The notes below the pieces were generated by a model, which was not told the DNA's origin, searched no databases, and saw only the letters and a program-made list of their open reading frames with translations. A stretch of 64,000 nucleotides of DNA from NCBI GenBank assembly GCA_030696315.1, contig JAUYSM010000098.1, positions 1 to 64,000 of the forward strand, written 5' to 3'. Source of the stretch: Pseudohongiella sp. GTDB taxonomy: Bacteria; Pseudomonadota; Gammaproteobacteria; Pseudomonadales; Pseudohongiellaceae. How positions within the stretch are numbered: position 1 is the first letter of the stretch; every line of letters starts with the position of its first letter. Shown in pieces: positions 1 through 64,000 of this stretch. The position numbers were made by a program, and so were the translations under genes.

Positions 1-363
1 TTTGCGCTGTCGGGTGTGATTGTCAACGACTCAATTGTTTTAGTGAGCTTTCTGCGACGAGAGCAGGAAGCTGGGCTGTCTCTGACAGCAGCGGTCAGAT
101 CTGCGGCCTTATCGCGCTTCAGAGCAGTATTGTTGACCTCATTAACAACAATCGCCGGATTGTCGCCACTGATGTTTGAAAATTTCAGCCTTGCTATTTA
201 TATGGTGCCCATTGCGGTCACGCTCTGTTTTGGACTGGCCTTTGGTACTGCGTTGGTTCTGCTGGTGGTGCCAGCCATGATAGTCATCACCGAACAATTG
301 AAGTCACGTATCACTAATTTAATGCCTGCAACTCGCAGATTTAAAATTCAGGAAGGAAACTGA
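1..363 (+). CDS. RND-family efflux transporter, C-terminal fragment (5' end outside window)
   Basis: This is the last 120 residues of a proton-driven RND inner-membrane transporter; the gene enters from the left edge in frame 1 and stops with TGA at 361-363. The fragment begins FALSGVIVNDSIVLVSF, which matches the conserved segment before transmembrane helix 11 of AcrB-like pumps (G-VVNNAIV-L-D pattern). A cytoplasmic loop with a TSLTTIAGLSPL motif and a final hydrophobic helix (IAVTLCFGLAFGTALVLLVVP) follow. The adaptor gene starts 2 bases downstream, so the two are co-transcribed and should form an envelope efflux complex with an unseen outer-membrane channel. The substrate cannot be inferred. 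Confidence 0.9.
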   Translation, partial: FALSGVIVNDSIVLVSFLRREQEAGLSLTAAVRSAALSRFRAVLLTSLTTIAGLSPLMFENFSLAIYMVPIAVTLCFGLAFGTALVLLVVPAMIVITEQLKSRITNLMPATRRFKIQEGN

Positions 364-365
364 TC

Positions 366-1691
366 ATGTTTGAACAAGCTCAGATCGTCAGAAGATTGCC
401 ACGACTTCGTCATGTCGGTGTGCGACTCGCCGGTGTGTTGGTGTTTGGCGCATTGATAACGCTCAGTGCATTGATTATCGCGACCGGTCCTCGTGCTGAA
501 CCTGAAGTTCGCGCTGAGAAAGAATGGCCGGTGAGTTTCAAAACAGTTTCTCCACAGGCGCTTGAGCCCAGTTTCCAGGTCTATGGTCGTCTGGAATCCG
601 GGCAGACCGCCGTGTTGCGCGCTGCCATATCTGGCACGGTTTCAGGGGTGCTATTTCGAGAGGGCGACTGGGTCGATCGCGGTGATGTGCTGGCCGTGCT
701 GGATGATGCAGAATTGAGCCTGGCGGTCAGCGCTGCTGAGTCAGCACTGCGCCAGGCGCAGGCCAATCGCAGTTCGGTATTGACCAGTTTTGAGTTGGCA
801 CAAGAGCTGACAGCGCATCACGAGGCGCAAGCGCTAATGGCCGTTACCAAGCGCGAACGTTTTGACACCTTGCACGAGCAACGCATGATTGCTGATGCAC
901 AATTGGACGAAGTTCTTCAGGAGGCCAATGAACGTGCCATGACGTTGGCACGGCATAAGGCATCACTTAAAGATTTTCCGTATCAGATAGCGCGCGCTGA
1001 CGCTGCGGTTTCTGAAGCACAAACGCGGTTGCAACGTGCGCAACTGGAATTGTCTTATTCCCGCCTGACAGCACCGTTCTCTGGCCGTGTTTTGAGTATC
1101 GATGTAGCGGAAGGCGATCGAATTGCAGGTGGCACTTCACTGTTGAAGCTGGCTGATTTCGAAAGTCTGCAGATCCGCGCAGCAATCCCGGTGCAGACCG
1201 CGCAACGGCTTCGGCAGTCGCTTGACAGGGGGCAGCCATTGACCGGTCGCGCGCTGGCAGGCGGTGTGTCGGAAGAATTTGAACTGCTTGGGTTGGCAGG
1301 TGATATCAAACCTGGACAAGGAGGCATCGACGCATTTTTTGGAGTCGATTCCGACTCGGTGCTGGCACTTGGTAGTGTTGTGCAGTTGAGTCTGAACCTG
1401 CCGGCTGAGCCTGATGTTGTATCGATACCCATGCACGCACTCTACGACAACGTCAGAATTTATCGAATTGAGCAGAGTCGATTACAGGCTCTGGAAGTTG
1501 AACGTGTTGGTGAGTATGAAGACCACTTGGGCAACTACCAGTTATTGGTCAGATCGCCTGCGATCAAAGCCGGCGACCAGATCATGATTTCGCAGTTGCC
1601 AACAGCGGTGACGGGCTTGTTGGTTGTTCCGGTTGAAACCAACGTCGCGACCGCCACAGAATTGGCTGCGCAGTGGTCAAGCCTGGAATGA
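366..1691 (+). CDS. RND efflux periplasmic adaptor (HlyD/MFP family)
   Basis: 441-aa membrane fusion protein that would bridge the inner-membrane pump just upstream to an outer-membrane channel. A single N-terminal hydrophobic segment (about residues 20-42) anchors it and no lipobox is visible. The two half-lipoyl motifs are clear: GTVSGVLFREGDWVDRGD near residue 90 and TAPFSGRVLSIDVAEGD near residue 235. Between them lies a long alpha-hairpin rich in Ala, Gln and Glu. A beta-barrel region and a short C-terminal domain follow. The gene starts 2 bases after the pump stop codon. Pump-then-adaptor is the less common order, since adaptors usually come first. Confidence 0.88.
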   Translation: MFEQAQIVRRLPRLRHVGVRLAGVLVFGALITLSALIIATGPRAEPEVRAEKEWPVSFKTVSPQALEPSFQVYGRLESGQTAVLRAAISGTVSGVLFREGDWVDRGDVLAVLDDAELSLAVSAAESALRQAQANRSSVLTSFELAQELTAHHEAQALMAVTKRERFDTLHEQRMIADAQLDEVLQEANERAMTLARHKASLKDFPYQIARADAAVSEAQTRLQRAQLELSYSRLTAPFSGRVLSIDVAEGDRIAGGTSLLKLADFESLQIRAAIPVQTAQRLRQSLDRGQPLTGRALAGGVSEEFELLGLAGDIKPGQGGIDAFFGVDSDSVLALGSVVQLSLNLPAEPDVVSIPMHALYDNVRIYRIEQSRLQALEVERVGEYEDHLGNYQLLVRSPAIKAGDQIMISQLPTAVTGLLVVPVETNVATATELAAQWSSLE

Positions 1692-1747
1692 GGTGATATT
1701 GTCGTTCTCCTGTGGCAACACCGAATTTAACAGGAGAACGATCAGGC

Positions 1748-2476
1748 ATGGCGCAGTTAATGGAAGGACAGGTTGTGATTGTGACGGGCGGTACCCGGGG
1801 CATTGGTCTCGCGATTGCCAAAGCAGTGCTGGCAGAAGGCGCCCGTGTACTGATCACCGGGCGCTCACAATCGAGTGTTGATGAGGGGCTGGCAAAGCTG
1901 GCGGATACCAATGCACATGGCATCCCCGCAGATGTAGCCAGTGAGTCAGATACCTTGGCTGTCTTTGAAAAGGCCATGGCAATGTTTGGTAAAGTCGATG
2001 CTGTTGTCAACAACGCGGGCATAGCCCGGGCTGGCGCGATTGACAATCTGCGGCTGAAAGACTTTCAGATGGTCATGGATACCAACCTCACAGGTGCGTT
2101 TTTATACAGTCGTGAAGCGTTCCGAGTGATGAAAAACAACGGCGGCGGCCGTATTCTGAATATCGGCAGTATCTCCAGTCAGGTTCCCCGTTTTGGTTCT
2201 GTACCTTACACAACCAGCAAGTTTGGTTTGCAGGGTATGACCCGCGCGTTGGCCGTCGAGGGTCGTGAACTTGGCATCATGGTCAGTTGTCTGCATCCCG
2301 GTAATGTTTATACCGATATCTGGGATAACGCACCCGCATCAGTGATTGATGAACCCAAAATGGATGTGGCTGATATTGCGCGCGTGGCAGTGCTGATGCT
2401 GTGTATGCCGGCAAATGCCACCATTATTGATGCAACTGTGCTGGATCATCGCCAGCCTTTCCTTGGCCGTGGTTAA
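1748..2476 (+). CDS. Short-chain dehydrogenase/reductase (SDR, FabG-like)
   Basis: 242-aa cytoplasmic NAD(P)-dependent oxidoreductase of the classical SDR family. The Rossmann cofactor motif TGGTRGIG is at residues 13-20, the structural NNAG motif follows beta-4, and the catalytic Ser is in the GSISS segment. The catalytic pair is Tyr154 and Lys158 (YTTSK). I chose ATG 1748 because an AGGAG lies at 1732-1736; a GTG at 1712 in the same frame would add twelve residues without a better ribosome site. The C terminus is short after the active site. The substrate is unknown. The gene precedes a secreted SMP-30-like protein by 16 bases, suggesting joint transcription. Confidence 0.88.
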   Translation: MAQLMEGQVVIVTGGTRGIGLAIAKAVLAEGARVLITGRSQSSVDEGLAKLADTNAHGIPADVASESDTLAVFEKAMAMFGKVDAVVNNAGIARAGAIDNLRLKDFQMVMDTNLTGAFLYSREAFRVMKNNGGGRILNIGSISSQVPRFGSVPYTTSKFGLQGMTRALAVEGRELGIMVSCLHPGNVYTDIWDNAPASVIDEPKMDVADIARVAVLMLCMPANATIIDATVLDHRQPFLGRG

Positions 2477-2492
2477 CAACAGGAGACTGTTT

Positions 2493-3380
2493 ATGACAAT
2501 TAAAAATTACCGGAATCTGGTGTTTGTTGTATTTGCTGCATTGAGCTGCTCGTCGTTTGCGCAACAGGTGTCATTAGTGGCGCCGGATGCAACGATTACC
2601 CTACTGTCAGATCAATTTACGTTTACCGAAGGGCCGGTTGCTGATGCCAGCGGTAATGTCTATTTTTCTGACATCCCCGCAAACCGGATTCACGTGTGGA
2701 CAGTCGCGGGAGAACTAGAGACTTTTCGCGAGCAAACCAATGGGACCAATGGGCTATTCTTTGACACGGGTTGGCAACTGTTTGGTGCTGAAGGTGGCGC
2801 GGGTCGTATTACCCGCATGGATAATACCGGGGCAGCCAGTGTGGTCGTCGACCAACACAATGGTTTGCCGTTTAATAGTCCAAACGATCTGTGGATAGAC
2901 GCTGCGGGCGGGATTTATTTTACTGATCCGCGATATGGCGATGAATCCAACAATCCACAGCCGGGTTACTACGTTTATTATCTGGCGCCAGGCGCAATGC
3001 AGGCGCAGGCGATCATTACTGACCTGGTAAAACCCAATGGTGTGATTGGTACACGAGATGGGTCAACCTTGTATGTGGCTGATCATCTTGGCAACCAGAC
3101 CTTTGCCTACACGCTGACTGCGCCGGGGCAAGTGAGCAATAAACGGCTTATTGCCGCCCAGGGCTCAGATGGACTCACTCTGGACGAAACCGGAAATCTG
3201 TATTTGACGGGTGGGCGAAACGTATCGGTGTACAGTGCCGATGGTCAGTTGCTGCAAGCCATCGAGTTTCCGCTGGCGCCGGCCAATATGACCTTTGGTG
3301 GCGCTAATCGGGATGTATTGTTTGTGACCGCAAGGACCAGTCTGTTTGCATTACAGATGGCCATTAAAGGCATGTACTGA
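2493..3380 (+). CDS. Secreted SMP-30/gluconolactonase-like beta-propeller protein
   Basis: 295-aa protein of the SMP-30/gluconolactonase/LRE-like family, probably a periplasmic lactonase or related hydrolase. ATG 2493 is preceded by AGGAG at 2481-2485, and this start exposes a signal peptide (hydrophobic NLVFVVFAALSCSSFA, cleavage after SFA). Propeller blades carry typical repeats: FTEGPVADASGNVYFSD, NSPNDLWIDAAGGIYFTDP, KPNGV-x-YVADH and SDGLTLDETGNLYLT. The acidic metal-ligand positions (Glu in TEGP, Asn in SPND, Asp in SDGL) are kept. A longer upstream start would remove the signal peptide and overlap the SDR gene. The substrate is not known. It converges on the diguanylate cyclase gene with only 8 bases between the stops. 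Confidence 0.85.
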   Translation: MTIKNYRNLVFVVFAALSCSSFAQQVSLVAPDATITLLSDQFTFTEGPVADASGNVYFSDIPANRIHVWTVAGELETFREQTNGTNGLFFDTGWQLFGAEGGAGRITRMDNTGAASVVVDQHNGLPFNSPNDLWIDAAGGIYFTDPRYGDESNNPQPGYYVYYLAPGAMQAQAIITDLVKPNGVIGTRDGSTLYVADHLGNQTFAYTLTAPGQVSNKRLIAAQGSDGLTLDETGNLYLTGGRNVSVYSADGQLLQAIEFPLAPANMTFGGANRDVLFVTARTSLFALQMAIKGMY

Positions 3381-3388
3381 GTCGCCAC

Positions 3389-4489
3389 TCAAAGCGCTGG
3401 CTGGAAATAGTGGTATCTGTTCCGGCCAGCGGCCTTGGACTGATACAAGGCCTGGTCAGCTTTGGATAACAGGCTTTTGAAGTCATCACCATGGGCTGGC
3501 GCCAATGCAATGCCCATCGACAGTGTAGGTGACAGAGTTTCCCCTCCCAGCGTCACGGGCATACTGACCGAGTGTTTGATTTTTCTGAGAATCACTTCGA
3601 CCTCCTGACTGACACTGACACCCGGCAGTAATATCAGGAACTCATCACCCGCGATACGTGTCAGCCGATCTGTCCTGCGTAACTGTGAGCTGATGACTTC
3701 ACCAATATGCTTGAGCAGGTCGTCGCCGCATTGATGGCCGTGTGTATCATTAACATCTTTGAAGTTATCGACATCCACAAAGATCAGAGCCATGCCTGAT
3801 CGCTCCTGCATAGCCTGATCAAACATATCACTGAAGTACTGTTCTGCCATGCGTCGGTTAGGCAAACCGGTCAACGTGTCGTGATTGGCAAGGTGTTCTG
3901 CAGCGATGCGAGACTGTGTGATTTCAGTCATCTCTACCCTCAGTGCCGCCAGCATTGCCAACAAGTCGGTGGCAAGCACGCGCATGACAAAGGTGGCAGC
4001 AGTCAGCAGGATGCCAAAATCCAGCATCCATCGGTACCCAAGCATATTTTCTGCGCCAACACGCCAGCCTTGGGTATTGGCGGTCAACAATATGACCATA
4101 TAGGCCAGCATGCTCAAGTAGGACAGGTAAAACGCACGTTTGCCGATCATGATCAGGGCAAATAGTTGTGCCGCAGGGAAAACCAACAAAGCGGATGATC
4201 GAAGTCCTGATCCTGACCACATTGCCTGCGCGATACAGACAAACATCACTACTAAGGTGATTGTTGCAGCGGCCTGGGTGTACCCACGTCGTAGCAGAAA
4301 AAATGCGAATGACAGGAAAAGGATGGCAAACAGCAGAACCGGAACAACAACATTGTCCGCGGATAGCAGATTGACAAACGCCAGCGCAAACAGAGCAAGC
4401 AATAAAACGCCTATGGTCTGGCCAACGCGCTTGTTGCGAATCTGCTCAAACTCATTGTTCAGATTGCCAACGCGTGCCTGTTGGTTCAT
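3389..4489 (-). CDS. Membrane-bound diguanylate cyclase (GGDEF protein)
   Basis: 366-aa protein that should synthesise cyclic di-GMP from two GTP at the inner membrane. Residues about 20-185 hold roughly six hydrophobic helices of an unassigned sensor region. The GGDEF domain follows and begins with the HDTLTGLPNRR segment. The signature is AGDEF at residues 280-284, a variant found in many active cyclases. An inhibitory I-site RxxD is present at Arg271-Asp274, exactly five residues before the signature, so product inhibition is expected. No EAL domain is present. It could feed cyclic di-GMP to the EPS locus, but nothing in the sequence links them directly. Confidence 0.92.
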   Translation of the reverse strand: MNQQARVGNLNNEFEQIRNKRVGQTIGVLLLALFALAFVNLLSADNVVVPVLLFAILFLSFAFFLLRRGYTQAAATITLVVMFVCIAQAMWSGSGLRSSALLVFPAAQLFALIMIGKRAFYLSYLSMLAYMVILLTANTQGWRVGAENMLGYRWMLDFGILLTAATFVMRVLATDLLAMLAALRVEMTEITQSRIAAEHLANHDTLTGLPNRRMAEQYFSDMFDQAMQERSGMALIFVDVDNFKDVNDTHGHQCGDDLLKHIGEVISSQLRRTDRLTRIAGDEFLILLPGVSVSQEVEVILRKIKHSVSMPVTLGGETLSPTLSMGIALAPAHGDDFKSLLSKADQALYQSKAAGRNRYHYFQPAL

Positions 4490-4566
4490 GTACCTGCCTT
4501 AGGGAAATAGTGTGATGGCTCTCAAACTTTGACTATGCCGCGAAAACACCCAATTGGCAATTAAAG

Positions 4567-4604
4567 TCCCTGCCGGCGAGCCAAAGGACCGCTGCCAGCA
4601 GGGA
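4567..4604 (-). terminator. Terminator-like hairpin after ahpF
   Basis: An imperfect inverted repeat TCCCTGCCGGC / GCCAGCAGGGA (4567-4577 and 4594-4604, one mismatch) lies 14 bases past the ahpF stop codon. The tract after it on the minus strand is only weakly T-rich (ACTTTAATT), so it may be a weak terminator or an mRNA 3' end structure. Confidence 0.4.
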
Positions 4605-4617
4605 GAGTCAGCATAAG

Positions 4618-6171
4618 TCAGTTGCGAATCAAGTAATCAAAAGCACTTAAAGCAGAGCGTGAGCCTTCACCCATGGCAATAATAATCTGCTTGAATGGCA
4701 CATTGGTGACATCACCCGCCGCAAAAACGCCGGGAATGTTGGTCTGACCTTTTGCGTCAATCTCTATTTCACCATGGCGTGTTGTTGTCACCGTGCCTTT
4801 GACCCATTCGCTGTTGGGCAGTAAGCCAATCTGCACAAAAACGCCGTCCAGCGCCAGGGTATGCAGCTCATCTGTGTGTCGGTCTTTATATTGCAAGGCG
4901 GTCATTTTCTGGCCGTCGCCGATAATTTCCATGGTTTGCGCCATGGTGATGATGTCGACATTGGGCATGCTGCGCAGCTTACGCTGCAACACGTCATCCG
5001 CTCGCAAGGTGTCTGCAAACTCCAGCACAGTGACGTGTTTGACAATGCCTGCCAGGTCTATGGCTGCCTCGATGCCTGAATTGCCGCCGCCTGCAACAGC
5101 GACGCGTTTGCCCTTGAATAAGGGACCATCACAATGGGGGCAATATGCGACACCTTTGTTTCGGTATTGCTGCTCGCCGGGCACATTAAGCTCACGCCAG
5201 CGCGCACCGGTTGCCAGAATGACCGATTTGGCTTTGAGGGCCGCACCACTGGCAAAACGAACCTCATGATATCCACCGGGTTCAACTGCAGGTACCAATG
5301 CGGAGGCGCGCTGCAGATTCATGATATCCACATCATAGTGTTTTACATGTTCTTCCAGTTCGCGGGCGAGGCGTGGCCCTTCGGTTTCTTGAACCGAAAC
5401 AAAATTTTCAATGGACATGGTATCCAGCACCTGTCCGCCAAAACGCTCAGCAGCTACCCCTGTTCGTATGCCTTTCCGTGCAGCATAAATCGCCGCTGCA
5501 GCACCCGCTGGGCCACCACCGACAATCAACACATCAAACGGTTCTTTGGTGTTCAGTTTAGCGGCGTCGCGCGTCGCGGCACCGGTATCTATTTTGGCCA
5601 GGAGTTCGTCAACACCCATACGGCCTTGGGCAAACAACTTTCCATTCAGGTAAATACTGGGTACCGACATTACCTGGCGCTCGTCAACTTCTTTCTGGAA
5701 AAGCGCACCGTCAATCGCGACATGCTTGATACTCGGGTTGAGCACGGCCATCACATTCAGGGCCTGAACAACATCGGGGCAATTCTGACAAGACAGCGAA
5801 AAATAGGTCTCAAACAGGTACTCGCCTTCGATGGCCTTGATCTGCGCTATTTTTTCATCGCTCAGTTTTGGCGGGTGTCCCCCGGTTTGTAAAAGAGCCA
5901 ATATCAGCGACGTAAATTCATGCCCCATCGGAATGCCGGCAAACTGTAGATACATATCAGCATCAGCCCGCTGCAGGCGAAAGGAGGGGCGACGATTATC
6001 CTGGCCATTTTCGCTCAGTGTAATTTTTCCGCACAGGCCAGCAATTTCTTGCAGCAGTGACTGCAATTCTCGAGACTTGTCACTGTCATCCAGCGACGCA
6101 ACAATTTCAAATGGCCGGGTGACCTTCTCCAGATATGCTTTTAACTGGGTCTTCAAGTTGGCGTCGAGCAT
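4618..6171 (-). CDS. ahpF: Alkyl hydroperoxide reductase subunit F
   Basis: 517-aa flavoprotein disulfide reductase (E. coli AhpF has 521) that uses NADH to recycle the peroxiredoxin AhpC encoded just upstream. The N-terminal tandem thioredoxin-like domain carries the redox pair CQNC at Cys128/Cys131. FAD binding is shown by GGGPAG near residue 215. The second redox pair CPHC lies near residue 340 and the NADH fold has AGGGNSG. The C terminus has the FAD motif GVFAAGDV. I start at the ATG at 6171, which has GAGG upstream and gives the family-typical MLDANLK start; a start at 6222 would add 17 residues read through the terminator region. Cytoplasmic. Confidence 0.96.
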
Positions 6172-6203
6172 CACATTTTTCCTCAGAATTACGAATTTCG
6201 GGC

Positions 6204-6233
6204 AAAAAAAACCCGGGCACACAGCACCCGGGT
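6204..6233 (-). terminator. Intrinsic terminator between ahpC and ahpF
   Basis: On the minus strand the stem ACCCGGG / CCCGGGT (6227-6233 and 6211-6217, perfect 7 bp, 9-base loop) is followed immediately by seven T (6210-6204). This is a standard rho-independent terminator 22 bases after the ahpC stop and 32 bases before the ahpF start. It should lower ahpF transcription relative to ahpC, which fits the known excess of AhpC over AhpF. Confidence 0.85.
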
Positions 6234-6255
6234 CTTCTATCGGGCTTTACAAGCT

Positions 6256-6819
6256 TTAGATCTTGCCAACCAGGTCCAACGAAGGAGCCAATGTTGCTTC
6301 ACCTTCTTTCCACTTTGCTGGGCACACTTCACCTGGATGAGACGCCACATACTGTGCAGCTTTAACTTTACGCAGCAGTTCTGACGCATCGCGGCCAATG
6401 CCGCCTGCAGTGATTTCTACTACTTGAATTTTGCCTTGTGGATCAATCACAAACGTGCCGCGCTCTGCCAGACCCGCTTCTTCGATCATGACTTCGAAAT
6501 TGCGAGTGATTGCGCCAGTTGGGTCGCCAATCATCGGATACTGGATTTTGCGGATCGTGTCAGAGCTGTCATGCCATGCTTTGTGCGTAAAATGTGTATC
6601 AGTCGACACACTGTAGATTTCTACATCGCGGCTCTGGAATTCAGCATAATTGTCAGCCAGATCGCCAAGTTCGGTTGGGCATACAAACGTGAAGTCTGCT
6701 GGATAAAAGAAAACGACGGACCATTTGCCTTTCAGATTCGCTTCGGTCACTTCAACAAACTTACCATTGTGATAAGCGGTTGCTTTAAATGGTTTTACTT
6801 CAGTATTGATCAAAGACAC
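6256..6819 (-). CDS. ahpC: Peroxiredoxin, alkyl hydroperoxide reductase subunit C
   Basis: 187-aa typical 2-Cys peroxiredoxin that reduces hydrogen peroxide and organic hydroperoxides in the cytoplasm; AhpF re-reduces it. The peroxidatic Cys47 sits in FTFVCPTE and the resolving Cys166 in [10 protein letters not shown], the same numbering as E. coli AhpC. Length matches the family exactly. The start codon is GTG at 6819, preceded by AAAGGAG with seven-base spacing; no in-frame ATG gives a full-length protein. A terminator separates it from ahpF downstream. The AT-rich upstream region has ATAG repeats that could form an OxyR site (see 6902-6938). Confidence 0.97.
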
Positions 6820-6901
6820 GTAAATACTCCTTTATCGTGCGGCCATGAGTGGCGGTTACTGGAACGGGCGCAAAGATAAAGGTTTTTTATGAATAGGTAA
6901 A

Positions 6902-6938
6902 ATAGAATATTAAAAATCTTCTGATAGATTTTATTGAT
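6902..6938 (-). promoter_or_regulatory. Possible OxyR-type operator upstream of ahpC
   Basis: Two ATAG elements start at 6902 and 6924, the 22-base spacing of the OxyR tetranucleotide pattern (ATAG-N7-CTAT repeated). The second half-site ATAGATTTTATTGAT also keeps the inner T and A. The CTAT elements are poor (AAAA and TGAT), so this is only a partial match, about 80 bases upstream of the ahpC start. Confidence 0.3.
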
Positions 6939-6965
6939 GGATGTGCGTTGCAGGAAAGTCTAAAG

Positions 6966-7319
6966 TCAGAAGAAGGCCGTAGTGCTCAGATAAAGAAAAA
7001 TGGCTATCACCACGATAAGACTGATGGCTTTGAGGGGTTCGCGACGTAGTACCTGAAATTGTGTTTCGGCTTCTCCTCGTGCGCGCGCTGACTCATATTC
7101 TGAGCGCATGCGTTGCGCGCGATTGTGCTGATACTGGTCAAGCAGGCGGCGTGCGGCTTCATGATCGGCATCGTTGTTCAGCCAGATTGCGGGCATGGAG
7201 ATACCCCAGTTACCCGCGCTTGTCTCATAATAAGAGAGCTGGTGCTGGTCAAGAAGCTCCCTGACTTCATCAGCTTCGTCGTCGGGCACGTTGCGTAATC
7301 GAAAAAGAAGTGTTGCCAA
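6966..7319 (-). CDS. Small membrane protein, DUF6164-like
   Basis: 117-aa protein. The N-terminal 60 residues (LLFRLRNVPDDEADEVRELL and a YYETSAGNWGISMPAIWL segment) resemble a family of small gammaproteobacterial proteins that I recall as DUF6164, with a fold somewhat like DUF2007 putative signal-transducing domains. Residues 60-90 are a charged helix (Arg/Glu rich). Residues about 98-115 form one C-terminal transmembrane helix (ISLIVVIAIFLYLSTTAFF). This suggests a tail-anchored protein with its soluble domain in the cytoplasm. No function is known. It lies alone between ahpC and the divergent gumN-like gene. Confidence 0.75.
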   Translation of the reverse strand: MATLLFRLRNVPDDEADEVRELLDQHQLSYYETSAGNWGISMPAIWLNNDADHEAARRLLDQYQHNRAQRMRSEYESARARGEAETQFQVLRREPLKAISLIVVIAIFLYLSTTAFF

Positions 7320-7441
7320 TCCGGTCTCACTTGATTGAGCCTGTGCTCAACTATTGGTGGAAAACAAAAGATGCACAAGTTTAAACGGGTTTGCCCGCCG
7401 CCAGCGTTATTAATTCAAGATTTTACATAAGGACATAGGAA

Positions 7442-8347
7442 ATGACATCGGACAAGGTTTTTAAGTTTTGCCATCAGTTTTTGTTCAGCTTTTTAATATT
7501 GGCAGGATCTGCTCTCTCGTCTGCCGTTAGTATTGCCCAGACCTCGGTTTGGGAGATCAGCAAAGGCGAAAGCAAGATTTACCTTGCCGGGACAATCCAT
7601 TTGCTACGACAGCAAGACTATCCCCTGCCCGCCGCATTCGAGCAGGCGTTTGAAGCATCTCAAAGTCTGTATTTTGAAACGGATATCGGTGCTATGTCCG
7701 ACATCGGGCTGCAACAACGCATGTTGCAACAACTGACTTATCAAGACGGCCGCACGCTCAGTGCAGTACTGAGTGCCGAAGCTTACAGCGCACTCAGTGA
7801 ATATGCCTCAGGCTCCGGCATCCCCCTGGGGATGTTGCAGACCTTTAAACCCGGGTTGTTGATCAGCACCTTGTCGGTGATGGAATTCCAGAAGCTTGGT
7901 TTTACACCACAGGGTGTTGATGCGTATTTTTTCAGTCGAGCCATGGGGGCAGGTAAAACCACGGGTGAGCTGGAAAGCATAGACCAGCAAATAGCAATGC
8001 TGGCAAGGATGGGGGAAGGCTACGAGAGCGATTTTGTGCTGTACTCAATCCGTGATTTTGCGGAGCTGCGTGGCGCCATAGAAACCATGGTTCAAGCCTG
8101 GCGAGAAGGCGATACAGATCTGCTGCATTCAGAATTTGTTGAGCCCATGCTGACTGAAACACCGGACCTGTATGAAAGTATCCTGGTTGAAAGAAATGCT
8201 AACTGGATGCCAACCATTGAAGCGATGTTTGACAGCGAGGCTACAGAGTTTGTGCTGGTGGGAGTTGCGCATCTGGTAGGAGCGCACGGCTTGATCACCC
8301 AGCTTGAAGCAAACGGATATGAGGTGACTCAACTCGGCACAGACTGA
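7442..8347 (+). CDS. TraB/GumN family secreted protein
   Basis: 301-aa protein of the TraB/GumN (PrgY) family, thought to be metal-dependent hydrolases related to Tiki proteases; the bacterial role is not settled. An N-terminal signal peptide (FLFSFLILAGSALSSAVSIAQ) predicts periplasmic location. The family hallmarks are present: VWEISKG followed by LAGTIHLL with the conserved His, the acidic ETDI segment, and a C-terminal FVLVGVAHLVGAHGLI repeat of the GxxH motif. TGELES in the middle is also typical. Despite the name GumN it lies 14 kb away from the EPS genes, so I draw no link. Confidence 0.85.
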   Translation: MTSDKVFKFCHQFLFSFLILAGSALSSAVSIAQTSVWEISKGESKIYLAGTIHLLRQQDYPLPAAFEQAFEASQSLYFETDIGAMSDIGLQQRMLQQLTYQDGRTLSAVLSAEAYSALSEYASGSGIPLGMLQTFKPGLLISTLSVMEFQKLGFTPQGVDAYFFSRAMGAGKTTGELESIDQQIAMLARMGEGYESDFVLYSIRDFAELRGAIETMVQAWREGDTDLLHSEFVEPMLTETPDLYESILVERNANWMPTIEAMFDSEATEFVLVGVAHLVGAHGLITQLEANGYEVTQLGTD

Positions 8348-8351
8348 ACAC

Positions 8352-8374
8352 AAGCCGCCGGTGACTGGCGGCTT
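8352..8374. terminator. GC-rich hairpin between convergent genes
   Basis: Perfect 8-bp inverted repeat AAGCCGCC / GGCGGCTT with a 7-base loop lies between the converging gumN-like and sutA-like genes. No T tract follows on either strand, so it could be a weak bidirectional terminator or an mRNA end-protecting structure. Confidence 0.45.
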
Positions 8375-8388
8375 CAGGATGACAGGCA

Positions 8389-8565
8389 CTAATTGGCGGT
8401 TTTGTGACTCAGGATAATTTGGCGTGGACCACGTGTGTGGGTCTGACCGCTGGTGCCAGTTGGAATTTGCTGCACTTTGCCGCCCGATTTCAAAAATGCA
8501 TCCATCTGGCGAGCAAGTTCATTCCGATCACAGACGGGCAGGTCTTTTTTCGATTTGCTGGACAT
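8389..8565 (-). CDS. Short SutA-like RNA polymerase-binding protein
   Basis: A 58-aa open reading frame with ATG at 8565 and TAG at 8391-8389. Residues 14-33 (RNELARQMDAFLKSGGKVQQ) resemble the RNA polymerase-binding helix of the Pseudomonas slow-growth factor SutA (pattern RDALARAMEEFL-x-RGGKVQEI, from memory). SutA binds the beta subunit and raises transcription of ribosomal and biosynthetic genes in slow growth. This copy has a short basic N terminus (MSSKSKKDLP) instead of the long acidic tail of Pseudomonas SutA, and a basic tail with GPRQIIL. The ORF is compact, in the intergenic gap before the DUF3501 gene, and on the same strand. Homology is by eye; function is inferred. Confidence 0.7.
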   Translation of the reverse strand: MSSKSKKDLPVCDRNELARQMDAFLKSGGKVQQIPTGTSGQTHTRGPRQIILSHKTAN

Positions 8566-8638
8566 TACATCAACCTTGGTGGTTACCGTGAAAAGTCAGC
8601 AAGTATACACCAGATACAGGAGCTCTGTCAGATTCGAA

Positions 8639-9223
8639 TCAGCTGAAGTCTCTGCACAGCGAGCTTCTGATGTTCTCTGGAAGCGGATCTGCTTTGTATA
8701 GGTAGGCCGGGTGATTGCTAAACACGGACCACGATGCCCCGCGCTTGGCTGCCGCAATCATGTCTGGCGTGAATTCGTAGCGCATGAAGTGCACTGCTGA
8801 CGTTTTTTCTGCGGTTGATCTCTCCAGGTCCTCATCTGCGACAGGCGCCACGGGTTTAAACCCTTCGATTTGAATAAACACGTGATGTTCCAGATCAATC
8901 AGCTTTTTCAGCTGTTGTCTGCGCTCGGTTTCATCTGGAAACTCGATCATAAACGTGCATTTCAGATTACTGCCATCCGGAATTAATGGGTTGTAAGCAT
9001 CCAGTTCCTGCGTGATTGACTCCGCATCACGCAGATTCTCGGCCCGCATCATCTCCTGCACCTGATACTTCATGGTCATGTAGTCTTCAAAGTGCAAAGT
9101 CGAGTTCGGACCGAGCGCTAGCCTGCGGTTATTTTTATGCTCAATGATGGCTTGCCGGATGGCAGGACGCTGCTGCTGGTATTGATCCAGTGTCCCAATG
9201 CTGGCGACGGTCAACTTCTTCAT
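8639..9223 (-). CDS. DUF3501 family protein
   Basis: 194-aa cytoplasmic protein of the DUF3501 family, recognised by its N-terminal arrangement LTVASIGTLDQY-x-RP-x-R and the central LGPNSTLHFEDYMTMKYQVQEM segment. No catalytic motif is known to me. It starts 2 bases after the iron-sulfur CCG protein stop, and rubrerythrin lies upstream. The same three families recur as neighbours in other bacteria, which suggests a shared role in peroxide or low-oxygen redox chemistry. The ATG at 9223 gives the family-typical start. Role unknown. Confidence 0.85.
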   Translation of the reverse strand: MKKLTVASIGTLDQYQQQRPAIRQAIIEHKNNRRLALGPNSTLHFEDYMTMKYQVQEMMRAENLRDAESITQELDAYNPLIPDGSNLKCTFMIEFPDETERRQQLKKLIDLEHHVFIQIEGFKPVAPVADEDLERSTAEKTSAVHFMRYEFTPDMIAAAKRGASWSVFSNHPAYLYKADPLPENIRSSLCRDFS

Positions 9224-9225
9224 GC

Positions 9226-10566
9226 TTACTCCTGAATACCATAGGCCTTGCAGAGCAGCTGCAAGGGATGTTCATGCACCTGATCCGTCGCGAGGTTTGT
9301 TTCTATGTGGCGTCCGGCGACCGGGCAGTCACTGCCAAAGTGATCAGGGCTCTGTTGTTTGATCTGTTTGACGATCGGCGCCACAATTTTGTTTGCAAAG
9401 GCGCGCGACTCTTTTTTGACCGCGTAAGTGCCGTCATGGCCAGAGCAGCGCTCAATGTTTTTGACAGTAGTGCCCGGCACCAGCTCAAGAATCTGACGCG
9501 TCTTGGGGCCAATGTTCTGCACACGCTGGTGACAGGCAACGTGATACGTGACATTGCCCAGGCTGTTTTTGAAATTCGTATCCAGTTTGCCCGCTTTGTG
9601 AAGTTTGTGCAGGTATTCAAACGGGTCATTAAAGGCACGTGCTACCACCTGCACGCGCTCATCGTCAGGGTATAACAAGGGCAATTCCTGCTTGAACATC
9701 AACACACAGGAAGGCACTGCCGCCAGAATACTCCAGCCCTCCAATGCTTTTTTGTACAGCTCCGGAATGTTCCTTTGCATCAACATCTCGACGGCTTTTA
9801 AATCACCAAGCTCCAGTTTTGGCATGCCACAGCAATGCTCCCGGGCCATCAGTGAGACTTTTACCTTGTTGTGCTTCAGCACTTTGTAGAGGCTGTCTCC
9901 AATATCGGGTTCATTAAAATTGCAATAACACGTGGTGAACAACAAAACCTTGCCATTGTCACTGCTGTCTTCGGTTTTCTCAGCCTGGATGTCAGCTGAC
10001 AAGGATGTACGCAAGGTTGGTCGGGTATAAGCAGGGAGCCAGGCTTCCTGATGAATTTCCAGGGTTTTTTCCAGTGCCCCACGCGCTGTTTTATTTTCTT
10101 TGACGGCATTAACGATGTTGTTAATGACCGGGAGCGTAGCTGCTTTGCCGATCATATCTGTGCTAGTAATCAGCCGATCGCGGAATTTGCTGTTGCCGTC
10201 TTCAAAATTTACGATTTTTGCACGCAGCATCAAGTGAGGAAAATCCAGATTCCACTCATGAGGAGGCACGTAAGGGCATTTTGTCAGGTAACAAAGGTCA
10301 CACAGGTAGCACTGATCTACAACCTTCTGGTAGTCGGCCACGGCAACGCCATCAACTTCCAAGGTGTCGCTTTCATCAACCAGATCAAACAATGTGGGAA
10401 AAGAATTGCATAAGCTGACACAGCGACGACAGCCGTGGCAGATGTCGTACACCCTCTCAAGTTCTTTATGAAGGTCTTGTTTATCGTAGAATTTCTCGCC
10501 GTGCTGGCCAAGCGGGTAACGGGTGGGGGCGCCAAGCCCGCCTTCGCGTTTTTCGTCAGACATCAT
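9226..10566 (-). CDS. CCG-domain iron-sulfur oxidoreductase (GlpC/HdrD-like)
   Basis: 446-aa electron-transfer protein resembling GlpC and heterodisulfide reductase subunits. Two 4Fe-4S motifs are visible in the N-terminal third: CHGCRRCVSLC near residue 40 and CYLCDLCYLTKCP near residue 85. Two cysteine-rich CCG-type regions follow: CCGMPKLELG near residue 245 and CHQRVQNIG with ERCSGHDG near 345-375. The second is less canonical than in GlpC. No flavin domain is present, so it should pass electrons to a partner rather than bind the primary donor. It lies between rubrerythrin and DUF3501 and may reduce one of them. ATG at 10566 or the next ATG at 10563 could be the start. Confidence 0.85.
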   Translation of the reverse strand: MMSDEKREGGLGAPTRYPLGQHGEKFYDKQDLHKELERVYDICHGCRRCVSLCNSFPTLFDLVDESDTLEVDGVAVADYQKVVDQCYLCDLCYLTKCPYVPPHEWNLDFPHLMLRAKIVNFEDGNSKFRDRLITSTDMIGKAATLPVINNIVNAVKENKTARGALEKTLEIHQEAWLPAYTRPTLRTSLSADIQAEKTEDSSDNGKVLLFTTCYCNFNEPDIGDSLYKVLKHNKVKVSLMAREHCCGMPKLELGDLKAVEMLMQRNIPELYKKALEGWSILAAVPSCVLMFKQELPLLYPDDERVQVVARAFNDPFEYLHKLHKAGKLDTNFKNSLGNVTYHVACHQRVQNIGPKTRQILELVPGTTVKNIERCSGHDGTYAVKKESRAFANKIVAPIVKQIKQQSPDHFGSDCPVAGRHIETNLATDQVHEHPLQLLCKAYGIQE

Positions 10567-10577
10567 GCTGCCCCGAT

Positions 10578-10621
10578 AAAAAAGGATCGAAGCGCGTCTG
10601 AGCCGGTGTGGTCAGACGCGC
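10578..10621 (-). terminator. Strong hairpin with T run between rubrerythrin and the Fe-S gene
   Basis: A perfect 10-bp stem GCGCGTCTGA / TCAGACGCGC (10592-10601 and 10612-10621) with a 10-base loop is followed on the minus strand, after eight bases, by six T (10583-10578). It sits between the rubrerythrin stop and the iron-sulfur gene start, so it probably attenuates readthrough and gives excess rubrerythrin. Confidence 0.6.
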
Positions 10622-10639
10622 GTTTTAAACCGAACCTTG

Positions 10640-11059
10640 TCAGTCGTCGAGAGCGTCCAGAGCTTTCTGGAAGCGATTGGCATGGGAGCGCTCGGCCTTG
10701 GCCAGTGTTTCCATCCAGTCCGCAATTTCATCAAAGCCTTCGTCGCGAGCATCTTTGGCCATGCCCGGGTACATGTCAGTGTACTCGTGCGTTTCGCCGG
10801 CCACCGCCGAACGGAGGTTGTCAGCTGTGCTGCCAATAGGCATGCCGGTTGCGGGATCACCTACCTCTTCCAGATACTCGAGGTGGCCGTGGGCATGCCC
10901 TGTTTCGCCTTCCGCTGTAGATCGAAACAGCGCGGATACATCGTTGTATCCTTCTACGTCAGCCTTTTGGGCGAAGTAAAGGTAGCGACGGTTGGCTTGT
11001 GACTCACCAGCAAATGCTGCTTTCAGGTTTTCTTCAGTTTTAGTGCCTTTTAATGACAT
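10640..11059 (-). CDS. Rubrerythrin without rubredoxin domain
   Basis: 139-aa ferritin-like diiron protein, the erythrin half of rubrerythrin, which reduces hydrogen peroxide. Conserved iron ligands are visible as Glu in [14 protein letters not shown], Glu and His in [15 protein letters not shown], Glu in [14 protein letters not shown] and Glu/His in AERSHANRF. The C-terminal rubredoxin (CxxC...CxxC) domain of classical rubrerythrins is missing, so electrons must come from another protein; the downstream iron-sulfur CCG protein is the obvious candidate. The start ATG at 11059 has GAGG-like sequence upstream. The upstream region to 11244 has a TTGATATAAATT segment that could include a promoter, but no element is certain. 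Confidence 0.92.
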
Positions 11060-11244
11060 GGTTTAACCTCTGAAACAGTTCTTATCGTTGTATGCGGTAG
11101 CAACAGAATTTATATCAAAGGTGTTGCCCGCGCGAAACTGTTTTTTTTGACCCGAGAAAGATAAAGCGGATTCATAACTGCACCGACTCTTTTAACATGC
11201 AGGCAATCTGCTAGAATCGGGCCTCCTGACAGAGAGAGTTCGCC

Positions 11245-12663
11245 ATGACGGAATCCAGAACCAGAAGCAAACCTGCTGCAACAGTTGCGGCAAAAGACGG
11301 TACGCCAAAAAAAGCACCTGCCAAAGCCACTGCAGCCAAGGCAACTGCAGCTAAAGCAACTGCGACCAAAGCAACTGCCGCTAAAGCTGCACCCACCGCT
11401 ACCAAGGCAAAAACAAGCGCAGCAACCGCCACTAAGGCTGCAGCCAGTAAGTCAACAGCGACCAAAGCAACTGCCACAAAAGCAACTGCCACAAAAACCA
11501 CGCCAGTAAAAGTGGCCGCCGCAAAAGCTGCCCCGATTAAACCAGCTGCGGGCAAGTCAGCGCTTGCCAAACCGGCAGTTGCGAAATCCAAAGCGCCTGA
11601 GACCAAACCAGTGAAGTCCTCTGCTGTTGAGCCAAAGACTCCAGCAGCCAAAAAGCCGGTGGCAGCCAAAAAAGCTGCGGTCGCAGAAAAGCCGTCGACA
11701 GCAAAGTCTGCCCCAGTGAAATCAACTGCCGTAAAAGCGGTGGATGCCAAAAAGGCCCCCGCCGCAGAAATAGCGAAAGCGTCGGTCGCCAAGTCAGCAG
11801 CCTCTAAAAAGGCAGTGCCCGCAGCAATTGTGACGCCCGCAAAACCCAAAGCGGCTGCTGCAAAAAAAGCAGCACCCGCTCAGACCGCCGTAGCTGAAAA
11901 AGCCATTGCAGTCAAAAAGGCCACAGAGGTCAAAAAGACCGCTACGGCCAAAAAGACCGCCGCCGTGAAGCCCGCAGCGGAGACCGTAAAGCCGCCCGTC
12001 GTGCCGGCACCCAAGAAAAAGGCCGCTGCGCCTAAAAAATCTGCGCCTGCAGTAAGCGCCCCCGAAGTGGTAACCGAAGCGCCGGTAGAAAAGCCAACGG
12101 TACAAGGTGCCTCAATCAGTTTCAGTGCTGTCCAGGAACCGCCGCAGCATCTGACACTGCGGGTAGACGTCAATCGTGTGGTGGCGTTTCATTACCGACT
12201 GCGAGAGCGCAGACCTGATGGCAGTTTTTCTCCATGGCTGGAGGAGTCATTCGGGCGGCAACCCCTGTTTTACCTGCACGGTCACGGCAATGTCATTGCA
12301 GGCCTTGAGCAGGCGCTGCACGGCAAAAAGGCAGGTGACGCCATCAATATCACCCTGCCGCCTGAATTGGCATACGGCTTGCGCACCTCCAACGATCTGA
12401 TGAGATTGCCAATCAAACACTTGCATGGCAACGTCAACCCCAAAACACTGGTGCCGGGCTCCATCGTCACCATGAAAACCAACCAGGGCCTGAAAAACGC
12501 CCTGGTGATGAAGGTGGGCAAGTTTAATGTGGATGTTGATACCAACCACCCGTACGCAGGACGCACCTTGCATTATCAAATTGAGATTCTGGGTGTGAGA
12601 CCCGCCAGTGCCGAGGAAGTTGCTCACCGCCATGTGCATGGCCCAGGTGGTCATCAGCACTGA
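11245..12663 (+). CDS. SlyD-like FKBP prolyl isomerase with long histone H1-like Lys/Ala tail
   Basis: 472-aa protein of two parts. Residues 1 to about 285 are low-complexity Ala/Lys/Pro/Thr repeats (KATAAKATAAK type) like bacterial histone H1-like proteins and AlgP; such tails bind DNA. Residues about 290-460 are an FKBP-type peptidyl-prolyl isomerase of the SlyD-like class: FHYRLRERRPDGS, LHGHGNVIAGLEQALHGKKAGD, LPPELAYG and NHPYAGRTLHYQIEILGV. The C terminus HRHVHGPGGHQH is His-rich and may bind nickel or other metals as SlyD does. A fusion of these parts is unusual. ATG 11245 has GAGAGA upstream. Expected in cytoplasm or nucleoid. Which substrates it folds is unknown. Confidence 0.85.
   Translation: MTESRTRSKPAATVAAKDGTPKKAPAKATAAKATAAKATATKATAAKAAPTATKAKTSAATATKAAASKSTATKATATKATATKTTPVKVAAAKAAPIKPAAGKSALAKPAVAKSKAPETKPVKSSAVEPKTPAAKKPVAAKKAAVAEKPSTAKSAPVKSTAVKAVDAKKAPAAEIAKASVAKSAASKKAVPAAIVTPAKPKAAAAKKAAPAQTAVAEKAIAVKKATEVKKTATAKKTAAVKPAAETVKPPVVPAPKKKAAAPKKSAPAVSAPEVVTEAPVEKPTVQGASISFSAVQEPPQHLTLRVDVNRVVAFHYRLRERRPDGSFSPWLEESFGRQPLFYLHGHGNVIAGLEQALHGKKAGDAINITLPPELAYGLRTSNDLMRLPIKHLHGNVNPKTLVPGSIVTMKTNQGLKNALVMKVGKFNVDVDTNHPYAGRTLHYQIEILGVRPASAEEVAHRHVHGPGGHQH
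11300..12060 (+). repeat. Low-complexity Lys/Ala coding repeat
   Basis: Degenerate short tandem repeats of 15-30 bases with the core GCAACTGC(C/A)(A/G)CNAAA encode the KATA-type tail of the FKBP protein. The repeats explain the very long antisense open frame on the other strand, which is not a gene. Such tracts expand and shrink between strains. Confidence 0.85.
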
Positions 12664-12720
12664 TCGTTTAACGGCTTAACAGATAGTTCATACCAAACCA
12701 TAAAAATAAGGCAGACCATC

Positions 12721-13872
12721 ATGACAGCAGAGAACGAGAGTCGCAGGCAACTTCTGAAAGCGGGTGTGAGTGCAGGTTTGATCGCCGCAACAGCGGGGTT
12801 TCCATGGTTCGCGCTGGCGCAGGATGAGCAGTTGATGAACTTTCTGGACTTGCCAGATGGTTATGCGCCAACACCGCGCCAGCCCGGCCGCACGCATGTG
12901 ATTGACACGCGGCAAATTGACAGTTTTTACAGCAATGACTTTTACGTCGTTCAGCATTATGGTCAACCTGAGCTGGATGTCGCCAACTACAAACTTGACC
13001 TGACGGGACTGGTCAATCGTGAACTCAGCTTTACGCTTGATGAATTGCGGGCTTTGCCCGGCAGGGAAATCGATGCAGGCTTCGAATGCGGTGGAAATGG
13101 CAATCGTATGTTCCATGGGCTGGTTGGCAATGCCCGCTGGCGTGGCGTCAGCTTGCCCGCTCTGCTGGAACAGGCAGGTGTGCAGCCGGCAGGACGCGAA
13201 ATCGTCTTTTTTGGCGGTGATGTGGGTACCGAGGAAATTCGCGGCAGACAGGTCGAAAAAGTGTTTGCCCGCAGTCTGTCCCTCGAAGATGCCATGCGCC
13301 CGGACAACATGATTGTTTACGAAATGAATGGCCAGCCGCTACCAGTTCATCATGGGCGCCCTGTACGTTTGCTAATCCCCGGGTTTTACGGTGTGGCCAA
13401 TGTGAAGTGGCTCACGCAGATCCATGTTCAGGATACGCGTTATATGGGTCGCTTTATGGGGCGCGATTATGTGACGCTAAAACGTGAAATGGTGGGTAAT
13501 CAAGAGCGATGGGTTGAAAACTCCGTGGCGCGCATGAACCTGAAGTCGGTCATTGCGCGTGTGACAAAGCGGGGAAATATGCATCGAATCAGCGGGTTTG
13601 CGCTCAATGATGGCACGCCATTACAAAGCATAGAGGTCAGCATTGACGGCGGCCCCTGGCAGCAGGCCAGTATTGATCCACAAGCCAGCCAGTACAGCTG
13701 GAAACCCTTTCATTTCGATTGGATGGGGGCGACGCCGGGTGAACACACAGTGGTCTCGCGTGCTACTGACATCAATGGTCATGCACAGGCGATTGCCGAA
13801 GATTTGCCGGAACGCGTCAGTTACTGGGAAGAGTTTGGACAATTTCCGCGTCGTGTCATGATCGAGGCTTAA
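12721..13872 (+). CDS. Sulfite oxidase-family molybdenum enzyme (SoxC/SorA-like)
   Basis: 383-aa molybdopterin-dependent oxidoreductase exported by the Tat pathway: residues 7-15 are SRRQLLKAG followed by a hydrophobic stretch ending AQ. The molybdenum-ligand Cys123 is in FECGGNGN. The family segments RPVRLLIPGFYG and NVKWLTQIHV are clear, and a C-terminal Mo-co dimerisation domain (immunoglobulin-like, residues about 265-380) with the WKPFHFDW segment follows. No haem domain is present, so a separate cytochrome must take electrons. Sulfite is the likely substrate, but family members also act on other sulfur compounds. It stands alone with no sox neighbours. Periplasmic. Confidence 0.88.
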   Translation: MTAENESRRQLLKAGVSAGLIAATAGFPWFALAQDEQLMNFLDLPDGYAPTPRQPGRTHVIDTRQIDSFYSNDFYVVQHYGQPELDVANYKLDLTGLVNRELSFTLDELRALPGREIDAGFECGGNGNRMFHGLVGNARWRGVSLPALLEQAGVQPAGREIVFFGGDVGTEEIRGRQVEKVFARSLSLEDAMRPDNMIVYEMNGQPLPVHHGRPVRLLIPGFYGVANVKWLTQIHVQDTRYMGRFMGRDYVTLKREMVGNQERWVENSVARMNLKSVIARVTKRGNMHRISGFALNDGTPLQSIEVSIDGGPWQQASIDPQASQYSWKPFHFDWMGATPGEHTVVSRATDINGHAQAIAEDLPERVSYWEEFGQFPRRVMIEA

Positions 13873-13918
13873 GCGTTCAAGGCGTAAAAGGCGGACCATT
13901 CAAAGGGAGCAGTCTGCA

Positions 13919-14437
13919 GTGAAAACATTTCTGGTACTGACACTGATTGGTAATGATCAGCCGGGTCTGGTGGAATCACTTGCGCAAATTGTTGCGCAAC
14001 ATCAGGGGAATTGGCTGGAAAGTAACATGTCCCGTCTTGCCGGCAAGTTTGCTGGCATTTTGCGTGTCAGTGTTGATGAGCACGATGCAGAGGGCCTGAT
14101 CGCTGCATTGGACGCCCTTTCTCCGCGTTTAAAACTGGTTGTTGAACGATCTGCTCATGCCGAACCCGATGTCATCCAGCAGCAATGGCGGCTGAGTCTG
14201 GTCACCAATGACAGACCTGGCATCATCCGTGACGTTTCAGGCGTGTTGGCGCGACAGCATGTCAATGTGGATGATCTGGAAACAGAATGTGCACCTGCAC
14301 CGATGTCTTCAGATGTATTGTTTAAAGCAAATGCGCTGCTGCATATTCCCGCAGGCCTCGATATCGACGCGCTGCGGGCAGAACTGGAGCAACTGGCTGA
14401 CGATCTGATTGTTGATCTTACTTTGATCGCAGGCTGA
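13919..14437 (+). CDS. ACT-domain protein, GcvR-like glycine cleavage regulator
   Basis: 172-aa cytoplasmic protein made of two ACT domains: residues 1-85 start FLVLTLIGNDQPGLVESLAQIV and residues 90-170 contain LVTNDRPGIIRDVSGVL. This tandem layout matches GcvR, which binds glycine and works with GcvA to control the glycine cleavage system. The start is GTG at 13919 with GGGAG ten bases upstream. The 3' end overlaps the convergent HAD phosphatase gene by 20 bases. No gcv genes are in the window, so the GcvR role is by family only. Confidence 0.78.
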   Translation: MKTFLVLTLIGNDQPGLVESLAQIVAQHQGNWLESNMSRLAGKFAGILRVSVDEHDAEGLIAALDALSPRLKLVVERSAHAEPDVIQQQWRLSLVTNDRPGIIRDVSGVLARQHVNVDDLETECAPAPMSSDVLFKANALLHIPAGLDIDALRAELEQLADDLIVDLTLIAG

Positions 14438-15089
14438 TGATGCGCCAGCCCTTGCTGCTGGCGTGTGCTTTCAGGGTGTCATCCGGATCAACCGCAATGG
14501 CTTCAGATGCAACTTCAAGCAGCGGAATATCGTTAAACGAATCGCTGTAAAAAATACTGTTATCAAGGCTCAGCGAAGTATCGCCCCGCGCGTTAAGCCA
14601 ATCCTGCAGTTTGTTGATCTTGCCTGATTTAAAACAGGGTATGCCGGAAATTTTACCGGTAAACACCTCGTTTTTGATCTCGAGATCGGTGGCAATAAGA
14701 TCGTGCACACCCAGCCGTTCGGCAATAGGCCCTGTCACAAACCGATTGGTTGCGGTCACGATCAAACAAAGATCGCCTGCGGCTTTATGTTGGTCGACCA
14801 GCGACTGAGCTGCGGGCAGCATCATCGGTTCTACAAACAACCGCATAAATTCTGCGTGCAATTGTGCCAATCGCTCCTTGCTGAATCCAACCACCGGCGC
14901 AATGGCAAATTCCAGATACTCATTCATATCCAGCACGCCTTGTTTGTATTGCGCATAAAAACCATCATTACGGCGCCGATGCTCTTCAGCGTCCACCAGA
15001 CCTGCGTGAATTAGATATTCACCCCAGGCGTGATCGCTGTCTCCGCCGAGCAATGTGTTATCAAGATCAAAAATAGCCAGTCTGCTCAT
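14418..15089 (-). CDS. HAD-superfamily subfamily IB phosphatase
   Basis: 223-aa phosphoserine phosphatase-like hydrolase of subfamily IB. Motif I is FDLDNTLL with the nucleophile Asp and acid Asp, motif II is the Thr in LIVTATN, and motif IV is YSDSFNDIPLL. The cap region has YEYLEFA-like helices. Close relatives sit beside rppH and ptsP in Pseudomonas-type genomes, and the substrate is not defined. I start at ATG 15089 (MSRLAIFD); a TTG at 15095 would add two residues. Its end overlaps the gcvR-like gene by 20 bases, tail to tail. Confidence 0.88.
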   Translation of the reverse strand: MSRLAIFDLDNTLLGGDSDHAWGEYLIHAGLVDAEEHRRRNDGFYAQYKQGVLDMNEYLEFAIAPVVGFSKERLAQLHAEFMRLFVEPMMLPAAQSLVDQHKAAGDLCLIVTATNRFVTGPIAERLGVHDLIATDLEIKNEVFTGKISGIPCFKSGKINKLQDWLNARGDTSLSLDNSIFYSDSFNDIPLLEVASEAIAVDPDDTLKAHASSKGWRIISLRSK

Positions 15090-15246
15090 ACTCAAGATAT
15101 CCCGGTGTTGGTTAACAGCGGCGGCATTATAACCTCAGGTGCGCGCTTTTTTGCCGTGCAAAATTGTGAAACAATGCGGAGCTGTCAGAGCCTGTAATGC
15201 GGGCTGATCTGATCACAGTTCAACCACGGGGAAAGCGGGCTACCAC

Positions 15247-15735
15247 ATGATCGATGCTGAGGGTTTCAGGCCGAATGTCGGTATTATCATCTGCAATCAG
15301 AAAGGGCAGGTGATGTGGGCCAAGCGTATTGGTCAGGATGCCTGGCAATTTCCGCAGGGTGGCATTCGCCATGGCGAGCGGCTACAACAAGCTATGTACA
15401 GGGAATTAAAAGAAGAAGTCGGGCTGGAAGCCAGGGATGTTGAAATTCTATCCAGCACCCGGGATTGGTTGTATTACCAACTGCCTAAAAACTACATTCG
15501 GCAGAACACCAATCCGGTGTGTATCGGTCAGAAGCAAAAATGGTTTTTGCTCGGCCTGAAGGGAGATGAATCACGTATCTGTCTGTCCAACCAACATGTG
15601 TCGCCTGAGTTCGACGATTGGCAATGGGTCAGTTTCTGGTATCCGCTGAGTCAAGTGATTGAATTCAAGCGCGAAGTTTATCGTCAGGCGCTGAAGCAGC
15701 TGGTCAAGCCTCTGAACCGCTTTATCATTTCATAA
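15247..15735 (+). CDS. rppH: RNA pyrophosphohydrolase
   Basis: 162-aa Nudix hydrolase that removes pyrophosphate from the 5' end of triphosphorylated mRNA and so triggers RNase E decay. The Nudix box starts at Gly38 ([13 protein letters not shown]) and ends with RELKEEVG; Glu53, Glu56 and Glu57 are the metal ligands. The start [15 protein letters not shown] is identical in style to other gammaproteobacterial RppH. It is 30 bases upstream of ptsP, the conserved arrangement. The region between it and the divergent HAD gene (15090-15246) should hold both promoters, but I cannot define one. Confidence 0.96.
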
Positions 15736-15765
15736 GATGCCTCAAGGCATCTGAGCACCCTTTTT

Positions 15766-18036
15766 ATGCTGGATAGATTGCGTGAAATAGTCCAGGAGGT
15801 AAATACCGCCACGGACCTGCAGTCCGCACTCGACGTGATTGTTTCGCGCGTGCGCGATGCTATGCATACTCAGGTTTGCTCGGTTTACTTATTGGATACT
15901 GATATCAATTGCCACGTATTGATGGCCTCCGAAGGCCTGCGCAAGGAGTCTGTCGGGCACGTCAGCTTGCAACTCGACGAAGGCTTGGTCGGGTTGGTCG
16001 CCCGTAATGGTGAACCGGTCAATTTGCAGGACGCGCAGGCACACCCCAATTATCACTACCTGTCTGAAACCGGCGAAGAGGCGTTCAGTTCGTTTCTGGG
16101 TGTTCCAATCATTCACCACCGCAAAGTGCTCGGTGTGCTGGTGGTTCAGCACCGTGAAAAACGCTACTTTGATGCGGGTGAAGAAGCTTTCCTGATTACT
16201 TTATCGGCACAATTGTCCGGCGTGATTGCCGCAGCAGAAGCTACCGGTGCCATTCAAGGTACCAGCCCTTCAGGCCAACGTCGTGCAGACGCAAGTTTCA
16301 GCGGGATTTCAGGTGCCTCGGGCGTCGCCATTGGTCAGGGTGTGGTGGTATTCCCTCATGCAGACCTGAAGTTGATTCCCACACGCACCACTAATGATAT
16401 CAGCGCAGAATTACAGAGTTTCCAGATTGCCCTGGAAGCGGTGCGTTCAGACATCCGGGCCTTGGGCGAATCCGTCGGCCAGCAGTTGCGACCAGAAGAA
16501 CGTGAGCTGTTTGATGTGTATCTGCGCATGTTGGACGACGACGCCCTGGGCCGTGAAGTCATGGACCTGATCCGCAAAGGGAGCTGGGCGCAGGGTGCGT
16601 TGGCTGATGTGGCCAATGACCACGTCAAAGCCTTTGAACAAATGAAAGACCCCTACTTGCGTGAACGCGCGGCGGATATCAAAGATCTGTGCAGTCGGGT
16701 ACTGTTTTATCTTCAGGAAACTGAACGGGCAACACCACGTGAGTATCCCGCGCATACCATTCTGATTGGTGAAGAACTGGCGCCATCGATGCTGATGGAA
16801 GTGCCACGCGAGAAGCTGGCCGGTATTATCTCCGTGATGGGTTCCGGAAACTCGCACGTTGCGATTCTTGCACGCACCATGGGGATTCCAACCGTGATGG
16901 GTGCAGTGGATTTGCCTTACCACAAGCTTGACGGCCGTTCCCTGATTGTCGACGGCTATAACGGCACGGTGTACAGCAATCCTTCTGACCAGTTGCTGGC
17001 GCGTTATCGGGAAATCATCAAGGAAGAAGAGCAGCTGGTGCGTGGGCTGGAGGTGCTGATCGATTTGCCTGCGGTGACGCCTGACGATCATCGGGTCAGA
17101 TTGTGGGTGAATACCGGTTTGATGACAGATGTGGTGCGCTCGCTGGATCACGGCGCCGAAGGTATTGGCCTGTTTCGTACCGAAGTCCCGTTTTTGTTAA
17201 GTGAACGATTTCCGAGTGAAGACGAACAGGCCGATATCTATCGGGAGCAACTGGAGGCGTTTGCCCCCAAAAAAGTCACCATGCGCACTTTGGATGTGGG
17301 TGGCGATAAGTCCTTGCCTTACTTCCCGATAGAAGAAGAAAACCCGTTTCTGGGCTGGCGAGGCATTCGTGTCACGCTGGATCATCCCGAGATTTTTATT
17401 GTGCAGGCGCGCGCCATGCTGCGCGCCAGTGAAGGTCTGGATAACCTGCAGATCATGTTGCCGATGGTGTCCAACCTGGATGAAGTGCATCGCGCGACAC
17501 AAATCATCAAACGCGCCTTGCGAGAGCTGCAAGACGAGGGTTTGAATGTGGTGATGCCGCCCATCGGGGTGATGATTGAGCTACCTGCGGCGGTCTATCT
17601 CACCCGCGCCTTGTGCAAAATTGTGGACTTTGTATCTGTTGGCAGCAACGACCTGACGCAGTATCTGTTGGCGGTCGATCGCAATAACACGCGTGTAGCG
17701 GATTTGTATTCCTCGTTTCACCCGGCCGTGTTGAACGCATTACAGCAGGTGGTCGATGGCGCACACGCTGAAGGTAAAACCGTCAGCATCTGTGGCGAAA
17801 TGGCAGGTGACCCCGGCGCAGCCATTCTGCTGATGGCCATGGGTTTTGATATCCTGTCCATGAACGCATCCACGCTGCTCAGAGTCAAAGCAGTAATCAG
17901 AGCGATCACACTCAGTTCAGCTAAAACAGTACTGGACGAAGTCATGCAGATGACAGATGCCGCGAGTATCCGTCGTGCGCTGGATCTGGCGCTTTACAAT
18001 GCAGGTGTTGATCGCCTGCTTCGCTCCTCCCGATGA
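15766..18036 (+). CDS. ptsP: PEP-protein phosphotransferase of the nitrogen PTS (EI-Ntr)
   Basis: 756-aa enzyme that starts the regulatory nitrogen phosphotransfer chain by autophosphorylating from phosphoenolpyruvate. An N-terminal GAF domain (residues 1-165) is typical and senses glutamine/2-oxoglutarate state. The phosphorylated His364 is in SGNSHVAILARTMGIPTVMG. The PEP-binding TIM barrel has GIGLFRTEVPF, LRTLDVGGDK-type TMRTLDVGGDKSLPYF, GSNDLTQYLLAVDRNN and the catalytic Cys in SICGEMAGDP. Length matches the family. The start is not backed by a strong ribosome site (GAGCACCC). Cytoplasmic. Confidence 0.96.
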   Translation: MLDRLREIVQEVNTATDLQSALDVIVSRVRDAMHTQVCSVYLLDTDINCHVLMASEGLRKESVGHVSLQLDEGLVGLVARNGEPVNLQDAQAHPNYHYLSETGEEAFSSFLGVPIIHHRKVLGVLVVQHREKRYFDAGEEAFLITLSAQLSGVIAAAEATGAIQGTSPSGQRRADASFSGISGASGVAIGQGVVVFPHADLKLIPTRTTNDISAELQSFQIALEAVRSDIRALGESVGQQLRPEERELFDVYLRMLDDDALGREVMDLIRKGSWAQGALADVANDHVKAFEQMKDPYLRERAADIKDLCSRVLFYLQETERATPREYPAHTILIGEELAPSMLMEVPREKLAGIISVMGSGNSHVAILARTMGIPTVMGAVDLPYHKLDGRSLIVDGYNGTVYSNPSDQLLARYREIIKEEEQLVRGLEVLIDLPAVTPDDHRVRLWVNTGLMTDVVRSLDHGAEGIGLFRTEVPFLLSERFPSEDEQADIYREQLEAFAPKKVTMRTLDVGGDKSLPYFPIEEENPFLGWRGIRVTLDHPEIFIVQARAMLRASEGLDNLQIMLPMVSNLDEVHRATQIIKRALRELQDEGLNVVMPPIGVMIELPAAVYLTRALCKIVDFVSVGSNDLTQYLLAVDRNNTRVADLYSSFHPAVLNALQQVVDGAHAEGKTVSICGEMAGDPGAAILLMAMGFDILSMNASTLLRVKAVIRAITLSSAKTVLDEVMQMTDAASIRRALDLALYNAGVDRLLRSSR

Positions 18037-18046
18037 GAGATTGTTC

Positions 18047-18838
18047 ATGTTGACCTACCCCGATATTGATCCGGTTGCATTCTCGATTGGCCCATTGACC
18101 GTGCACTGGTACGGCATTATGTACATTGTGGCATTCAGCGCCTGCTGGTTTCTTGCCCGTCATCGGTCGCGCACGGGCGTAGCCCCCGGGTCAAAAGGCT
18201 GGACTGAAGAGCAGTTGTCCGATCTGGTGTTTTACGGAGCCCTCGGTGCCGTGCTGGGTGGCCGGGTGGGTTCGGTTATTTTTTATAACTTTGACCGCTT
18301 TATCGCAGATCCTTTATGGCTGCTGCGGGTATGGGAAGGCGGCATGTCCTTCCATGGTGGTTTTCTGGGTGTCATGCTGGCGTTTTATCTTTATTCGCGC
18401 CGCATCAAACGAAATTACTTCGATGTGCTGGACTTTATTGCCCCGTTTGCGCCCTTGGGCCTGGGTATCGGCCGGATCGGCAACTTTATTGGTGGCGAGC
18501 TTTGGGGCCGACCGACGGATGTAGCATGGGGCATGGTTTTCCCGCATGTAGACGACTTACCCCGCCACGCCTCACAGTTGTACCAGGCGTTTCTGGAAGG
18601 TGTTGTGTTGTTTGCGGTGGTCTGGTGGTTCTCCTCCAAGCCGCGTCCACGTTATGCCGTCGCTGGCTTGTTTGGTCTGGGTTACGGTGTGCAACGATTT
18701 TTTGTGGAATTCTTCCGCGAACCGGATTCCTGGTTAGGTTTTGTGGCGCTGGATTGGCTTACCATGGGGCAGATTTTGTCCGTGCCGATGATTATTGCCG
18801 GGGCAGCCCTGATGGTATTCGCCTACCGCAAGGCGTGA
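18047..18838 (+). CDS. lgt: Prolipoprotein diacylglyceryl transferase
   Basis: 263-aa inner-membrane enzyme that moves diacylglycerol from phosphatidylglycerol to the lipobox cysteine of prolipoproteins. About seven hydrophobic helices are seen. Family signatures are present: the MSFHGGFLG segment with the essential His, and GRIGNFIGGELWGRPTD, the Lgt signature. The start ATG at 18047 (MLTYPDIDPVAF) lies 8 bases after the ptsP stop; upstream in-frame starts lie inside ptsP and are rejected. It is needed by the Wza-like lipoprotein encoded at 52.7 kb. Confidence 0.96.
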   Translation: MLTYPDIDPVAFSIGPLTVHWYGIMYIVAFSACWFLARHRSRTGVAPGSKGWTEEQLSDLVFYGALGAVLGGRVGSVIFYNFDRFIADPLWLLRVWEGGMSFHGGFLGVMLAFYLYSRRIKRNYFDVLDFIAPFAPLGLGIGRIGNFIGGELWGRPTDVAWGMVFPHVDDLPRHASQLYQAFLEGVVLFAVVWWFSSKPRPRYAVAGLFGLGYGVQRFFVEFFREPDSWLGFVALDWLTMGQILSVPMIIAGAALMVFAYRKA

Positions 18839-18862
18839 TGTTGGTATGAACGAGAGGCCTTT

Positions 18863-19657
18863 ATGAAACAGTATCACGAGCTTTTGCAGCGTATTCTCGA
18901 TGAAGGTGCCGTCAAAACTGACCGCACAGGCACCGGTACCTTGTCTGTGTTCGGGCATCAGATGCGCTTTGATCTGCAGAAGGGCTTTCCGCTGCTGACC
19001 ACCAAAAAACTGCATTTGCGCTCCATTATTCATGAACTGCTGTGGTTTCTGACCGGCGACACCAACATTCGTTATCTCAAAGAAAACGGCGTGTCGATCT
19101 GGGATGAATGGGCAGATGAAAAGGGCGATCTCGGCCCGGTGTACGGCTTTCAGTGGCGCTCATGGCCGGCGCAGGATGGCAAGTCGGTTGACCAGATCAG
19201 CAATGTGATTGCGCAGATCAAAAAAAATCCGGACTCACGCCGGCTGATGGTGGTGGCTTACAACCCCGCATATGTTGATCAGATGGCGCTCCCACCCTGC
19301 CACTCGCTGTTCCAGTTTTATGTCGCGAATGGCCGATTGTCCTGTCAGTTGTATCAACGCTCTGCGGACACGTTTTTGGGGGTGCCGTTTAATATCGCCT
19401 CTTATGCGCTGCTGACACATATGGTGGCGCAGCAATGTGATCTGGAACCCGGTGATTTTATCTGGACCGGTGGCGATACTCATTTGTACAGCAACCATCT
19501 TGAGCAGGCGCATTTGCAGCTGAGTCGCGAGCTGCTGGCGCTGCCGCAGTTGAACATCAAGCGGCGTCCCGATTCTATTTTTGACTATAAGTTTGAAGAT
19601 TTTGAAATTGTAGGCTACCAGGCGCATCCTCATATTCCGGCACCGGTGGCAGTATGA
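18863..19657 (+). CDS. thyA: Thymidylate synthase
   Basis: 264-aa cytoplasmic enzyme (same length as E. coli ThyA) that makes dTMP from dUMP using methylene-tetrahydrofolate. The catalytic Cys146 is in [12 protein letters not shown]. Other conserved segments include [12 protein letters not shown], the dUMP-binding [18 protein letters not shown] and the [10 protein letters not shown] motif. The C terminus ends APVAV. The gene overlaps folA by 4 bases (ATGA), so the enzyme that regenerates its folate cofactor is translationally coupled. Confidence 0.98.
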
Positions 19658-20154
19658 GACTGGCTCTGATCTGGGCGATGTCACGCAACCGGGTAATTGG
19701 CCGCAACAATGCCTTGCCGTGGTATCTGCCGGAAGATTTGAAGTACTTCAAACAGGTCACCATGGGTAAACCCATCATCATGGGACGCAAGACTTACGAG
19801 TCCATCGGGCGACCATTGCCAGGACGCACCAACATCGTAATCAGTCGGCAACCAGGTTTGCAGATTGACGGCGTGAAGGTGCTGGATTCACTGGATGCGG
19901 CAATCAGACATGCCGAAAACATCTGCCTCATTAATGGCATTGATGAAGCTGTGGTCATCGGTGGTGCAGAAATTTATGCGCTGGCACTGCCGAGAGCCGA
20001 TCGACTGTACATGACACAGGTGCATGCGGAAGTGCAGGGTGATGCTTATTTTCCTGAAATAGATATCCATGACTGGCAGGAATTGGGGCGGGAAGATTTT
20101 TCGGCATCCGGCGCCAATCCGTATGATTACAGTTTTGTGGTATTGGAGCGATAG
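19654..20154 (+). CDS. folA: Dihydrofolate reductase
   Basis: 166-aa NADPH-dependent enzyme that reduces dihydrofolate formed by ThyA. The active-site acid is Asp28 in [18 protein letters not shown]-binding segments are [14 protein letters not shown] and [21 protein letters not shown]. The ATG overlaps the thyA stop. It is the last gene of the rightward housekeeping block; the convergent kinase gene ends 30 bases further on and no terminator is obvious between them. Confidence 0.97.
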
Positions 20155-20184
20155 CATCCCGATATTTCAAAAGGCAGGAAAGGG

Positions 20185-21399
20185 CTACTCGGTTAACCAT
20201 TCCAGCCAGAACGTGGTACCACTGCCCACCACTGTTTCGAAGCCGATATCCCCGTTCATCTGCAGGACCAATTTTCGAGTGATGGCGAGGCCAAGCCCGG
20301 TACCACCCTTGCTGCGCTTATCGGAGCTGTCAGCCTGGGTAAAATACTCGAACACCCGGTCGCGAAATTCACTTGCAATGCCTGGACCGGAATCTGTGAC
20401 TTCGATACGGATCTTGTTCGATTGGACCAGAACCGCTACACGTACCGGGGATCCATGCGGTGAAAACTTGATGGCATTGGATAGCAGGTTGGCCATGACC
20501 TGTTCAAATCGCCGCGAATCGCAGAGAAGGCGTACATCGGGAGCTATGGCTGCCAACTCCACATGTATGTTGTATTTATCTGCGTAGGACTGTATCGCAG
20601 CAATGCTTTGCTCCAGAAGAGGCAGCAGCGCGTATGATTCGATTTTTAGCGACAATTTACCCGCAGCCAGCTTGTCCATATCGAGCAGGTCATCAATGAG
20701 TTCAAGCAGGCGTTTACAATTCCTGGATGCAGCCGACAACAATTTTTCCATGGCCTTGGGCATTGGGCCGAACACCCCGGCATTGATGACGTCTACCGCT
20801 CCCATAATTGAGGTCAGTGGTGTTCGCAGTTCGTGGCTAACAGCTGCGGTGAATTCCTGCTTCATGCGCTCTGCTTCTTTAATCTGAGTGATATCTACCA
20901 GAATAGCCATAAACCCTTGCAATTCACCGAGTGAGTCCAGCATCGGGTTGCCAATGATCCGCGCCCAACGACTTTGTCCCTGCTGATCGCCAATAAAAAC
21001 TTCGGCGCTGAAAGGTTTGAATTCGGTCAGGGCACTCTCAACGCTGGATATCACCCGCAGATCCGGTTCGGATCGCAGCAACACTTCTAAAAGGGGAAGG
21101 TTGGAGAAACTTGCGGGGTCACCTCTCATCAGTGTGCTGAAGCTATCGTTGACCCATTGCACATTTCCATCCACCCCAGTGATCACTACTCCATTACTGG
21201 TCTGGCTTGCAACACGTGATAGCCGGTCAATTAACTGCTTGTTCGCGCGGTTCTCGATGTCAAGTTCTTTGGCTTGATGCTGCAAGACGATATTGGCTTC
21301 ATACAACTCGCGCGAACGCAATTCCAGCAGCCCTTCAACACGCTCTCTGGCTGCCTTCTGGCGGAGATAGGCAGCCTTGTAATCAGATGTTTCGTTCAT
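20185..21399 (-). CDS. Soluble PAS histidine kinase paired with H-NOX
   Basis: 404-aa histidine kinase without membrane segments. Residues 1-58 are a coiled coil, residues 60-175 a PAS domain (NGVVITGVDGNVQWVNDSF, then a PAC end), followed by HisKA with the phosphorylated His189 in SHELRTPLTS and a HATPase with N box NLLSNAIKFSP and G boxes DSGPGI, GGTGLGLAI. No receiver domain is attached. The start ATG at 21399 lies 17 bases inside the 3' end of the upstream H-NOX gene, so translation is probably coupled and the H-NOX should control this kinase, as in known H-NOX/HnoK pairs. Candidate phosphate acceptors in the window are the proteins at 34209, 35102 and 53687. Confidence 0.9.
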   Translation of the reverse strand: MNETSDYKAAYLRQKAARERVEGLLELRSRELYEANIVLQHQAKELDIENRANKQLIDRLSRVASQTSNGVVITGVDGNVQWVNDSFSTLMRGDPASFSNLPLLEVLLRSEPDLRVISSVESALTEFKPFSAEVFIGDQQGQSRWARIIGNPMLDSLGELQGFMAILVDITQIKEAERMKQEFTAAVSHELRTPLTSIMGAVDVINAGVFGPMPKAMEKLLSAASRNCKRLLELIDDLLDMDKLAAGKLSLKIESYALLPLLEQSIAAIQSYADKYNIHVELAAIAPDVRLLCDSRRFEQVMANLLSNAIKFSPHGSPVRVAVLVQSNKIRIEVTDSGPGIASEFRDRVFEYFTQADSSDKRSKGGTGLGLAITRKLVLQMNGDIGFETVVGSGTTFWLEWLTE

Positions 21400-21940
21400 C
21401 GACTTTCTGAATCCGGAATGCACAATGATCGTTGCCATCGTGCATGCAAAGGTCGTGACTGACCAGCACTTCAGTATTGAACTGCTTCGCCGCCCCACGT
21501 ATGAGCCCGTCTGCCAGATGGCAAAGTCGGCGTGGAGATCGGTAATTTAGCAGCAGCACACGCGCAGAGGCTTGTTCGCAGGTGATTTCGGGAAGATTGG
21601 GACTCTCATAAAGCTTCTCCACCTCCTTGTGGATGACGCCATCAATGCTCTTCAGAAACTCGAATAGATCGGTTTTGTCTGTGACAAACACAGGGTGCTT
21701 TGTGGCAAGCGCATGGAAAAGGTATTGTCCGAAGCTTGTCAGCAGCTCATCAACTGGTTTTCCGGTCATCGAGGACAAATGACCCAGCATGGCAACAAGC
21801 TCCTCATCCGGAAAATCTTCAACCGCTGTATAGATGCCACCGGACGCTGGTTTTACCTTTTCCAGCAGACTCTCCCAGCACGAAATTCCAATCCGGTTTT
21901 CCACCATGTCATTGAAGGTCGTGAAGACAATACCTTTCAT
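21383..21940 (-). CDS. H-NOX haem nitric oxide/oxygen-binding sensor
   Basis: 185-aa haem sensor of the H-NOX (HNOB) family. The proximal haem ligand is His104 in GVIHKEVEKLY and the propionate-binding motif YxSxR is Tyr133-Arg137 (YRSPR). The start MKGIVFTTFNDMVE and the length are typical for stand-alone bacterial H-NOX. Cys140, His162, Cys165 and Cys173 reproduce, shifted by one, the spacing of a zinc/redox site that I recall from the Shewanella oneidensis protein. Facultative aerobes use H-NOX as a nitric oxide sensor that changes activity of a partner kinase or cyclase. The partner here is the overlapping kinase gene. The upstream region (21941-22163) must contain divergent promoters; I cannot name one. 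Confidence 0.93.
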   Translation of the reverse strand: MKGIVFTTFNDMVENRIGISCWESLLEKVKPASGGIYTAVEDFPDEELVAMLGHLSSMTGKPVDELLTSFGQYLFHALATKHPVFVTDKTDLFEFLKSIDGVIHKEVEKLYESPNLPEITCEQASARVLLLNYRSPRRLCHLADGLIRGAAKQFNTEVLVSHDLCMHDGNDHCAFRIQKVDERNI

Positions 21941-22163
21941 GCGATGCCCTGTCGGAATTATTAATGCAGTGCCTCAAGAGTAACCTAGTATTCCAGAGTC
22001 GTCGAGTTCCGCAGCTGGTGTCAATCTAAAGTTAACACGCAAATCGATTGCTTTGAGTTCTGTTAAACAGAGTAGAATGCGTTGCAAGTTTAATGATTTC
22101 TGGGTCTGCCATAGGCGATGGGTTTCTGCCCTGATGGCACAGGTGCTAGAGGGAAGGTAAATT

Positions 22164-23501
22164 ATGAAGAGCATTTTTCCTGGCAGCAACTTGCTACTGA
22201 CCCTTTGCCTGGCTTTCTCACCGTCACAGGGTAGCGCGCAGGATTATGATTCTCTGATACAAGAGTCATTAACTCAAAGGAATGCTGGACAGTTTGCTGA
22301 TGCGGAGATAACGCTCAGACAGGCCTTGGATTTGCCCGCAGACAAGTCAGAGGTACGTTATCTGTTGGCAATGACTATCGCCTTTCAGCAACGTTTTACT
22401 GAAGCCAACAGTGTGATTGATTTGGCTCTGGCCGAGAAGCCTGACGATATCTCCTTGCTGCTGGGCAAGGCCCGCATCCGGTCATTTCAGGGCTTGTATA
22501 GCGAGTCTGAAACGCTGATAGCGCAAGCCCTCGAGCAGGACAACACCAATATTGAGGCTATTAATCTTTCCGCGCGCATCTCTATGTACCAGCAGATGCC
22601 CTCTGTTGCGTTGGATCGATTTAACCAGGTTCTTGCACGTGACAGCACCGATCTCGAGGCGCTGATAGGCCGCTACGACGCGCTTTATGCTTTGGGACAG
22701 CGCGATGCTGCCGATGAAACCTTGCTGCAGGCCGAACGTGCAGCGCCGGCGCACATTGATGTCCAAACACGACGCGACCGTTCCTTGCTGCCGGCTATTA
22801 ATCGCAATCAATTACTGTTTGGCGTTTCTCAAAGCCGCTTCTCAACACCTGGGCTGTCACGCTGGCGCGACCAGTTTGTGGAATATCGACGACAGCAGTC
22901 GCTGGACTCGGAGTGGTATGTGCAACTGTCTCAGAACCAGCGCTTTGACGACCGTGACAACAGCCTGAGCGCAGGGTTTATTGGCAATCGTCAGGGGTCT
23001 GTTCCCTGGCACATCTGGGCCGGCTTCAGCCCGGACAAAAATTTTTCAGCCTCATCTCACCTCGGCGCTTCCATGACCATCCGGCTGAATCAGGGCAGCG
23101 ATCGCCTGGGCCCCACCCTGGTCACACCATCACTGCGCATCGCCGACTATACAACCGGAACCGTCCGACGTCTGGCCTTTGATTTTGAGCACTATTTACG
23201 TGGCACCAATATTTGGTTCAGCCCCGGTCTTGGCTGGGTTCAGGATGAGAATTCTGACCGGACATTCACCTGGAGTCTGGCAGCTCACTGGCAAGCGAGT
23301 GAGCGTTTCAGAACCGGCGCCGGCTTTGCAGACGGCGCGGAAACCGAAAACAAGATCACCACCCAGACCCGCTCGCGATTTGTTTATGTGCGCTGGCAAT
23401 TTACCGACGAACTCAACGCGACTTTATCCCTGTCCAGCGACCAGCGCCGTAATTCCTATACCCGCGACACAATCAGCCTGACAATCGGGACTCGATTCTG
23501 A
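22164..23501 (+). CDS. TPR protein with C-terminal outer-membrane beta-barrel (YaiO-like)
   Basis: 445-aa exported protein. A signal peptide (LLLTLCLAFSPSQGSAQ) is followed by about five TPR helix pairs in residues 30-210 (A-x-x-L-x-x-AL patterns such as QFADAEITLRQALDL). Residues about 215-445 have alternating hydrophobic/aromatic strands and end in Phe (TISLTIGTRF), the mark of an outer-membrane barrel; the layout matches YaiO-like barrels. In EPS loci, TPR-barrel proteins can act as outer-membrane export ports (as AlgK/AlgE or PgaA do), so it may help secrete the polymer. It starts the rightward set with galE, 25 bases away. Confidence 0.75.
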   Translation: MKSIFPGSNLLLTLCLAFSPSQGSAQDYDSLIQESLTQRNAGQFADAEITLRQALDLPADKSEVRYLLAMTIAFQQRFTEANSVIDLALAEKPDDISLLLGKARIRSFQGLYSESETLIAQALEQDNTNIEAINLSARISMYQQMPSVALDRFNQVLARDSTDLEALIGRYDALYALGQRDAADETLLQAERAAPAHIDVQTRRDRSLLPAINRNQLLFGVSQSRFSTPGLSRWRDQFVEYRRQQSLDSEWYVQLSQNQRFDDRDNSLSAGFIGNRQGSVPWHIWAGFSPDKNFSASSHLGASMTIRLNQGSDRLGPTLVTPSLRIADYTTGTVRRLAFDFEHYLRGTNIWFSPGLGWVQDENSDRTFTWSLAAHWQASERFRTGAGFADGAETENKITTQTRSRFVYVRWQFTDELNATLSLSSDQRRNSYTRDTISLTIGTRF

Positions 23502-23526
23502 AATTATTAACAGGAACATCACACCA

Positions 23527-24543
23527 ATGAAAATCCTGGTCACCGGAGGCACGGGTTATATCGGGTCACATACCGCTGTAGTTTTGTTGCAGGCCGGTCA
23601 TGAGGTAGTGCTTCTGGATAACCTGTGCAACAGCTCACCCGTGGTCGCAGACAGAATTACCGAAATTGCCGGCAGGCCCGTTACGCTGATCGAAGGCGAC
23701 ATCACTGACAGCGACACCCTTGATCAACTTTTTAGGCAACACAGCATTGACAGTGTGGTGCACTTTGCCGGTTTCAAAGCGGTCGGCGAAAGCACTCAAT
23801 ATCCCTTGCCCTATTTTGGTAATAACGTTGCGGGAACCATCACCCTGCTGACCGCCATGACCAAGGCCAATGTCAAAAAAATCGTTTTCAGCTCCTCCGC
23901 AACGGTATATGGCAACACCGCGCCCGTTCCCTATGTTGAATCATTCGGCCGCGGTCAGACCAACAACACCTACGGATTAACCAAATCAATGATTGAACAG
24001 ATTCTTGAGGCGCTCAGCAGCAGCGATCCTGAGTGGTCAATAATCTCGTTGCGATACTTTAATCCGGTTGGTGCACATGAAAGCGGGCGATTGGGAGAAG
24101 ATCCAGCGGGCATACCCAATAACCTGATGCCATTTATTGCTCAGGTAGCCGTTGGCAGGCGTAAACAATTAAGCATTTTTGGTGGCGATTACCCGACGCC
24201 GGACGGCACTTGCCGACGCGATTATATTCATGTGATGGATCTCGCGGAGGGCCATCTTGCTGCGCTGAACATCCTCAAACCCGGCATTGACGCAATCAAT
24301 CTTGGTACCGGGAGACCACTATCTGTGCTTGAAATGGTTCGTGCCTTTGAAGACGTAACCGGCGTTAAAGTTCCCAGCCAGATTGTCAGCAGGCGTGAAG
24401 GAGATTTGCCGGAATTCTGGGCTGATGCCGAAAAAGCCAGCCGCGTGATGAGCTGGAAAGCAAAGCGCAGTTTAAACGACATGATGGAAGACACATGGCG
24501 CTGGCAGCTGAATAACCCTGACGGTTACAAAATTACTGAGTGA
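23527..24543 (+). CDS. galE: UDP-glucose 4-epimerase
   Basis: 338-aa NAD-dependent extended SDR enzyme (E. coli GalE has 338) that interconverts UDP-glucose and UDP-galactose, supplying nucleotide sugar for the polymer. The cofactor motif is GGTGYIGSHT at residues 7-16. The catalytic set is Ser in FSSSATVYG and the Tyr/Lys pair in TYGLTKSMIEQ. Segments RYFNPVGAHESG and GDYPTPDGTCRRDYIHV are typical of GalE. It could also act on N-acetylated sugars. Cytoplasmic, at the left side of the EPS locus. Confidence 0.93.
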   Translation: MKILVTGGTGYIGSHTAVVLLQAGHEVVLLDNLCNSSPVVADRITEIAGRPVTLIEGDITDSDTLDQLFRQHSIDSVVHFAGFKAVGESTQYPLPYFGNNVAGTITLLTAMTKANVKKIVFSSSATVYGNTAPVPYVESFGRGQTNNTYGLTKSMIEQILEALSSSDPEWSIISLRYFNPVGAHESGRLGEDPAGIPNNLMPFIAQVAVGRRKQLSIFGGDYPTPDGTCRRDYIHVMDLAEGHLAALNILKPGIDAINLGTGRPLSVLEMVRAFEDVTGVKVPSQIVSRREGDLPEFWADAEKASRVMSWKAKRSLNDMMEDTWRWQLNNPDGYKITE

Positions 24544-24577
24544 TTAAAACCACATCGGCGGGCAGGTTCTTTACCCC

Positions 24578-24612
24578 AAAAAAAAAGCCAGCAGCACATG
24601 GCCACTGGCTTT
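24578..24612 (-). terminator. Intrinsic terminator of the VCBS gene
   Basis: On the minus strand the stem AAAGCCAG / CTGGCTTT (24605-24612 and 24584-24591) is followed by a T run (complement of the A tract 24578-24586). It lies 17 bases after the stop codon of the leftward VCBS gene, and close to the galE stop on the other strand. Confidence 0.8.
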
Positions 24613-24628
24613 GGCAATCTCACTGGCT

Positions 24629-26263
24629 TCAGAAAATCCAGCCTTGTCCTGCATACACCATGTCGATGGCATTGGTGGGTGATTCGTTGGATTTGCCGCC
24701 AACCAACTGTACGATTGATCCTTCTGGCACTGCATCCGGCTCGGTACCATTCTGGTTGTAGTCGCCATAAGCAAAGTAGTTGGTAGTTTGCAAGCCGCCT
24801 TTGATAAACACACCCATCAGATTGGTTTCAGCGCTAATCACCGGGTCTTCTGCCACCAGACGCGCCAGCAAAGCATCGATGATATCGTCGACGTCATTTG
24901 AGCCCGGGTTGTTATCTATCTTGACGGTGTAATAACCATCTTGACCTTTGGCAACATCGCCGGCATCGGTATCAAATACCAGCGTGATATGCGATATATC
25001 CTGCGCCCACAATGGGAAGTCATTTGCCGCGTTGTTGTCAGGCACCGGATCTACCGGCGTCACCGGGGTCACTGGGGTTACTGGCGTGACAGGTTCGCCC
25101 TTGCCATTAATACCAAAACTGACTGTGGCGGTAGACGTGGCACCTTCACTGTCGGTCATGCTGTAGGTAAAGCTCAGCGCAACTGATTCGCCGTTGTTAA
25201 GGGCGTCATATTCTGAACCCGCGTCGTATGACCAGCTGCCATCAGCATTAAACACCAGCGTGCCTTTGGCGGGATTGCCGTTACCGTCCACAAAGCTGCC
25301 TTCGTTCAGGCTCCAGGTGTGTGTGTCCAGTCTGTCAATGTCGCTGTCATTGCCAGTCACACTGGCGTTGATGATGGTGGCACCTTCGTCTATAAAGGCC
25401 AGCGTGTCGTTCTGTGCAACGGGTGCGTCGTTCTGACCCTGAATCACTACCGTAAAACTTGCAGTGTCAGTGCTCCAATCATCACCATCCTGCACTTTCA
25501 CGTTATAGGTGAAAGTTTTGGTTAAGGTCTCGCCCGCTGACAGACGGTCAGCATCCGGACCGTCCAGCGCTAACTGCCAGCTGCCATCAGCGGCCAGTGT
25601 CAGCGAACCCAGATCAAGATCGCCGTCCATCAGACGGACGCTGCTACCTGCTGCGCCACCAGTCCAACTGGTCACCTGCGCGGAACCTGCGTCAGTATCA
25701 TTGGTCAACACATTGCCAGCGCCTGCGCCGTTTTCAATCACAGTAGTTTGATCATCCTGCGCATTAACGGCGGCTGATGTTTTTTCCAGCAACTTGGAAG
25801 AACCGTTACGGCTTCCGCCCACGGTACCCACGGATGTCAGACGCGCTGCAAAATCAACATTGGCAAAATCGTCCAGCGACAGCGCACGTACGCTGCTGGA
25901 AAGAACAAAGTCGTAACTGCGCACGTCGTCTTTACCGATACCGGCGGTACCGATACGGATACCGGCATCGTAGCCTTTGCCTGAGCCGGTCAATCCATTC
26001 ATGTTGACGCCCTCGCCCAGATTGCTGATCTTGTCGAGGCCTTGGCTGAATCCGGTATTGCTTGCTGACGTACGCAATGAACCCACCAGCGCCTTGTCGG
26101 CCAGATCAAAAAACAAACCGCGCAGGTCACCGATAACAGTACCTTCCTGCGTGACACTGAATTGCAACTGACCATTACCGGCTTCAGTCACTGTGACTCG
26201 AACTTGCGGACCACCCACCTCAGTGGATGCATCATTAATTAAAAAACTCATCGATCGGCTCAT
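24629..26263 (-). CDS. VCBS-repeat surface or secreted protein
   Basis: 544-aa protein, start ATG 26263 with AGGAG six bases upstream. There is no Sec signal; the N-terminal domain (residues about 1-150, with GDLRGLFFDLAD and YDAGIRIGTAGIGKDDV) precedes two VCBS/cadherin-like repeats (residues about 180-390; GNVLTNDTD, GSWQLALDG, GSWSYDAG, FTYSMTDSEG). A (Val-Thr-Pro)4 linker joins them to a C-terminal region of about 130 residues (HITLVFDTDAGD, YTVKIDNNPGSNDVDD, FAYGDYNQNG) that I cannot assign. Such proteins are often type I secretion substrates that bind the cell surface or matrix, but no classic RTX nonapeptides are seen. It is the only leftward gene within this part of the EPS locus. Confidence 0.75.
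   Translation of the reverse strand: MSRSMSFLINDASTEVGGPQVRVTVTEAGNGQLQFSVTQEGTVIGDLRGLFFDLADKALVGSLRTSASNTGFSQGLDKISNLGEGVNMNGLTGSGKGYDAGIRIGTAGIGKDDVRSYDFVLSSSVRALSLDDFANVDFAARLTSVGTVGGSRNGSSKLLEKTSAAVNAQDDQTTVIENGAGAGNVLTNDTDAGSAQVTSWTGGAAGSSVRLMDGDLDLGSLTLAADGSWQLALDGPDADRLSAGETLTKTFTYNVKVQDGDDWSTDTASFTVVIQGQNDAPVAQNDTLAFIDEGATIINASVTGNDSDIDRLDTHTWSLNEGSFVDGNGNPAKGTLVFNADGSWSYDAGSEYDALNNGESVALSFTYSMTDSEGATSTATVSFGINGKGEPVTPVTPVTPVTPVDPVPDNNAANDFPLWAQDISHITLVFDTDAGDVAKGQDGYYTVKIDNNPGSNDVDDIIDALLARLVAEDPVISAETNLMGVFIKGGLQTTNYFAYGDYNQNGTEPDAVPEGSIVQLVGGKSNESPTNAIDMVYAGQGWIF
25053..25088 (-). repeat. Four 9-base repeats encoding a Val-Thr-Pro linker
   Basis: Four imperfect tandem 9-base units (ACCGGCGTC, ACCGGGGTC, ACTGGGGTT, ACTGGCGTG) encode the PVTPVTPVTPVTP hinge of the VCBS protein. 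Unit number may vary between strains. Confidence 0.8.
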
Positions 26264-26432
26264 ACAGGCTCCTGATACACCACGCAATCGGCTTGATTGC
26301 TTGAAGAAGGCTTCATCATGAATGAGCCAGTACAAGTGATTGTGTCTGAATTGCAAACAATGGATTTTGCACTTTGGTCACAAATCAGCGGCGCATCGGT
26401 AGTTTAATCTCCACATCAAACCGGAGCGCATT

Positions 26433-27680
26433 ATGACCAACCACGTTTTGCCCGCAGCACCATCCATTGCTTACCTGGTCAGCGAATACCCTGCCACTTC
26501 GCATACCTTTATTCTGAAAGAGGTGCTTGGCCTGCGACAATTGGGGTTCAGGATCGCCACTGCCAGCATCAATGCAGATAACAGACCCTTGGCGGCGCTC
26601 ACCGATGACGAGCGTGCAGCACGTGATAGCACTTACGTGATCAAATCCCACGGGCTGCGCGGCGCGCTGATCGCTCAACTGTGGTGCCTGCGGCATTATC
26701 CGCAGGGTTATGCGCGTGGGCTGCTGGCGGCCCTGCGTCGCAGCCTGACTAACCCACGCACAATCTTGCGCAACCTCGCGCATTTTGCCGAAGCCTTGAT
26801 GATAGGTCGTTGGATGCAGCGGGAAGCGATCCAGCACCTGCATGTGCATTTTGCAACCGCTGGCGCGTCGGTTGCGAGTCTGGCCAAACAGATTTTTAAT
26901 ATCACCCTGTCGATGACTGTGCATGGACCAGACGAATTCGCCAATGTGCGCAATGAACATTTCCATGAAAAGGTCGCTGCGGCTGATTTTGTGGTGTGCA
27001 TCAGCCATTTTGCCCGCAGCCAGACCATGCAACACAGTGCGCCCGAGCATTGGAAAAAGCTCGATGTATCGCGGCTGGGTGTTGATCCCGGGAGGTTTGC
27101 GCCAATGCCAAATAGCCCTGATTCGGACGAATTTTTAGTGCTGTGTGTGGGGCGGCTGACGCCGGCCAAAGGCCAGCATCTGCTGCTCGACGCGATCGCT
27201 GCCCTGCATAACACCGGCGAAAAAATTCGACTGGAGCTTGCGGGTGATGGCCCGGACCGATTTTCCTTACAGCGACATGCGGAGGCTCTTGGCATCACCA
27301 CACTGGTTAAATTTCATGGCGCACTCAACCACGATCAGGTCAGGGCGTTGTATGCATCATGCGACGCCTTTGTGCTGCCAAGTTTTGCCGAGGGCATCCC
27401 GGTGGTATTGATGGAGGCCATGGCCTCTGGCGTACCCTGTATCAGCACCCGCATCGCGGGTATCCCTGAATTGATTGAAGATGGTGAAAGCGGATTTCTG
27501 GCATCGCCCTCGAGTCTGGACGAGTTGACTGACAGGCTGCGCCAGCTGATTCACGATCCGGTAGTACGCAACCGCCTTGCAACTAACGGCCGCAAACGAG
27601 TCTGTGACGCCTATGATCTGCAACGCAATATTGTGGGTTTGGCACAACTGTTTCAACGCCGACTGGGAGCGAGTTCATGA
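26433..27680 (+). CDS. Glycosyltransferase family 4 (EPS)
   Basis: 415-aa GT-B glycosyltransferase that would add a sugar to the lipid-linked EPS repeat in the cytoplasm. The C-terminal domain has the family 4 marks: VGRLTPAKGQHLLLDAI, a PSFAEGIPVVLMEAMASG segment with the EX7E nucleotide-sugar motif, and GIPELIEDGESGFL. The N-terminal domain begins IAYLVSEYPATSHTFI, found in colanic-acid-type transferases (WcaL/AmsK-like). The donor and linkage are not known. ATG 26433 follows a GGAG. The next gene overlaps by 4 bases. Confidence 0.92.
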   Translation: MTNHVLPAAPSIAYLVSEYPATSHTFILKEVLGLRQLGFRIATASINADNRPLAALTDDERAARDSTYVIKSHGLRGALIAQLWCLRHYPQGYARGLLAALRRSLTNPRTILRNLAHFAEALMIGRWMQREAIQHLHVHFATAGASVASLAKQIFNITLSMTVHGPDEFANVRNEHFHEKVAAADFVVCISHFARSQTMQHSAPEHWKKLDVSRLGVDPGRFAPMPNSPDSDEFLVLCVGRLTPAKGQHLLLDAIAALHNTGEKIRLELAGDGPDRFSLQRHAEALGITTLVKFHGALNHDQVRALYASCDAFVLPSFAEGIPVVLMEAMASGVPCISTRIAGIPELIEDGESGFLASPSSLDELTDRLRQLIHDPVVRNRLATNGRKRVCDAYDLQRNIVGLAQLFQRRLGASS

Positions 27681-28864
27681 TCGACGTATTCATTTCAGTG
27701 GTTGCGACGCTGGCGAGTATTCTCAGTCTGCCCGGTAGCCTCACACTGGCGCTGCTATCACTTGCTGCGCTGTGGCCAAGTCGGGTCACCCGCATTATCA
27801 AACCGGCTGAGACTGGACGCATCGCCATTGTGATCCCTGCACATAATGAAAGCGCGAGCATCGGTCGCACCCTGAGCAATGTGCTGGCAGCAAGCCGGGC
27901 AGATACGCGCACCGACGTGTGGGTAATCGCCGACAATTGCGACGACGATACTGCGCAATTGGCGCAAGCTGCCGGCGCTCATGTCATCGTGCGCAGTCAT
28001 GCCCAATTGCGTGGCAAAGGTCACGCTCTGGAGTATGCATTTGCTCAACTAACACCCATGTCATACAGCTGGTTGATGGTTATTGATGCCGACAGCACGC
28101 TGGAGCCGGGCTTTCTCCCGGCCATGCGCGCTGCGATGTCAGCAGACAGAAACGCGCTGCAGGCCTGTTATCTGTCAACGGCGGGCAACCACTTGCGCTC
28201 ACGCGTCAGTCGTCTTGCACAATGGGGTTTTAATCTGGTGCGCCCGCTTGCACGCCAGCGTCTGGGCTTTTCTTGCGGACTCATGGGCAATGGCTTTGCG
28301 CTGCGCACAGAACTGCTGGAACGCCTACCTTACCGCGCACACTCAGTGGTGGAGGATCTGGAGTATCACCTGCTGCTGGTCAATCAGGGAGAGCGCGTAC
28401 ATTTTGTTGCCGATGCGGTGGTCACTGGTGAGATTGCAGATACCCGCGACGGTGCGCGCACCCAACGCACGCGCTGGGAGGGCGGTCGCCTGCGCATGTT
28501 GCAGGAGCACTTGCCATCCCTGCTGCGCCGAAGCCTGCGTGGGGACCGTGCCGCTGCAGAGTTACTGGCCGACCTGCTGCTACTGCCTCTGGGTATGCAC
28601 GTTGTGTTACTACTGATTGCTGCCATGTTGGGCGGAATTGGTCTTTATGCTGCACTGATTGGATTACTTGCAATTGGCCTTTACGTCAGCGCGATTCTCT
28701 GGCGTGGCCCCACCACAACGCAGGATCTGCTGGTACTTGCCTGCAGCCCTGTTTACCTGATCTGGAAGCTTACCCTGCTGCCGGCGACGCTGTTACAAAG
28801 CCGACGTCGGGCACATTGGGTGCGCTCCAGACGCAACAACGAAATCGGGATTAATCATGAGTAA
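27677..28864 (+). CDS. Glycosyltransferase family 2, membrane-associated
   Basis: 395-aa GT-A enzyme. An N-terminal hydrophobic stretch (residues about 8-35) precedes the catalytic domain starting AIVIPAHNESASIG. The metal-binding DADST motif is near residue 137, the catalytic acid lies in SVVEDLEYHLL, and RTRWEGGRLRML is a QxxRW-like variant typical of processive enzymes such as cellulose/hyaluronan synthases, although the first residue is Arg-Thr-Arg-Trp. Two C-terminal hydrophobic segments (residues about 310-350) suggest membrane contact. It overlaps its neighbours on both sides (4 and 8 bases), so they form one transcript. Confidence 0.9.
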   Translation: MIDVFISVVATLASILSLPGSLTLALLSLAALWPSRVTRIIKPAETGRIAIVIPAHNESASIGRTLSNVLAASRADTRTDVWVIADNCDDDTAQLAQAAGAHVIVRSHAQLRGKGHALEYAFAQLTPMSYSWLMVIDADSTLEPGFLPAMRAAMSADRNALQACYLSTAGNHLRSRVSRLAQWGFNLVRPLARQRLGFSCGLMGNGFALRTELLERLPYRAHSVVEDLEYHLLLVNQGERVHFVADAVVTGEIADTRDGARTQRTRWEGGRLRMLQEHLPSLLRRSLRGDRAAAELLADLLLLPLGMHVVLLLIAAMLGGIGLYAALIGLLAIGLYVSAILWRGPTTTQDLLVLACSPVYLIWKLTLLPATLLQSRRRAHWVRSRRNNEIGINHE

Positions 28865-29849
28865 CAACGACCACCTAACTTCAACGCCAGAAGCCAGCCT
28901 TATTATGCTGTCCTTTAATACCCGCGAACTGCTGCGCGAGAGTCTGTCGTCTTTGATAACAGTCAGTGCTGAGATTGACGCGGAAATTATTGTGGTAGAC
29001 AACGCCTCACATGATGGCTCGGCTGATATGGTTGCTGCGGAATTTCCACAAGTGCCTCTGATACGTTCGCCACAAAACCTCGGCTTTGCCGGTGGTAACA
29101 ATCTGGGCCGCACAGCGGCACGGGGTGAGTTCCTGGTGCTGGTGAACTCCGACGCATTTATCGAACCCGGCGCGCTGAAACTGGGTTTGCAGCGCATGCG
29201 AGAGTGCCCGCACGTCGGGCTTGCAGGCGGTTTGCTGGTCGGTCGCGATCAGCGTCCTGAGCCGTCTGCACGACGATTTCCGTCTCCACTGAACGACTTG
29301 TTGAGCCTGACCGGGCTTGCAGCACGATATCCACAATCGCGCTTTTTTGGACGATTTGACCGCACCTGGGCAAATCCCCACGACGCAGCCCAGGTGGACT
29401 GGGTTCCCGGCGCATTTTGTATCATCCGCCAGTCTGCACTTGAGCAGATTGGTTTTTTTGATGAACGCTTTTTTCTCTACTATGAGGAAGTTGACCTGTG
29501 TCGTCGCTTGCGCAAGGCCGGATGGTCGGTCTGGTACTGGCCGGATTTAAAAGCCGTGCACTGGGGCGGCGAGTCGTCCAAGACATTGTCCGGCCAAACC
29601 GTGTCCAATCACGGTCGCCAGCTCACGCTGTGGCGCATGCGCAGTGCGCTGCTTTACTACCGTAAACACCACGGCTACGCGGCCGCTTGGGTCAGCGCCA
29701 GCATCGAAACCACCTGGCATCGGCTACGCGTGTTAAAAAATCGCCGTGACCTGAACAAACAGAGCGAATCCAGAGCGGTCGTCGCCATGCAACAACGCGC
29801 CTGGCGGGAAACGCTCGCCGGCCGTGTCTCTCCCCCCAAACCCTGGTGA
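28857..29849 (+). CDS. Glycosyltransferase family 2, rhamnosyltransferase-like
   Basis: 330-aa cytoplasmic GT-A enzyme. The start is IMLSFNTRELLRESLSSL, then VVDNASHDGSADM and NLGFAGGNNLGRTAARGE, which is the pattern of WbbL-type rhamnosyltransferases. The metal motif is NSDAF and a VDWVPGAFCIIRQSALEQIG segment carries the acceptor-side loop, followed by FDERFFLYYEEVDLCRR. The donor could be dTDP-rhamnose, but no rml genes are in the window. It overlaps the upstream gene by 8 bases. Confidence 0.9.
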   Translation: MSNNDHLTSTPEASLIMLSFNTRELLRESLSSLITVSAEIDAEIIVVDNASHDGSADMVAAEFPQVPLIRSPQNLGFAGGNNLGRTAARGEFLVLVNSDAFIEPGALKLGLQRMRECPHVGLAGGLLVGRDQRPEPSARRFPSPLNDLLSLTGLAARYPQSRFFGRFDRTWANPHDAAQVDWVPGAFCIIRQSALEQIGFFDERFFLYYEEVDLCRRLRKAGWSVWYWPDLKAVHWGGESSKTLSGQTVSNHGRQLTLWRMRSALLYYRKHHGYAAAWVSASIETTWHRLRVLKNRRDLNKQSESRAVVAMQQRAWRETLAGRVSPPKPW

Positions 29850-29855
29850 TCTGCT

Positions 29856-30371
29856 ATGTTTAATTTAATTCGCGAAGATTGGCGCACCCATGAACGGGAC
29901 ATCTGGCGGCAGGGTTTCTGGACGATGATGATTTATCGTTTTGGTCGCTGGCGCTACCGCCTGCCCGGGCTGGTGCGTAAGCCCTTTTCTTTTCTGTACA
30001 AACTGCTCAAATTTGCTGGTCAGGTGATGACCGGTATTGATCTGCCGTGCGAGACCACGGTCGGGCGCAGATTACGCATCGAGCATTTTGGCGGCATCAT
30101 TGTGTCGGGAGACTCTGTTATTGGCGACGATGTTGTGATTCGCAACGGCGTGACCATTGGTTTGCGCCGCACGGGTGAGCGCGGCGCTCCCATCCTTGGC
30201 AATCGTGTTGATATCGGCGCCGGCGCCAAGATTCTGGGTAATATCCACATAGGTGATGACGCCGTGATCGGCGCCAATGCCGTAGTGCTGACGGATGTGC
30301 CAGCAGGTGCGATCGCGGTAGGTGTGCCGGCAAGAATTATTTTACGCCAACTTCAACGCTCGAAAACCTGA
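29856..30371 (+). CDS. Serine acetyltransferase-like O-acetyltransferase (WcaB-type)
   Basis: 171-aa left-handed beta-helix acetyltransferase. Residues 1-60 are a helical N-terminal part beginning MFNLIREDWRTHERD, and residues 65-160 hold hexapeptide repeats (VIGDDVVIRNGVTIG, VDIGAGAKILGNIHIG, DDAVIGANAVVLTDV). The active-site His is in RIEHFGGIIV. CysE-like enzymes make O-acetylserine, but the EPS setting and the WcaB-like length suggest acetylation of a sugar in the polymer. It starts 6 bases after the upstream transferase. Its end is followed by a 109-base gap containing a hairpin. Confidence 0.85.
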   Translation: MFNLIREDWRTHERDIWRQGFWTMMIYRFGRWRYRLPGLVRKPFSFLYKLLKFAGQVMTGIDLPCETTVGRRLRIEHFGGIIVSGDSVIGDDVVIRNGVTIGLRRTGERGAPILGNRVDIGAGAKILGNIHIGDDAVIGANAVVLTDVPAGAIAVGVPARIILRQLQRSKT

Positions 30372-30417
30372 ACCTTGGTGTGTCCGATTACGGGTGCCTT
30401 CAGTTGACCAAAAGTCT

Positions 30418-30447
30418 CCGCAGTGTATGCTTGAAGCGACACTGCGG
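30418..30447 (+). other. Perfect 9-bp hairpin in the leader of the TIM-barrel gene
   Basis: CCGCAGTGT / ACACTGCGG (30418-30426 and 30439-30447) with a 12-base loop lies 33 bases before the start codon at 30481. No T tract follows on either strand, so it is not a standard terminator. It may protect the upstream mRNA end or affect translation of the next gene. Confidence 0.5.
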
Positions 30448-30480
30448 TCTAATCCAGGTGCCAGGGAGTCTCTCACCAGC

Positions 30481-32331
30481 ATGTTTAAAACAGCGGTTTT
30501 GCTCGGTTCAGTCACACTATCAGCCATGTCGCTTTTTTACGCCACTGCATCCACGGCCGCCAGCACGGCTGTTACCATCGCGCTATGCCCCCTGAATGAT
30601 CCATTGGGTGGACCGGCAAATCCAGATGCCAGCCGCGCTAATGTCGATCAGATCTACTTTACTGCCGACGGCACCCGGCAATGGTTGTCCATCAGCCAAC
30701 ATGAGAATGCTTCCCAGTCCTGTTCAACGGCAGTGCTGCAGGTCGAAGGCGATATTTTGTGGGCAGCGCCGGCAACCGAGGAGCAGGTGGCTGGGGCCAT
30801 CCGACAAGTGGGTTTGCTGGGCGACTTTACCAACAACAAACCTTTAGTCAGTGAGATTATTGTAATCCCTGAGAACACCTCGGAAGCAGAATCAGAAGTA
30901 GTGACATCTGGCATGGCTCTCACGTCTGCTTTGCCGCTGGATAGACCAGCGTTATACCAGTTTACGTCACAACACTTCGGACTTGATGAGCGCGTGGTTA
31001 TCAATGAATCGACCCACTTGTTTTGTGAACCCGGTGAAAATATCGCCGGGGCCTTCTTTACAAGCGAGAGAGTCTGGAGCATAGCATCAGAGTTACAGTT
31101 GGAAATCCGCGCACGTGGCCAAGGTCAATTCCAGGTGGCACTGGGTGATACACAACGCGACAAACTGCAGGAGCCACTGCGACTTGGCGAAATGGTGCTA
31201 ACTGACTCTGCAACAGAAGCTGACGCGCTTAATTTCAGATTCAATGTGCCTGACAACAATTCACCGTGGACCTCACTGACCATCATCTGTCCTGACGAAG
31301 GAGGTGAGCTGGAACTTTTGTCGTTGAACATGAGCACGCCACAAGGTCGCCAACAGCGCGAGCAGTTCGAGCAACAACTCACCCAAGGGACACACCGGGG
31401 CGCCTGGCTTTGGTCACCACAACTGTGGCAGCAGACGCCAGAGTTTATCTGGCGCGCTCAAACACTTCAGCAACTTAATGAGATTTACATTAGCGTACCT
31501 TTAGACAATACCGGAGACGTAGCGGATACGGATATGCTCATGCAATTTTTGACGAATGCCAACAATCGCGGCCTGGATGTCTGGGTGGTAATAGGTGACC
31601 CCCGTGATGTTCTGCCGGCCAGCCTGCCTGCGCTTGAGGCGCGACTCAATGCTTTTTTGCGATACAACCAGCAAGCACCGGTCTCGGCACGCCTGCACGG
31701 AGTACAACTCGATATAGAGCCTTATCTGTTGCGAGGATTTGCCGGTGCGCAATCTTACTGGAGAGACCGCTATGTATCGGTTATCAATCATGCACATGCG
31801 TTGCTGCAGGGCCGGATGCCGCTGGATCTGGTGATGCCCGCCTGGTGGGGCAGCCACCGGGCCTGGGGCCAGCAGCTTTTCGAACAATTGCCGGTGGTCG
31901 ATATTCGCCTGAGCATCATGAATTATCACACGTCCATCGACCGGTTGCGGGCCAATGCACAGCCATTTCTGGAGTGGGGGCAACGGGCATCGGTGCCCGT
32001 GATGATAGCGCTGGAATCAGGTGCACTGCCAGACGAGACCCATCATCGCTACACGCACAATAAGGGAACGGGAGAGCTTTGGTTAGTGATGGTGGGGGAG
32101 GAATCGGTGTTTGTGCTGTTTGACAGGCTGCAATCAGATTTGACGGGTCAGGCTTTCGCTTTCAACTTCAATTACCCGGTGCCCGCAGGCGATTACACCT
32201 TTAAGGGAGATATGGCACGATTGAACTCAGTTGCAAATAAACTTATCCACGAATGGCATACCTGGCCTGCATTTTCTGGTATTGCCATCCATGGACTGGA
32301 TGACATACGTGTCGGGGAAGATGTTCGATGA
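30481..32331 (+). CDS. Exported TIM-barrel glycosidase-like protein of the EPS locus
   Basis: 616-aa exported protein; ATG 30481 gives a signal peptide (FKTAVLLGSVTLSAMSLFYATAS). Residues about 30-285 are beta-rich and unassigned (possibly carbohydrate-binding). Residues about 300-616 look like a TIM barrel: HRGAWLWSPQLW, GLDVWVVIGDP, LHGVQLDIEPYLL with Asp411 and Glu413 as likely catalytic acids, LDLVMPAWWG, LSIMNYHTS and a final FSGIAIHGLDDI. This resembles glycoside hydrolase clan-A-type enzymes, though I cannot name a family. It overlaps a deacetylase-like gene by 4 bases, so both probably trim or modify the polymer in the periplasm. Confidence 0.7.
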   Translation: MFKTAVLLGSVTLSAMSLFYATASTAASTAVTIALCPLNDPLGGPANPDASRANVDQIYFTADGTRQWLSISQHENASQSCSTAVLQVEGDILWAAPATEEQVAGAIRQVGLLGDFTNNKPLVSEIIVIPENTSEAESEVVTSGMALTSALPLDRPALYQFTSQHFGLDERVVINESTHLFCEPGENIAGAFFTSERVWSIASELQLEIRARGQGQFQVALGDTQRDKLQEPLRLGEMVLTDSATEADALNFRFNVPDNNSPWTSLTIICPDEGGELELLSLNMSTPQGRQQREQFEQQLTQGTHRGAWLWSPQLWQQTPEFIWRAQTLQQLNEIYISVPLDNTGDVADTDMLMQFLTNANNRGLDVWVVIGDPRDVLPASLPALEARLNAFLRYNQQAPVSARLHGVQLDIEPYLLRGFAGAQSYWRDRYVSVINHAHALLQGRMPLDLVMPAWWGSHRAWGQQLFEQLPVVDIRLSIMNYHTSIDRLRANAQPFLEWGQRASVPVMIALESGALPDETHHRYTHNKGTGELWLVMVGEESVFVLFDRLQSDLTGQAFAFNFNYPVPAGDYTFKGDMARLNSVANKLIHEWHTWPAFSGIAIHGLDDIRVGEDVR

Positions 32332-34187
32332 GCAGAGGACGTCGCATTCTCGGCGCAGTTATGTTTATGTGCGTTGCCATCGGCATAGGGTGGTGGCAGA
32401 GTTCCCGGACACCGGTGTTTCCGGAGTTGCAGGGACCGTTGCATATCACAACAGTCGCTGACCCAACACCGACGCTAATCAGTGACTATCCGGGTAGCGG
32501 CAAACACAGTGTGGCGATTTGGGTGAACGACCCGGACAGCTCCTGGCTGGGTTTGGCGATGGGATTCAAAAGCATCGGTTTGCCTTTCCGGCTGGTCAGT
32601 GATGTCGATCAGGCGCTGGAACACAAGGTTATCATGGTGTACCCGTCACTAACCGGCGGTAACACAACACCTGATGAACTCAGTCGTTTGCGGGATCATG
32701 TCGGGGCAGGCGGCACACTGGTCGGATTTTCCGTCATTGGTGGCGGGATGTCGTCCTTGTTTGGCTTTCAGCAATCCGCAGAACATGCGGTGCGGAGCCA
32801 GTTGGAATTCCAGGACTCGCCATTGACGGCGGGAATGATTGAATCGAAGGTGGAGCGCACTATACGCCTGGGCGATACCACAGAGGCAGACTCAGGGTTA
32901 CCAGGCACACATTACACGGGCGCAGAGCAGGTAGTTGCGCAATTTGAGGACGGTTCAGCTGCGGTAACGTACAAGGCAATGCCCCGCAATGGCACTAACG
33001 AAGGCGTTGGTCACGCCTATGCGTTTGGGCTGGACATCGGCCACTTTATGTTACGGGCGTTTAATGGCCGCTTTGCCAACATGGCCGATACTTACGTTAA
33101 CGCCTATCAACCGCAGGTAGATATTTTTTTGCGCGTGTTGCTGCGTATCTATCAGCAGGGAGAACCCGATGCTGTGACGCTATCGCCCACACCGCACGGC
33201 AAAGCCTTTACAGCGCTATTGACCCACGATGTGGATTTCACACGATCGATCAATAACATTGCGGACTATGTTGCGCTGGAAACCCGGTTTGGTGTGCCAG
33301 CAACGTATTTTATTCAAACCAAATATATGACGGACTACAATGATCGCCAATTCTTCAACCCATCAAGGGCAGAAACTTTAAAACTGTTGATTGACCGCGG
33401 CATGGAGATTGCCAGTCACACGGTGGCACATTCCAATGAGTTCAGCAGAATGCCAGTTGGGAGCGGCGATGAGCAATACCCCGCTTACCAGCCGTTTGTC
33501 CGTGATTTTGCTACTGTTGAAAATGCCAGCATGATGGGTGAATTAAGGGTCAGCAAGTTCCTGCTGGATTCGTTGTCAGGCACACAGATCGTTTCCTTCA
33601 GACCGGGCCATCTGTCACTTCCGGAGCCTCTTCCGCAATTGCTGGTTGCCAACGGTTATCGTTTCAGTTCCAGCATGACGGCAAACGAGGCCATGACTCA
33701 TCTTCCATTCCGTCTTTCTCATGATCGCTCTTATGGCAGACAAGTAAATGCGTACGAATTTCCGGTAACTATTGAAGATGAACAAGGTAGCTTGACTGCG
33801 CGCTTCGATGAGATCGTTGCCTTGTCTAATCAAATTGGGCAGTACCAAGGCTTGGTGATGCTCATGATCCATACAGACATGCTTGGTGAAAAACTGGAGT
33901 TTGTGGAGCGTTACCTGACACATTTTTATGACACTGCCTGGTTTGACACGGTGTCTGGTTATGGCAACTGGTGGGCGGCACGTGAATCAGTGGTAACCGA
34001 TGTTGTGGACGCGAGTGCTGACAGCCTTCGCCTGCGCATAAACGCTGCTCAGGCCCTTGACGGATTGACCTTGCGGGTCCCGGACGGCTGGCAGTATAAC
34101 GCCGGGCTTGAAGGCACCCGTCAGATTGGCGAGTTGGTCATCCTGGGAAGAGTTGATGGCAGAGCAGAACTGCTATTTACGCGCTGA
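32328..34187 (+). CDS. Polysaccharide deacetylase-like (NodB fold) protein
   Basis: 619-aa protein. One N-terminal hydrophobic segment (about residues 5-22) anchors or exports it. Residues 40-270 are an unassigned N-terminal domain with GAGGTLVGFSVIGGG, a glutamine-amidotransferase-like fold feature. Residues 290-520 form a NodB-type deacetylase domain: LLTHDVDF holds Asp301/Asp303, and SHTVAHS provides His364 and His368, which together fit the Asp-His-His metal triad; SFRPGH is motif 3. It probably removes N- or O-acetyl groups from the EPS during export. It overlaps the glycosidase-like gene by 4 bases. The end converges on the response regulator gene. Confidence 0.8.
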   Translation: MSRGRRILGAVMFMCVAIGIGWWQSSRTPVFPELQGPLHITTVADPTPTLISDYPGSGKHSVAIWVNDPDSSWLGLAMGFKSIGLPFRLVSDVDQALEHKVIMVYPSLTGGNTTPDELSRLRDHVGAGGTLVGFSVIGGGMSSLFGFQQSAEHAVRSQLEFQDSPLTAGMIESKVERTIRLGDTTEADSGLPGTHYTGAEQVVAQFEDGSAAVTYKAMPRNGTNEGVGHAYAFGLDIGHFMLRAFNGRFANMADTYVNAYQPQVDIFLRVLLRIYQQGEPDAVTLSPTPHGKAFTALLTHDVDFTRSINNIADYVALETRFGVPATYFIQTKYMTDYNDRQFFNPSRAETLKLLIDRGMEIASHTVAHSNEFSRMPVGSGDEQYPAYQPFVRDFATVENASMMGELRVSKFLLDSLSGTQIVSFRPGHLSLPEPLPQLLVANGYRFSSSMTANEAMTHLPFRLSHDRSYGRQVNAYEFPVTIEDEQGSLTARFDEIVALSNQIGQYQGLVMLMIHTDMLGEKLEFVERYLTHFYDTAWFDTVSGYGNWWAARESVVTDVVDASADSLRLRINAAQALDGLTLRVPDGWQYNAGLEGTRQIGELVILGRVDGRAELLFTR

Positions 34188-34208
34188 AATCATGTCGATT
34201 GACTTTAA

Positions 34209-34904
34209 TTAAGCGGCCGGTGCCGGGCTCAATGCCTCCATCCGGTAGCCATAGCCATAAACAGATTCAAGCTTCCAGCCGTTAGAGCCGTTCAGTGCCA
34301 ACTTGCGTCGCAGCCGGCTGATGTGGGTGTCAACTGTCCTGGTGTCAACATCAGCACTGACGCCCCATATTTTGTCCAGCAGATGGAAACGCGAGAATAA
34401 CTTTCCGGGATTGGAAAACAGGTACCAAGCCAGATCAAATTCCTTCTGAGTGAACTCTACAGCGTTGCCATTGATACGCACCCGTTGCTGCTCACTGTCA
34501 AACTCGTAACTGCCAATTTGCAGCACGGCTTGCATACGAGGCTTGAGGCGACGCGCCAACGCCTCGATACGGGCGATAAACTCCATCTGTTTAACTGGCT
34601 TTGACAGGTAATCGTCTGCACCAGCACCCAAACCTGCAACAATTTCCTCTTCGCGGTTGCGCACCGTCGCCACCAGCACCGGGGTGTCCCAGCCGATGCG
34701 CGCACGAATCTGGCGAATGACCTCATCACCGAGCATGTCGGGGAGAATCCAGTCGACAACATAGAGGTCAAAGTAGCGCTTGCCCAACGAATCAATCAGC
34801 GCAGCGCCCGTTGTAAAAGCAGTAGCCTCGTGCCCTGCCTCGTTTAACCAAAAACTGAGTACTTCCGATTGATCAGGATCATCTTCTACAATAGCGATAT
34901 GCAT
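34209..34904 (-). CDS. OmpR-family response regulator
   Basis: 231-aa transcription factor. The receiver domain has the acidic pocket VEDD, the phosphorylated Asp51 in VVDWILPD and Lys in YLSKPVK. The winged-helix effector domain (residues about 135-228) contains FTQKEFDLAWYLF and TVDTHISRLRRKL. ATG 34904 (MHIAIVED) is preferred over ATG 34922, which would add six residues before the usual start. No kinase gene is directly paired with it; the soluble kinases in this locus lack receivers and could phosphorylate it. It is transcribed away from the Hpt-REC-REC gene. Confidence 0.9.
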   Translation of the reverse strand: MHIAIVEDDPDQSEVLSFWLNEAGHEATAFTTGAALIDSLGKRYFDLYVVDWILPDMLGDEVIRQIRARIGWDTPVLVATVRNREEEIVAGLGAGADDYLSKPVKQMEFIARIEALARRLKPRMQAVLQIGSYEFDSEQQRVRINGNAVEFTQKEFDLAWYLFSNPGKLFSRFHLLDKIWGVSADVDTRTVDTHISRLRRKLALNGSNGWKLESVYGYGYRMEALSPAPAA

Positions 34905-35101
34905 GGAAGTTGCCCGGCACATAAAAACAGACCATCATGATGGCGAATTCTGCCTGATGCTTCAAGCGTAAAGAACAATTGTCAGTCGCTAAAAATGCTT
35001 CTGATGACAAGGTTTTTCATTCTGTACACGATTCCACCTGTTAGCTGTATTTTAATGTTACTTTTGGATAACAGACCGTTTGTTAAAACGAAGTAAATCC
35101 C

Positions 35102-36196
35102 ATGATTGAAAAACTGCAAGCAAACTACCGACGAGCATTGATCGGTAAAGTGAAGCGTCTCGAAGACCTGGCGCAGGAATACCGTCACGGCAGACTAGAG
35201 GCGCTTGATGATATTCTTTTGCTAACTCATTCGCTGAAGGGCTCGGGCACAACATTCGGCTACCCGGCTGTCAGCGATGCTGCCAGCCGGGTAAAAAGCG
35301 GCACGCCCGACGAGGTGATGTTGCAAGTTGCACAATTGCTGGACACCATGTCACAGACTGCAGCACAGGGCGGCACGGGCAAAACTTCTCGCAAGATTCT
35401 TGTTATTGAAGACGATACCGATATTTCAATCCTACTGGATACACTGCTCACGCGAAGCTTGCCCGGTTATGAGGTACTTGTTGCTGACACTGCCAAGATA
35501 GCCATGGAGTTTCTGGCGAGTCAAACGTTTGCACTGGTGGTGTTGAACCTCGGACTGCCCGACGGTGATGGACGGGCGTTGTTGAAACACATCAGGGAGT
35601 GGTACTCATCCGAGCTGCCGGTGGTTGTCTTGTCGGCCTCAGATACAGAATCAACCCATGCAGAGTGCCTGGCACTGGGCGCACGATCGTTTTTCAAAAA
35701 GCCCTTCAATCCGCCACAACTGGCAGCGGCTATCAAGGATGAACTGCAATTTTCGCAATTGCCCGAGACAGCATTGCCACTTGATCCGGAAGCTGCCCGG
35801 CCCACTGAATTCAAAGGCAAGCGCGTATTACTGGCCGAGGACGATGTTTTGCTGGCAGGTATCGTTGTCCACCGTCTTGAACGCGAAGGCATCCATGTAG
35901 ACCTCGTCCAGGACGGCGCTACTGCGCTTCAAAGCCTCATCGACAAACACTATGACTTGGCCATTCTTGATGTAAAAATGCCGATTATGGATGGTTTCGA
36001 GGTGCTACAGGAGTTTCGTAAACGCAACACTCACATGCGCGTTATCCTGCTGACCGCCATGAGTAGCGAAAATGACGTTGTGCGTGGTTTTGCGCTAGGC
36101 GCAGATCACTACGTGGTAAAACCCTTTTCGCCGGCGGAGTTGCTGGCGAGGGTCAAGAGTTTATTAAAAAGCAGCGGACCAAGGACTGTTCTGTGA
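35102..36196 (+). CDS. Hpt - pseudo-receiver - receiver phosphorelay protein
   Basis: 364-aa cytoplasmic signalling protein with three modules: an Hpt domain (residues 1-90) with His43 in LTHSLKGSG, receiver 1 (97-215) and receiver 2 (240-357). In receiver 1 the phosphorylation position is Asn149 (VVLNLGLPDGDG) instead of Asp, while VIEDD and Lys200 remain; it should not be phosphorylated. Receiver 2 is complete: LAEDD, Asp290 in ILDVKMPIMDG and Lys340. There is no output domain. It is followed by an overlapping HEAT-repeat gene and a membrane glycosyltransferase gene, so it may act by protein contact on sugar-polymer synthesis. Confidence 0.9.
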   Translation: MIEKLQANYRRALIGKVKRLEDLAQEYRHGRLEALDDILLLTHSLKGSGTTFGYPAVSDAASRVKSGTPDEVMLQVAQLLDTMSQTAAQGGTGKTSRKILVIEDDTDISILLDTLLTRSLPGYEVLVADTAKIAMEFLASQTFALVVLNLGLPDGDGRALLKHIREWYSSELPVVVLSASDTESTHAECLALGARSFFKKPFNPPQLAAAIKDELQFSQLPETALPLDPEAARPTEFKGKRVLLAEDDVLLAGIVVHRLEREGIHVDLVQDGATALQSLIDKHYDLAILDVKMPIMDGFEVLQEFRKRNTHMRVILLTAMSSENDVVRGFALGADHYVVKPFSPAELLARVKSLLKSSGPRTVL

Positions 36197-37275
36197 CAGC
36201 TAACAATGCATGGCCAGCGTTTCTTGCCTTGAATCCCATGGAAGAGCCGATTCTTGCGCCGCTGAACATCATGGTATTGGCGCTGCTGATCGTGACTTTA
36301 GTGCTTGCTTTGTTTGCCATAGGCTTGCGCTTGCGCAATAGCCGACACACGCTGTTATGGCAGAGTCTGCATGCAATATGGGATAGGGACATCCTTGCCG
36401 TACTGAGCGAAGACCTTGATCCCGCCCATTTAAACCGGCTTGTTGAGCCCGGCCAGGAGCTGAACTTTTTACGCTATCTTGCGCTTTACGCCTATAGACT
36501 GCGCGGCTCTGATCTAGAGCGATTGTCTACACTTGCTCACCCTTACCTTTCACATGCTGCACGTCAACTGGAGGATAGCGATCCTGAGGTGCGCGCGTGG
36601 GCGGTAAACATTCTTAATCTGTTTGGTATGCCCAATCAAAAGCACACGCTGCTGGCGGCCTTGCAAGATAGCTCGCCAACGGTGGCGATGTTTGCTGCCA
36701 ACGCGTTGCTTGCACACAAACTCACAGACCATCTGGGATCAGTGATGGATCAGCTTCACCGCTTCGAAAAATGGAATCTGAATTCGTTGGCAAGCCTGCT
36801 CGCAAGTTCCGGAATCCATGCCATACCCATCATGGAAAGGATTTTTCTGGATCCAACCCGCCAGACCCGTACCCGAGTGGTTGCCGCTGACGTGCTAAAC
36901 CGTTTGAACTACTACGCCGTAGCCGATTCCGCCGCACTATTGCTCCAGCAAGAAACAGATACGACTATGCAGATAGCCATCCTTCGCCTGCTCAGTGGCG
37001 TGGGCCGTGAGCGTCATCGCGCCGCAGTGCGTGAACAGTGCGCATCAACGTCCGACAGTGTGCGAGTCAACGCCATGCGCACACTGCGCCATTTAGGCAA
37101 CCGGGACGATTGCGAGCTATTTCGACAGGCAATTACAGACAGCAACCCCTGGGTGGCACGTCAGGCAGCCTGGGCGCTCAAATCGCTGGGTGATACCTCA
37201 AGCTTGCAGGCCTTGGCACTGCAGCAACATCCTCGCGCTGTTATGGCTCGCCAGGTATTGGCGGAAATCGGGTAA
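36193..37275 (+). CDS. Membrane-anchored HEAT-repeat protein
   Basis: 360-aa protein; GTG start at 36193 overlapping the previous stop (GTGA). Residues about 20-48 are a transmembrane helix (NIMVLALLIVTLVLALFAIGL). Residues about 110-355 form repeated alpha-hairpins with HEAT-like patterns: DSDPEVRAWAVNILNLFG, DSSPTVAMFAANALLAH, SDSVRVNAMRTLRHLG and DSNPWVARQAAWALKSLG. HEAT scaffolds bind partners, so this may link the Hpt-REC-REC protein upstream with the glycosyltransferase that starts 8 bases downstream. No enzymatic motif is present. Confidence 0.85.
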   Translation: MTANNAWPAFLALNPMEEPILAPLNIMVLALLIVTLVLALFAIGLRLRNSRHTLLWQSLHAIWDRDILAVLSEDLDPAHLNRLVEPGQELNFLRYLALYAYRLRGSDLERLSTLAHPYLSHAARQLEDSDPEVRAWAVNILNLFGMPNQKHTLLAALQDSSPTVAMFAANALLAHKLTDHLGSVMDQLHRFEKWNLNSLASLLASSGIHAIPIMERIFLDPTRQTRTRVVAADVLNRLNYYAVADSAALLLQQETDTTMQIAILRLLSGVGRERHRAAVREQCASTSDSVRVNAMRTLRHLGNRDDCELFRQAITDSNPWVARQAAWALKSLGDTSSLQALALQQHPRAVMARQVLAEIG

Positions 37276-37283
37276 TCCATACC

Positions 37284-38699
37284 ATGAATTTAATACTGAC
37301 ATTCAGTTATGTGGCTATAGGCTACTTCCTTCTGCTTAACCTGGTGTACTTCGTGACCAGCTTGGTGGCTTACAAGCGCCTGCGCCAATATGCGAACCGG
37401 CTTGATGCCTACCCGGACCTGCCGATGATAACCTCGGGGCTGATGCCGCCGATTACCATTCTGGCACCCGCTTATAACGAAGAACAAACCTGTGTGGCCT
37501 CCACCCGAGCTCTGCTGGCACTGGAGTATCCGGATTATGAAGTGCTGCTTATCAATGATGGCTCAAAGGACGCTACGCTGGATCGATTAAAAGCCGCATT
37601 TAAGTTGGAAGAAGCGGCGCGCATGCCAACTGCCGACATTGCGACAGCCAACGTCCGCGCCATTTACCGATGCAGCAACATCCCCAACCTGTGGGTCATC
37701 GACAAGGACAATGGCGGCAAAGCCGACGCGCTCAATGTCGGCATCAATTTTAGCTCCAGCCCGCTCTTCTGTGGCGTGGACGCCGACAGTTTGCTTGAAA
37801 GAACCGCCTTGACACGCATCGTTCGCCCCTACATCGAGAATACAGATACGGTGGCCGTGGGAGGCATCATCCGTATCGTCAACGGTAGTCATGTCAAAAA
37901 CAGCGCAGTCAATGAGCCCGGCATGCCGGGCAGCCTGCTGGCGAAATTTCAGGTGCTGGAATATTTCAGGGCGTTCCTCGCCGGACGCATGGGCTGGGAG
38001 GCATTCAACGCCACCTTTATCATCTCCGGTGCATTTGGCCTGTTCCATCGTCAGACGGTGGTGGATGCTGGTGGATACGCTTCCAAACATACTGGTTTTG
38101 AAACCGTTGGAGAAGACATTGAACTGGTGGTGCGCCTGCATCGTTTTTGTAGAGATCAAAAACGACCCTACCGGGTGTCATACGTGCCCGATCCGGTGGC
38201 ATGGACAGAGTGCCCGGAAACTCTAAGCCAGTTATACCGCCAACGATCGCGTTGGCAGCGTGGACTGCTCGAAGCCACCACCCGGCATATTGGCATGCTG
38301 TTTAATCCGCGTTATGGCCGCATTGGTTTTCTGGCGTTTCCTTATTACCTGATTCTTGAAGGGCTGGGGCCAATTGTGGAGTTTTTTGCCTACGTCGCGT
38401 TTTTCTACCTGCTGTTCAACATGAGCCCAGAGTCGTTGCCCTTTTTAGTGACGTTTTTTCTGGTCAGTTTTGTGCTCGGTATGGCGTTGTCATTTTTTGC
38501 GGTTGTTCTTGAGGAACTGTCTTTCAAGCGTTACCCCAGATTCGGCGATCTGATGCAATTGTTTGGTCTGTCGATACTGGAAAGCTTTGGTTATCGTCAG
38601 TTGAACGCATGGTGGCGTATTCGCGGCGTGTACTCATTCCTGATCGGTAACAAGGAATGGGGGAAAATGGAGCGCAAAGGGTTTTACCGGCCGAAGTAA
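37284..38699 (+). CDS. Processive family 2 glycosyltransferase (BcsA/IcaA-like, membrane)
   Basis: 471-aa inner-membrane enzyme. It has one N-terminal helix (residues 5-30) and about three C-terminal helices (residues 350-425). The GT-A domain shows APAYNEEQTCVAST, INDGSKDATLD, the DVDADS metal motif (CGVDADS), TVGEDIELVVRLH for the catalytic acid and QRSRWQRGLLE, the QxxRW motif of processive synthases. The layout resembles IcaA/BcsA-type synthases without a PilZ domain. It could polymerise a second polysaccharide or extend the main one. It is in one transcript with the Hpt-REC-REC and HEAT genes. Confidence 0.9.
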   Translation: MNLILTFSYVAIGYFLLLNLVYFVTSLVAYKRLRQYANRLDAYPDLPMITSGLMPPITILAPAYNEEQTCVASTRALLALEYPDYEVLLINDGSKDATLDRLKAAFKLEEAARMPTADIATANVRAIYRCSNIPNLWVIDKDNGGKADALNVGINFSSSPLFCGVDADSLLERTALTRIVRPYIENTDTVAVGGIIRIVNGSHVKNSAVNEPGMPGSLLAKFQVLEYFRAFLAGRMGWEAFNATFIISGAFGLFHRQTVVDAGGYASKHTGFETVGEDIELVVRLHRFCRDQKRPYRVSYVPDPVAWTECPETLSQLYRQRSRWQRGLLEATTRHIGMLFNPRYGRIGFLAFPYYLILEGLGPIVEFFAYVAFFYLLFNMSPESLPFLVTFFLVSFVLGMALSFFAVVLEELSFKRYPRFGDLMQLFGLSILESFGYRQLNAWWRIRGVYSFLIGNKEWGKMERKGFYRPK

Positions 38700-38722
38700 C
38701 AATGTGTTCATGATTCAACGTG

Positions 38723-38751
38723 TTGACTGGCGTTAAATACGCCAATCAAAT
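38723..38751 (+). promoter_or_regulatory. Candidate promoter and inverted-repeat operator before the initiating transferase
   Basis: TTGACT at 38723-38728 and TCAAAT at 38746-38751 are separated by 17 bases, a sigma-70-like arrangement with a weak -10. Between them is the exact inverted repeat TGGCGT-TAAAT-ACGCCA (38728-38744), where a regulator could bind. The start codon at 38766 lies only 15 bases past the -10, so the transcript would have a very short leader. Confidence 0.3.
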
Positions 38752-38765
38752 CACGGATTAATCTT

Positions 38766-39482
38766 ATGAACAAAGATCTGGACAAACTCAGGCAGCTCGA
38801 ACAGCGCTTCTCTCCCGGCTCGTTGCTGACACGTATCGCCACTCTCGCAGGCAATACGCGTCATGCAGTCGCAAGCCGATCGGGTGACTGGAGCAAACGC
38901 ACACTTGATCTGTTGGTAGCCGGCACGGTGCTCGCCGTGTTTATGCCGTTTGGGCTGATCATCGCTCTGCTCATCCGACGCGATGGGGGACCGGTGCTGT
39001 ATTGGCAAGACCGCGTTGGTTACCGTGGACGCACCTTCCGCTTCCCGAAGTTCCGATCCATGGTTGTAAACGCTGATCAGCTTCGACAAACCTTGCTGCA
39101 AAATAACGACCACGCCGGCTCCGGCATAACTTTCAAAAGCGAAAACGATCCGCGTATCACCGCGGTCGGTCGTTTCCTGCGCCGCAGCAGCCTCGATGAA
39201 ATCCCCCAGCTGTGGTCAATACTCAAGGGCGACATGTCGTTGGTGGGTCCGCGCCCGGCATTGCCGGAAGAGGTAGCGCGCTACACCGCTTTGCAACGGC
39301 GCCGACTGGAGATCAAGCCCGGGCTGACCTGTATCTGGCAAGTCAGTGGTCGTTCGCAGATTCCGTTCGAAGGACAAGTTGCCCTTGATCTTGAATACAT
39401 TCGCACCCGCAGCTTGCGCGGTGACCTGGTCCTGCTGCTGAAGACAGTCCCCGCAGTCCTGTTCGGCCGCGGCGCCGCCTGA
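38766..39482 (+). CDS. Initiating undecaprenyl-phosphate sugar transferase (WcaJ/RfbP-like)
   Basis: 238-aa single-helix sugar-1-phosphate transferase that starts the EPS repeat unit by attaching the first sugar phosphate to undecaprenyl phosphate. The N-terminal hydrophobic segment is LDLLVAGTVLAVFMPFGLIIALL. The family blocks are all present: PVLYWQDRVGYRGRTFRFPKFRSM, RFLRRSSLDEIPQLWSILKGDMSLVGPRPALPEEV and KPGLTCIWQVSGRSQIPFE. The C-terminal-only length excludes the large PglC/WcaJ-type extra domain. The sugar (glucose, galactose or other) cannot be read from the sequence. This is the first gene of the block that runs into the export machinery. Confidence 0.94.
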   Translation: MNKDLDKLRQLEQRFSPGSLLTRIATLAGNTRHAVASRSGDWSKRTLDLLVAGTVLAVFMPFGLIIALLIRRDGGPVLYWQDRVGYRGRTFRFPKFRSMVVNADQLRQTLLQNNDHAGSGITFKSENDPRITAVGRFLRRSSLDEIPQLWSILKGDMSLVGPRPALPEEVARYTALQRRRLEIKPGLTCIWQVSGRSQIPFEGQVALDLEYIRTRSLRGDLVLLLKTVPAVLFGRGAA

Positions 39483-39501
39483 TATTAGAGAGCACATTGT
39501 T

Positions 39502-42195
39502 ATGACATCACTCCCCAAAACAAATCCGACTCCACCCACATCGGCTCGCTGGCAAGAGGCGGTTCTGCGCGCGTTCGACAGTGGACTGGCGATAGTCATC
39601 GGCCTGCTGGCAAGCCCGCTGATACTGCTCATGCTGCCCGGCGCCCGGTTGCGTAAAATGCCGCTCCTCGGCCGCCATGAGACTGTTTTTAACCTTGTTG
39701 AAATTGAACTGAATCCGGGATTTCGCCAGCGCCTTGGCCGCTACCTGCGCATTTGCCGCTCCCCGGTGCTGCTCAATATCCTGCTCGGCGACATGGCTTG
39801 GTCAGGCCCGCGGGCGTTGACGCCCGGTGAGTTACCACCCGAGGCCGTGCGAGCACTCAGGGCCAGTGTCAGGCCGGGTTTATTTTCCCTGTGGTCGCTG
39901 CGCCAGCGCACCTGCATTGATTATGGTGACGAGTGGGGCACCGACGTCGAACAAATTAGCCGGCGCAGCCTGCGTAGTGAACTCGGCATTATGGTGCGCA
40001 GTTTGTTGGCCGCAGCTTACGGGCGTACAGCCATCCCGGCTGGCAACGACCCGATCATGGTGGATACCGTGCGGGTACATCCGCTGACCATGTCTGAAAC
40101 ACTTGATGCCATTGATAGTCGACGCGCCAGCTCAGCAACAGCGCCTTTGCAGATCTGTTTTGTTAATCCGGACTGCGTGAATATCGCGCGCCGCAACCCG
40201 GCCTATCGCCGCGCGCTGAATCAGGCTGATCTGGTTGCACCGGACGGCATTGGCATGCGAATCGCTGGAAAAATGCTGGGCAAAAGCTTCCGGCAGAATG
40301 TTAATGGCACCGATTTGTTCCCACGCCTGTGCGAACGGTTGGCAACAGATGGAGGCCGCCTTTATTTGCTGGGCGGGCATCCGGGCGTGGCCGAGCAGGT
40401 TGCTGCCTGGATAGGTCAAAACCATCCAGGCGTTGAGATTGCCGGCATGCATCACGGCTATTTTAATCACGACGATCAACAGACCTTGATCGAAAGTATT
40501 CGCGCCAGCCGCGCAGATGTACTGCTGGTGGCGATGGGTGCGCCGCAGCAGGATCTGTGGATTCAAACTCATGCAAAAGATGCCGGCGTCAAGGTCGCCA
40601 TGGGCGTGGGCGGCTTGTTCGACTTTTATGCAAACCGCATCCCGCGCGCGCCGCAGTGGCTGCGAGAGATGGGTCTGGAGTGGACATTTCGGCTCTATCA
40701 GGAACCGCGTCGTATGTGGCGTCGTTACCTGGTCGGCAATTTCCGATTCCTGCTTGCCATCGCCATGCAGCGCTGGCTGGGGAGTATCGATGTTGCGCTG
40801 TTGAGCCAGGAACACGCCACTGCGCCAGCAACACAAACAGCCCGCCGCGCGGTTGTTATTGCCACGCACTCGCTCAACTGCGCAGCGCTGCGCGATGCCG
40901 ACATCAATACGGCCACGCTGCCACTAGGTGACCGGCCGCTGCTTTATCGACAGTTGGAAACATTGGCGGATCTGGGTTGCCGCGAGATTGAGCTGTTTGC
41001 CAGTCATGGATTGGCAAGCATACGCACCCTGGTTGGCGCCGGAGAGCGCTGGGGTTTAACAATTAATGTTCATGCTGTGCGTGACTTTACCGACGCGCGC
41101 AGACGAATCGTAAATCTGGATCTTGATAAAGACGAATTGCTGTGGATGGTGCGTGCAGATCAATGGCTACCGGCTGCGGCTCTGCAGAGCGCCGGGGACG
41201 ATGCGCTCTGGTTCAATGTTGATGCGGATGGCCTTGTAAAGTGGACAGGGTGGGCTCGGTTCAGCGTGAATACGCGCGCGGCTTTTCTCTCCAGGATAAG
41301 GGCGACCGACCTCAATATGAGTGAATTACCCTCTGCCATGAGCTGCATTGGTACAACAAAACCCTTTGGTTTTGAGAGCGGCAACGCGGCGCTCGAGGCT
41401 CAGTCACGCTGGTTGAACAGGACATCAAACCGTTTTGATCTGCTGCAGGAAACATCGTCTGGCATCCGTATCGCCGCCGGTGCACACATCGCACCGGGCG
41501 CCCGGCTGATCGCTCCTGTGGAAGTCGGAGCAAATAGCCGCATCTCGGCGGCCGCCAGCGTGGGACCTGACGTGGTGATTGGTGAAGGTTGTCGCATTGA
41601 TGGTGATACGCGCATTCGTCACTCCGTTGTGGCTGATGGGGTGCGCATCAAAGGCCCTGTTGAAGTAGATCAAGCCATTGTCACCACAGCCGGACTGCTG
41701 AACACCGCCTATGACGTGTGGCTGCCTATGGAGACGACTGGCGACATCCTCAGCGCCAGCAACACCCTGGTTTTACCCCGGATCACCATGCTGGAGCGGC
41801 TGACCGCCTTGCTGGCATTTTTCATCTGCCTGCTGCCGGTGCTGATACTGCGCATACTGGGTCGCGATGGAGACTTCTCAAAAAGAGTTTTCCCGCAACT
41901 TCTGGGTGTGCTGCGTGGTCAACAAGCGTTGATCGGCACCAGCGGCCAACCCGATTTGCCCGAGACTATTCACGCCTCGGGCTGGAGCCAGCCACTTCAA
42001 AAAGCACCGAAGGGTCTGATCAGTCCGCGCGACGCATTTGCACTTGTTGATGATGAGGCTGCCGCCTGGGCTGATGTTCATTGGTTATTGCACGCCAGCT
42101 GGAAAGAGCGCTTGCGTCTGCTCCGGGCCTATATCAGCAATCATGCTCAACTGTTTCACAGTTGCGTAACAGTCACGAGTTTGATTCGCGATTAA
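39502..42195 (+). CDS. 897-aa multidomain EPS transferase (degenerate sugar transferase / WecG / nucleotidyltransferase-like / hexapeptide)
   Basis: A fusion of several carbohydrate modules. Residues 1-175 resemble an initiating sugar transferase but with altered signature (LLGDMAWSGPRAL, RPGLFSLWSLRQRT) and one N-terminal helix. Residues about 190-425 are a full WecG/TagA/CpsF family transferase (FVNPDCVNIARRNP, the active-site NGTDLFPRL, YLLGGHPGVAE, MGAPQQDLW, GGLFDFYAN). Residues about 450-640 look like a nucleotidyltransferase-type fold without clear catalytic residues, residues 650-725 carry hexapeptide repeats (VEVGANSRISAAA), and residues 740-897 have a hydrophobic helix plus a second degenerate sugar-transferase signature (LRGQQALIGTSGQPD). 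The likely activity is the GT26 step. Starts 19 bases after the initiating transferase. Confidence 0.8.
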   Translation: MTSLPKTNPTPPTSARWQEAVLRAFDSGLAIVIGLLASPLILLMLPGARLRKMPLLGRHETVFNLVEIELNPGFRQRLGRYLRICRSPVLLNILLGDMAWSGPRALTPGELPPEAVRALRASVRPGLFSLWSLRQRTCIDYGDEWGTDVEQISRRSLRSELGIMVRSLLAAAYGRTAIPAGNDPIMVDTVRVHPLTMSETLDAIDSRRASSATAPLQICFVNPDCVNIARRNPAYRRALNQADLVAPDGIGMRIAGKMLGKSFRQNVNGTDLFPRLCERLATDGGRLYLLGGHPGVAEQVAAWIGQNHPGVEIAGMHHGYFNHDDQQTLIESIRASRADVLLVAMGAPQQDLWIQTHAKDAGVKVAMGVGGLFDFYANRIPRAPQWLREMGLEWTFRLYQEPRRMWRRYLVGNFRFLLAIAMQRWLGSIDVALLSQEHATAPATQTARRAVVIATHSLNCAALRDADINTATLPLGDRPLLYRQLETLADLGCREIELFASHGLASIRTLVGAGERWGLTINVHAVRDFTDARRRIVNLDLDKDELLWMVRADQWLPAAALQSAGDDALWFNVDADGLVKWTGWARFSVNTRAAFLSRIRATDLNMSELPSAMSCIGTTKPFGFESGNAALEAQSRWLNRTSNRFDLLQETSSGIRIAAGAHIAPGARLIAPVEVGANSRISAAASVGPDVVIGEGCRIDGDTRIRHSVVADGVRIKGPVEVDQAIVTTAGLLNTAYDVWLPMETTGDILSASNTLVLPRITMLERLTALLAFFICLLPVLILRILGRDGDFSKRVFPQLLGVLRGQQALIGTSGQPDLPETIHASGWSQPLQKAPKGLISPRDAFALVDDEAAAWADVHWLLHASWKERLRLLRAYISNHAQLFHSCVTVTSLIRD

Positions 42196-42232
42196 ATAGT
42201 GTCCATCGATACCTGACACCAAGGAATAACAC

Positions 42233-42568
42233 ATGACACTGCAACAAAATCTGGAAGGAAACGCATTAATTGCCTCGCCTGTTGAGAAAAATCTTGATGC
42301 AAGCAATGTACAGGCGTTTCGCGCGGCAATCGTTCCGCAACTGGAACAACACAACAGAATCGTGCTCGATCTCAGCAATGTAGAATTTATTGACAGCGCC
42401 GGGGTAGGCACACTGATTTCCTGCCTGCGCATTGTCACCGAGCGCAAAGGCCAGTTGCGTCTGTGCGGCCTGAACCGCGCAGTGCGTGCGCTGTTTGAGC
42501 TGATGCGCATGAACCGTCTGTTTGAAGTGCATCCTGATCGCCAGTCCGCACTGAGCTCATTGTCATGA
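42233..42568 (+). CDS. STAS-domain anti-sigma-factor antagonist-like protein
   Basis: 111-aa cytoplasmic STAS domain protein like SpoIIAA/RsbV. The phosphorylatable Ser55 is in EFIDSAGVGTLIS, the family signature. Partner-switching systems need a kinase/anti-sigma (HATPase) and a PP2C phosphatase; both activities are present in the protein at 53687. Its end overlaps the nucleotidyltransferase start by 4 bases, so it is encoded inside the EPS operon. The target could be an anti-sigma factor or a glycosyltransferase/regulator; no sigma factor gene is in the window. Confidence 0.9.
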   Translation: MTLQQNLEGNALIASPVEKNLDASNVQAFRAAIVPQLEQHNRIVLDLSNVEFIDSAGVGTLISCLRIVTERKGQLRLCGLNRAVRALFELMRMNRLFEVHPDRQSALSSLS

Positions 42569-43716
42569 AGGCATTGATTCTCGCTGCCGGCAAGGGCACC
42601 CGGGTAATGCCGCTGACCCGGGGTACGGCAAAACCCATGTTGCGTATTCTGGACACACCGGTACTCGAACTGCTGATCGGACGCTTACGTCATTACGGTG
42701 TCACTGAGATACTGATCAACACCAGCCACCATGCGCAATCAATCGAGCAGTACTTTGGTGATGGCCGCCGTTTTGGCGTGGCGATCGCCTATTCATTTGA
42801 GGGTTTTCTGGAGGACGGCGAGCTGATCGGCGATCCACTCGGCTCTGCAGGCGCCATGCGTCACATTCAACGTCATGCTGGCTTTTTTGACGACACTTTT
42901 CTGGTGTTGTGTGGTGATGCCGTTATTGATATTGATTTTAACGAACTGGTAAAAGAGCATCATCGCAACCGCGCGCTGGCAACCATTGCCTTGGCAGAAG
43001 TACCTCGCTCTGAGGTCTGCCATTATGGCGTTGTGGTGCAAGATGAATCCGGATTGATCACTGCTTTTCAGGAAAAACCTGCTGTCGAAGACGCTGTCAG
43101 TACGCTTGTGAATACCGGCATCTATGTGTTTGAGCCACAGATACTGGATCACATTCCAGACACCAGCCCGGCGGACATTGGCAGTCAGGTTTTTCCATCG
43201 CTGGTAGAGCAAGGCCTGGCCTTGTACGGCACAAAGCTGCCAATGACCTGGCTGGATATCGGCCGTCTTCCGGACTACTACCGGGTCTGCCAACTTGCGC
43301 TGCAAGGCAAGGTGCCGGGATACGATTTGCCGGGGCGCCAGATTTCACAAGAGGTGTGGACAGGTATTAACGTGCGGTTTAATCCAAAACGTTGCAAGAT
43401 CGAGGGGCCTGTGGTGATCTCTGGCGGCGCCCGCATCGACGATGGTGCAACCCTGATCGGGCCATGTTTTATTGGCGCTGGCGCTGTGGTTGAGTCCGGT
43501 GCGCGCATCGAGCGCAGCATCATCATGCCGCACGCAAGAATCGGAAGACTGGCGAATCTATGCGCGGTTGTCACTGATGGCCAGTACTGCATGTCTGAGG
43601 ACGGCGCCGTGATCGATCTGCAGGTCGCTGACCTGCCCTGGGTTATCGGTGATGCGCGCTCACCCGAAGCCAGCATTCGTGACGCTGAACAACGCTTTCT
43701 CGACTCTGTGCGGTAG
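42565..43716 (+). CDS. NDP-sugar pyrophosphorylase with hexapeptide tail
   Basis: 383-aa nucleotidyltransferase that makes a nucleotide-activated sugar for the EPS. The N-terminal domain has LILAAGKGTRVMPLT, the nucleotide-binding loop with catalytic Arg, KPML-type acceptor segment, and the metal motif CGDAVIDID. The pattern EKPAVEDAVSTLVNTGIYVFEP fits GDP-mannose or glucose-1-phosphate pyrophosphorylases. Residues about 270-345 are left-handed hexapeptide repeats (ARIDDGATLIGPCFIGAGAVV). The start overlaps the STAS gene. The exact sugar is not defined. Confidence 0.88.
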   Translation: MKALILAAGKGTRVMPLTRGTAKPMLRILDTPVLELLIGRLRHYGVTEILINTSHHAQSIEQYFGDGRRFGVAIAYSFEGFLEDGELIGDPLGSAGAMRHIQRHAGFFDDTFLVLCGDAVIDIDFNELVKEHHRNRALATIALAEVPRSEVCHYGVVVQDESGLITAFQEKPAVEDAVSTLVNTGIYVFEPQILDHIPDTSPADIGSQVFPSLVEQGLALYGTKLPMTWLDIGRLPDYYRVCQLALQGKVPGYDLPGRQISQEVWTGINVRFNPKRCKIEGPVVISGGARIDDGATLIGPCFIGAGAVVESGARIERSIIMPHARIGRLANLCAVVTDGQYCMSEDGAVIDLQVADLPWVIGDARSPEASIRDAEQRFLDSVR

Positions 43717-43725
43717 AACATCAAC

Positions 43726-45942
43726 ATGAACCCCTCCTTGACTGACAATAATGCATCGCTGCCCGGTCGCGCGTTTCAGCCGCTGAACAGCCTGCACAAC
43801 CATGCGCGTCTGGTGGGGGTTATTTTTTTTATTGTAGCGCTGCTCGGCTTTCCGCTGGTGTTTATCATGGGCCAGCCCTCATATCAGAGCACCGCGACGC
43901 TTCAGGTATCGCCTCGCTACATGAAGACTCTGCGTGACGACATCGAGCTGGAGTTCCAATCCAATACCCAGTATCTGCAGTTTATCGAACAACAGGCGCG
44001 CACCATCAACCGTTATGACGTCATCGAACTAGCTCTTCAACAGCTCGATGCGTCCGGCCAGAAACTCTGGCACCGCGAAGGCGAAAGCGAGCGCCGCGCC
44101 ATTGAACGCTTGCAGGGTAGTCTGGCCATCCGTCATGTGCGCAACACCTACCTGATTCAGGTTAGTCTGGTCACCGACCAGGCAGAGGGCGTTGATGTCA
44201 TCCTCAATGCCGTTATTGCAGCCTTTCTCGAGCGTGCTCGGGAAGAACAGGTATTTGCGTCCGACGAACGGGTAGAGAGTTTGATTCAACGCGAACTGGC
44301 GCTGATTGAGCAGATTGAATCCAGGACCGCTGAGCGCATGGCAATTGGTCAGGAGCTCGGTTTTACATACTTCAACCCGGAAGAAGTTAATCCGTTTGAT
44401 ATTCGATCTCGTCGAGTGCAGGAAGATTTTCTGCAAGCCAGGATTGAGCGCATCGAGGCTCAGGCTCGTCTTGACGCCTTTCTGACTCAGGGCGAAACCG
44501 ACACAACAATGCCTTCGATCCAGGATGCCCTGTTGTCGGATCCGGGCCTGAACAGTCTGAAAGCAAGCTTGAACATGCGTCGCGCAGAATTGCTGACATC
44601 CACATCGGGTTTATCGTCGACACATCCGGCCTACCTGGATGCCCAACTTGAACTGGCCAGCATCGAGCGCGAGATCAGCACACGCGAAACAGCGCTGCGC
44701 GAGCGCTTGAGCAGTGGCATTGAAGACCGTTATCGAACAGCCAACGCACAGGCCAGCGACATTGAAGCACAGCTTCAAGGCATGTTGGACGATTTGAATC
44801 TGCAGTCTGGCGCATACGCCGAACGCTTTAACACTGCGGTGAGTCTGACCAACCATCTGGAGCTGCTGTGGAGCGAGCTTGACAGCGTTCGCGAGCGACT
44901 TAACTTCTTCGAAGCCGAGGAAACGTCTCCCGGCTTTACGCGCCTGGTCACCGCAGCACTGCCCCCACTGTATCCAACAGGAACTGGAAAAAAGAAACTG
45001 CTGGTGATGATTCTGATCGCCGCAGCCGCCGTCAGTCTGGCAGCTCCCATAGTTATTGACCTGTTTGACAATAAAATTCGCACCGTCAACGACGCGCACC
45101 GCACCCTGGGTTTCGCGCCACTGAGCTGGATCATCAATGCCAGAGAAGCCGATCACAAACAGTTTGCAGCTGACCAGCTGCGCCGGCTGGCGAGTGGTTT
45201 GATTCGTGATGGCAACCGACATAACACCCGCAAGATTGTGATCACCTCAGTGCGCCCGGGCGGCGGCAGCACCTGGATTGCCCGATCGCTGACCAGCACG
45301 CTGAATCGCCTTGGATATTCTGCGGTAGTGGTTGAAGCCAATGCCTACCGACCAGACCCCATTTATGGCGCGGATCCCGGACTTGTCGTCACGCTTGACA
45401 GTGATTTTGATCAGCTGACCATCAATATGAGTGATCCCGATATTCCCTCGCTGACTGTCGGCAGCGCAGGCGCCAATACCCTTGGTAATCTGCAGCGCCT
45501 GCCAGCATTACTGGATTCACTGCCAGCACATTACCGTTTTGTCATCGTCGATGCGCCGCCATTGTTGGCCTCCGCTGATGCCGAGCTGATTGTAAGCGCA
45601 GCAGATGCCGTGCTGCTGGTCGCAGAAGCAGGGGGCATCAGTAAAGGCGAACTGAGTCGGGCCGGCAGACTGCTGAAAAACATCGATCCACCCGTGGTGG
45701 GCACTATTGTCAACCGCATTAACCCCTTTCATGGCGGTGGTTACGTTGACTCCTTGGTGGCGGAACATCGCAGCGGCCAGAAAGTCACTCAAGCGTCTGC
45801 TGTATATGCCCTGCGGGCTACTGCGGCCGCCTTGATCAGCGCACCCTTTGCAATCGCACGGGACATTCTGAGCTCACTGATCGCCTTGGTTCGCCGCAAA
45901 CGTGTGCTTGATGCGCCTGCAGCCTCACAGGAAGTACGCTAG
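43726..45942 (+). CDS. Wzc/GumC-like polysaccharide co-polymerase with degenerate kinase domain
   Basis: 738-aa inner-membrane protein that controls chain length and couples export in Wzy-dependent pathways. Two transmembrane helices (residues about 28-48 and 423-443) flank a large periplasmic coiled coil. The C-terminal cytoplasmic domain resembles the BY-kinase but its Walker A is RPGGGSTW at residues 510-517: the Gly-Lys-Ser/Thr lysine is missing. The Walker A' site reads VVEANAYRP (Glu537 instead of Asp), while Walker B Asp609 (FVIVDAPPLL) remains. No tyrosine cluster lies at the C terminus. So it is probably a pseudokinase. The next gene starts 3 bases later. Confidence 0.88.
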   Translation: MNPSLTDNNASLPGRAFQPLNSLHNHARLVGVIFFIVALLGFPLVFIMGQPSYQSTATLQVSPRYMKTLRDDIELEFQSNTQYLQFIEQQARTINRYDVIELALQQLDASGQKLWHREGESERRAIERLQGSLAIRHVRNTYLIQVSLVTDQAEGVDVILNAVIAAFLERAREEQVFASDERVESLIQRELALIEQIESRTAERMAIGQELGFTYFNPEEVNPFDIRSRRVQEDFLQARIERIEAQARLDAFLTQGETDTTMPSIQDALLSDPGLNSLKASLNMRRAELLTSTSGLSSTHPAYLDAQLELASIEREISTRETALRERLSSGIEDRYRTANAQASDIEAQLQGMLDDLNLQSGAYAERFNTAVSLTNHLELLWSELDSVRERLNFFEAEETSPGFTRLVTAALPPLYPTGTGKKKLLVMILIAAAAVSLAAPIVIDLFDNKIRTVNDAHRTLGFAPLSWIINAREADHKQFAADQLRRLASGLIRDGNRHNTRKIVITSVRPGGGSTWIARSLTSTLNRLGYSAVVVEANAYRPDPIYGADPGLVVTLDSDFDQLTINMSDPDIPSLTVGSAGANTLGNLQRLPALLDSLPAHYRFVIVDAPPLLASADAELIVSAADAVLLVAEAGGISKGELSRAGRLLKNIDPPVVGTIVNRINPFHGGGYVDSLVAEHRSGQKVTQASAVYALRATAAALISAPFAIARDILSSLIALVRRKRVLDAPAASQEVR

Positions 45943-45944
45943 AA

Positions 45945-47324
45945 ATGCTGGCTTATATCGTACTGATCCCCGGTCTGCTCGCTGCGTGGATCGGCTTTAA
46001 ACGCTCGCCGCAAGCAGCATTTTTACTGGTGTATTTGCCGACGCTGCTGCTGTTGCCCGAGTACTACCGACTTGATCTGCCCGGCGTGCCCAGCCCTACC
46101 TTCAGTCAGGCGGCCGCGGTCGGCACAGTTGCTGCGTTTTTTGCTCGTGGTGCGCCCGGATACCAGTTCAGTGTGACCGATCTACTGGTATTTGGATTCA
46201 TCCTTTCCGCGTCCGTCTCGGAGTATTTTGTTGGCGGTTACTGGGACGCGCAGAATCTGGCCTGGAATCTGGGCACCTGGATAGGCTTACCCTACCTGTT
46301 TGCCAAAAGCATGATTGAACCCTTTAATCTGCGTATGCGGTTTGTCAAAACCATTGTTCTGTTACTCGCAGGCGTGGCAGTGGTTTCGGTTTACGAGTTC
46401 CGCTTTGGTGCCACGCCCTGGCGCATGATTTTTGATGCGTTTTTCCCCTGGGGCGGTCGCAGCTGGGTGACCACCTTCCGTTGGGGTTTTGCACGTACCG
46501 CCGGACCCTACGGGCATGCCATCCTCGCTGGCATTCTGATGGTGGTGGCCTTCAGGCTGCATCGCTGGCTGGAAGTCAGTCAGGTATGGGCACACAAACC
46601 CCGCCTGGCGCCCTGGCTGCCTTTCAGTCAGGCACGACTGATCACGCTGATATTAGTGGCCGGGGTGATTATGACCATGGTGCGCGGCCCGTGGATTGCG
46701 GCAATTCTGGCGGCAGTGCTGGTTGCCATTGGCCGTTCACGCCATCGTGGTCTGGCCATTGCCGGCGGCGCCATCGGTGGTGTGGTCATCGGCATTCCGG
46801 TGATCAGTCGGTTTGTGGATTATGTCTCGGTTGGACGCGAAGGCGCACTGACCGTCGCACAGGAAAGTGCCGCTTACCGTTGGGAATTGCTCAGTGAGTA
46901 TGGCGGCATCGCCATGGAGAAGTTCTGGTTTGGTTGGGGACTGACCAGCTGGCCGGCGGTGCCGGGCATGGAGTCCATCGATAACTACTACCTGCTGTTG
47001 CTGTTGATGCACGGTGTTCTGGGGCTGGGTTTATTTGTTGGCATCCTGCTCAGCATGCTGATCCGCTTGCTTATCCGTGGGCTGAAAGAGCCACATTCGA
47101 GTCCGGCGGGCAGTTCTCTGAGTTTTACCCTGGCCAGCATATACGTTGTTTACATCGTCTCGGTTGGCACGGTTTATCTGGGTCTGCAAGCGGTTCCCAT
47201 GTTGTTCCTGATTACTGGATGGGCAGAAGGGTATCTGCGCTCCACTTATAACGTTGCAACAATCCCTGAGCAGTCATCCGGATCAGTGACGACTGTTAGC
47301 GGATTTAGAAGGGTGCTGGCATGA
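45945..47324 (+). CDS. O-antigen ligase/polymerase (Wzy-like) membrane protein
   Basis: 459-aa inner-membrane protein with about ten hydrophobic helices spread along the chain and one large periplasmic loop near residues 345-375 (WGLTSWPAVPGMESIDN). This profile and its position between a Wzc-like and a Wzx-like gene identify it as the likely EPS polymerase, which joins lipid-linked repeats on the periplasmic side. WaaL-type ligases share the fold; a RGPWIA segment near residue 245 is typical of the O-antigen ligase family. It overlaps the next gene by 4 bases. Confidence 0.82.
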   Translation: MLAYIVLIPGLLAAWIGFKRSPQAAFLLVYLPTLLLLPEYYRLDLPGVPSPTFSQAAAVGTVAAFFARGAPGYQFSVTDLLVFGFILSASVSEYFVGGYWDAQNLAWNLGTWIGLPYLFAKSMIEPFNLRMRFVKTIVLLLAGVAVVSVYEFRFGATPWRMIFDAFFPWGGRSWVTTFRWGFARTAGPYGHAILAGILMVVAFRLHRWLEVSQVWAHKPRLAPWLPFSQARLITLILVAGVIMTMVRGPWIAAILAAVLVAIGRSRHRGLAIAGGAIGGVVIGIPVISRFVDYVSVGREGALTVAQESAAYRWELLSEYGGIAMEKFWFGWGLTSWPAVPGMESIDNYYLLLLLMHGVLGLGLFVGILLSMLIRLLIRGLKEPHSSPAGSSLSFTLASIYVVYIVSVGTVYLGLQAVPMLFLITGWAEGYLRSTYNVATIPEQSSGSVTTVSGFRRVLA

Positions 47325-48904
47325 AAACCGCTAATCACGAAGACCACGCCGCGACGACTGCCCGACTGAGTCAGAATATTGTCAGCTCAATCGGCGCTAA
47401 AATTCTGTACCTGGCGACACGTTTTTCGTTGCCTCCCATCATCCTGGCGTCCATCTCACTGGAGGAATATGGGCTCTGGGCGATTGCGTTCATACTCATC
47501 GCCTACCTGGGCATGGGCGCATTCGGGGTATCCAATGTTTACGTGCGTTATGTTGCCCAATACCACGCCGATGGTGAGACCGATCGCATTGGCGACCTGC
47601 TGTCAACCGGCCTGATGCTGGTGACTTTGTTTGCAGTGGTAACGCTGATTGCTTTGTGGTTTGGACTACCCGTGGTGTTGACCTGGTTTTCGATACCCGA
47701 GCATCTTTTGCAAACAGCATTTGTGCTGCTGTTTGGCACGGTCGCGGTGTTTATGCTCGATCTGAGCCTGGGCGCTTTTGTCTACGTGCTGACCGGGCTG
47801 CAGAAAATTGTCCTGCAGAACCGCATCTGGATCGCCAGTTTTTTGCTTGAAACCGTGCTGGTGGTAGTGTTTATGCTGATGGGGCTGGGCGTTCTCGGCC
47901 TGTTGTATGCGTTTGCACTGCGCTATGCCCTGTCGATCTCGTTGAGCGTGTGGGCATGTTTTCGCGCGCTGCCGGGACTGCGTATTTCGCCGCTGCGCTT
48001 TAACCGAGCGCATCTGAATCTCTACATACATTTTGGCGGCATACTGCAGATATCCGGGTTGTTGGGCATGTTTCTGCGCTCGGTAGAAAAACTCATCGCT
48101 GGACTGTTTATCGGCGTGCACGCGGTTGGTTTGTTTGATATCGCGCAGAAGTTTCCGGTGATGACCACGTCAATTCCTTCCTCGATCAACGCCAGCTGCC
48201 TGCCAACCATGACGCAGATGCATGTTCAGGGTCGCCAGCAAGAGGTCAGCCATCTTTACCTGGGCAGCGCGCGTCAGGTTAACCTGCTGACCGGGTTTTT
48301 TATGGGTTTGATGGCGGCCTTTGCGGCGCCACTGATCACCGCCTGGTTGGGAGCTGACCCGGATCTGGCACTGGCGCCGCTGATTCTGAGCTGCTTTACC
48401 TTGCCGTTTCAGTTAAATGTGGTGACCGGTGCAGCCAGCAATATTTATCGGGCCACCGGGCAACCTGCCCGTGAACTGCTTTACCCACTCAGCCAGTTGC
48501 TGCTGGTGCTGGTGTTAACAGGTACCGGGTTTGCTGTGTTTGGGGTGCAGGTGGGGGTTATTGTTGCCAGCGTCGCTACGTCGATGATCCTCAGCGCTTT
48601 GCTCTATTGTGCTTACACCAATCGCTATATGAACATCAGTCAGCTGGTGTTTCTGCGTCAGGTACTGCTGCCGGGCGTCATTCCATACTTGACCGGTTTT
48701 GCGCTGTTTGTGTTGTTTACGCCATGGTTGGCGTCGGTTGTTGACAGCCGCACGGGCAGCCTGTTGGTGGTGTTAACAGCAGGAACAGTCTATGTCAGCG
48801 TGCAGTTTGCTTTGATGTGGTATTTTCAGCTGACCGATGTTGAAAAAAACTTTCTGCGCAATCGTTTTATGCCGCGCAGACAAACAGTAACTGGAAGCTC
48901 CTGA
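47321..48904 (+). CDS. Wzx-like flippase (MOP superfamily)
   Basis: 527-aa protein with about 12-14 membrane helices, of the oligosaccharide/polysaccharide exporter family that flips undecaprenyl-linked repeat units across the inner membrane. The N-terminal RLSQNIVSSIGAKILYLATRF and helix 2 segment ISLEEYGLWAIAFILIAYLGMGAFG are typical. Charged residues in the helices (Arg, Glu, Lys in the SVEKLIAG-type segment) fit a Wzx antiporter. The start overlaps the polymerase stop (ATGA), and the next gene overlaps its stop by one base. Confidence 0.9.
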   Translation: MKTANHEDHAATTARLSQNIVSSIGAKILYLATRFSLPPIILASISLEEYGLWAIAFILIAYLGMGAFGVSNVYVRYVAQYHADGETDRIGDLLSTGLMLVTLFAVVTLIALWFGLPVVLTWFSIPEHLLQTAFVLLFGTVAVFMLDLSLGAFVYVLTGLQKIVLQNRIWIASFLLETVLVVVFMLMGLGVLGLLYAFALRYALSISLSVWACFRALPGLRISPLRFNRAHLNLYIHFGGILQISGLLGMFLRSVEKLIAGLFIGVHAVGLFDIAQKFPVMTTSIPSSINASCLPTMTQMHVQGRQQEVSHLYLGSARQVNLLTGFFMGLMAAFAAPLITAWLGADPDLALAPLILSCFTLPFQLNVVTGAASNIYRATGQPARELLYPLSQLLLVLVLTGTGFAVFGVQVGVIVASVATSMILSALLYCAYTNRYMNISQLVFLRQVLLPGVIPYLTGFALFVLFTPWLASVVDSRTGSLLVVLTAGTVYVSVQFALMWYFQLTDVEKNFLRNRFMPRRQTVTGSS

Positions 48905-50373
48905 TGACTGCCCTGGATAACGACTTTCGACTGGCCGACTTCAAGCTGCTGTTGCCGCTGCGCCGTGACCAGCGCACCCTGGTAATAAACGCTGCGGACA
49001 CACGTTTTCTTGCGCATCTGGCCAACGAGCTGGGAGAAATCCATGTGGTGAGCAGTGCGTCCGCACAGGTGCAGCAACCCGACGGCCTGTATGAACTGGT
49101 GTTCTCTGACTCCATGGACGCTACGAGTTATCTCAGTCCCGGCGGTACACTCTGCCATCTGGCGCCTGCCAGTACAGCTAACCACACCTCTCGAACTGAT
49201 GGTTTGACCTTGATCGGAGCCTGGCGCGCCTTTCCGTCGTGGCCGAACTTCCGGGTACTGATCCCTGATCACCCGCTTGGTTGGCGCGCGGCGATTCGCG
49301 GCCTGCGTCTGCTGCCGCTGCGCTCCTTGCTGGGCGTAATTGCGCGTGTTCTCCCCACAATTGCAGCGCGCGCATTGCCCCATCATGGCATTGCGTTATA
49401 TCGACAGGAATTTGCTGATCAAGCTGCCCCGGCCTGCCTGCTGGAAAACCTCAATACAGCGTTGCAGACCGCAGCAGGCCGCGCGGCAGGCAACCATGAC
49501 TTTGCGCCTGTGAAATGGATCCCGGTTTCTGGCCAGCTGGGACCCGGCAATCCCATGCTGGCTTTCCGGATGGATAATTCCGGCAGTTTGCGAGAACTGA
49601 TCAAGGTGGCGCGTTACCCTGACGCGGATCATCTGTTACTGGAGGCTGAAAAACTCCAGCTTATCAACAAAACCCTCGGCCCAACACTAGCTGCCAAAGT
49701 GATCCTGCCCACGGCAGCCGCATGTGTTGATGGCCGGCATGCGCTGGCCTACGATTATGTGCCTACCTTTACCTTTTTCGGGCTACGCTGGAGCCTGCAA
49801 GCCAGGCGCGGGTTTTGTCTGGCCATGACCGATTGGCTTGCTGACATGGCGCTCAGTACCCGCCGCGACGACGCGCCTGACGTCGCGGAGGCTCTGCACT
49901 GCGCGCCTCTGCGCCAATTGATTGACCGCAATATCCTTCCCGCTGTGATGCAGGCGGATGCCCGGCGCGCACTGAGCTGGCTGGCCACACAGGTCAGTCT
50001 GCCCACGGTGTTTGAACATGGCGACCTCGGAATTTACAACACACGTATGATCAGCGCCGATGGCAGCGATTTTAAGGTGCTGGACTGGGGTTCTTCCACC
50101 TTCGAAGGCATTGCACTGGGAGATCTGGCCTACCTGCTGAGCTCGGCGCGGGCGTCAACAGCACTGGCAGCGGCGTGCCTGCAGCGATATCTGCAGCGCT
50201 TGCAGCTAAGCACCGATGCGGCCGCACCGTTGTGGTTTGCCTACCTTGCGCGGCGGTGGGCTGAGCTCGATAGCGTGCGCACCCCGGTGGCAAACGATCC
50301 CCGTTCCGGCGGCGGTGTGCTGTTGGCCATCCACAATCAGGTGTTGCCCAGTCTGCAGAGACTAACAGCGTGA
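48904..50373 (+). CDS. Aminoglycoside-phosphotransferase-like kinase protein in the EPS operon
   Basis: 489-aa cytoplasmic protein. Residues about 210-480 resemble the APH/choline-kinase fold: a catalytic-loop-like HGDLGIYN with His372, Asp374 and Asn379, followed by VLDWGSS (metal-binding Asp), then an Asp-Leu-Ala-Tyr segment. A glycine-rich nucleotide loop is not obvious. Residues about 1-150 show LVINAADTRFLAHLANELGEIHVV and SYLSPGGTLCHL, features of a methyltransferase-like Rossmann fold, but no clear SAM-binding motif. It might phosphorylate a sugar or lipid in the EPS pathway, or be a non-catalytic binding protein. Overlaps both neighbours, so co-translation is likely. Confidence 0.7.
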   Translation: MTALDNDFRLADFKLLLPLRRDQRTLVINAADTRFLAHLANELGEIHVVSSASAQVQQPDGLYELVFSDSMDATSYLSPGGTLCHLAPASTANHTSRTDGLTLIGAWRAFPSWPNFRVLIPDHPLGWRAAIRGLRLLPLRSLLGVIARVLPTIAARALPHHGIALYRQEFADQAAPACLLENLNTALQTAAGRAAGNHDFAPVKWIPVSGQLGPGNPMLAFRMDNSGSLRELIKVARYPDADHLLLEAEKLQLINKTLGPTLAAKVILPTAAACVDGRHALAYDYVPTFTFFGLRWSLQARRGFCLAMTDWLADMALSTRRDDAPDVAEALHCAPLRQLIDRNILPAVMQADARRALSWLATQVSLPTVFEHGDLGIYNTRMISADGSDFKVLDWGSSTFEGIALGDLAYLLSSARASTALAAACLQRYLQRLQLSTDAAAPLWFAYLARRWAELDSVRTPVANDPRSGGGVLLAIHNQVLPSLQRLTA

Positions 50374-52553
50374 TGAATCTATTACGCCTGTTGTGCTGGC
50401 GTGCCTGCGCGGTGCTGCTCAGTGTTTTGCTGGGCACACCAGTAAGCGCGGCCACCGAACTGGTGATTGGTGATACCCCGATTCTTGCATTCACGCCTCG
50501 TATCGGTCTGAATCTGGGGCAGTGGACAAGCTGGGGTGCCGAGCAGCTTTCGCGCAACATTGTGAAAAATCCGGGATTTGAAGGTGCAGTTGATCGTACC
50601 CTGGTGCGTGCTTTTGATGTTCAGCGCCACGCTTTCAGCGACGACGAATCGTGGCTGGCGCGCCCCGATGGCTTTTGGGCAACAGCAAACTTTGAAGTGT
50701 TAACCGGCGCAGCGGTCGGGCAAACCGGTAAGATTCTGGACTCTCTGGCACGCAATGCACGCGGACGGCCCGAGTACCGTCTGGCAAAACCGATTCATGG
50801 ACTGGTCGAGGGCGATATCATTGCGCTCACCCTGGTGCGCGACGATCAGCCGCCGGCGCGCTGGTGGCTACCAGACGCCGGGGAAGGTGTGGCGCGCATT
50901 ACCACGTCACTGGTGGCACCCGACAGTCCCGGGCAGCGTTCTCTGGGGCTGTACCCGGAGCGTCAGGCCAGTGTGCGCATAAGCAGCCATTTTGATGCGA
51001 TTGGTGAGCGCGCCGGTAAACTGTTAACAGTGAACGGACCCTGGCGATTGGGAGTGTGGATACACGGAGCGGCCACAGGTGCAGCGCAAGTGCATATCCG
51101 CTTTCATCGGCATGGCAGCACTCCATTTGTCGATATTCAGCATACGGTCGCGCCCGGCTGGCATTATTTAAGTTATGCCTTTGAGGCTGATGACAGCGGT
51201 CCGGTCGGCCCATTGGAACTGTCTGTAGAGGTGAGCGGCGGCATCGTGCATCTGGATGATGTCTGGCTGGGCGCGCAACAACAGCAAACTGCGCAGGATC
51301 ATGCTGGTAGTCTTGCCACGGAAATCTTTAATCCGCAGCTCATCCGCTTGCTTGAACACCTGCGTCCCGGCTACCTGCGCGATTGGCAAGGGCAGTTGGG
51401 CGATACGCTCGACAATCGACTTGCAACACCCTTTGCGCGACGCACTAGCCGTTATCGCCCCGGCGACGCTGACTTTGGCTACGGACTACCGGAATTTCTT
51501 GATCTCAACCACTTGGTTGGTGCCCAGCCCTGGCTGATTCTGCCCACTACGTTCAGCCCGGACGAAGCCAGAGAACTGGGCGCCTGGCTGGCAGTAAAAA
51601 TTGACGAGTATGGGTTTGACGACGTGATTGTTGAGTTCGGCAACGAAAACTGGAATGCAATCTTCCGCCCGGCGGGTATCCAGAACCCCGATCACCACGG
51701 TGCAGCTGCTGACCGCCTGTTTAGTGCACTGCGCGCTGGCGCCGGTGACCATCCTGCGCTGCGCACAGCCATCAATGCACAGTATGTGAACCCGCACTCG
51801 GCCCTGCGCTTTGCTGCAGCCTCTCGGCAGGCTGATATTCTGGGTGTAGCGCCCTATTTTCTGAACAAGCTCGACACCACTGATCGTGGCCGCGAAACGC
51901 CAATGCTGTTTGCTGCCAACGATGATCTGATGGCCAGTATTATCGCTGACCGCCCGGCCCGGCAGGAAATTGCGGTATATGAAATCAACCTGCACACCAC
52001 CCGCGGCGACATGCCTCAGGCAGAGCGTGACGCGCTGATAACCAGCCCGGCTGCCGGCGCGGCACTTGCCCGCCACCTGCTGCATTACCTGAATCAGGGC
52101 GTCCGCCGGCAGAACGTTTACCGGGTCACCGGTTATGACACTTTTTTACAAGACAGCCGCGAACTTACCCAACTGTTTGGCATCGCCCGCGATTTGACGC
52201 ATACCAACAATCTGCGCCCTACCGGCATGGCGGTGGAGATGCTGAACCGCATCATTGGGGGCACTCTGTATCCGGTCAACGTTGCCAACAGCGCCAGCTC
52301 ACTGGTGACCGTCAGCGCTTTTCGACATGCTCAAGGCTGGAAAGTCGCACTGGTCTCGCAATCGCCTCAGCCACAGATCCTGCGCATACGTTTTCCTGAT
52401 GACGGCAGGGCTTTGCCTTTACACGCGGGGCTGTTGAGCAATCAGACTGTAGACTCGCCGATTGTGTTACAGGTCAGTGAACGGCTGATTGAGATCTCTC
52501 TTCCCGCCTTCAGTCTGATGACTCTTGCCCCCGAATTCGACATTTCACATTGA
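50373..52553 (+). CDS. Exported GH clan-A (GH51-like) glycosidase
   Basis: 726-aa exported protein; the signal peptide is the hydrophobic CAVLLSVLLGTPVSA at the N terminus (start ATG 50373; the GTG at 50370 is an alternative, both overlap the previous stop). Residues about 35-310 are beta-rich with NPGFEG and IVHLDDVWLG segments typical of carbohydrate-binding modules. Residues about 320-560 look like a clan-A catalytic barrel: VEFGNENWN with acid/base Glu425 and IAVYEINLHT with nucleophile Glu537. Arabinofuranosidase-like or other exo-glycosidase activity is possible. Its place in the EPS operon suggests polymer editing or release in the periplasm. Confidence 0.8.
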   Translation: MNLLRLLCWRACAVLLSVLLGTPVSAATELVIGDTPILAFTPRIGLNLGQWTSWGAEQLSRNIVKNPGFEGAVDRTLVRAFDVQRHAFSDDESWLARPDGFWATANFEVLTGAAVGQTGKILDSLARNARGRPEYRLAKPIHGLVEGDIIALTLVRDDQPPARWWLPDAGEGVARITTSLVAPDSPGQRSLGLYPERQASVRISSHFDAIGERAGKLLTVNGPWRLGVWIHGAATGAAQVHIRFHRHGSTPFVDIQHTVAPGWHYLSYAFEADDSGPVGPLELSVEVSGGIVHLDDVWLGAQQQQTAQDHAGSLATEIFNPQLIRLLEHLRPGYLRDWQGQLGDTLDNRLATPFARRTSRYRPGDADFGYGLPEFLDLNHLVGAQPWLILPTTFSPDEARELGAWLAVKIDEYGFDDVIVEFGNENWNAIFRPAGIQNPDHHGAAADRLFSALRAGAGDHPALRTAINAQYVNPHSALRFAAASRQADILGVAPYFLNKLDTTDRGRETPMLFAANDDLMASIIADRPARQEIAVYEINLHTTRGDMPQAERDALITSPAAGAALARHLLHYLNQGVRRQNVYRVTGYDTFLQDSRELTQLFGIARDLTHTNNLRPTGMAVEMLNRIIGGTLYPVNVANSASSLVTVSAFRHAQGWKVALVSQSPQPQILRIRFPDDGRALPLHAGLLSNQTVDSPIVLQVSERLIEISLPAFSLMTLAPEFDISH

Positions 52554-52657
52554 CGACACCTTTGCCGTAAACGGGCAGTGTCTAATCGTTGGCTATTGCA
52601 TCACTGCATACACCTTAGGTTCCAACACCCTGTCCGGGATAGTCGGGAGAGTACCCA

Positions 52658-53662
52658 ATGCGACTACTGACCACCTTGCTTCTTGCCAGCGCCGCCATAC
52701 TGAGCGGTTGCAGCGCGGGCCTGCCCCCGTTGGCCATGTCCAATAACACGCTGGTGTTCGAACCTGTTGATAAAAGCGAAAGCATCAACTACCTGGATGC
52801 GGAGGCTATGGCGCTGTTTGAAGCGCCGGTTGATCCGGTCTATCGTCTGGGAGCCGGTGATCATTTGACCGTCGAAGTCTGGGGTCGCCCAGAGGTTAGC
52901 GGCTCGCACGTGGTCGGGCCAGACGGGCGTATTACCATGCCCTTGGTCGGTACTGTGCGATTGGCAGATATCACTCGTGAAGAAGCCGCGCGCGATGTAC
53001 ATAACATGCTTGCCAATTACTATGTACAGCCTTCCGTAGTACTCAGGGTCGACCAATACACGGCCAATCGCGTCACCGTGCTGGGCCGGGTTCAGAACCC
53101 GGGCACCATACAATTTGATGAACAGCCTACTCTGCTGGAGGCGCTGGCCAAAGCCGGATCGTTGCCGGTAATCGACAAGGAGGCAACGCTGACCCGGGTA
53201 GCCGTGTTCCGTGGTCGCGAGCAGGTTGCCTGGGTAGATTTGAGAGAATTGCTTAATCGCGTTAATCCCGCCTACAACATCCGCCTGATGGCCGGCGATT
53301 TGATCTATATCCCTGATTCGTCAGATACTATGGTCTATGTGATGGGCGAGGTACACCGGCCCGGCGCCTATCGCCTGACGCCTGACATGGCGCTGCTGGA
53401 TGCGCTTGCCCAGGCGGGCGGTCCGACCGAGGATGGCGATCCGTCAGGCATCAGCATCTACCGCCCAGAGAAACAAGCCGGTCAGGAAACGCCGCTGCAG
53501 GCACTGATCACTGGCAGCCAGACACTTAACTTCAGTCTTCAGGAAGGTGACGTGATCTACGTTGAGAAACGCGGTGTAGCCAGAGCCGGTTATGTACTGA
53601 GGCAATTATTGCCGGGACTTTCATTTATGACCCTCGGTTTGTCAGCGTTGAACCCGGAATAA
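52658..53662 (+). CDS. Wza/GumB-like polysaccharide export lipoprotein
   Basis: 334-aa outer-membrane export protein. The signal peptide ends in the lipobox LSGC with lipidated Cys18. A polysaccharide export domain (residues about 60-140: YRLGAGDHLTVEVWG, GPDGRITMPLVGTVRL) is followed by two SLBB domains (RVTVLGRVQNPGTIQF and MVYVMGEVHRPGAYRLTP). A C-terminal helical end (LRQLLPGLSFMTLGLSAL) fits the outer-membrane alpha-barrel. It should form the channel that works with the Wzc-like co-polymerase at 43726. A 104-base gap before it separates it from the glycosidase gene and may hold a promoter; none is certain. GGGAGAG lies before the ATG. Confidence 0.94.
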   Translation: MRLLTTLLLASAAILSGCSAGLPPLAMSNNTLVFEPVDKSESINYLDAEAMALFEAPVDPVYRLGAGDHLTVEVWGRPEVSGSHVVGPDGRITMPLVGTVRLADITREEAARDVHNMLANYYVQPSVVLRVDQYTANRVTVLGRVQNPGTIQFDEQPTLLEALAKAGSLPVIDKEATLTRVAVFRGREQVAWVDLRELLNRVNPAYNIRLMAGDLIYIPDSSDTMVYVMGEVHRPGAYRLTPDMALLDALAQAGGPTEDGDPSGISIYRPEKQAGQETPLQALITGSQTLNFSLQEGDVIYVEKRGVARAGYVLRQLLPGLSFMTLGLSALNPE

Positions 53663-53686
53663 CTACTCGGAGCTAAGCTTGCGACC

Positions 53687-56350
53687 ATGAACCTGCCCAC
53701 TGGATTCCTTGCATTGCGAGAGCGCTTTCTGGCCAGACTACCAGAACGTCTTGAGCGCATGCGCGTGCAAATGGCGGCGCTTGCTGTTGGGGATCTCACC
53801 GCGCTGTCTGAACTCAAAAGAGAGGCGCATAGTCTGGTCGGTGCTGCTGGACTGCATGAAATGACTGAACTGGCGCGCGCTGCGTCACAGCTTGAAGAAC
53901 TGGCAAATACGCAGGCCGGACTGGATATTCTGGAAAAGGCTATCAACAAGATTGCCGACACCATCAAAGGCCAACACTCGCACAGCGCACCCGTTGCAGA
54001 AGCAGACAACTCACGAGCCGCCATCGCCTTGCTGTTTCAGGGGAAGGAAGAGATGGCGTCGCTGGCAGCCTTGCTTGGCGGCGCAGGTTATGGTGTTACT
54101 CAGTACGACACGATCGATAATTTCAAGCGTGCCATCGCAGCTAATGAGCGACCCGATCTGTTGCTGCTGGGCCTGCAGTTTAATGGTGACAATCAGGCAG
54201 GCGTTGAATTCCTGTGCCAACTGCGCGCTGATCTGCTCAGCACACTGCCGGTGCTGGTGCTGTCTGCCAGCCATTCGATTGAACGTGGCATGGCTGCCTA
54301 CAAGGCGGGTGCCGACCGGGTGCTGGCCAAGCCAATTTCCGCCGAAGCACTGCTGCATCACGTGTCCGACACCCTGGCAGCGCGCAAGATACCGCTCAGG
54401 ACACTCCTGGCCGTAGGCGCAGCGCAGGGAAAATTTGCGCAATTTATTGCCGATATGAGTGCCCCCCTGCTGTGTTTTGAGTTCTGCTCCGATCCCAGAG
54501 ACATTCCGGCACGGCTGAGCGCTGCCAGCGTTGATGCCATCATTCTGGATGATTCGGCAAACAATGCCGAACCAACGCTGGCACTCGATCAACTCCTGCA
54601 GGACTACCCGCAGTCAGCACATCTGCCGATTATTGTTTTTACTGACGGACACGATGAGCAGCAGCGGGCAAAAGCATGGGCAGCCGGCAGTGCTGCGGTG
54701 ATTGATGCCGGTCTGGCTGCCAGCGAGTTTGCTGCAATGGTGCGTAGCCTGTGCCGCACAGCCGAACGCGGCCGCAAAGATGTCGATGCTGCCGAGCGCC
54801 AGCAGTATGAAAATGCTCGCCAACGACTGGCACTGGATCACCACGCAATCATCAGTCTGGCAGATGCCTCTGGCACCATCTTCAACACTTCACCACGCCA
54901 CGATGCATTAACCGGATTTGCCCGTACCGAGCTGATCGGCAGTCATCTGAGCGAGTATCGTCGCGGGCTTGCCCCACCGGAGCTGAATGCGGAAATTCTG
55001 TTGCAGGTGCGCAACGGGCGCGTCTGGCAGGGTGAATATCAACTGCCCTGCAAGTGCGACGAAACGCGCTGGGTACAGACAACGCTGGTGCCGTTTCTTG
55101 ATCAACACGGCAGCCCTTACCAATACATGGTAATCCGTAACGACATCACCGACCGCAAACGCAGCGAGCAAGCCCTGCTTGGTGCCAGTGCGCGCGAGAC
55201 CATGCTGGCAGCACAGATACAGGAAACCCTGCTGTTGCCGCCGCTCCCCACCAGCATTGGCAGTATACCCGTCGCATCGCGCTACCGCGCATCAGCGGGA
55301 GTTGCTGGTGACTTTCACGCGCTGATCCAGATCGGCCCCGATACCTTCGACCTGTTAATTGGCGACGTCATGGGTAAAGGTGTGCCTGCGGCGCTGATCG
55401 GTGCCGCGGTCAAAATGGAACTCAGCCAAAGCCTGCTTGAACTGCGCGCCAATGGCACAGACATTGCGGCGCCGCAGCCCAAGGCGATTATTGAAGCGTT
55501 GGACCGCAGACTGACATCCCGTCTGATCGAACTTGAGTGTTTTGTCACGCTGGCTTATGTACGTTTTGATCGCCAGCATCAGACCCTGACCAGCGTAGGT
55601 TGCGGACATCCGGAAATACTGGTGTTTGCACAGGATAGTATTCAGGAAATACCCAATCAGCATCCACCGCTGGGCACCATCGTTAATGAGATTTATACCC
55701 AGACCACCACACCTTGGCTAAAAGGTTCATTGGTGTTGCTCTACTCTGACGGACTGAGCGAAACCTGCAATAACAGAGGTCAGATGCTGGATGTGTCAGG
55801 CCTCAAGCGCATCACATGCGAGGCAATGACTGACTATAGCCATCCGGATCAGATAGCCCGGCTGATAATGGACGCCACCGAATGCTTTGCAGCGGGAAGT
55901 CACCCGGAAGACGACCGCACCCTGGTTGCAGTCCGATTACCTGCGGATAACGAGCATTTTATTGATCTGCCGAACCACGTCGGGGCAATAACGCGGCTGC
56001 GGGAATTTATCCTTACTTCTTGTCCTCCCGGGTTGGCACTGGACGAAACGGACCGAATTGTGTTGGCAAGTGTTGAGGCGTTTACCAATATAGTGAGACA
56101 CGCTGAGCTTATCTCTGGCAAAATCAGGATCCTTCTCAAGTACGACCAGAGTCGGCTCACGCTGAGTATGCACTATGATGGCCAGTCTTTTACGCTGCCA
56201 CCAAACACGACGCTGCCGGACGCGGAAGAACTGAAAGAGGGCGGTTATGGCCTTCCGCTGATCCATGCGCTGTGTGATGAATTCACCTGCGGATATACGC
56301 TGGGCGCCAATACCAATCACTTGGTTTTTCACGTGGCAACCAGCGGTTGA
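53687..56350 (+). CDS. Hpt / pseudo-receiver / PAS / PP2C (SpoIIE) / HATPase regulator
   Basis: 887-aa cytoplasmic signalling protein. Residues 1-100: Hpt with His48 (EAHSLVGAAG). Residues 118-232: a receiver whose phosphorylation position is Gly162 (LLLLGLQF), Lys215 kept. Residues 236-355: a second receiver-like module (IILDDS). Residues 380-495: PAS. Residues 505-750: PP2C/SpoIIE phosphatase with Asp542 (GDFHAL), Asp560 (GDVMGKG), Asp688 (YSDGLSE) and Asp743 (EDDRT). Residues 760-885: RsbW-like HATPase with Asn801 (EAFTNIVRH). Phosphatase and kinase/anti-sigma activities in one chain match the STAS protein at 42233. It starts 24 bases after the export lipoprotein. Confidence 0.9.
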   Translation: MNLPTGFLALRERFLARLPERLERMRVQMAALAVGDLTALSELKREAHSLVGAAGLHEMTELARAASQLEELANTQAGLDILEKAINKIADTIKGQHSHSAPVAEADNSRAAIALLFQGKEEMASLAALLGGAGYGVTQYDTIDNFKRAIAANERPDLLLLGLQFNGDNQAGVEFLCQLRADLLSTLPVLVLSASHSIERGMAAYKAGADRVLAKPISAEALLHHVSDTLAARKIPLRTLLAVGAAQGKFAQFIADMSAPLLCFEFCSDPRDIPARLSAASVDAIILDDSANNAEPTLALDQLLQDYPQSAHLPIIVFTDGHDEQQRAKAWAAGSAAVIDAGLAASEFAAMVRSLCRTAERGRKDVDAAERQQYENARQRLALDHHAIISLADASGTIFNTSPRHDALTGFARTELIGSHLSEYRRGLAPPELNAEILLQVRNGRVWQGEYQLPCKCDETRWVQTTLVPFLDQHGSPYQYMVIRNDITDRKRSEQALLGASARETMLAAQIQETLLLPPLPTSIGSIPVASRYRASAGVAGDFHALIQIGPDTFDLLIGDVMGKGVPAALIGAAVKMELSQSLLELRANGTDIAAPQPKAIIEALDRRLTSRLIELECFVTLAYVRFDRQHQTLTSVGCGHPEILVFAQDSIQEIPNQHPPLGTIVNEIYTQTTTPWLKGSLVLLYSDGLSETCNNRGQMLDVSGLKRITCEAMTDYSHPDQIARLIMDATECFAAGSHPEDDRTLVAVRLPADNEHFIDLPNHVGAITRLREFILTSCPPGLALDETDRIVLASVEAFTNIVRHAELISGKIRILLKYDQSRLTLSMHYDGQSFTLPPNTTLPDAEELKEGGYGLPLIHALCDEFTCGYTLGANTNHLVFHVATSG

Positions 56351-56360
56351 CGGATATCCT

Positions 56361-57914
56361 ATGCAAGTACCCGGCATTCCTCACAATGAACTCGACCGAC
56401 TAAACGCACTGCGTCACACAGGACTGCTTGACTCGCCGCCCGAGGAACGTTTTGATCGTCTGACGCGGTTGACCAAACATATATTCAAAACCCGTATTGT
56501 GGTGATTTCGCTGATCGACGCTGATCGTCAGTGGTTCAAATCGCGCCAGGGTCTGGATGTGTGCGAAACCAGTCGCAAGGTTTCGTTTTGTGGTCATGCC
56601 ATTCTTGAACCTGAGATCCTTGAAATTGAGGATGCCAGCAAGGACGAACGATTTTTCGACAACCCGTTAGTGACCGGTGAGCCGTATATCCGTTTTTATG
56701 CCGGCGTCCCGATTAAAAGCGCATGCGGTAACGTGTTGGGGACACTCTGCATCATTGACGACAAACCCCGCCGCCTGACCGACGACGAACGGCTTTGCCT
56801 GCGCGAGCTGGCGGATTGTGTTGAAGCAGAATTGACCACCATCGACCGCCGACACCTGTTGTCGGTCGCTACCCAGACCACCAATGGTGTGGTGATTACT
56901 AATCTGGCCGGTCGAATCGTCTGGGCGAACAGCGGATTCACGCGACTTACCGGTTACAGCCTTGATGAAGTGCGCGGACAGACCCCGATCTCAATTCTGA
57001 AGGGTGACGCGTCCAATCATGCCGCCATCAGCCAGATGCAAGCGGCGTTGGTGAATTGTCAGCCCTTTGACGTAGAGATTGTTAATTACGACAGAAGCGG
57101 CCAGCCGCATTGGGTGCACATCAGCGGCAACCCATTACTGAACGAGCGCGGTCAACCCGAAGGCTATCTGTCCATACAAAGCGATCTCACCAAAATCATG
57201 CAGGCTGAGCAATTAAAACGTGAACTGACTACCACCATCAGTCATGAGTTGCGCACCCCGTTGACCTCCATTGATGGTGCTATCAGTCTGCTCAAGGTTG
57301 GCGCGGCAGGAGTCCTTCCGGAGTCCGCTCGCAAACTGGTCGATATCGCTGACCGAAATACCAAACGCTTGCGAGTGCTGATTGATGACCTGCTGGATAT
57401 GGAAAAACTGCTGGCTGGCAAATTGTCTTTTTGTTTTCGCGACCTCGAATTACGTTCACTGCTGGAGCAAGCGCTCAGCGAACATCAACCCTTTGCCGAT
57501 CTGCACGGCGTGCGTGTGAGGCTTGACGCCAGCATTAATCAGACGCGGATTTATACCGACCCTGATCGCTTTCAGCAGGTTATGAACAACTTGCTGTCGA
57601 ACGCAGTGAAGTTCTCGCCAGCCAATGCAGAGGTAGTGGTAACCACTCATGAAGACAAGCAGTTTGTGCGCGTGACGGTCCGCGACCAGGGGCCTGGCAT
57701 CGCCCCCGAGTTTCAGCCACAGGTTTTTGAAAAGTTCGCGCAGGCCGACTCCTCCGATACGCGCAAGCGCGGCGGTACCGGCCTGGGTCTGGCCATTACC
57801 AAAGAACTGGTAGAACAGATGCACGGGCATATTGGATTTGATTCAGCACCCGGCGAAGGTGCAACTTTCTGGTTCGAGCTGCCGAGACAATCAACCGCTT
57901 CAAACCATCACTAA
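56361..57914 (+). CDS. Soluble GAF-PAS histidine kinase
   Basis: 517-aa kinase without membrane segments. Residues 20-160 form a GAF domain (LDVCETSRKVSFCGHAI, FYAGVPIKSACGNVLGTLCIIDD), residues 170-285 a PAS domain (NGVVITNLAGRIVWANSGFTRLTG), then HisKA with His295 (SHELRTPLTS) and a HATPase (NLLSNAVKFSP, DQGPGI, GGTGLGLAITKE). Its kinase part is strikingly like that of the protein at 59067, so the two probably arose by duplication. ATG 56361 is chosen because the upstream frame belongs to the previous gene; the gap is 10 bases. It lacks a receiver. Confidence 0.92.
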   Translation: MQVPGIPHNELDRLNALRHTGLLDSPPEERFDRLTRLTKHIFKTRIVVISLIDADRQWFKSRQGLDVCETSRKVSFCGHAILEPEILEIEDASKDERFFDNPLVTGEPYIRFYAGVPIKSACGNVLGTLCIIDDKPRRLTDDERLCLRELADCVEAELTTIDRRHLLSVATQTTNGVVITNLAGRIVWANSGFTRLTGYSLDEVRGQTPISILKGDASNHAAISQMQAALVNCQPFDVEIVNYDRSGQPHWVHISGNPLLNERGQPEGYLSIQSDLTKIMQAEQLKRELTTTISHELRTPLTSIDGAISLLKVGAAGVLPESARKLVDIADRNTKRLRVLIDDLLDMEKLLAGKLSFCFRDLELRSLLEQALSEHQPFADLHGVRVRLDASINQTRIYTDPDRFQQVMNNLLSNAVKFSPANAEVVVTTHEDKQFVRVTVRDQGPGIAPEFQPQVFEKFAQADSSDTRKRGGTGLGLAITKELVEQMHGHIGFDSAPGEGATFWFELPRQSTASNHH

Positions 57915-57941
57915 ACGTATTTCAATCAAGGTAACCAACTC

Positions 57942-59060
57942 GTGAGCCTCAGCCGCTTCTCCCTTGCCTTTACTGCAGATCCCTCACCTGCAGCGGCCAT
58001 CGCGCTGGCGGATACTGCCATCGCCAACGGTGCCGAGTCCCTGATTCTGCTGGCCTGCGACAACAACGGTTGCCATCCGCAGCAGTTTGACGACTGGCTG
58101 GGCAGGCTCAGCGTTCCCATCTGCGGTGGGGTTTTCCCGCAGCTGATTCACGATTGGAAAAACCACGATCAGGGTTACATTGTAGTCAGCCTGCCAGAGA
58201 AAGCGGTCATTTATAACGTGCCGGGACTCTCTGATCCGGCCGCCGATTTAAACACAACAATTGAATCGCTTCTCGGCACCGGCGAACCACCCCTTAGCAT
58301 GATGATGCTGGTCGACGGCCTGTCGAGCCGTATCGGCGAGTTGTTGGATGCGGTGTACGACAATCTGGGCAGCAGCCCGGTTTATTTTGGTGGCGGTGCT
58401 GGCAGCCTGAGTTTTCAATCAAGGCCCTGCCTGTTTTCCAATCTTGGCATGCTGGTCGATCATGCCCAGCTGGTGGTGTTGCCGTGGCGTTTTGCGCTCG
58501 GCGTGGAGCATGGTTGGGAGAAGTTTGCCGGCCCGTTTGTGATTACCGACTCAACCAGAAATGTCGTCCACTCGCTGGACTTCAGACCGGCTTTCGAGGT
58601 TTACCGCGAGCTCGTTGAGGCTGATAGCGGGCAGCACTTCAATGATGATAACTTTTTTGACATCGCCAAGGCTTATCCGTTTGGCCTGGAGAAACCTGAT
58701 GGCAGCATTCTGGTGCGCGACCCAATCAGCCAGGATCAAAACGATTTGAACTGTGTGGGCGAAGTGCCTTCAAACAGTCTTGTTTATCTGCTCAAAGGTG
58801 AGGCCTCTAACCTGATACGCGCCGCAGCGACCGGGGCAGCCGCAGTACCGAGCGGTACTGGTCCTGCCATTCTTGTGGACTGCATCAGCAGGGTTTTATT
58901 CCTGCAGAACGATTTTCTGCAAGAGCTCGATGCCGTCATGCAGGTGCTGGGCAAGCGTCCGCTGTTAGGCATGCTGACGCTGGGAGAGATTGCCAATGGC
59001 GGGGATTTCTGCCTGGAATTTTATAACAAGACCTTTGTTCTTGCCGCCACAGTTGATTAA
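57942..59060 (+). CDS. FIST-domain sensor, NosP-like
   Basis: 372-aa cytoplasmic protein with a FIST N domain (residues about 15-220, with LACDNNGCHPQQFDDWL, GGVFPQLI and the FGGGAGSLSF glycine segment) and a FIST C domain (residues about 225-370, ending LGMLTLGEIAN and FCLEFYNKTFVLA). Some FIST proteins next to histidine kinases (NosP of Pseudomonas aeruginosa and Vibrio cholerae) bind haem and sense nitric oxide; others may bind other ligands. It starts with GTG at 57942, 27 bases after one kinase gene and 6 bases before another. It should control one or both. Haem binding cannot be proved from sequence. Confidence 0.85.
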   Translation: MSLSRFSLAFTADPSPAAAIALADTAIANGAESLILLACDNNGCHPQQFDDWLGRLSVPICGGVFPQLIHDWKNHDQGYIVVSLPEKAVIYNVPGLSDPAADLNTTIESLLGTGEPPLSMMMLVDGLSSRIGELLDAVYDNLGSSPVYFGGGAGSLSFQSRPCLFSNLGMLVDHAQLVVLPWRFALGVEHGWEKFAGPFVITDSTRNVVHSLDFRPAFEVYRELVEADSGQHFNDDNFFDIAKAYPFGLEKPDGSILVRDPISQDQNDLNCVGEVPSNSLVYLLKGEASNLIRAAATGAAAVPSGTGPAILVDCISRVLFLQNDFLQELDAVMQVLGKRPLLGMLTLGEIANGGDFCLEFYNKTFVLAATVD

Positions 59061-59066
59061 CACCCT

Positions 59067-60605
59067 ATGGAATCGAGTAATTCGCAAGCGCTGCGTCTGC
59101 TGAGTCTGCAATATGAACTGGCGCTACTTATTGGTCAGGATCTGCGACTCATCCCCATGCTTCGCCACTTTTTTACGCCAGCACTGAAGGCCATGCGCTG
59201 CCGCGCCGTGCACGTGTGGCTGCGCAGCGACACAACGTCGCCTCTGGAGAGACGTTTCAGCTACCCCGCGCGCGACGCGCTGATCTGGAGTAACAACCCT
59301 CAGTTCGCAGAATGGAGTGAGCTACTGGGGACTATCCCGGGGTTGCCCCGGAAAATGAGTGTTAATGCCCGCACGCAGCTGTTACAGATGCCGATGGGCA
59401 ATATTGGGCATTGTGTGCTGGTATACGAAGGTGCGGAAATCGATCACTTGATGATTGAGGCAACTCTCCCGATCTTTGCGCGTCTGGCGACCGCCTGCCG
59501 CGCGTCGATGGATCACGAGCGCGTTGAGCAACTTCAGGCACAAGCACTGGAAGGTAAAAAACGTTTACGTACAGTGCTGGAAACAGTCGGCGAGACAATT
59601 TTACAGACAGATAACACTGGCAACCTGACCTTCCTCAACGCAGAGTGGAGCCGACTTACCGGAGAGGAAATCGGGCAGAGCCTCGGGCGCCCGCTGGTTG
59701 ACTATATTCATGCTGAGGATGCCGCGCACTTTGAGGATGTTTTCCGTACCTCACTCAGCAGTCACGGAACGCTGACTCTGGAAGCAAGGTTGCGCTCTGC
59801 AGGATCTGCTACCCGATGGGTAACGATACGCTTAAGACGCGGATACACGGACGCGGACGTAAGCAGTGTAACGGGCACCATGCTTGATATCACCGAGCAG
59901 AGGAATGCGGAACGTATCAAACGCGAATTCACGGCAACCGTCAGCCATGAGTTGCGCACGCCGCTGACCGTCATCGACAGTGCCGTCAGTCTGCTTATCT
60001 CGGGTGCTGCCGGGCCACTGCCCGACGCCGCGCGCAAATTGATCGTCAATGCCAACAAAAACACCAAGCGTCTGCGCATGCTGATTGATGACTTGCTGGA
60101 CATTGAAAAATTGATGGCTGGCAAATTGTCATTCTCGATGCGCGAGATTGAACTTGTATCACTGCTGGACCAGGCGCTAAGCGAGCATCAAAGTTTTGCA
60201 GATTCCCACGGCGTGCGGGTGCGGGTTGGCGCCTGTGACGACAAGACCCGGGTTTATACCGATCCCGACCGTTTCCAGCAGGTGATGAACAATCTGCTGT
60301 CCAATGCAGTGAAGTTTTCACCCGACAACGGCGAAGTGTGGGTGACTGTCCAGCCGATCGATCAAGCGGTGCGCTTGACTATCCGTGACCAGGGTCCCGG
60401 CATCGCGACAGACTTCCAGTCACAGATCTTCGAAAAGTTTGCACAGGCCGACTCGTCCGATACCCGCAAGCGCGGCGGCACCGGACTGGGCCTGGCGATT
60501 ACCAAAGAAATAGTGGAACAGATGCACGGGCGTATTGGTTTTGATTCGCCTCCCGGTGAGGGCGCGGCATTCTGGTTTGAACTGCCAACTCACTCAACGG
60601 CTTGA
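59067..60605 (+). CDS. Soluble PAS histidine kinase next to the FIST sensor
   Basis: 512-aa kinase. Residues 8-155 are a GAF-like N-terminal domain (LSLQYELALLIGQDLRLIPML, CRAVHVWLR) typical of kinases found beside FIST genes. A coiled coil leads to a PAS domain (residues 168-280, ILQTDNTGNLTFLNAEWSRLTG), then HisKA with His294 (SHELRTPLTV) and a HATPase (NLLSNAVKFSP, DQGPGI, GGTGLGLAITKE). No receiver or membrane helix. It starts 6 bases after the FIST gene, which strongly suggests functional pairing. Phosphate may pass to Hpt or receiver proteins encoded in this locus. Confidence 0.92.
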   Translation: MESSNSQALRLLSLQYELALLIGQDLRLIPMLRHFFTPALKAMRCRAVHVWLRSDTTSPLERRFSYPARDALIWSNNPQFAEWSELLGTIPGLPRKMSVNARTQLLQMPMGNIGHCVLVYEGAEIDHLMIEATLPIFARLATACRASMDHERVEQLQAQALEGKKRLRTVLETVGETILQTDNTGNLTFLNAEWSRLTGEEIGQSLGRPLVDYIHAEDAAHFEDVFRTSLSSHGTLTLEARLRSAGSATRWVTIRLRRGYTDADVSSVTGTMLDITEQRNAERIKREFTATVSHELRTPLTVIDSAVSLLISGAAGPLPDAARKLIVNANKNTKRLRMLIDDLLDIEKLMAGKLSFSMREIELVSLLDQALSEHQSFADSHGVRVRVGACDDKTRVYTDPDRFQQVMNNLLSNAVKFSPDNGEVWVTVQPIDQAVRLTIRDQGPGIATDFQSQIFEKFAQADSSDTRKRGGTGLGLAITKEIVEQMHGRIGFDSPPGEGAAFWFELPTHSTA

Positions 60606-60702
60606 CCTTATAAACAGCTGTCAGCACCAGGAATTTGCAATTCGGTCACAGTCGGGCGCGAGTCAGATGGTTGAATACGTCAACTTAAAAGACGGATTCA
60701 CC

Positions 60703-61749
60703 ATGACACCCATCGCATATATTCTGCACAGCGGCAACCTTTACGGCACTGAACGCATGGCACTGGCAACCATGACCGGGCTCGGACAGCAGGGCATCGG
60801 CCTGCTGCTGGCGCCTCCCGGACCAGTTCACGCCGAAGCTCGTGCTCTCGGCATCGACAGCCAGATATTCCGATCTTCAGGCGAACTCCTGCGCCAACTG
60901 ATACCGGTTTTGCGTCAGCACAGCAAACTGCACCTGATCGCTACCGGTGTCAGTCATTCCCTGCTGGCACATGCGCTTGCCATGTTGTTCCGCTGCCAGT
61001 TGCGCCACATTCACGTGGTGCACGGCGGCACCGATGAGCGTCTGTCTTATGGTCGCAAGTCCCTGCTGAACCATCTGCCGGTGACGCTGGTCGCGGTGTC
61101 CGATTTTGTTCGCGAGCGCTTGCTGGCGCATGGTTGCCGTGCCGATCGCATCTGCGTGGTTGAAAATTTTCTGCCTTGCACACGTCTCGCTCCCCGCAGA
61201 TCCAGCCAAATCTCCTCGATCAGGCGAGTTGCAGTGGTATCCCGCCTTGATCCCATCAAGCGGGTGGGTCTGCTGCTGGATGCCATTCAGCGTCGGCCTG
61301 AACTCAAGTCCCTGCAGTTTGAAGTGTTTGGTGAGGGTAGCGAGTTCGAGGCGCTGAAACAGCGCACGATGGCCTTTGATAACGTGATTCTGCATGGCTT
61401 TCAGTCCGACGTCGCAAGCCGAATGGCAGAGTTCGATCTATTGCTGCATACCTGTGCTGAAGAGCCCTTCGGGCTGGCCATACTTGAAGCAATGGACAGT
61501 GGCATCCCAGTGCTTGTTCCCAATGCCGGAGGCGCCGGGGCTCTGGTTGAAAATGAGCGGACTGGGTTTCACTTTCCAGCTAATTGCAGCGGCGGCCTCG
61601 CCAATCGACTGGAAAGTATTGTGCAGGCGACACAGCTGACACTGGCCGCCATGACCACAGCCGCGTACCACGAAATGCAGACACGATTTTCTCCTGCACG
61701 GGGCCTGAGGCAATATGCCGACCTGCTTGCGGAGGTAAATCATGCCTGA
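60703..61749 (+). CDS. Glycosyltransferase family 4
   Basis: 348-aa GT-B glycosyltransferase. The N-terminal part reads YILHSGNLYGTERMALATM, and the C-terminal domain has VAVVSRLDPIKRVGLLLDAI and EEPFGLAILEAMDSGIPVLV with the EX7E motif, then GGAGALVENERTGF. I take ATG 60703; an in-frame ATG at 60667 would add 12 residues without a better ribosome site. It belongs to a second transferase block with three further genes, all overlapping, starting 97 bases after the kinase gene. Confidence 0.9.
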   Translation: MTPIAYILHSGNLYGTERMALATMTGLGQQGIGLLLAPPGPVHAEARALGIDSQIFRSSGELLRQLIPVLRQHSKLHLIATGVSHSLLAHALAMLFRCQLRHIHVVHGGTDERLSYGRKSLLNHLPVTLVAVSDFVRERLLAHGCRADRICVVENFLPCTRLAPRRSSQISSIRRVAVVSRLDPIKRVGLLLDAIQRRPELKSLQFEVFGEGSEFEALKQRTMAFDNVILHGFQSDVASRMAEFDLLLHTCAEEPFGLAILEAMDSGIPVLVPNAGGAGALVENERTGFHFPANCSGGLANRLESIVQATQLTLAAMTTAAYHEMQTRFSPARGLRQYADLLAEVNHA

Positions 61750-62761
61750 CTCCCTGAAGCCATTGATTTCAGTGGTGGTGATTGGACGCAACGAAGGCCA
61801 ACGGCTGGAGACCTGTCTGCATTCGGTACACGCGGCTGATACCGAGGGCATGTGCCTTGAATTAATCTACGTCGATTCAGACTCCAGCGATGGCAGTGCA
61901 GAGCGAGCACAGGCGTGTGGGGCCCGCGTACTGCGAGTCAAACCAATACGCCCATCTGCGGCACTGGGTCGCAATGCCGGTTGGCGAGCGGCGAACGGAC
62001 AGTACGTGTTGTTCCTTGATGGCGACACCGTGCTTGACCACAGTTTTCTGCGCCGGGCTATCAACGAAATTAACATGTCACCCGAAATTGCCGTGGTATG
62101 GGGACATCGCCGCGAAATTGCACCCGAGGTGTCTGTTTATAATCGTGTGCTTGACCTCGACTGGATCTATGCGCCCGGCGATACCGATTTTTGTGGTGGC
62201 GATGCGCTGTTCAAGCGCGAGGCTCTGGAGCGAACCGGCGGTTTCGACGATACCTTGATCGCGGGTGAGGAACCGGAATTATGCGTACGTTTGCGGGCCA
62301 TGGGTTATCGCATTCGCCACATTGATGCACCAATGACCGGGCATGATCTGGCTATTACGCACTGGCGTCAGTACTGGCGCCGGGCTGAACGCGCCGGCCA
62401 CGCCTACTCAGAAATTTCTGCACGCTTTGCAAACACCTCATCACCGTTATGGCTGCGGGAAAGCCGCCGCAACTACTGGCATGCCGGCATTATGATGTCT
62501 GCTCTGCTGACAACGATGTTGTGTGTGCTCGCTGGTGTCCCTGAACTTGCTGTTGTCGCCGTGTCTGCCGCCAGCGCGATTGTGTTACGCACCGCGCTGC
62601 GAGCGCGATGGAAACATGCCGGTCCATTTACGCTGCTGGCCTATGCAATACATTCACACTTGCAACAATTGCCTATTCTCTGGGGCCAACTTGCCTGGCA
62701 GCTTGCCCGCCGGCGTGGTCAGGCGCGGCGTCTGATTGAATACAAGGGACCTCAGACATGA
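61742..62761 (+). CDS. Glycosyltransferase family 2
   Basis: 339-aa GT-A enzyme: VVVIGRNEGQRLETCLHSV, YVDSDSSDGSAERAQA, the LGRNAGWRAANGQYVLFLDGDTVLD stretch with the DGD metal motif, and DTLIAGEEPELCVRLR for the catalytic acid. One or two hydrophobic helices lie at residues about 245-275, so it is probably membrane-associated. It overlaps the upstream transferase by 8 bases and has a strong GGAGGTAA ribosome site 3 bases before the ATG. Donor unknown. Confidence 0.92.
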   Translation: MPDSLKPLISVVVIGRNEGQRLETCLHSVHAADTEGMCLELIYVDSDSSDGSAERAQACGARVLRVKPIRPSAALGRNAGWRAANGQYVLFLDGDTVLDHSFLRRAINEINMSPEIAVVWGHRREIAPEVSVYNRVLDLDWIYAPGDTDFCGGDALFKREALERTGGFDDTLIAGEEPELCVRLRAMGYRIRHIDAPMTGHDLAITHWRQYWRRAERAGHAYSEISARFANTSSPLWLRESRRNYWHAGIMMSALLTTMLCVLAGVPELAVVAVSAASAIVLRTALRARWKHAGPFTLLAYAIHSHLQQLPILWGQLAWQLARRRGQARRLIEYKGPQT

Positions 62762-63336
62762 AACGCTTTCTTGCACTACTGCTAAGTCCGTTTGCCCGCT
62801 TGGCGGACGCTGCCGGGGGGCTGAGTCGGCTGTGGGCTTGGACGCGTCTGAAAATCGTAATCCCTGAACTGTCGGAGGATTGTGTGGTGCTTGGCTCGAT
62901 TGAGATCCACGGTAGTCGACGGATCAAAACCGGTCGAGGCCTGTATCTTTACCGTGATCTGTACTTCGAAACAGTCGGCCACGGAGAAATTGAGATCGGT
63001 GATCGTGTGGTGATGTCACGCGGCGTACATTTGGTCGCATTTGCAGGCATCCGCATTGGTGCCGGCACCATGATTGGCGAGTATGCGAGCATTCGCGACG
63101 CAAATCACCAGTACCGCAACACCAGCGATCTCAGAGATGCCCCTCACGATGCGCGCCCAGTGAGCATTGGTAGCAATGTCTGGATAGGGCGCGGTGCGAT
63201 TGTATTGCCTGGTGTGCACGTTGGTGACCGTGCGGTGATTGGTGCAAATGCCGTGGTTACCCGGGACGTTGCGCCTGGTGCCGTCGTTGCAGGTGTTCCA
63301 GCGCGTCCGCTGGCAACAGGAGTGAATCGGTCTTGA
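62758..63336 (+). CDS. Hexapeptide-repeat acyltransferase (WcaF-like)
   Basis: 192-aa left-handed beta-helix transferase, likely an O-acetyltransferase for the polymer. Hexapeptide repeats run through residues about 55-175 (IEIGDRVVMSRGVHLVA, IRIGAGTMIGEYASIRDANHQY, VSIGSNVWIGRGAIVLPGV, VIGANAVVTRDV). The His in the DANHQY loop is the likely catalytic residue. The start overlaps the upstream transferase by 4 bases (ATGA). It differs from the WcaB/CysE-like protein at 29856, so the polymer may carry two different acyl groups. Confidence 0.88.
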   Translation: MKRFLALLLSPFARLADAAGGLSRLWAWTRLKIVIPELSEDCVVLGSIEIHGSRRIKTGRGLYLYRDLYFETVGHGEIEIGDRVVMSRGVHLVAFAGIRIGAGTMIGEYASIRDANHQYRNTSDLRDAPHDARPVSIGSNVWIGRGAIVLPGVHVGDRAVIGANAVVTRDVAPGAVVAGVPARPLATGVNRS

Positions 63337-64000
63337 ATACTCCGGGCTCAGGCGCTGTGCATGAAGCGACAAACCAGCTGGCACCTATGGTGCTGGCTGC
63401 ATACCAGTGTGCTCCGGGACAAGGTTCGGTCTCACAGATTGGCTGGGAGTGGTTCCATCGGCTTGCCCGACGTCGACCAGTCATTCTGGTCACGCATGTG
63501 CGCAACCGTGAACATATCGAGGCATCGCAGCTGCGGCCGGCTGATACCGAGATACTCTACATAGATACAGAGTGGTTCGCGGGCCCTCTCTTTCGTATGG
63601 CACGTAAACTTTTCCCACGCAGTGAGCATGGTGTTTTCCTGGTTGCTTCCCTGGACTTCTTTCTTTTTGACTGGTTGGCGCTGCGAGTATTGCGACGCCG
63701 GCAATCTGAAGGAGAAACGATGTCACTGGTTCATGTCGTGACCCCGGTCACGCTGGCTGCGCCTTCTGCCTTGCATCGGCTTGGCCTTCCACTGGTGCGT
63801 GGGCCGCTTAACTGCGGACTGGAAAGTCCAAAGGGGTTCAGTCGCCAGCTTCGCGATGAAAACCCGTGGGTGATCCGCTTGCGCGAGTTACCAAAACTGT
63901 TGGACATAGCGATCGGTGCTACCCGCAAAGCAGATATTTTGCTAACGGCGACACAGGCAACCCTGATGGATGTGCCGCACAGGCACCGATCAAAAACACG
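63333..64000 (+). CDS. Glycosyltransferase family 4, N-terminal part (3' end outside window)
   Basis: An open frame runs from 63333 to the window edge without a stop. It encodes APMVLAAYQCAPGQGSVSQI, then HVRNREHIEAS and RGPLNCGLESPKGFSRQL, which matches the N-terminal part of family 4 transferases of the SGE-GWGW / GPV-GG type. The start is uncertain: TTG 63333 overlaps the previous stop (TTGA) and has AGGAG ten bases upstream, while ATG 63387 is the first ATG. About 222 codons are visible. The nucleotide-sugar domain lies outside. It continues the overlapping transferase block. Confidence 0.8.
   Translation, partial: MNTPGSGAVHEATNQLAPMVLAAYQCAPGQGSVSQIGWEWFHRLARRRPVILVTHVRNREHIEASQLRPADTEILYIDTEWFAGPLFRMARKLFPRSEHGVFLVASLDFFLFDWLALRVLRRRQSEGETMSLVHVVTPVTLAAPSALHRLGLPLVRGPLNCGLESPKGFSRQLRDENPWVIRLRELPKLLDIAIGATRKADILLTATQATLMDVPHRHRSKT

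Follow-up and report, generated by a model that had tools for sequence, protein, structure and literature searches.

An EPS locus flanked by H-NOX and FIST sensor modules with one kinase type suggests two inputs converging on one biofilm switch

In Pseudomonas aeruginosa, a FIST-type sensor and its kinase (NosP-NahK) act through an Hpt step (HptB), a phosphatase/kinase regulator (HsbR), and an anti-anti-sigma (STAS-type) protein (HsbA) on a biofilm output; there, hptB-hsbR-hsbA is an operon, the sensor genes lie elsewhere, and the kinase is a hybrid (PMC11784011, PMC5085249). A serine kinase/phosphatase regulator and a STAS protein, SypE and SypA, likewise belong to the syp polysaccharide locus of Vibrio fischeri, where the input is the RscS relay and the sections on its control mention neither FIST nor H-NOX (PMC4517449). 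H-NOX/HqsK in V. harveyi and NosP/VpsS in V. cholerae bring H-NOX and FIST-type sensors onto one kind of Hpt protein, LuxU, in different species, with hybrid kinases and a quorum-sensing output (PMC6769237). In the H-NOX/HnoK/HnoB systems of Shewanella and Vibrio, H-NOX acts on its associated kinase (PMC8846402).

The locus described here resembles each of these systems and lies in the window, i.e., the whole 64,000-nucleotide stretch of Pseudohongiella sp. DNA that was analysed (GCA_030696315.1, contig JAUYSM010000098.1). Unlike the P. aeruginosa pathway, it holds all parts in one EPS locus, with a FIST protein that is not NosP, kinases without a receiver, an Hpt domain fused to the switch protein, and an added H-NOX; unlike SypE, its switch protein carries Hpt and degenerate receivers. 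In contrast to H-NOX/HnoK/HnoB, its kinase core and the sampled H-NOX kinases fall in different clades, and no EAL regulator is adjacent. This arrangement, an EPS locus flanked by two sensor modules with one kinase type, suggests that two inputs converge on one biofilm switch. A sequence-only reading of this DNA knew of no locus in which both sensors border the biosynthetic genes they would regulate; for two NO-type sensors on one network, the two Vibrio inputs to LuxU are a precedent (PMC6769237). Among the titles and abstracts listed by searches of open-access literature, none reports an EPS locus bordered by both an H-NOX and a FIST module, which is weak evidence.

Layout of the locus

A Wzx/Wzy-type EPS locus lies between the H-NOX/HK-A module and the HK-B/FIST/HK-C module (Table 1). 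As the sequence-only reading had proposed, the H-NOX gene overlaps that of a PAS kinase at 20185-21940 (PAS-HisKA-HATPase by Pfam; 17 bases overlap at the H-NOX stop, the HK-A start at 21399 being a likely, chosen ATG in a listed ORF that extends to 21498), and at 56361-60605 a FIST-domain gene stands between two kinase genes, in the order HK-B, FIST, HK-C by Pfam. The gaps from the exporter gene through 53687, HK-B, and FIST to HK-C are 24, 10, 27, and 6 bases. A scan of 52500-61000 was uninformative, with one promoter-like site (4.3 expected) and eight terminator-like sites (7.8 expected). Pfam identifies no membrane domain in HK-A, HK-B, or HK-C.

Identification of the H-NOX protein is upheld by Pfam HNOB (136.2 bits, cut-off 25.5) and by sequence matches in the PDB, with 4u9b the best (E 4.5e-41) and 4u99 next. 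Aligned to these two, it has His104, Y133-x-S135-x-R137, C140, H162, C165, and C173. We take His104 to be the proximal His, and YxSxR and the other residues to have their known H-NOX roles. The 4U99 structure is that of S. oneidensis H-NOX (PMC12329717).

Table 1. Features of the EPS locus and its flanking sensor modules, with window positions.
Feature	Position	Strand	Basis
H-NOX haem sensor, 185 aa, predicted	21383..21940	(-)	Pfam HNOB E 1.3e-39; PDB 4u9b/4u99; residues
HK-A: H-NOX-type N-terminal coil + PAS + HisKA + HATPase_c	20185..21399	(-)	Pfam; coil profile
TPR + YaiO-like barrel, divergent from H-NOX	22164..23501	(+)	Pfam; YaiO score below cut-off
EPS left half: glycosyltransferases, hexapeptide transferase, polysaccharide deacetylase, one family-less protein	26433..34187	(+)	Pfam
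OmpR-type response regulator	34209..34922	(-)	Pfam Response_reg + Trans_reg_C
Hpt-REC-REC, candidate phosphate shuttle	35102..36196	(+)	Pfam; alignment
EPS glycosyltransferase, initiating sugar-phosphate transferase, WecG/CpsF-type transferase with hexapeptide repeats	37284..42195	(+)	Pfam
STAS-domain protein, SypA/HsbA-like candidate, IDSAG motif	42233..42568	(+)	Pfam STAS E 1.3e-18; sequence
EPS assembly/export: Wzc-like (weak), Wzy-like, Wzx-like flippase, two family-less proteins, Wza-like exporter	43726..53662	(+)	Pfam + NCBIfam
Hpt-REC(degenerate)-REC(degenerate)-PAS-PP2C(SpoIIE)-RsbW-like kinase, SypE/HsbR-like	53687..56350	(+)	Pfam; second REC by eye
HK-B: GAF-PAS-HisKA-HATPase_c	56361..57914 (56361 = likely start)	(+)	Pfam
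FIST_N-FIST_C protein	57942..59060	(+)	Pfam; NosP 24.1 bits vs 450
HK-C: Pfam-less FIST-associated N-terminal region (~1-165) + PAS + HisKA + HATPase_c	59067..60605	(+)	Pfam; profile

One kinase core and two sensor-linked N-termini

Both modules had been said to use the same kinase type, and this is borne out by core identities (B-C 75%, A-B 52-53%, A-C 51-52%), by a search of the organism's own genome, and by phylogeny. The strings quoted for this claim (IDDLLD, NLLSNA-KFSP, GGTGLGLAI) all occur in HK-A, HK-B, and HK-C, and the sharing goes beyond the generic. Queried with the HK-C core, the genome has no other kinase above 37% apart from a trio on contig C50 (46-52%). In a 38-row tree, the three window kinases, the three C50 paralogues, and seven kinases of FIST loci L096-L099 form a 13-row clade (100/100); outside it are five H-NOX HisKA kinases, five second-type H-NOX kinases, 11 other FIST kinases, and four own kinases. 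This tree kept 4 of 14 further own kinases and 5 of 6 H-NOX HisKA, 11 of 12 FIST, and 5 of 8 second-type H-NOX loci, and the kinases left out had failed a motif, length, or position filter. As in HnoK, the HK-A gene overlaps that of H-NOX and its product bears the N-terminal coil of one H-NOX partner class; the 10 sampled H-NOX kinases nevertheless all fall outside its clade (100/100). Kinase specificity is governed by positions H+7/8/11/12, which read TSGA in HK-A and HK-B and TVSA in HK-C; T comes first in 13/13 kinases of the clade, and H+7 is N or H in 16/16 other H-NOX/FIST kinases listed.

A coil profile built without the window matches HK-A (E 2.8e-15), and a profile of the HK-C N-terminus, with the window left out, matches at E 5.6e-65. 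The sources searched, mostly loci picked for FIST or H-NOX (68 of 244 hold neither), contain 17,019 ORFs, among which the coil has 53 matches, 52 of them within 100 bases of an H-NOX ORF (37 distinct) and one at 956; its carriers are 37 distinct neighbours for 54 distinct H-NOX ORFs, and include both kinases and a PAS-GGDEF-EAL protein. For the FIST-side N-terminus there are 80 matches, with 73 within 100 bases of a same-strand FIST ORF (66 distinct), six at 1.4-4.6 kb, one on the opposite strand of a FIST locus, and none in the 141 FIST-less sources; of the rows used to train the profiles, nine (coil) and four (FIST side) recur among these matches, and some places are represented by more than one locus. 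The outputs fused to this N-terminus are histidine kinases, hybrid kinases, and GGDEF-EAL proteins. It has no Pfam match in HK-C or in seven of the eight relatives scanned (in L165, some stretches only). In the loci sampled, the HK-A coil is thus limited to H-NOX neighbours and the HK-C N-terminus to FIST-bearing loci, a new observation by which two sensor-specific N-termini are joined to one core.

The N-termini of HK-B and HK-C track orthology with locus L097 (HK-B pair 66%, HK-C pair 53%, window B-C 24%), and the cores track the genome (B-C 75% in the window and 69% in L097; HK-B pair 65%, HK-C pair 62%). AU tests, whose groups follow gene position although they were chosen once the first tree was known, reject the grouping of the window and L097 HK-B cores (p 0.00076) and HK-C cores (p 0.0048), as do tests on larger sets that both include L096 (B, p 0.025; C, p 0.016). 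L096 has a truncated first kinase with a C-like PAS (65% to L096 HK-C, 24% to window HK-B), so that its status as an HK-B orthologue is in doubt. The B and C cores evolved jointly in the window and in L097; joint evolution is doubtful in L096 and is not seen in L099, with 51% identity within the locus and 54-59% across loci for C cores.

A candidate switch within the EPS locus

The 35102 protein retains its Hpt His, has Asn in place of the REC1 acceptor Asp, and has a REC2 that is canonical by eye. As in SypE and HsbR, a PP2C domain (SpoIIE, E 2.6e-34) and an RsbW-like kinase (HATPase_c_2, E 1.5e-12) are combined in one regulator, the 53687 protein; the phosphorylatable receiver of those proteins is missing, as neither REC is canonical. 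Its REC1 acceptor Asp and REC2 Lys are lost in 3/3 orthologues, and the Hpt His is kept. The STAS gene lies within the same EPS locus, and a SypE/HsbR-type partner switch made up of the 53687 and STAS proteins is the likely target of the kinases. Direct phosphotransfer from the kinases to 53687 was considered and downgraded on account of its degenerate receivers. In a search of 369 genomes of the class, with at most two candidates per genome scored, 53687 occurs at E <= 1e-60 only in the window. One plasmid record has a partial relative (57% coverage, 33.8% identity), and no EPS, FIST, or H-NOX gene is named among the seven features listed near it.

From these sequences we infer a wiring, with its contacts, order, and sign, to which we give an even chance as a whole. 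H-NOX would act on HK-A via the coil, FIST would act on HK-C via the N-terminal region, and a further, GAF-PAS input would come from HK-B. With one DHp-CA type among them, the three kinases would be predicted to share a receiver, for which REC2 of 35102 is the most likely candidate; it would hand phosphate to the Hpt of 53687. The PP2C/RsbW protein would then set the phosphorylation state of the STAS protein, thereby turning EPS production on or off in the manner of SypE-SypA and HsbR-HsbA. The sequence-only reading had both sensors feeding a single EPS-controlling relay; such a relay is plausible, since Hpt/REC, PP2C-RsbW, and STAS proteins are all encoded within the locus itself, and the H-NOX branch may join it. 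The wiring gains support from the C50 kinases, which adjoin Hpt-REC-REC-GGDEF and Hpt-REC-REC-GGDEF-EAL proteins, the receiver architecture of 35102 and 53687. An analogous link occurs in L164, a MAG of Desulfonatronospira, whose FIST-kinase pair has a REC-PP2C-RsbW protein, a sugar-phosphate transferase, and a STAS match within ~11 kb.

Signals, conservation, and alternative readings

The FIST protein has a kinase gene adjacent, as in the NosP architecture, and had been called NosP-like. This identity is rejected: its score on the NosP equivalog NF041558 is 24.1 bits against a cut-off of 450, and genomes G209, G288, and G347 hold true NosP and window-type FIST as separate genes. Matches above the cut-off occur in 67 of 390 genomes of the order and not in the window's genome, and many non-NosP FIST proteins of ~670-730 aa in the order score 124-142 bits, above the window FIST (two of six candidate ORFs, being wrong frames, were excluded from the NosP comparison). 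These longer proteins are possibly CdpA-like. No relative was found in the PDB by sequence (FIST profile search, E <= 1) or by fold (E <= 0.001; model mean pLDDT 78.6, pTM 0.73), so no haem pocket can be placed. HK-C (133.0 bits) and HK-B (122.7 bits) are likewise not members of the receiver-containing NahK/ErcS family NF041832 (cut-off 400 bits), and have no REC domain. We take NahK to be PA1976/ErcS', in agreement with that family name.

The two modules may therefore read different signals, H-NOX responding to NO or thiol/zinc oxidation and FIST to haem or another small ligand, so that the locus would be a two-signal gate and not a double NO sensor. This reading, which has close to an even chance, draws on the distance of the window FIST from NosP. 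A review states that FIST may bind NO and/or haem, with little known (PMC8846402), and H-NOX with a zinc site, whose Cys/His composition has been described, reacts to Cys oxidation and not to NO (PMC12329717); the window H-NOX has three Cys and one His at this position. Against it, all five of the 137 family genomes with FIST of the window kind (E <= 1e-10) carry H-NOX (22/137 overall), and in four congeners the two genes are 3.2-5.1 kb apart, coding for distantly related proteins beside c-di-GMP enzymes (REC-EAL). The chance of this co-occurrence is 7e-5, or 0.002 within the genus, figures without independent cases since all five genomes are of one genus. The two-signal gate is compatible with the wiring set out above.

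Conservation of both modules beside EPS genes, which the sequence-only reading had named as a check, was not borne out. An orthologous EPS-FIST unit occurs in two of the best 80 FIST loci (L097 and L099), while a third is truncated and a fourth is analogous; L132, L153, and L155, whose glycosyltransferase matches near FIST are weak (23-25%), were left out of this count. The order exporter-53687-HK-B-FIST-HK-C is kept in L097, and in L099 with a GGDEF-EAL gene inserted. H-NOX is absent from these 80 loci and from 8/8 whole genomes with near FIST relatives, including those of L097 and L099, so the H-NOX and FIST convergence is not conserved there. It is thus conceivable, but unlikely, that H-NOX/HK-A came to lie beside the EPS genes by chance insertion and signals elsewhere, with only the FIST module controlling EPS. 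Its targets could be, for example, the Hpt-REC-REC-GGDEF(-EAL) proteins on contig C50. HK-A groups with the C50 trio in the 38-row tree (95/89) and with the L098 FIST kinase in another (93/91), and AU tests allow either A+B+C (p 0.094) or A+C50 (p 0.226) as a single clade, so HK-A could serve C50. In addition, G+C is 52.0% at 20155-26400, like the flanks (52.1, 52.6%), and 55.5% at 26400-65200, and the folA-argA junction varies among congeners. However, the HK-A core is 52 and 51% identical to those of HK-B and HK-C, against 42-48% for the C50 kinases, its PAS is nearest that of HK-B (35% vs 14-25%), and it shares TSGA with HK-B, although C50_hyb has TSGA as well. It is improbable that these are ordinary H-NOX/HnoK and FIST/NahK-like pairs that act on c-di-GMP and have no special wiring to the EPS genes nearby, as known pairs act (PMC8846402) and as the REC-EAL neighbours in the congeners might suggest, given that the proteins encoded at 20185-21940 and 53687-60605 have no GGDEF or EAL match in Pfam and that the window kinases have no receiver and belong to another clade.

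Convergence of both modules on the switch in the EPS locus remains our preferred reading. More broadly, and tentatively, the H-NOX-specific coil and FIST-specific N-terminal domain may form a portable docking grammar that moves between different outputs (GGDEF-EAL proteins and kinases of several clades). Here both would have been placed on one private core, connecting two gas/haem-type sensors to a self-contained Hpt/PP2C/STAS switch in its own EPS locus. If true, this would provide a compact model of sensor-kinase choice, in which a short N-terminal region sets the partner and the core sets the output; the FIST-associated region would make FIST-partner proteins recognisable across phyla, and, through the EPS link, polysaccharide control by NO or redox could be measured without a c-di-GMP route.

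Island composition and chromosomal setting

The H-NOX/kinase and kinase-FIST-kinase modules that the sequence-only reading placed around the EPS locus are confirmed: the H-NOX gene overlaps that of kinase HK-A, and the switch protein 53687, HK-B, FIST, and HK-C lie beyond the EPS genes. Together they occupy a ∼45-kb island between folA and argA, on a contig of 117,748 bases (the window being bases 1-64000) in a 3.96-Mb draft genome. The G+C content is 52.0% in 20155-26400 (flank-like) versus 55.5% in 26400-65200, and given this difference the H-NOX part and the EPS-FIST part may have separate histories. The repeat protein beside galE is possibly a matrix adhesin.

Coordinates of the features discussed (window contig unless a locus is named)
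Feature	Position	Strand	Context
folA	19654-20154		borders island
HK-A	20185-21399	-	overlaps H-NOX
H-NOX	21383-21940	-	left end of island
EPS genes	within 22164-53662		right of H-NOX
Cadherin-like/Big_9 repeat protein	24629-26356	-	adjoins galE and EPS genes
Single composite protein	39502-42195	+	WecG/CpsF-type glycosyltransferase, partial sugar-phosphate transferase stretch, hexapeptide repeats
Switch protein 53687	53687-56350		right of EPS genes
HK-B	56361-57914	+	right of switch protein
FIST	57942-59060	+	between HK-B and HK-C
HK-C	59067-60605	+	residues 1-165: 59067-59561
Further sugar-transfer genes			right of HK-C
argA	65222-66547		borders island
Second cluster of same kinase type	L092 (contig C50) 5798-17504		Hpt-REC-REC-GGDEF, lone REC, three kinases, Hpt-REC-REC-GGDEF-EAL
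Compact congener H-NOX/FIST cluster	L032 10337-20000; L035 3975-13776; also L034, L031		
GGDEF-EAL protein with HK-C-type N-terminus	L099 11114-13330		between FIST and HK-C orthologue
FIST gene pair	L098 4974-7673		∼0.4 kb apart
Analogous FIST set	L164 1888-12684		within ∼11 kb

A shared kinase core and its putative partners

The proposal of a common kinase type is strengthened. A genome search with the HK-C core (the kinase domain half) matched 19 other places in the same genome, the best five being HK-B (75%), HK-A (51%), and three kinases on contig C50 (46-52%), and the others reaching at most 37%. In a tree of 38 cores, these six kinases and seven from the FIST loci L096-L099 form one clade (100/100). 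The C50 kinases, of which one is hybrid, one has a CHASE domain, and one is GAF-PAS, adjoin Hpt-REC-REC-GGDEF and Hpt-REC-REC-GGDEF-EAL proteins and a lone REC in what is likely a c-di-GMP relay using the same core. In the window, protein 35102 is Hpt-REC-REC and 53687 carries Hpt and two degenerate receivers; this shared company of one receiver architecture is the best hint at the partner of this kinase type.

The switch protein has the same domains in the window, L097, and L099: PP2C, an RsbW-like domain, an Hpt that retains the His, and a pair of receiver folds without key residues. Together with STAS protein 42233, located among the EPS genes, it resembles SypE/SypA of the syp locus, as described in excerpts of PMC4517449, and HsbR/HsbA, downstream of HptB in Pseudomonas aeruginosa (excerpts of PMC5085249). 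In that species NahK is the NosP partner and passes phosphate to HptB (PMC11784011, in part), and a FIST-kinase-Hpt-PP2C-STAS path thus already has precedent; in the window the components of such a path are gathered within a single EPS locus, next to a putative H-NOX input.

Sensor-side N-termini and joint core evolution

The HK-A N-terminus is a coil of ∼45 residues common to proteins adjoining H-NOX genes in other genomes, where what follows it may be a kinase of either of two kinds or PAS-GGDEF-EAL. A profile built on nine such proteins, excluding the window, matched 53 ORFs, 52 of them at most 100 bases from an H-NOX ORF (37 distinct) and one at 956 bases. The most fitting reading of HK-A is a chimeric protein, with the N-terminus of an H-NOX partner apparently joined to the PAS-kinase body of the EPS/FIST group.

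HK-C residues 1-165 matched no family in a Pfam scan, and the equivalent region gave no match in seven of eight relatives scanned (L165 covered in part); it is conserved in FIST-adjacent proteins from several phyla. With a profile built on four relatives, leaving out the window, 80 matches were obtained: 73 at most 100 bases from a FIST ORF (66 distinct), six at 1.4-4.6 kb, and one on the opposite strand of a FIST locus; none occurred in 141 sources lacking FIST. Record names include Gammaproteobacteria, Burkholderiales, Rhodocyclaceae, Chloroflexi, Nitrospirae, Spirochaetia, and others, and the outputs on eight scanned proteins are HK, hybrid HK, or GGDEF-EAL.

Between the window and L097, the N-termini of HK-B and HK-C are orthologous, yet the cores are more similar within each genome, and AU tests reject trees grouping the two HK-B or the two HK-C cores. 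The simplest reading is that exchange or joint selection would have kept the cores interchangeable toward one receiver. Joint evolution was not seen in L099; the first kinase of L096 is truncated, with a C-like PAS, and is not confidently usable as a case.

Distribution of the two sensors

The H-NOX identity predicted from family membership is secure, and the protein has a Cys/His set like that of some oxidation-responsive H-NOX. The NosP label given to the FIST protein finds no support: it falls outside the NosP equivalog, and its alignments with four true NosP show 28-33% and cover parts of the protein.

Nor is a conserved sensor pair beside EPS genes supported. Among the best 80 of 277 FIST relatives in a genome-collection scan, two loci, L097 (Gammaproteobacteria MAG) and L099 (Wenzhouxiangella MAG), have FIST flanked by EPS genes and a 53687 orthologue. 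The 4.3-kb contig L096 carries kinase-FIST-kinase-glycosyltransferase, and L164 (Desulfonatronospira MAG) an analogous set of FIST, kinase, REC-PP2C-RsbW protein, sugar-phosphate transferase, and STAS match. H-NOX was found in none of these 80 loci (4-21 kb each; tblastn, six queries, 1e-8) and in none of eight whole genomes (L096-L101, L103, L105; completeness not given, two of 2.1 and 2.7 Mb). Thus, the FIST half is a conserved EPS neighbour in a few lineages, and the H-NOX half has to date been seen in this setting in the window's genome alone.

In six congeners (G022, G025, G026, G027, G030, and G033) argA directly follows folA, and in G021 the interval holds other genes. At this junction G028 and G031 have a ∼10-kb cluster of OmpR regulator, Hpt, H-NOX, hybrid kinase, REC-EAL, FIST, and FIST-side kinase; in G032 a kinase start adjoins folA and the H-NOX/FIST cluster sits on a different contig. 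The cluster proteins are distant from those of the window (H-NOX 22-23%, FIST 31-36% identity). Window-type FIST (E ≤ 1e-10) occurs in five of 137 family genomes, all five with H-NOX, which is present in 22 of the 137. The H-NOX and FIST combination therefore recurs in the genus; at least three genomes have it at the same site, made up of different genes, perhaps through selection or an insertion hot spot. In the FIST pair of L098, the second gene is 68% identical to the window FIST and is followed by an HK-C relative.
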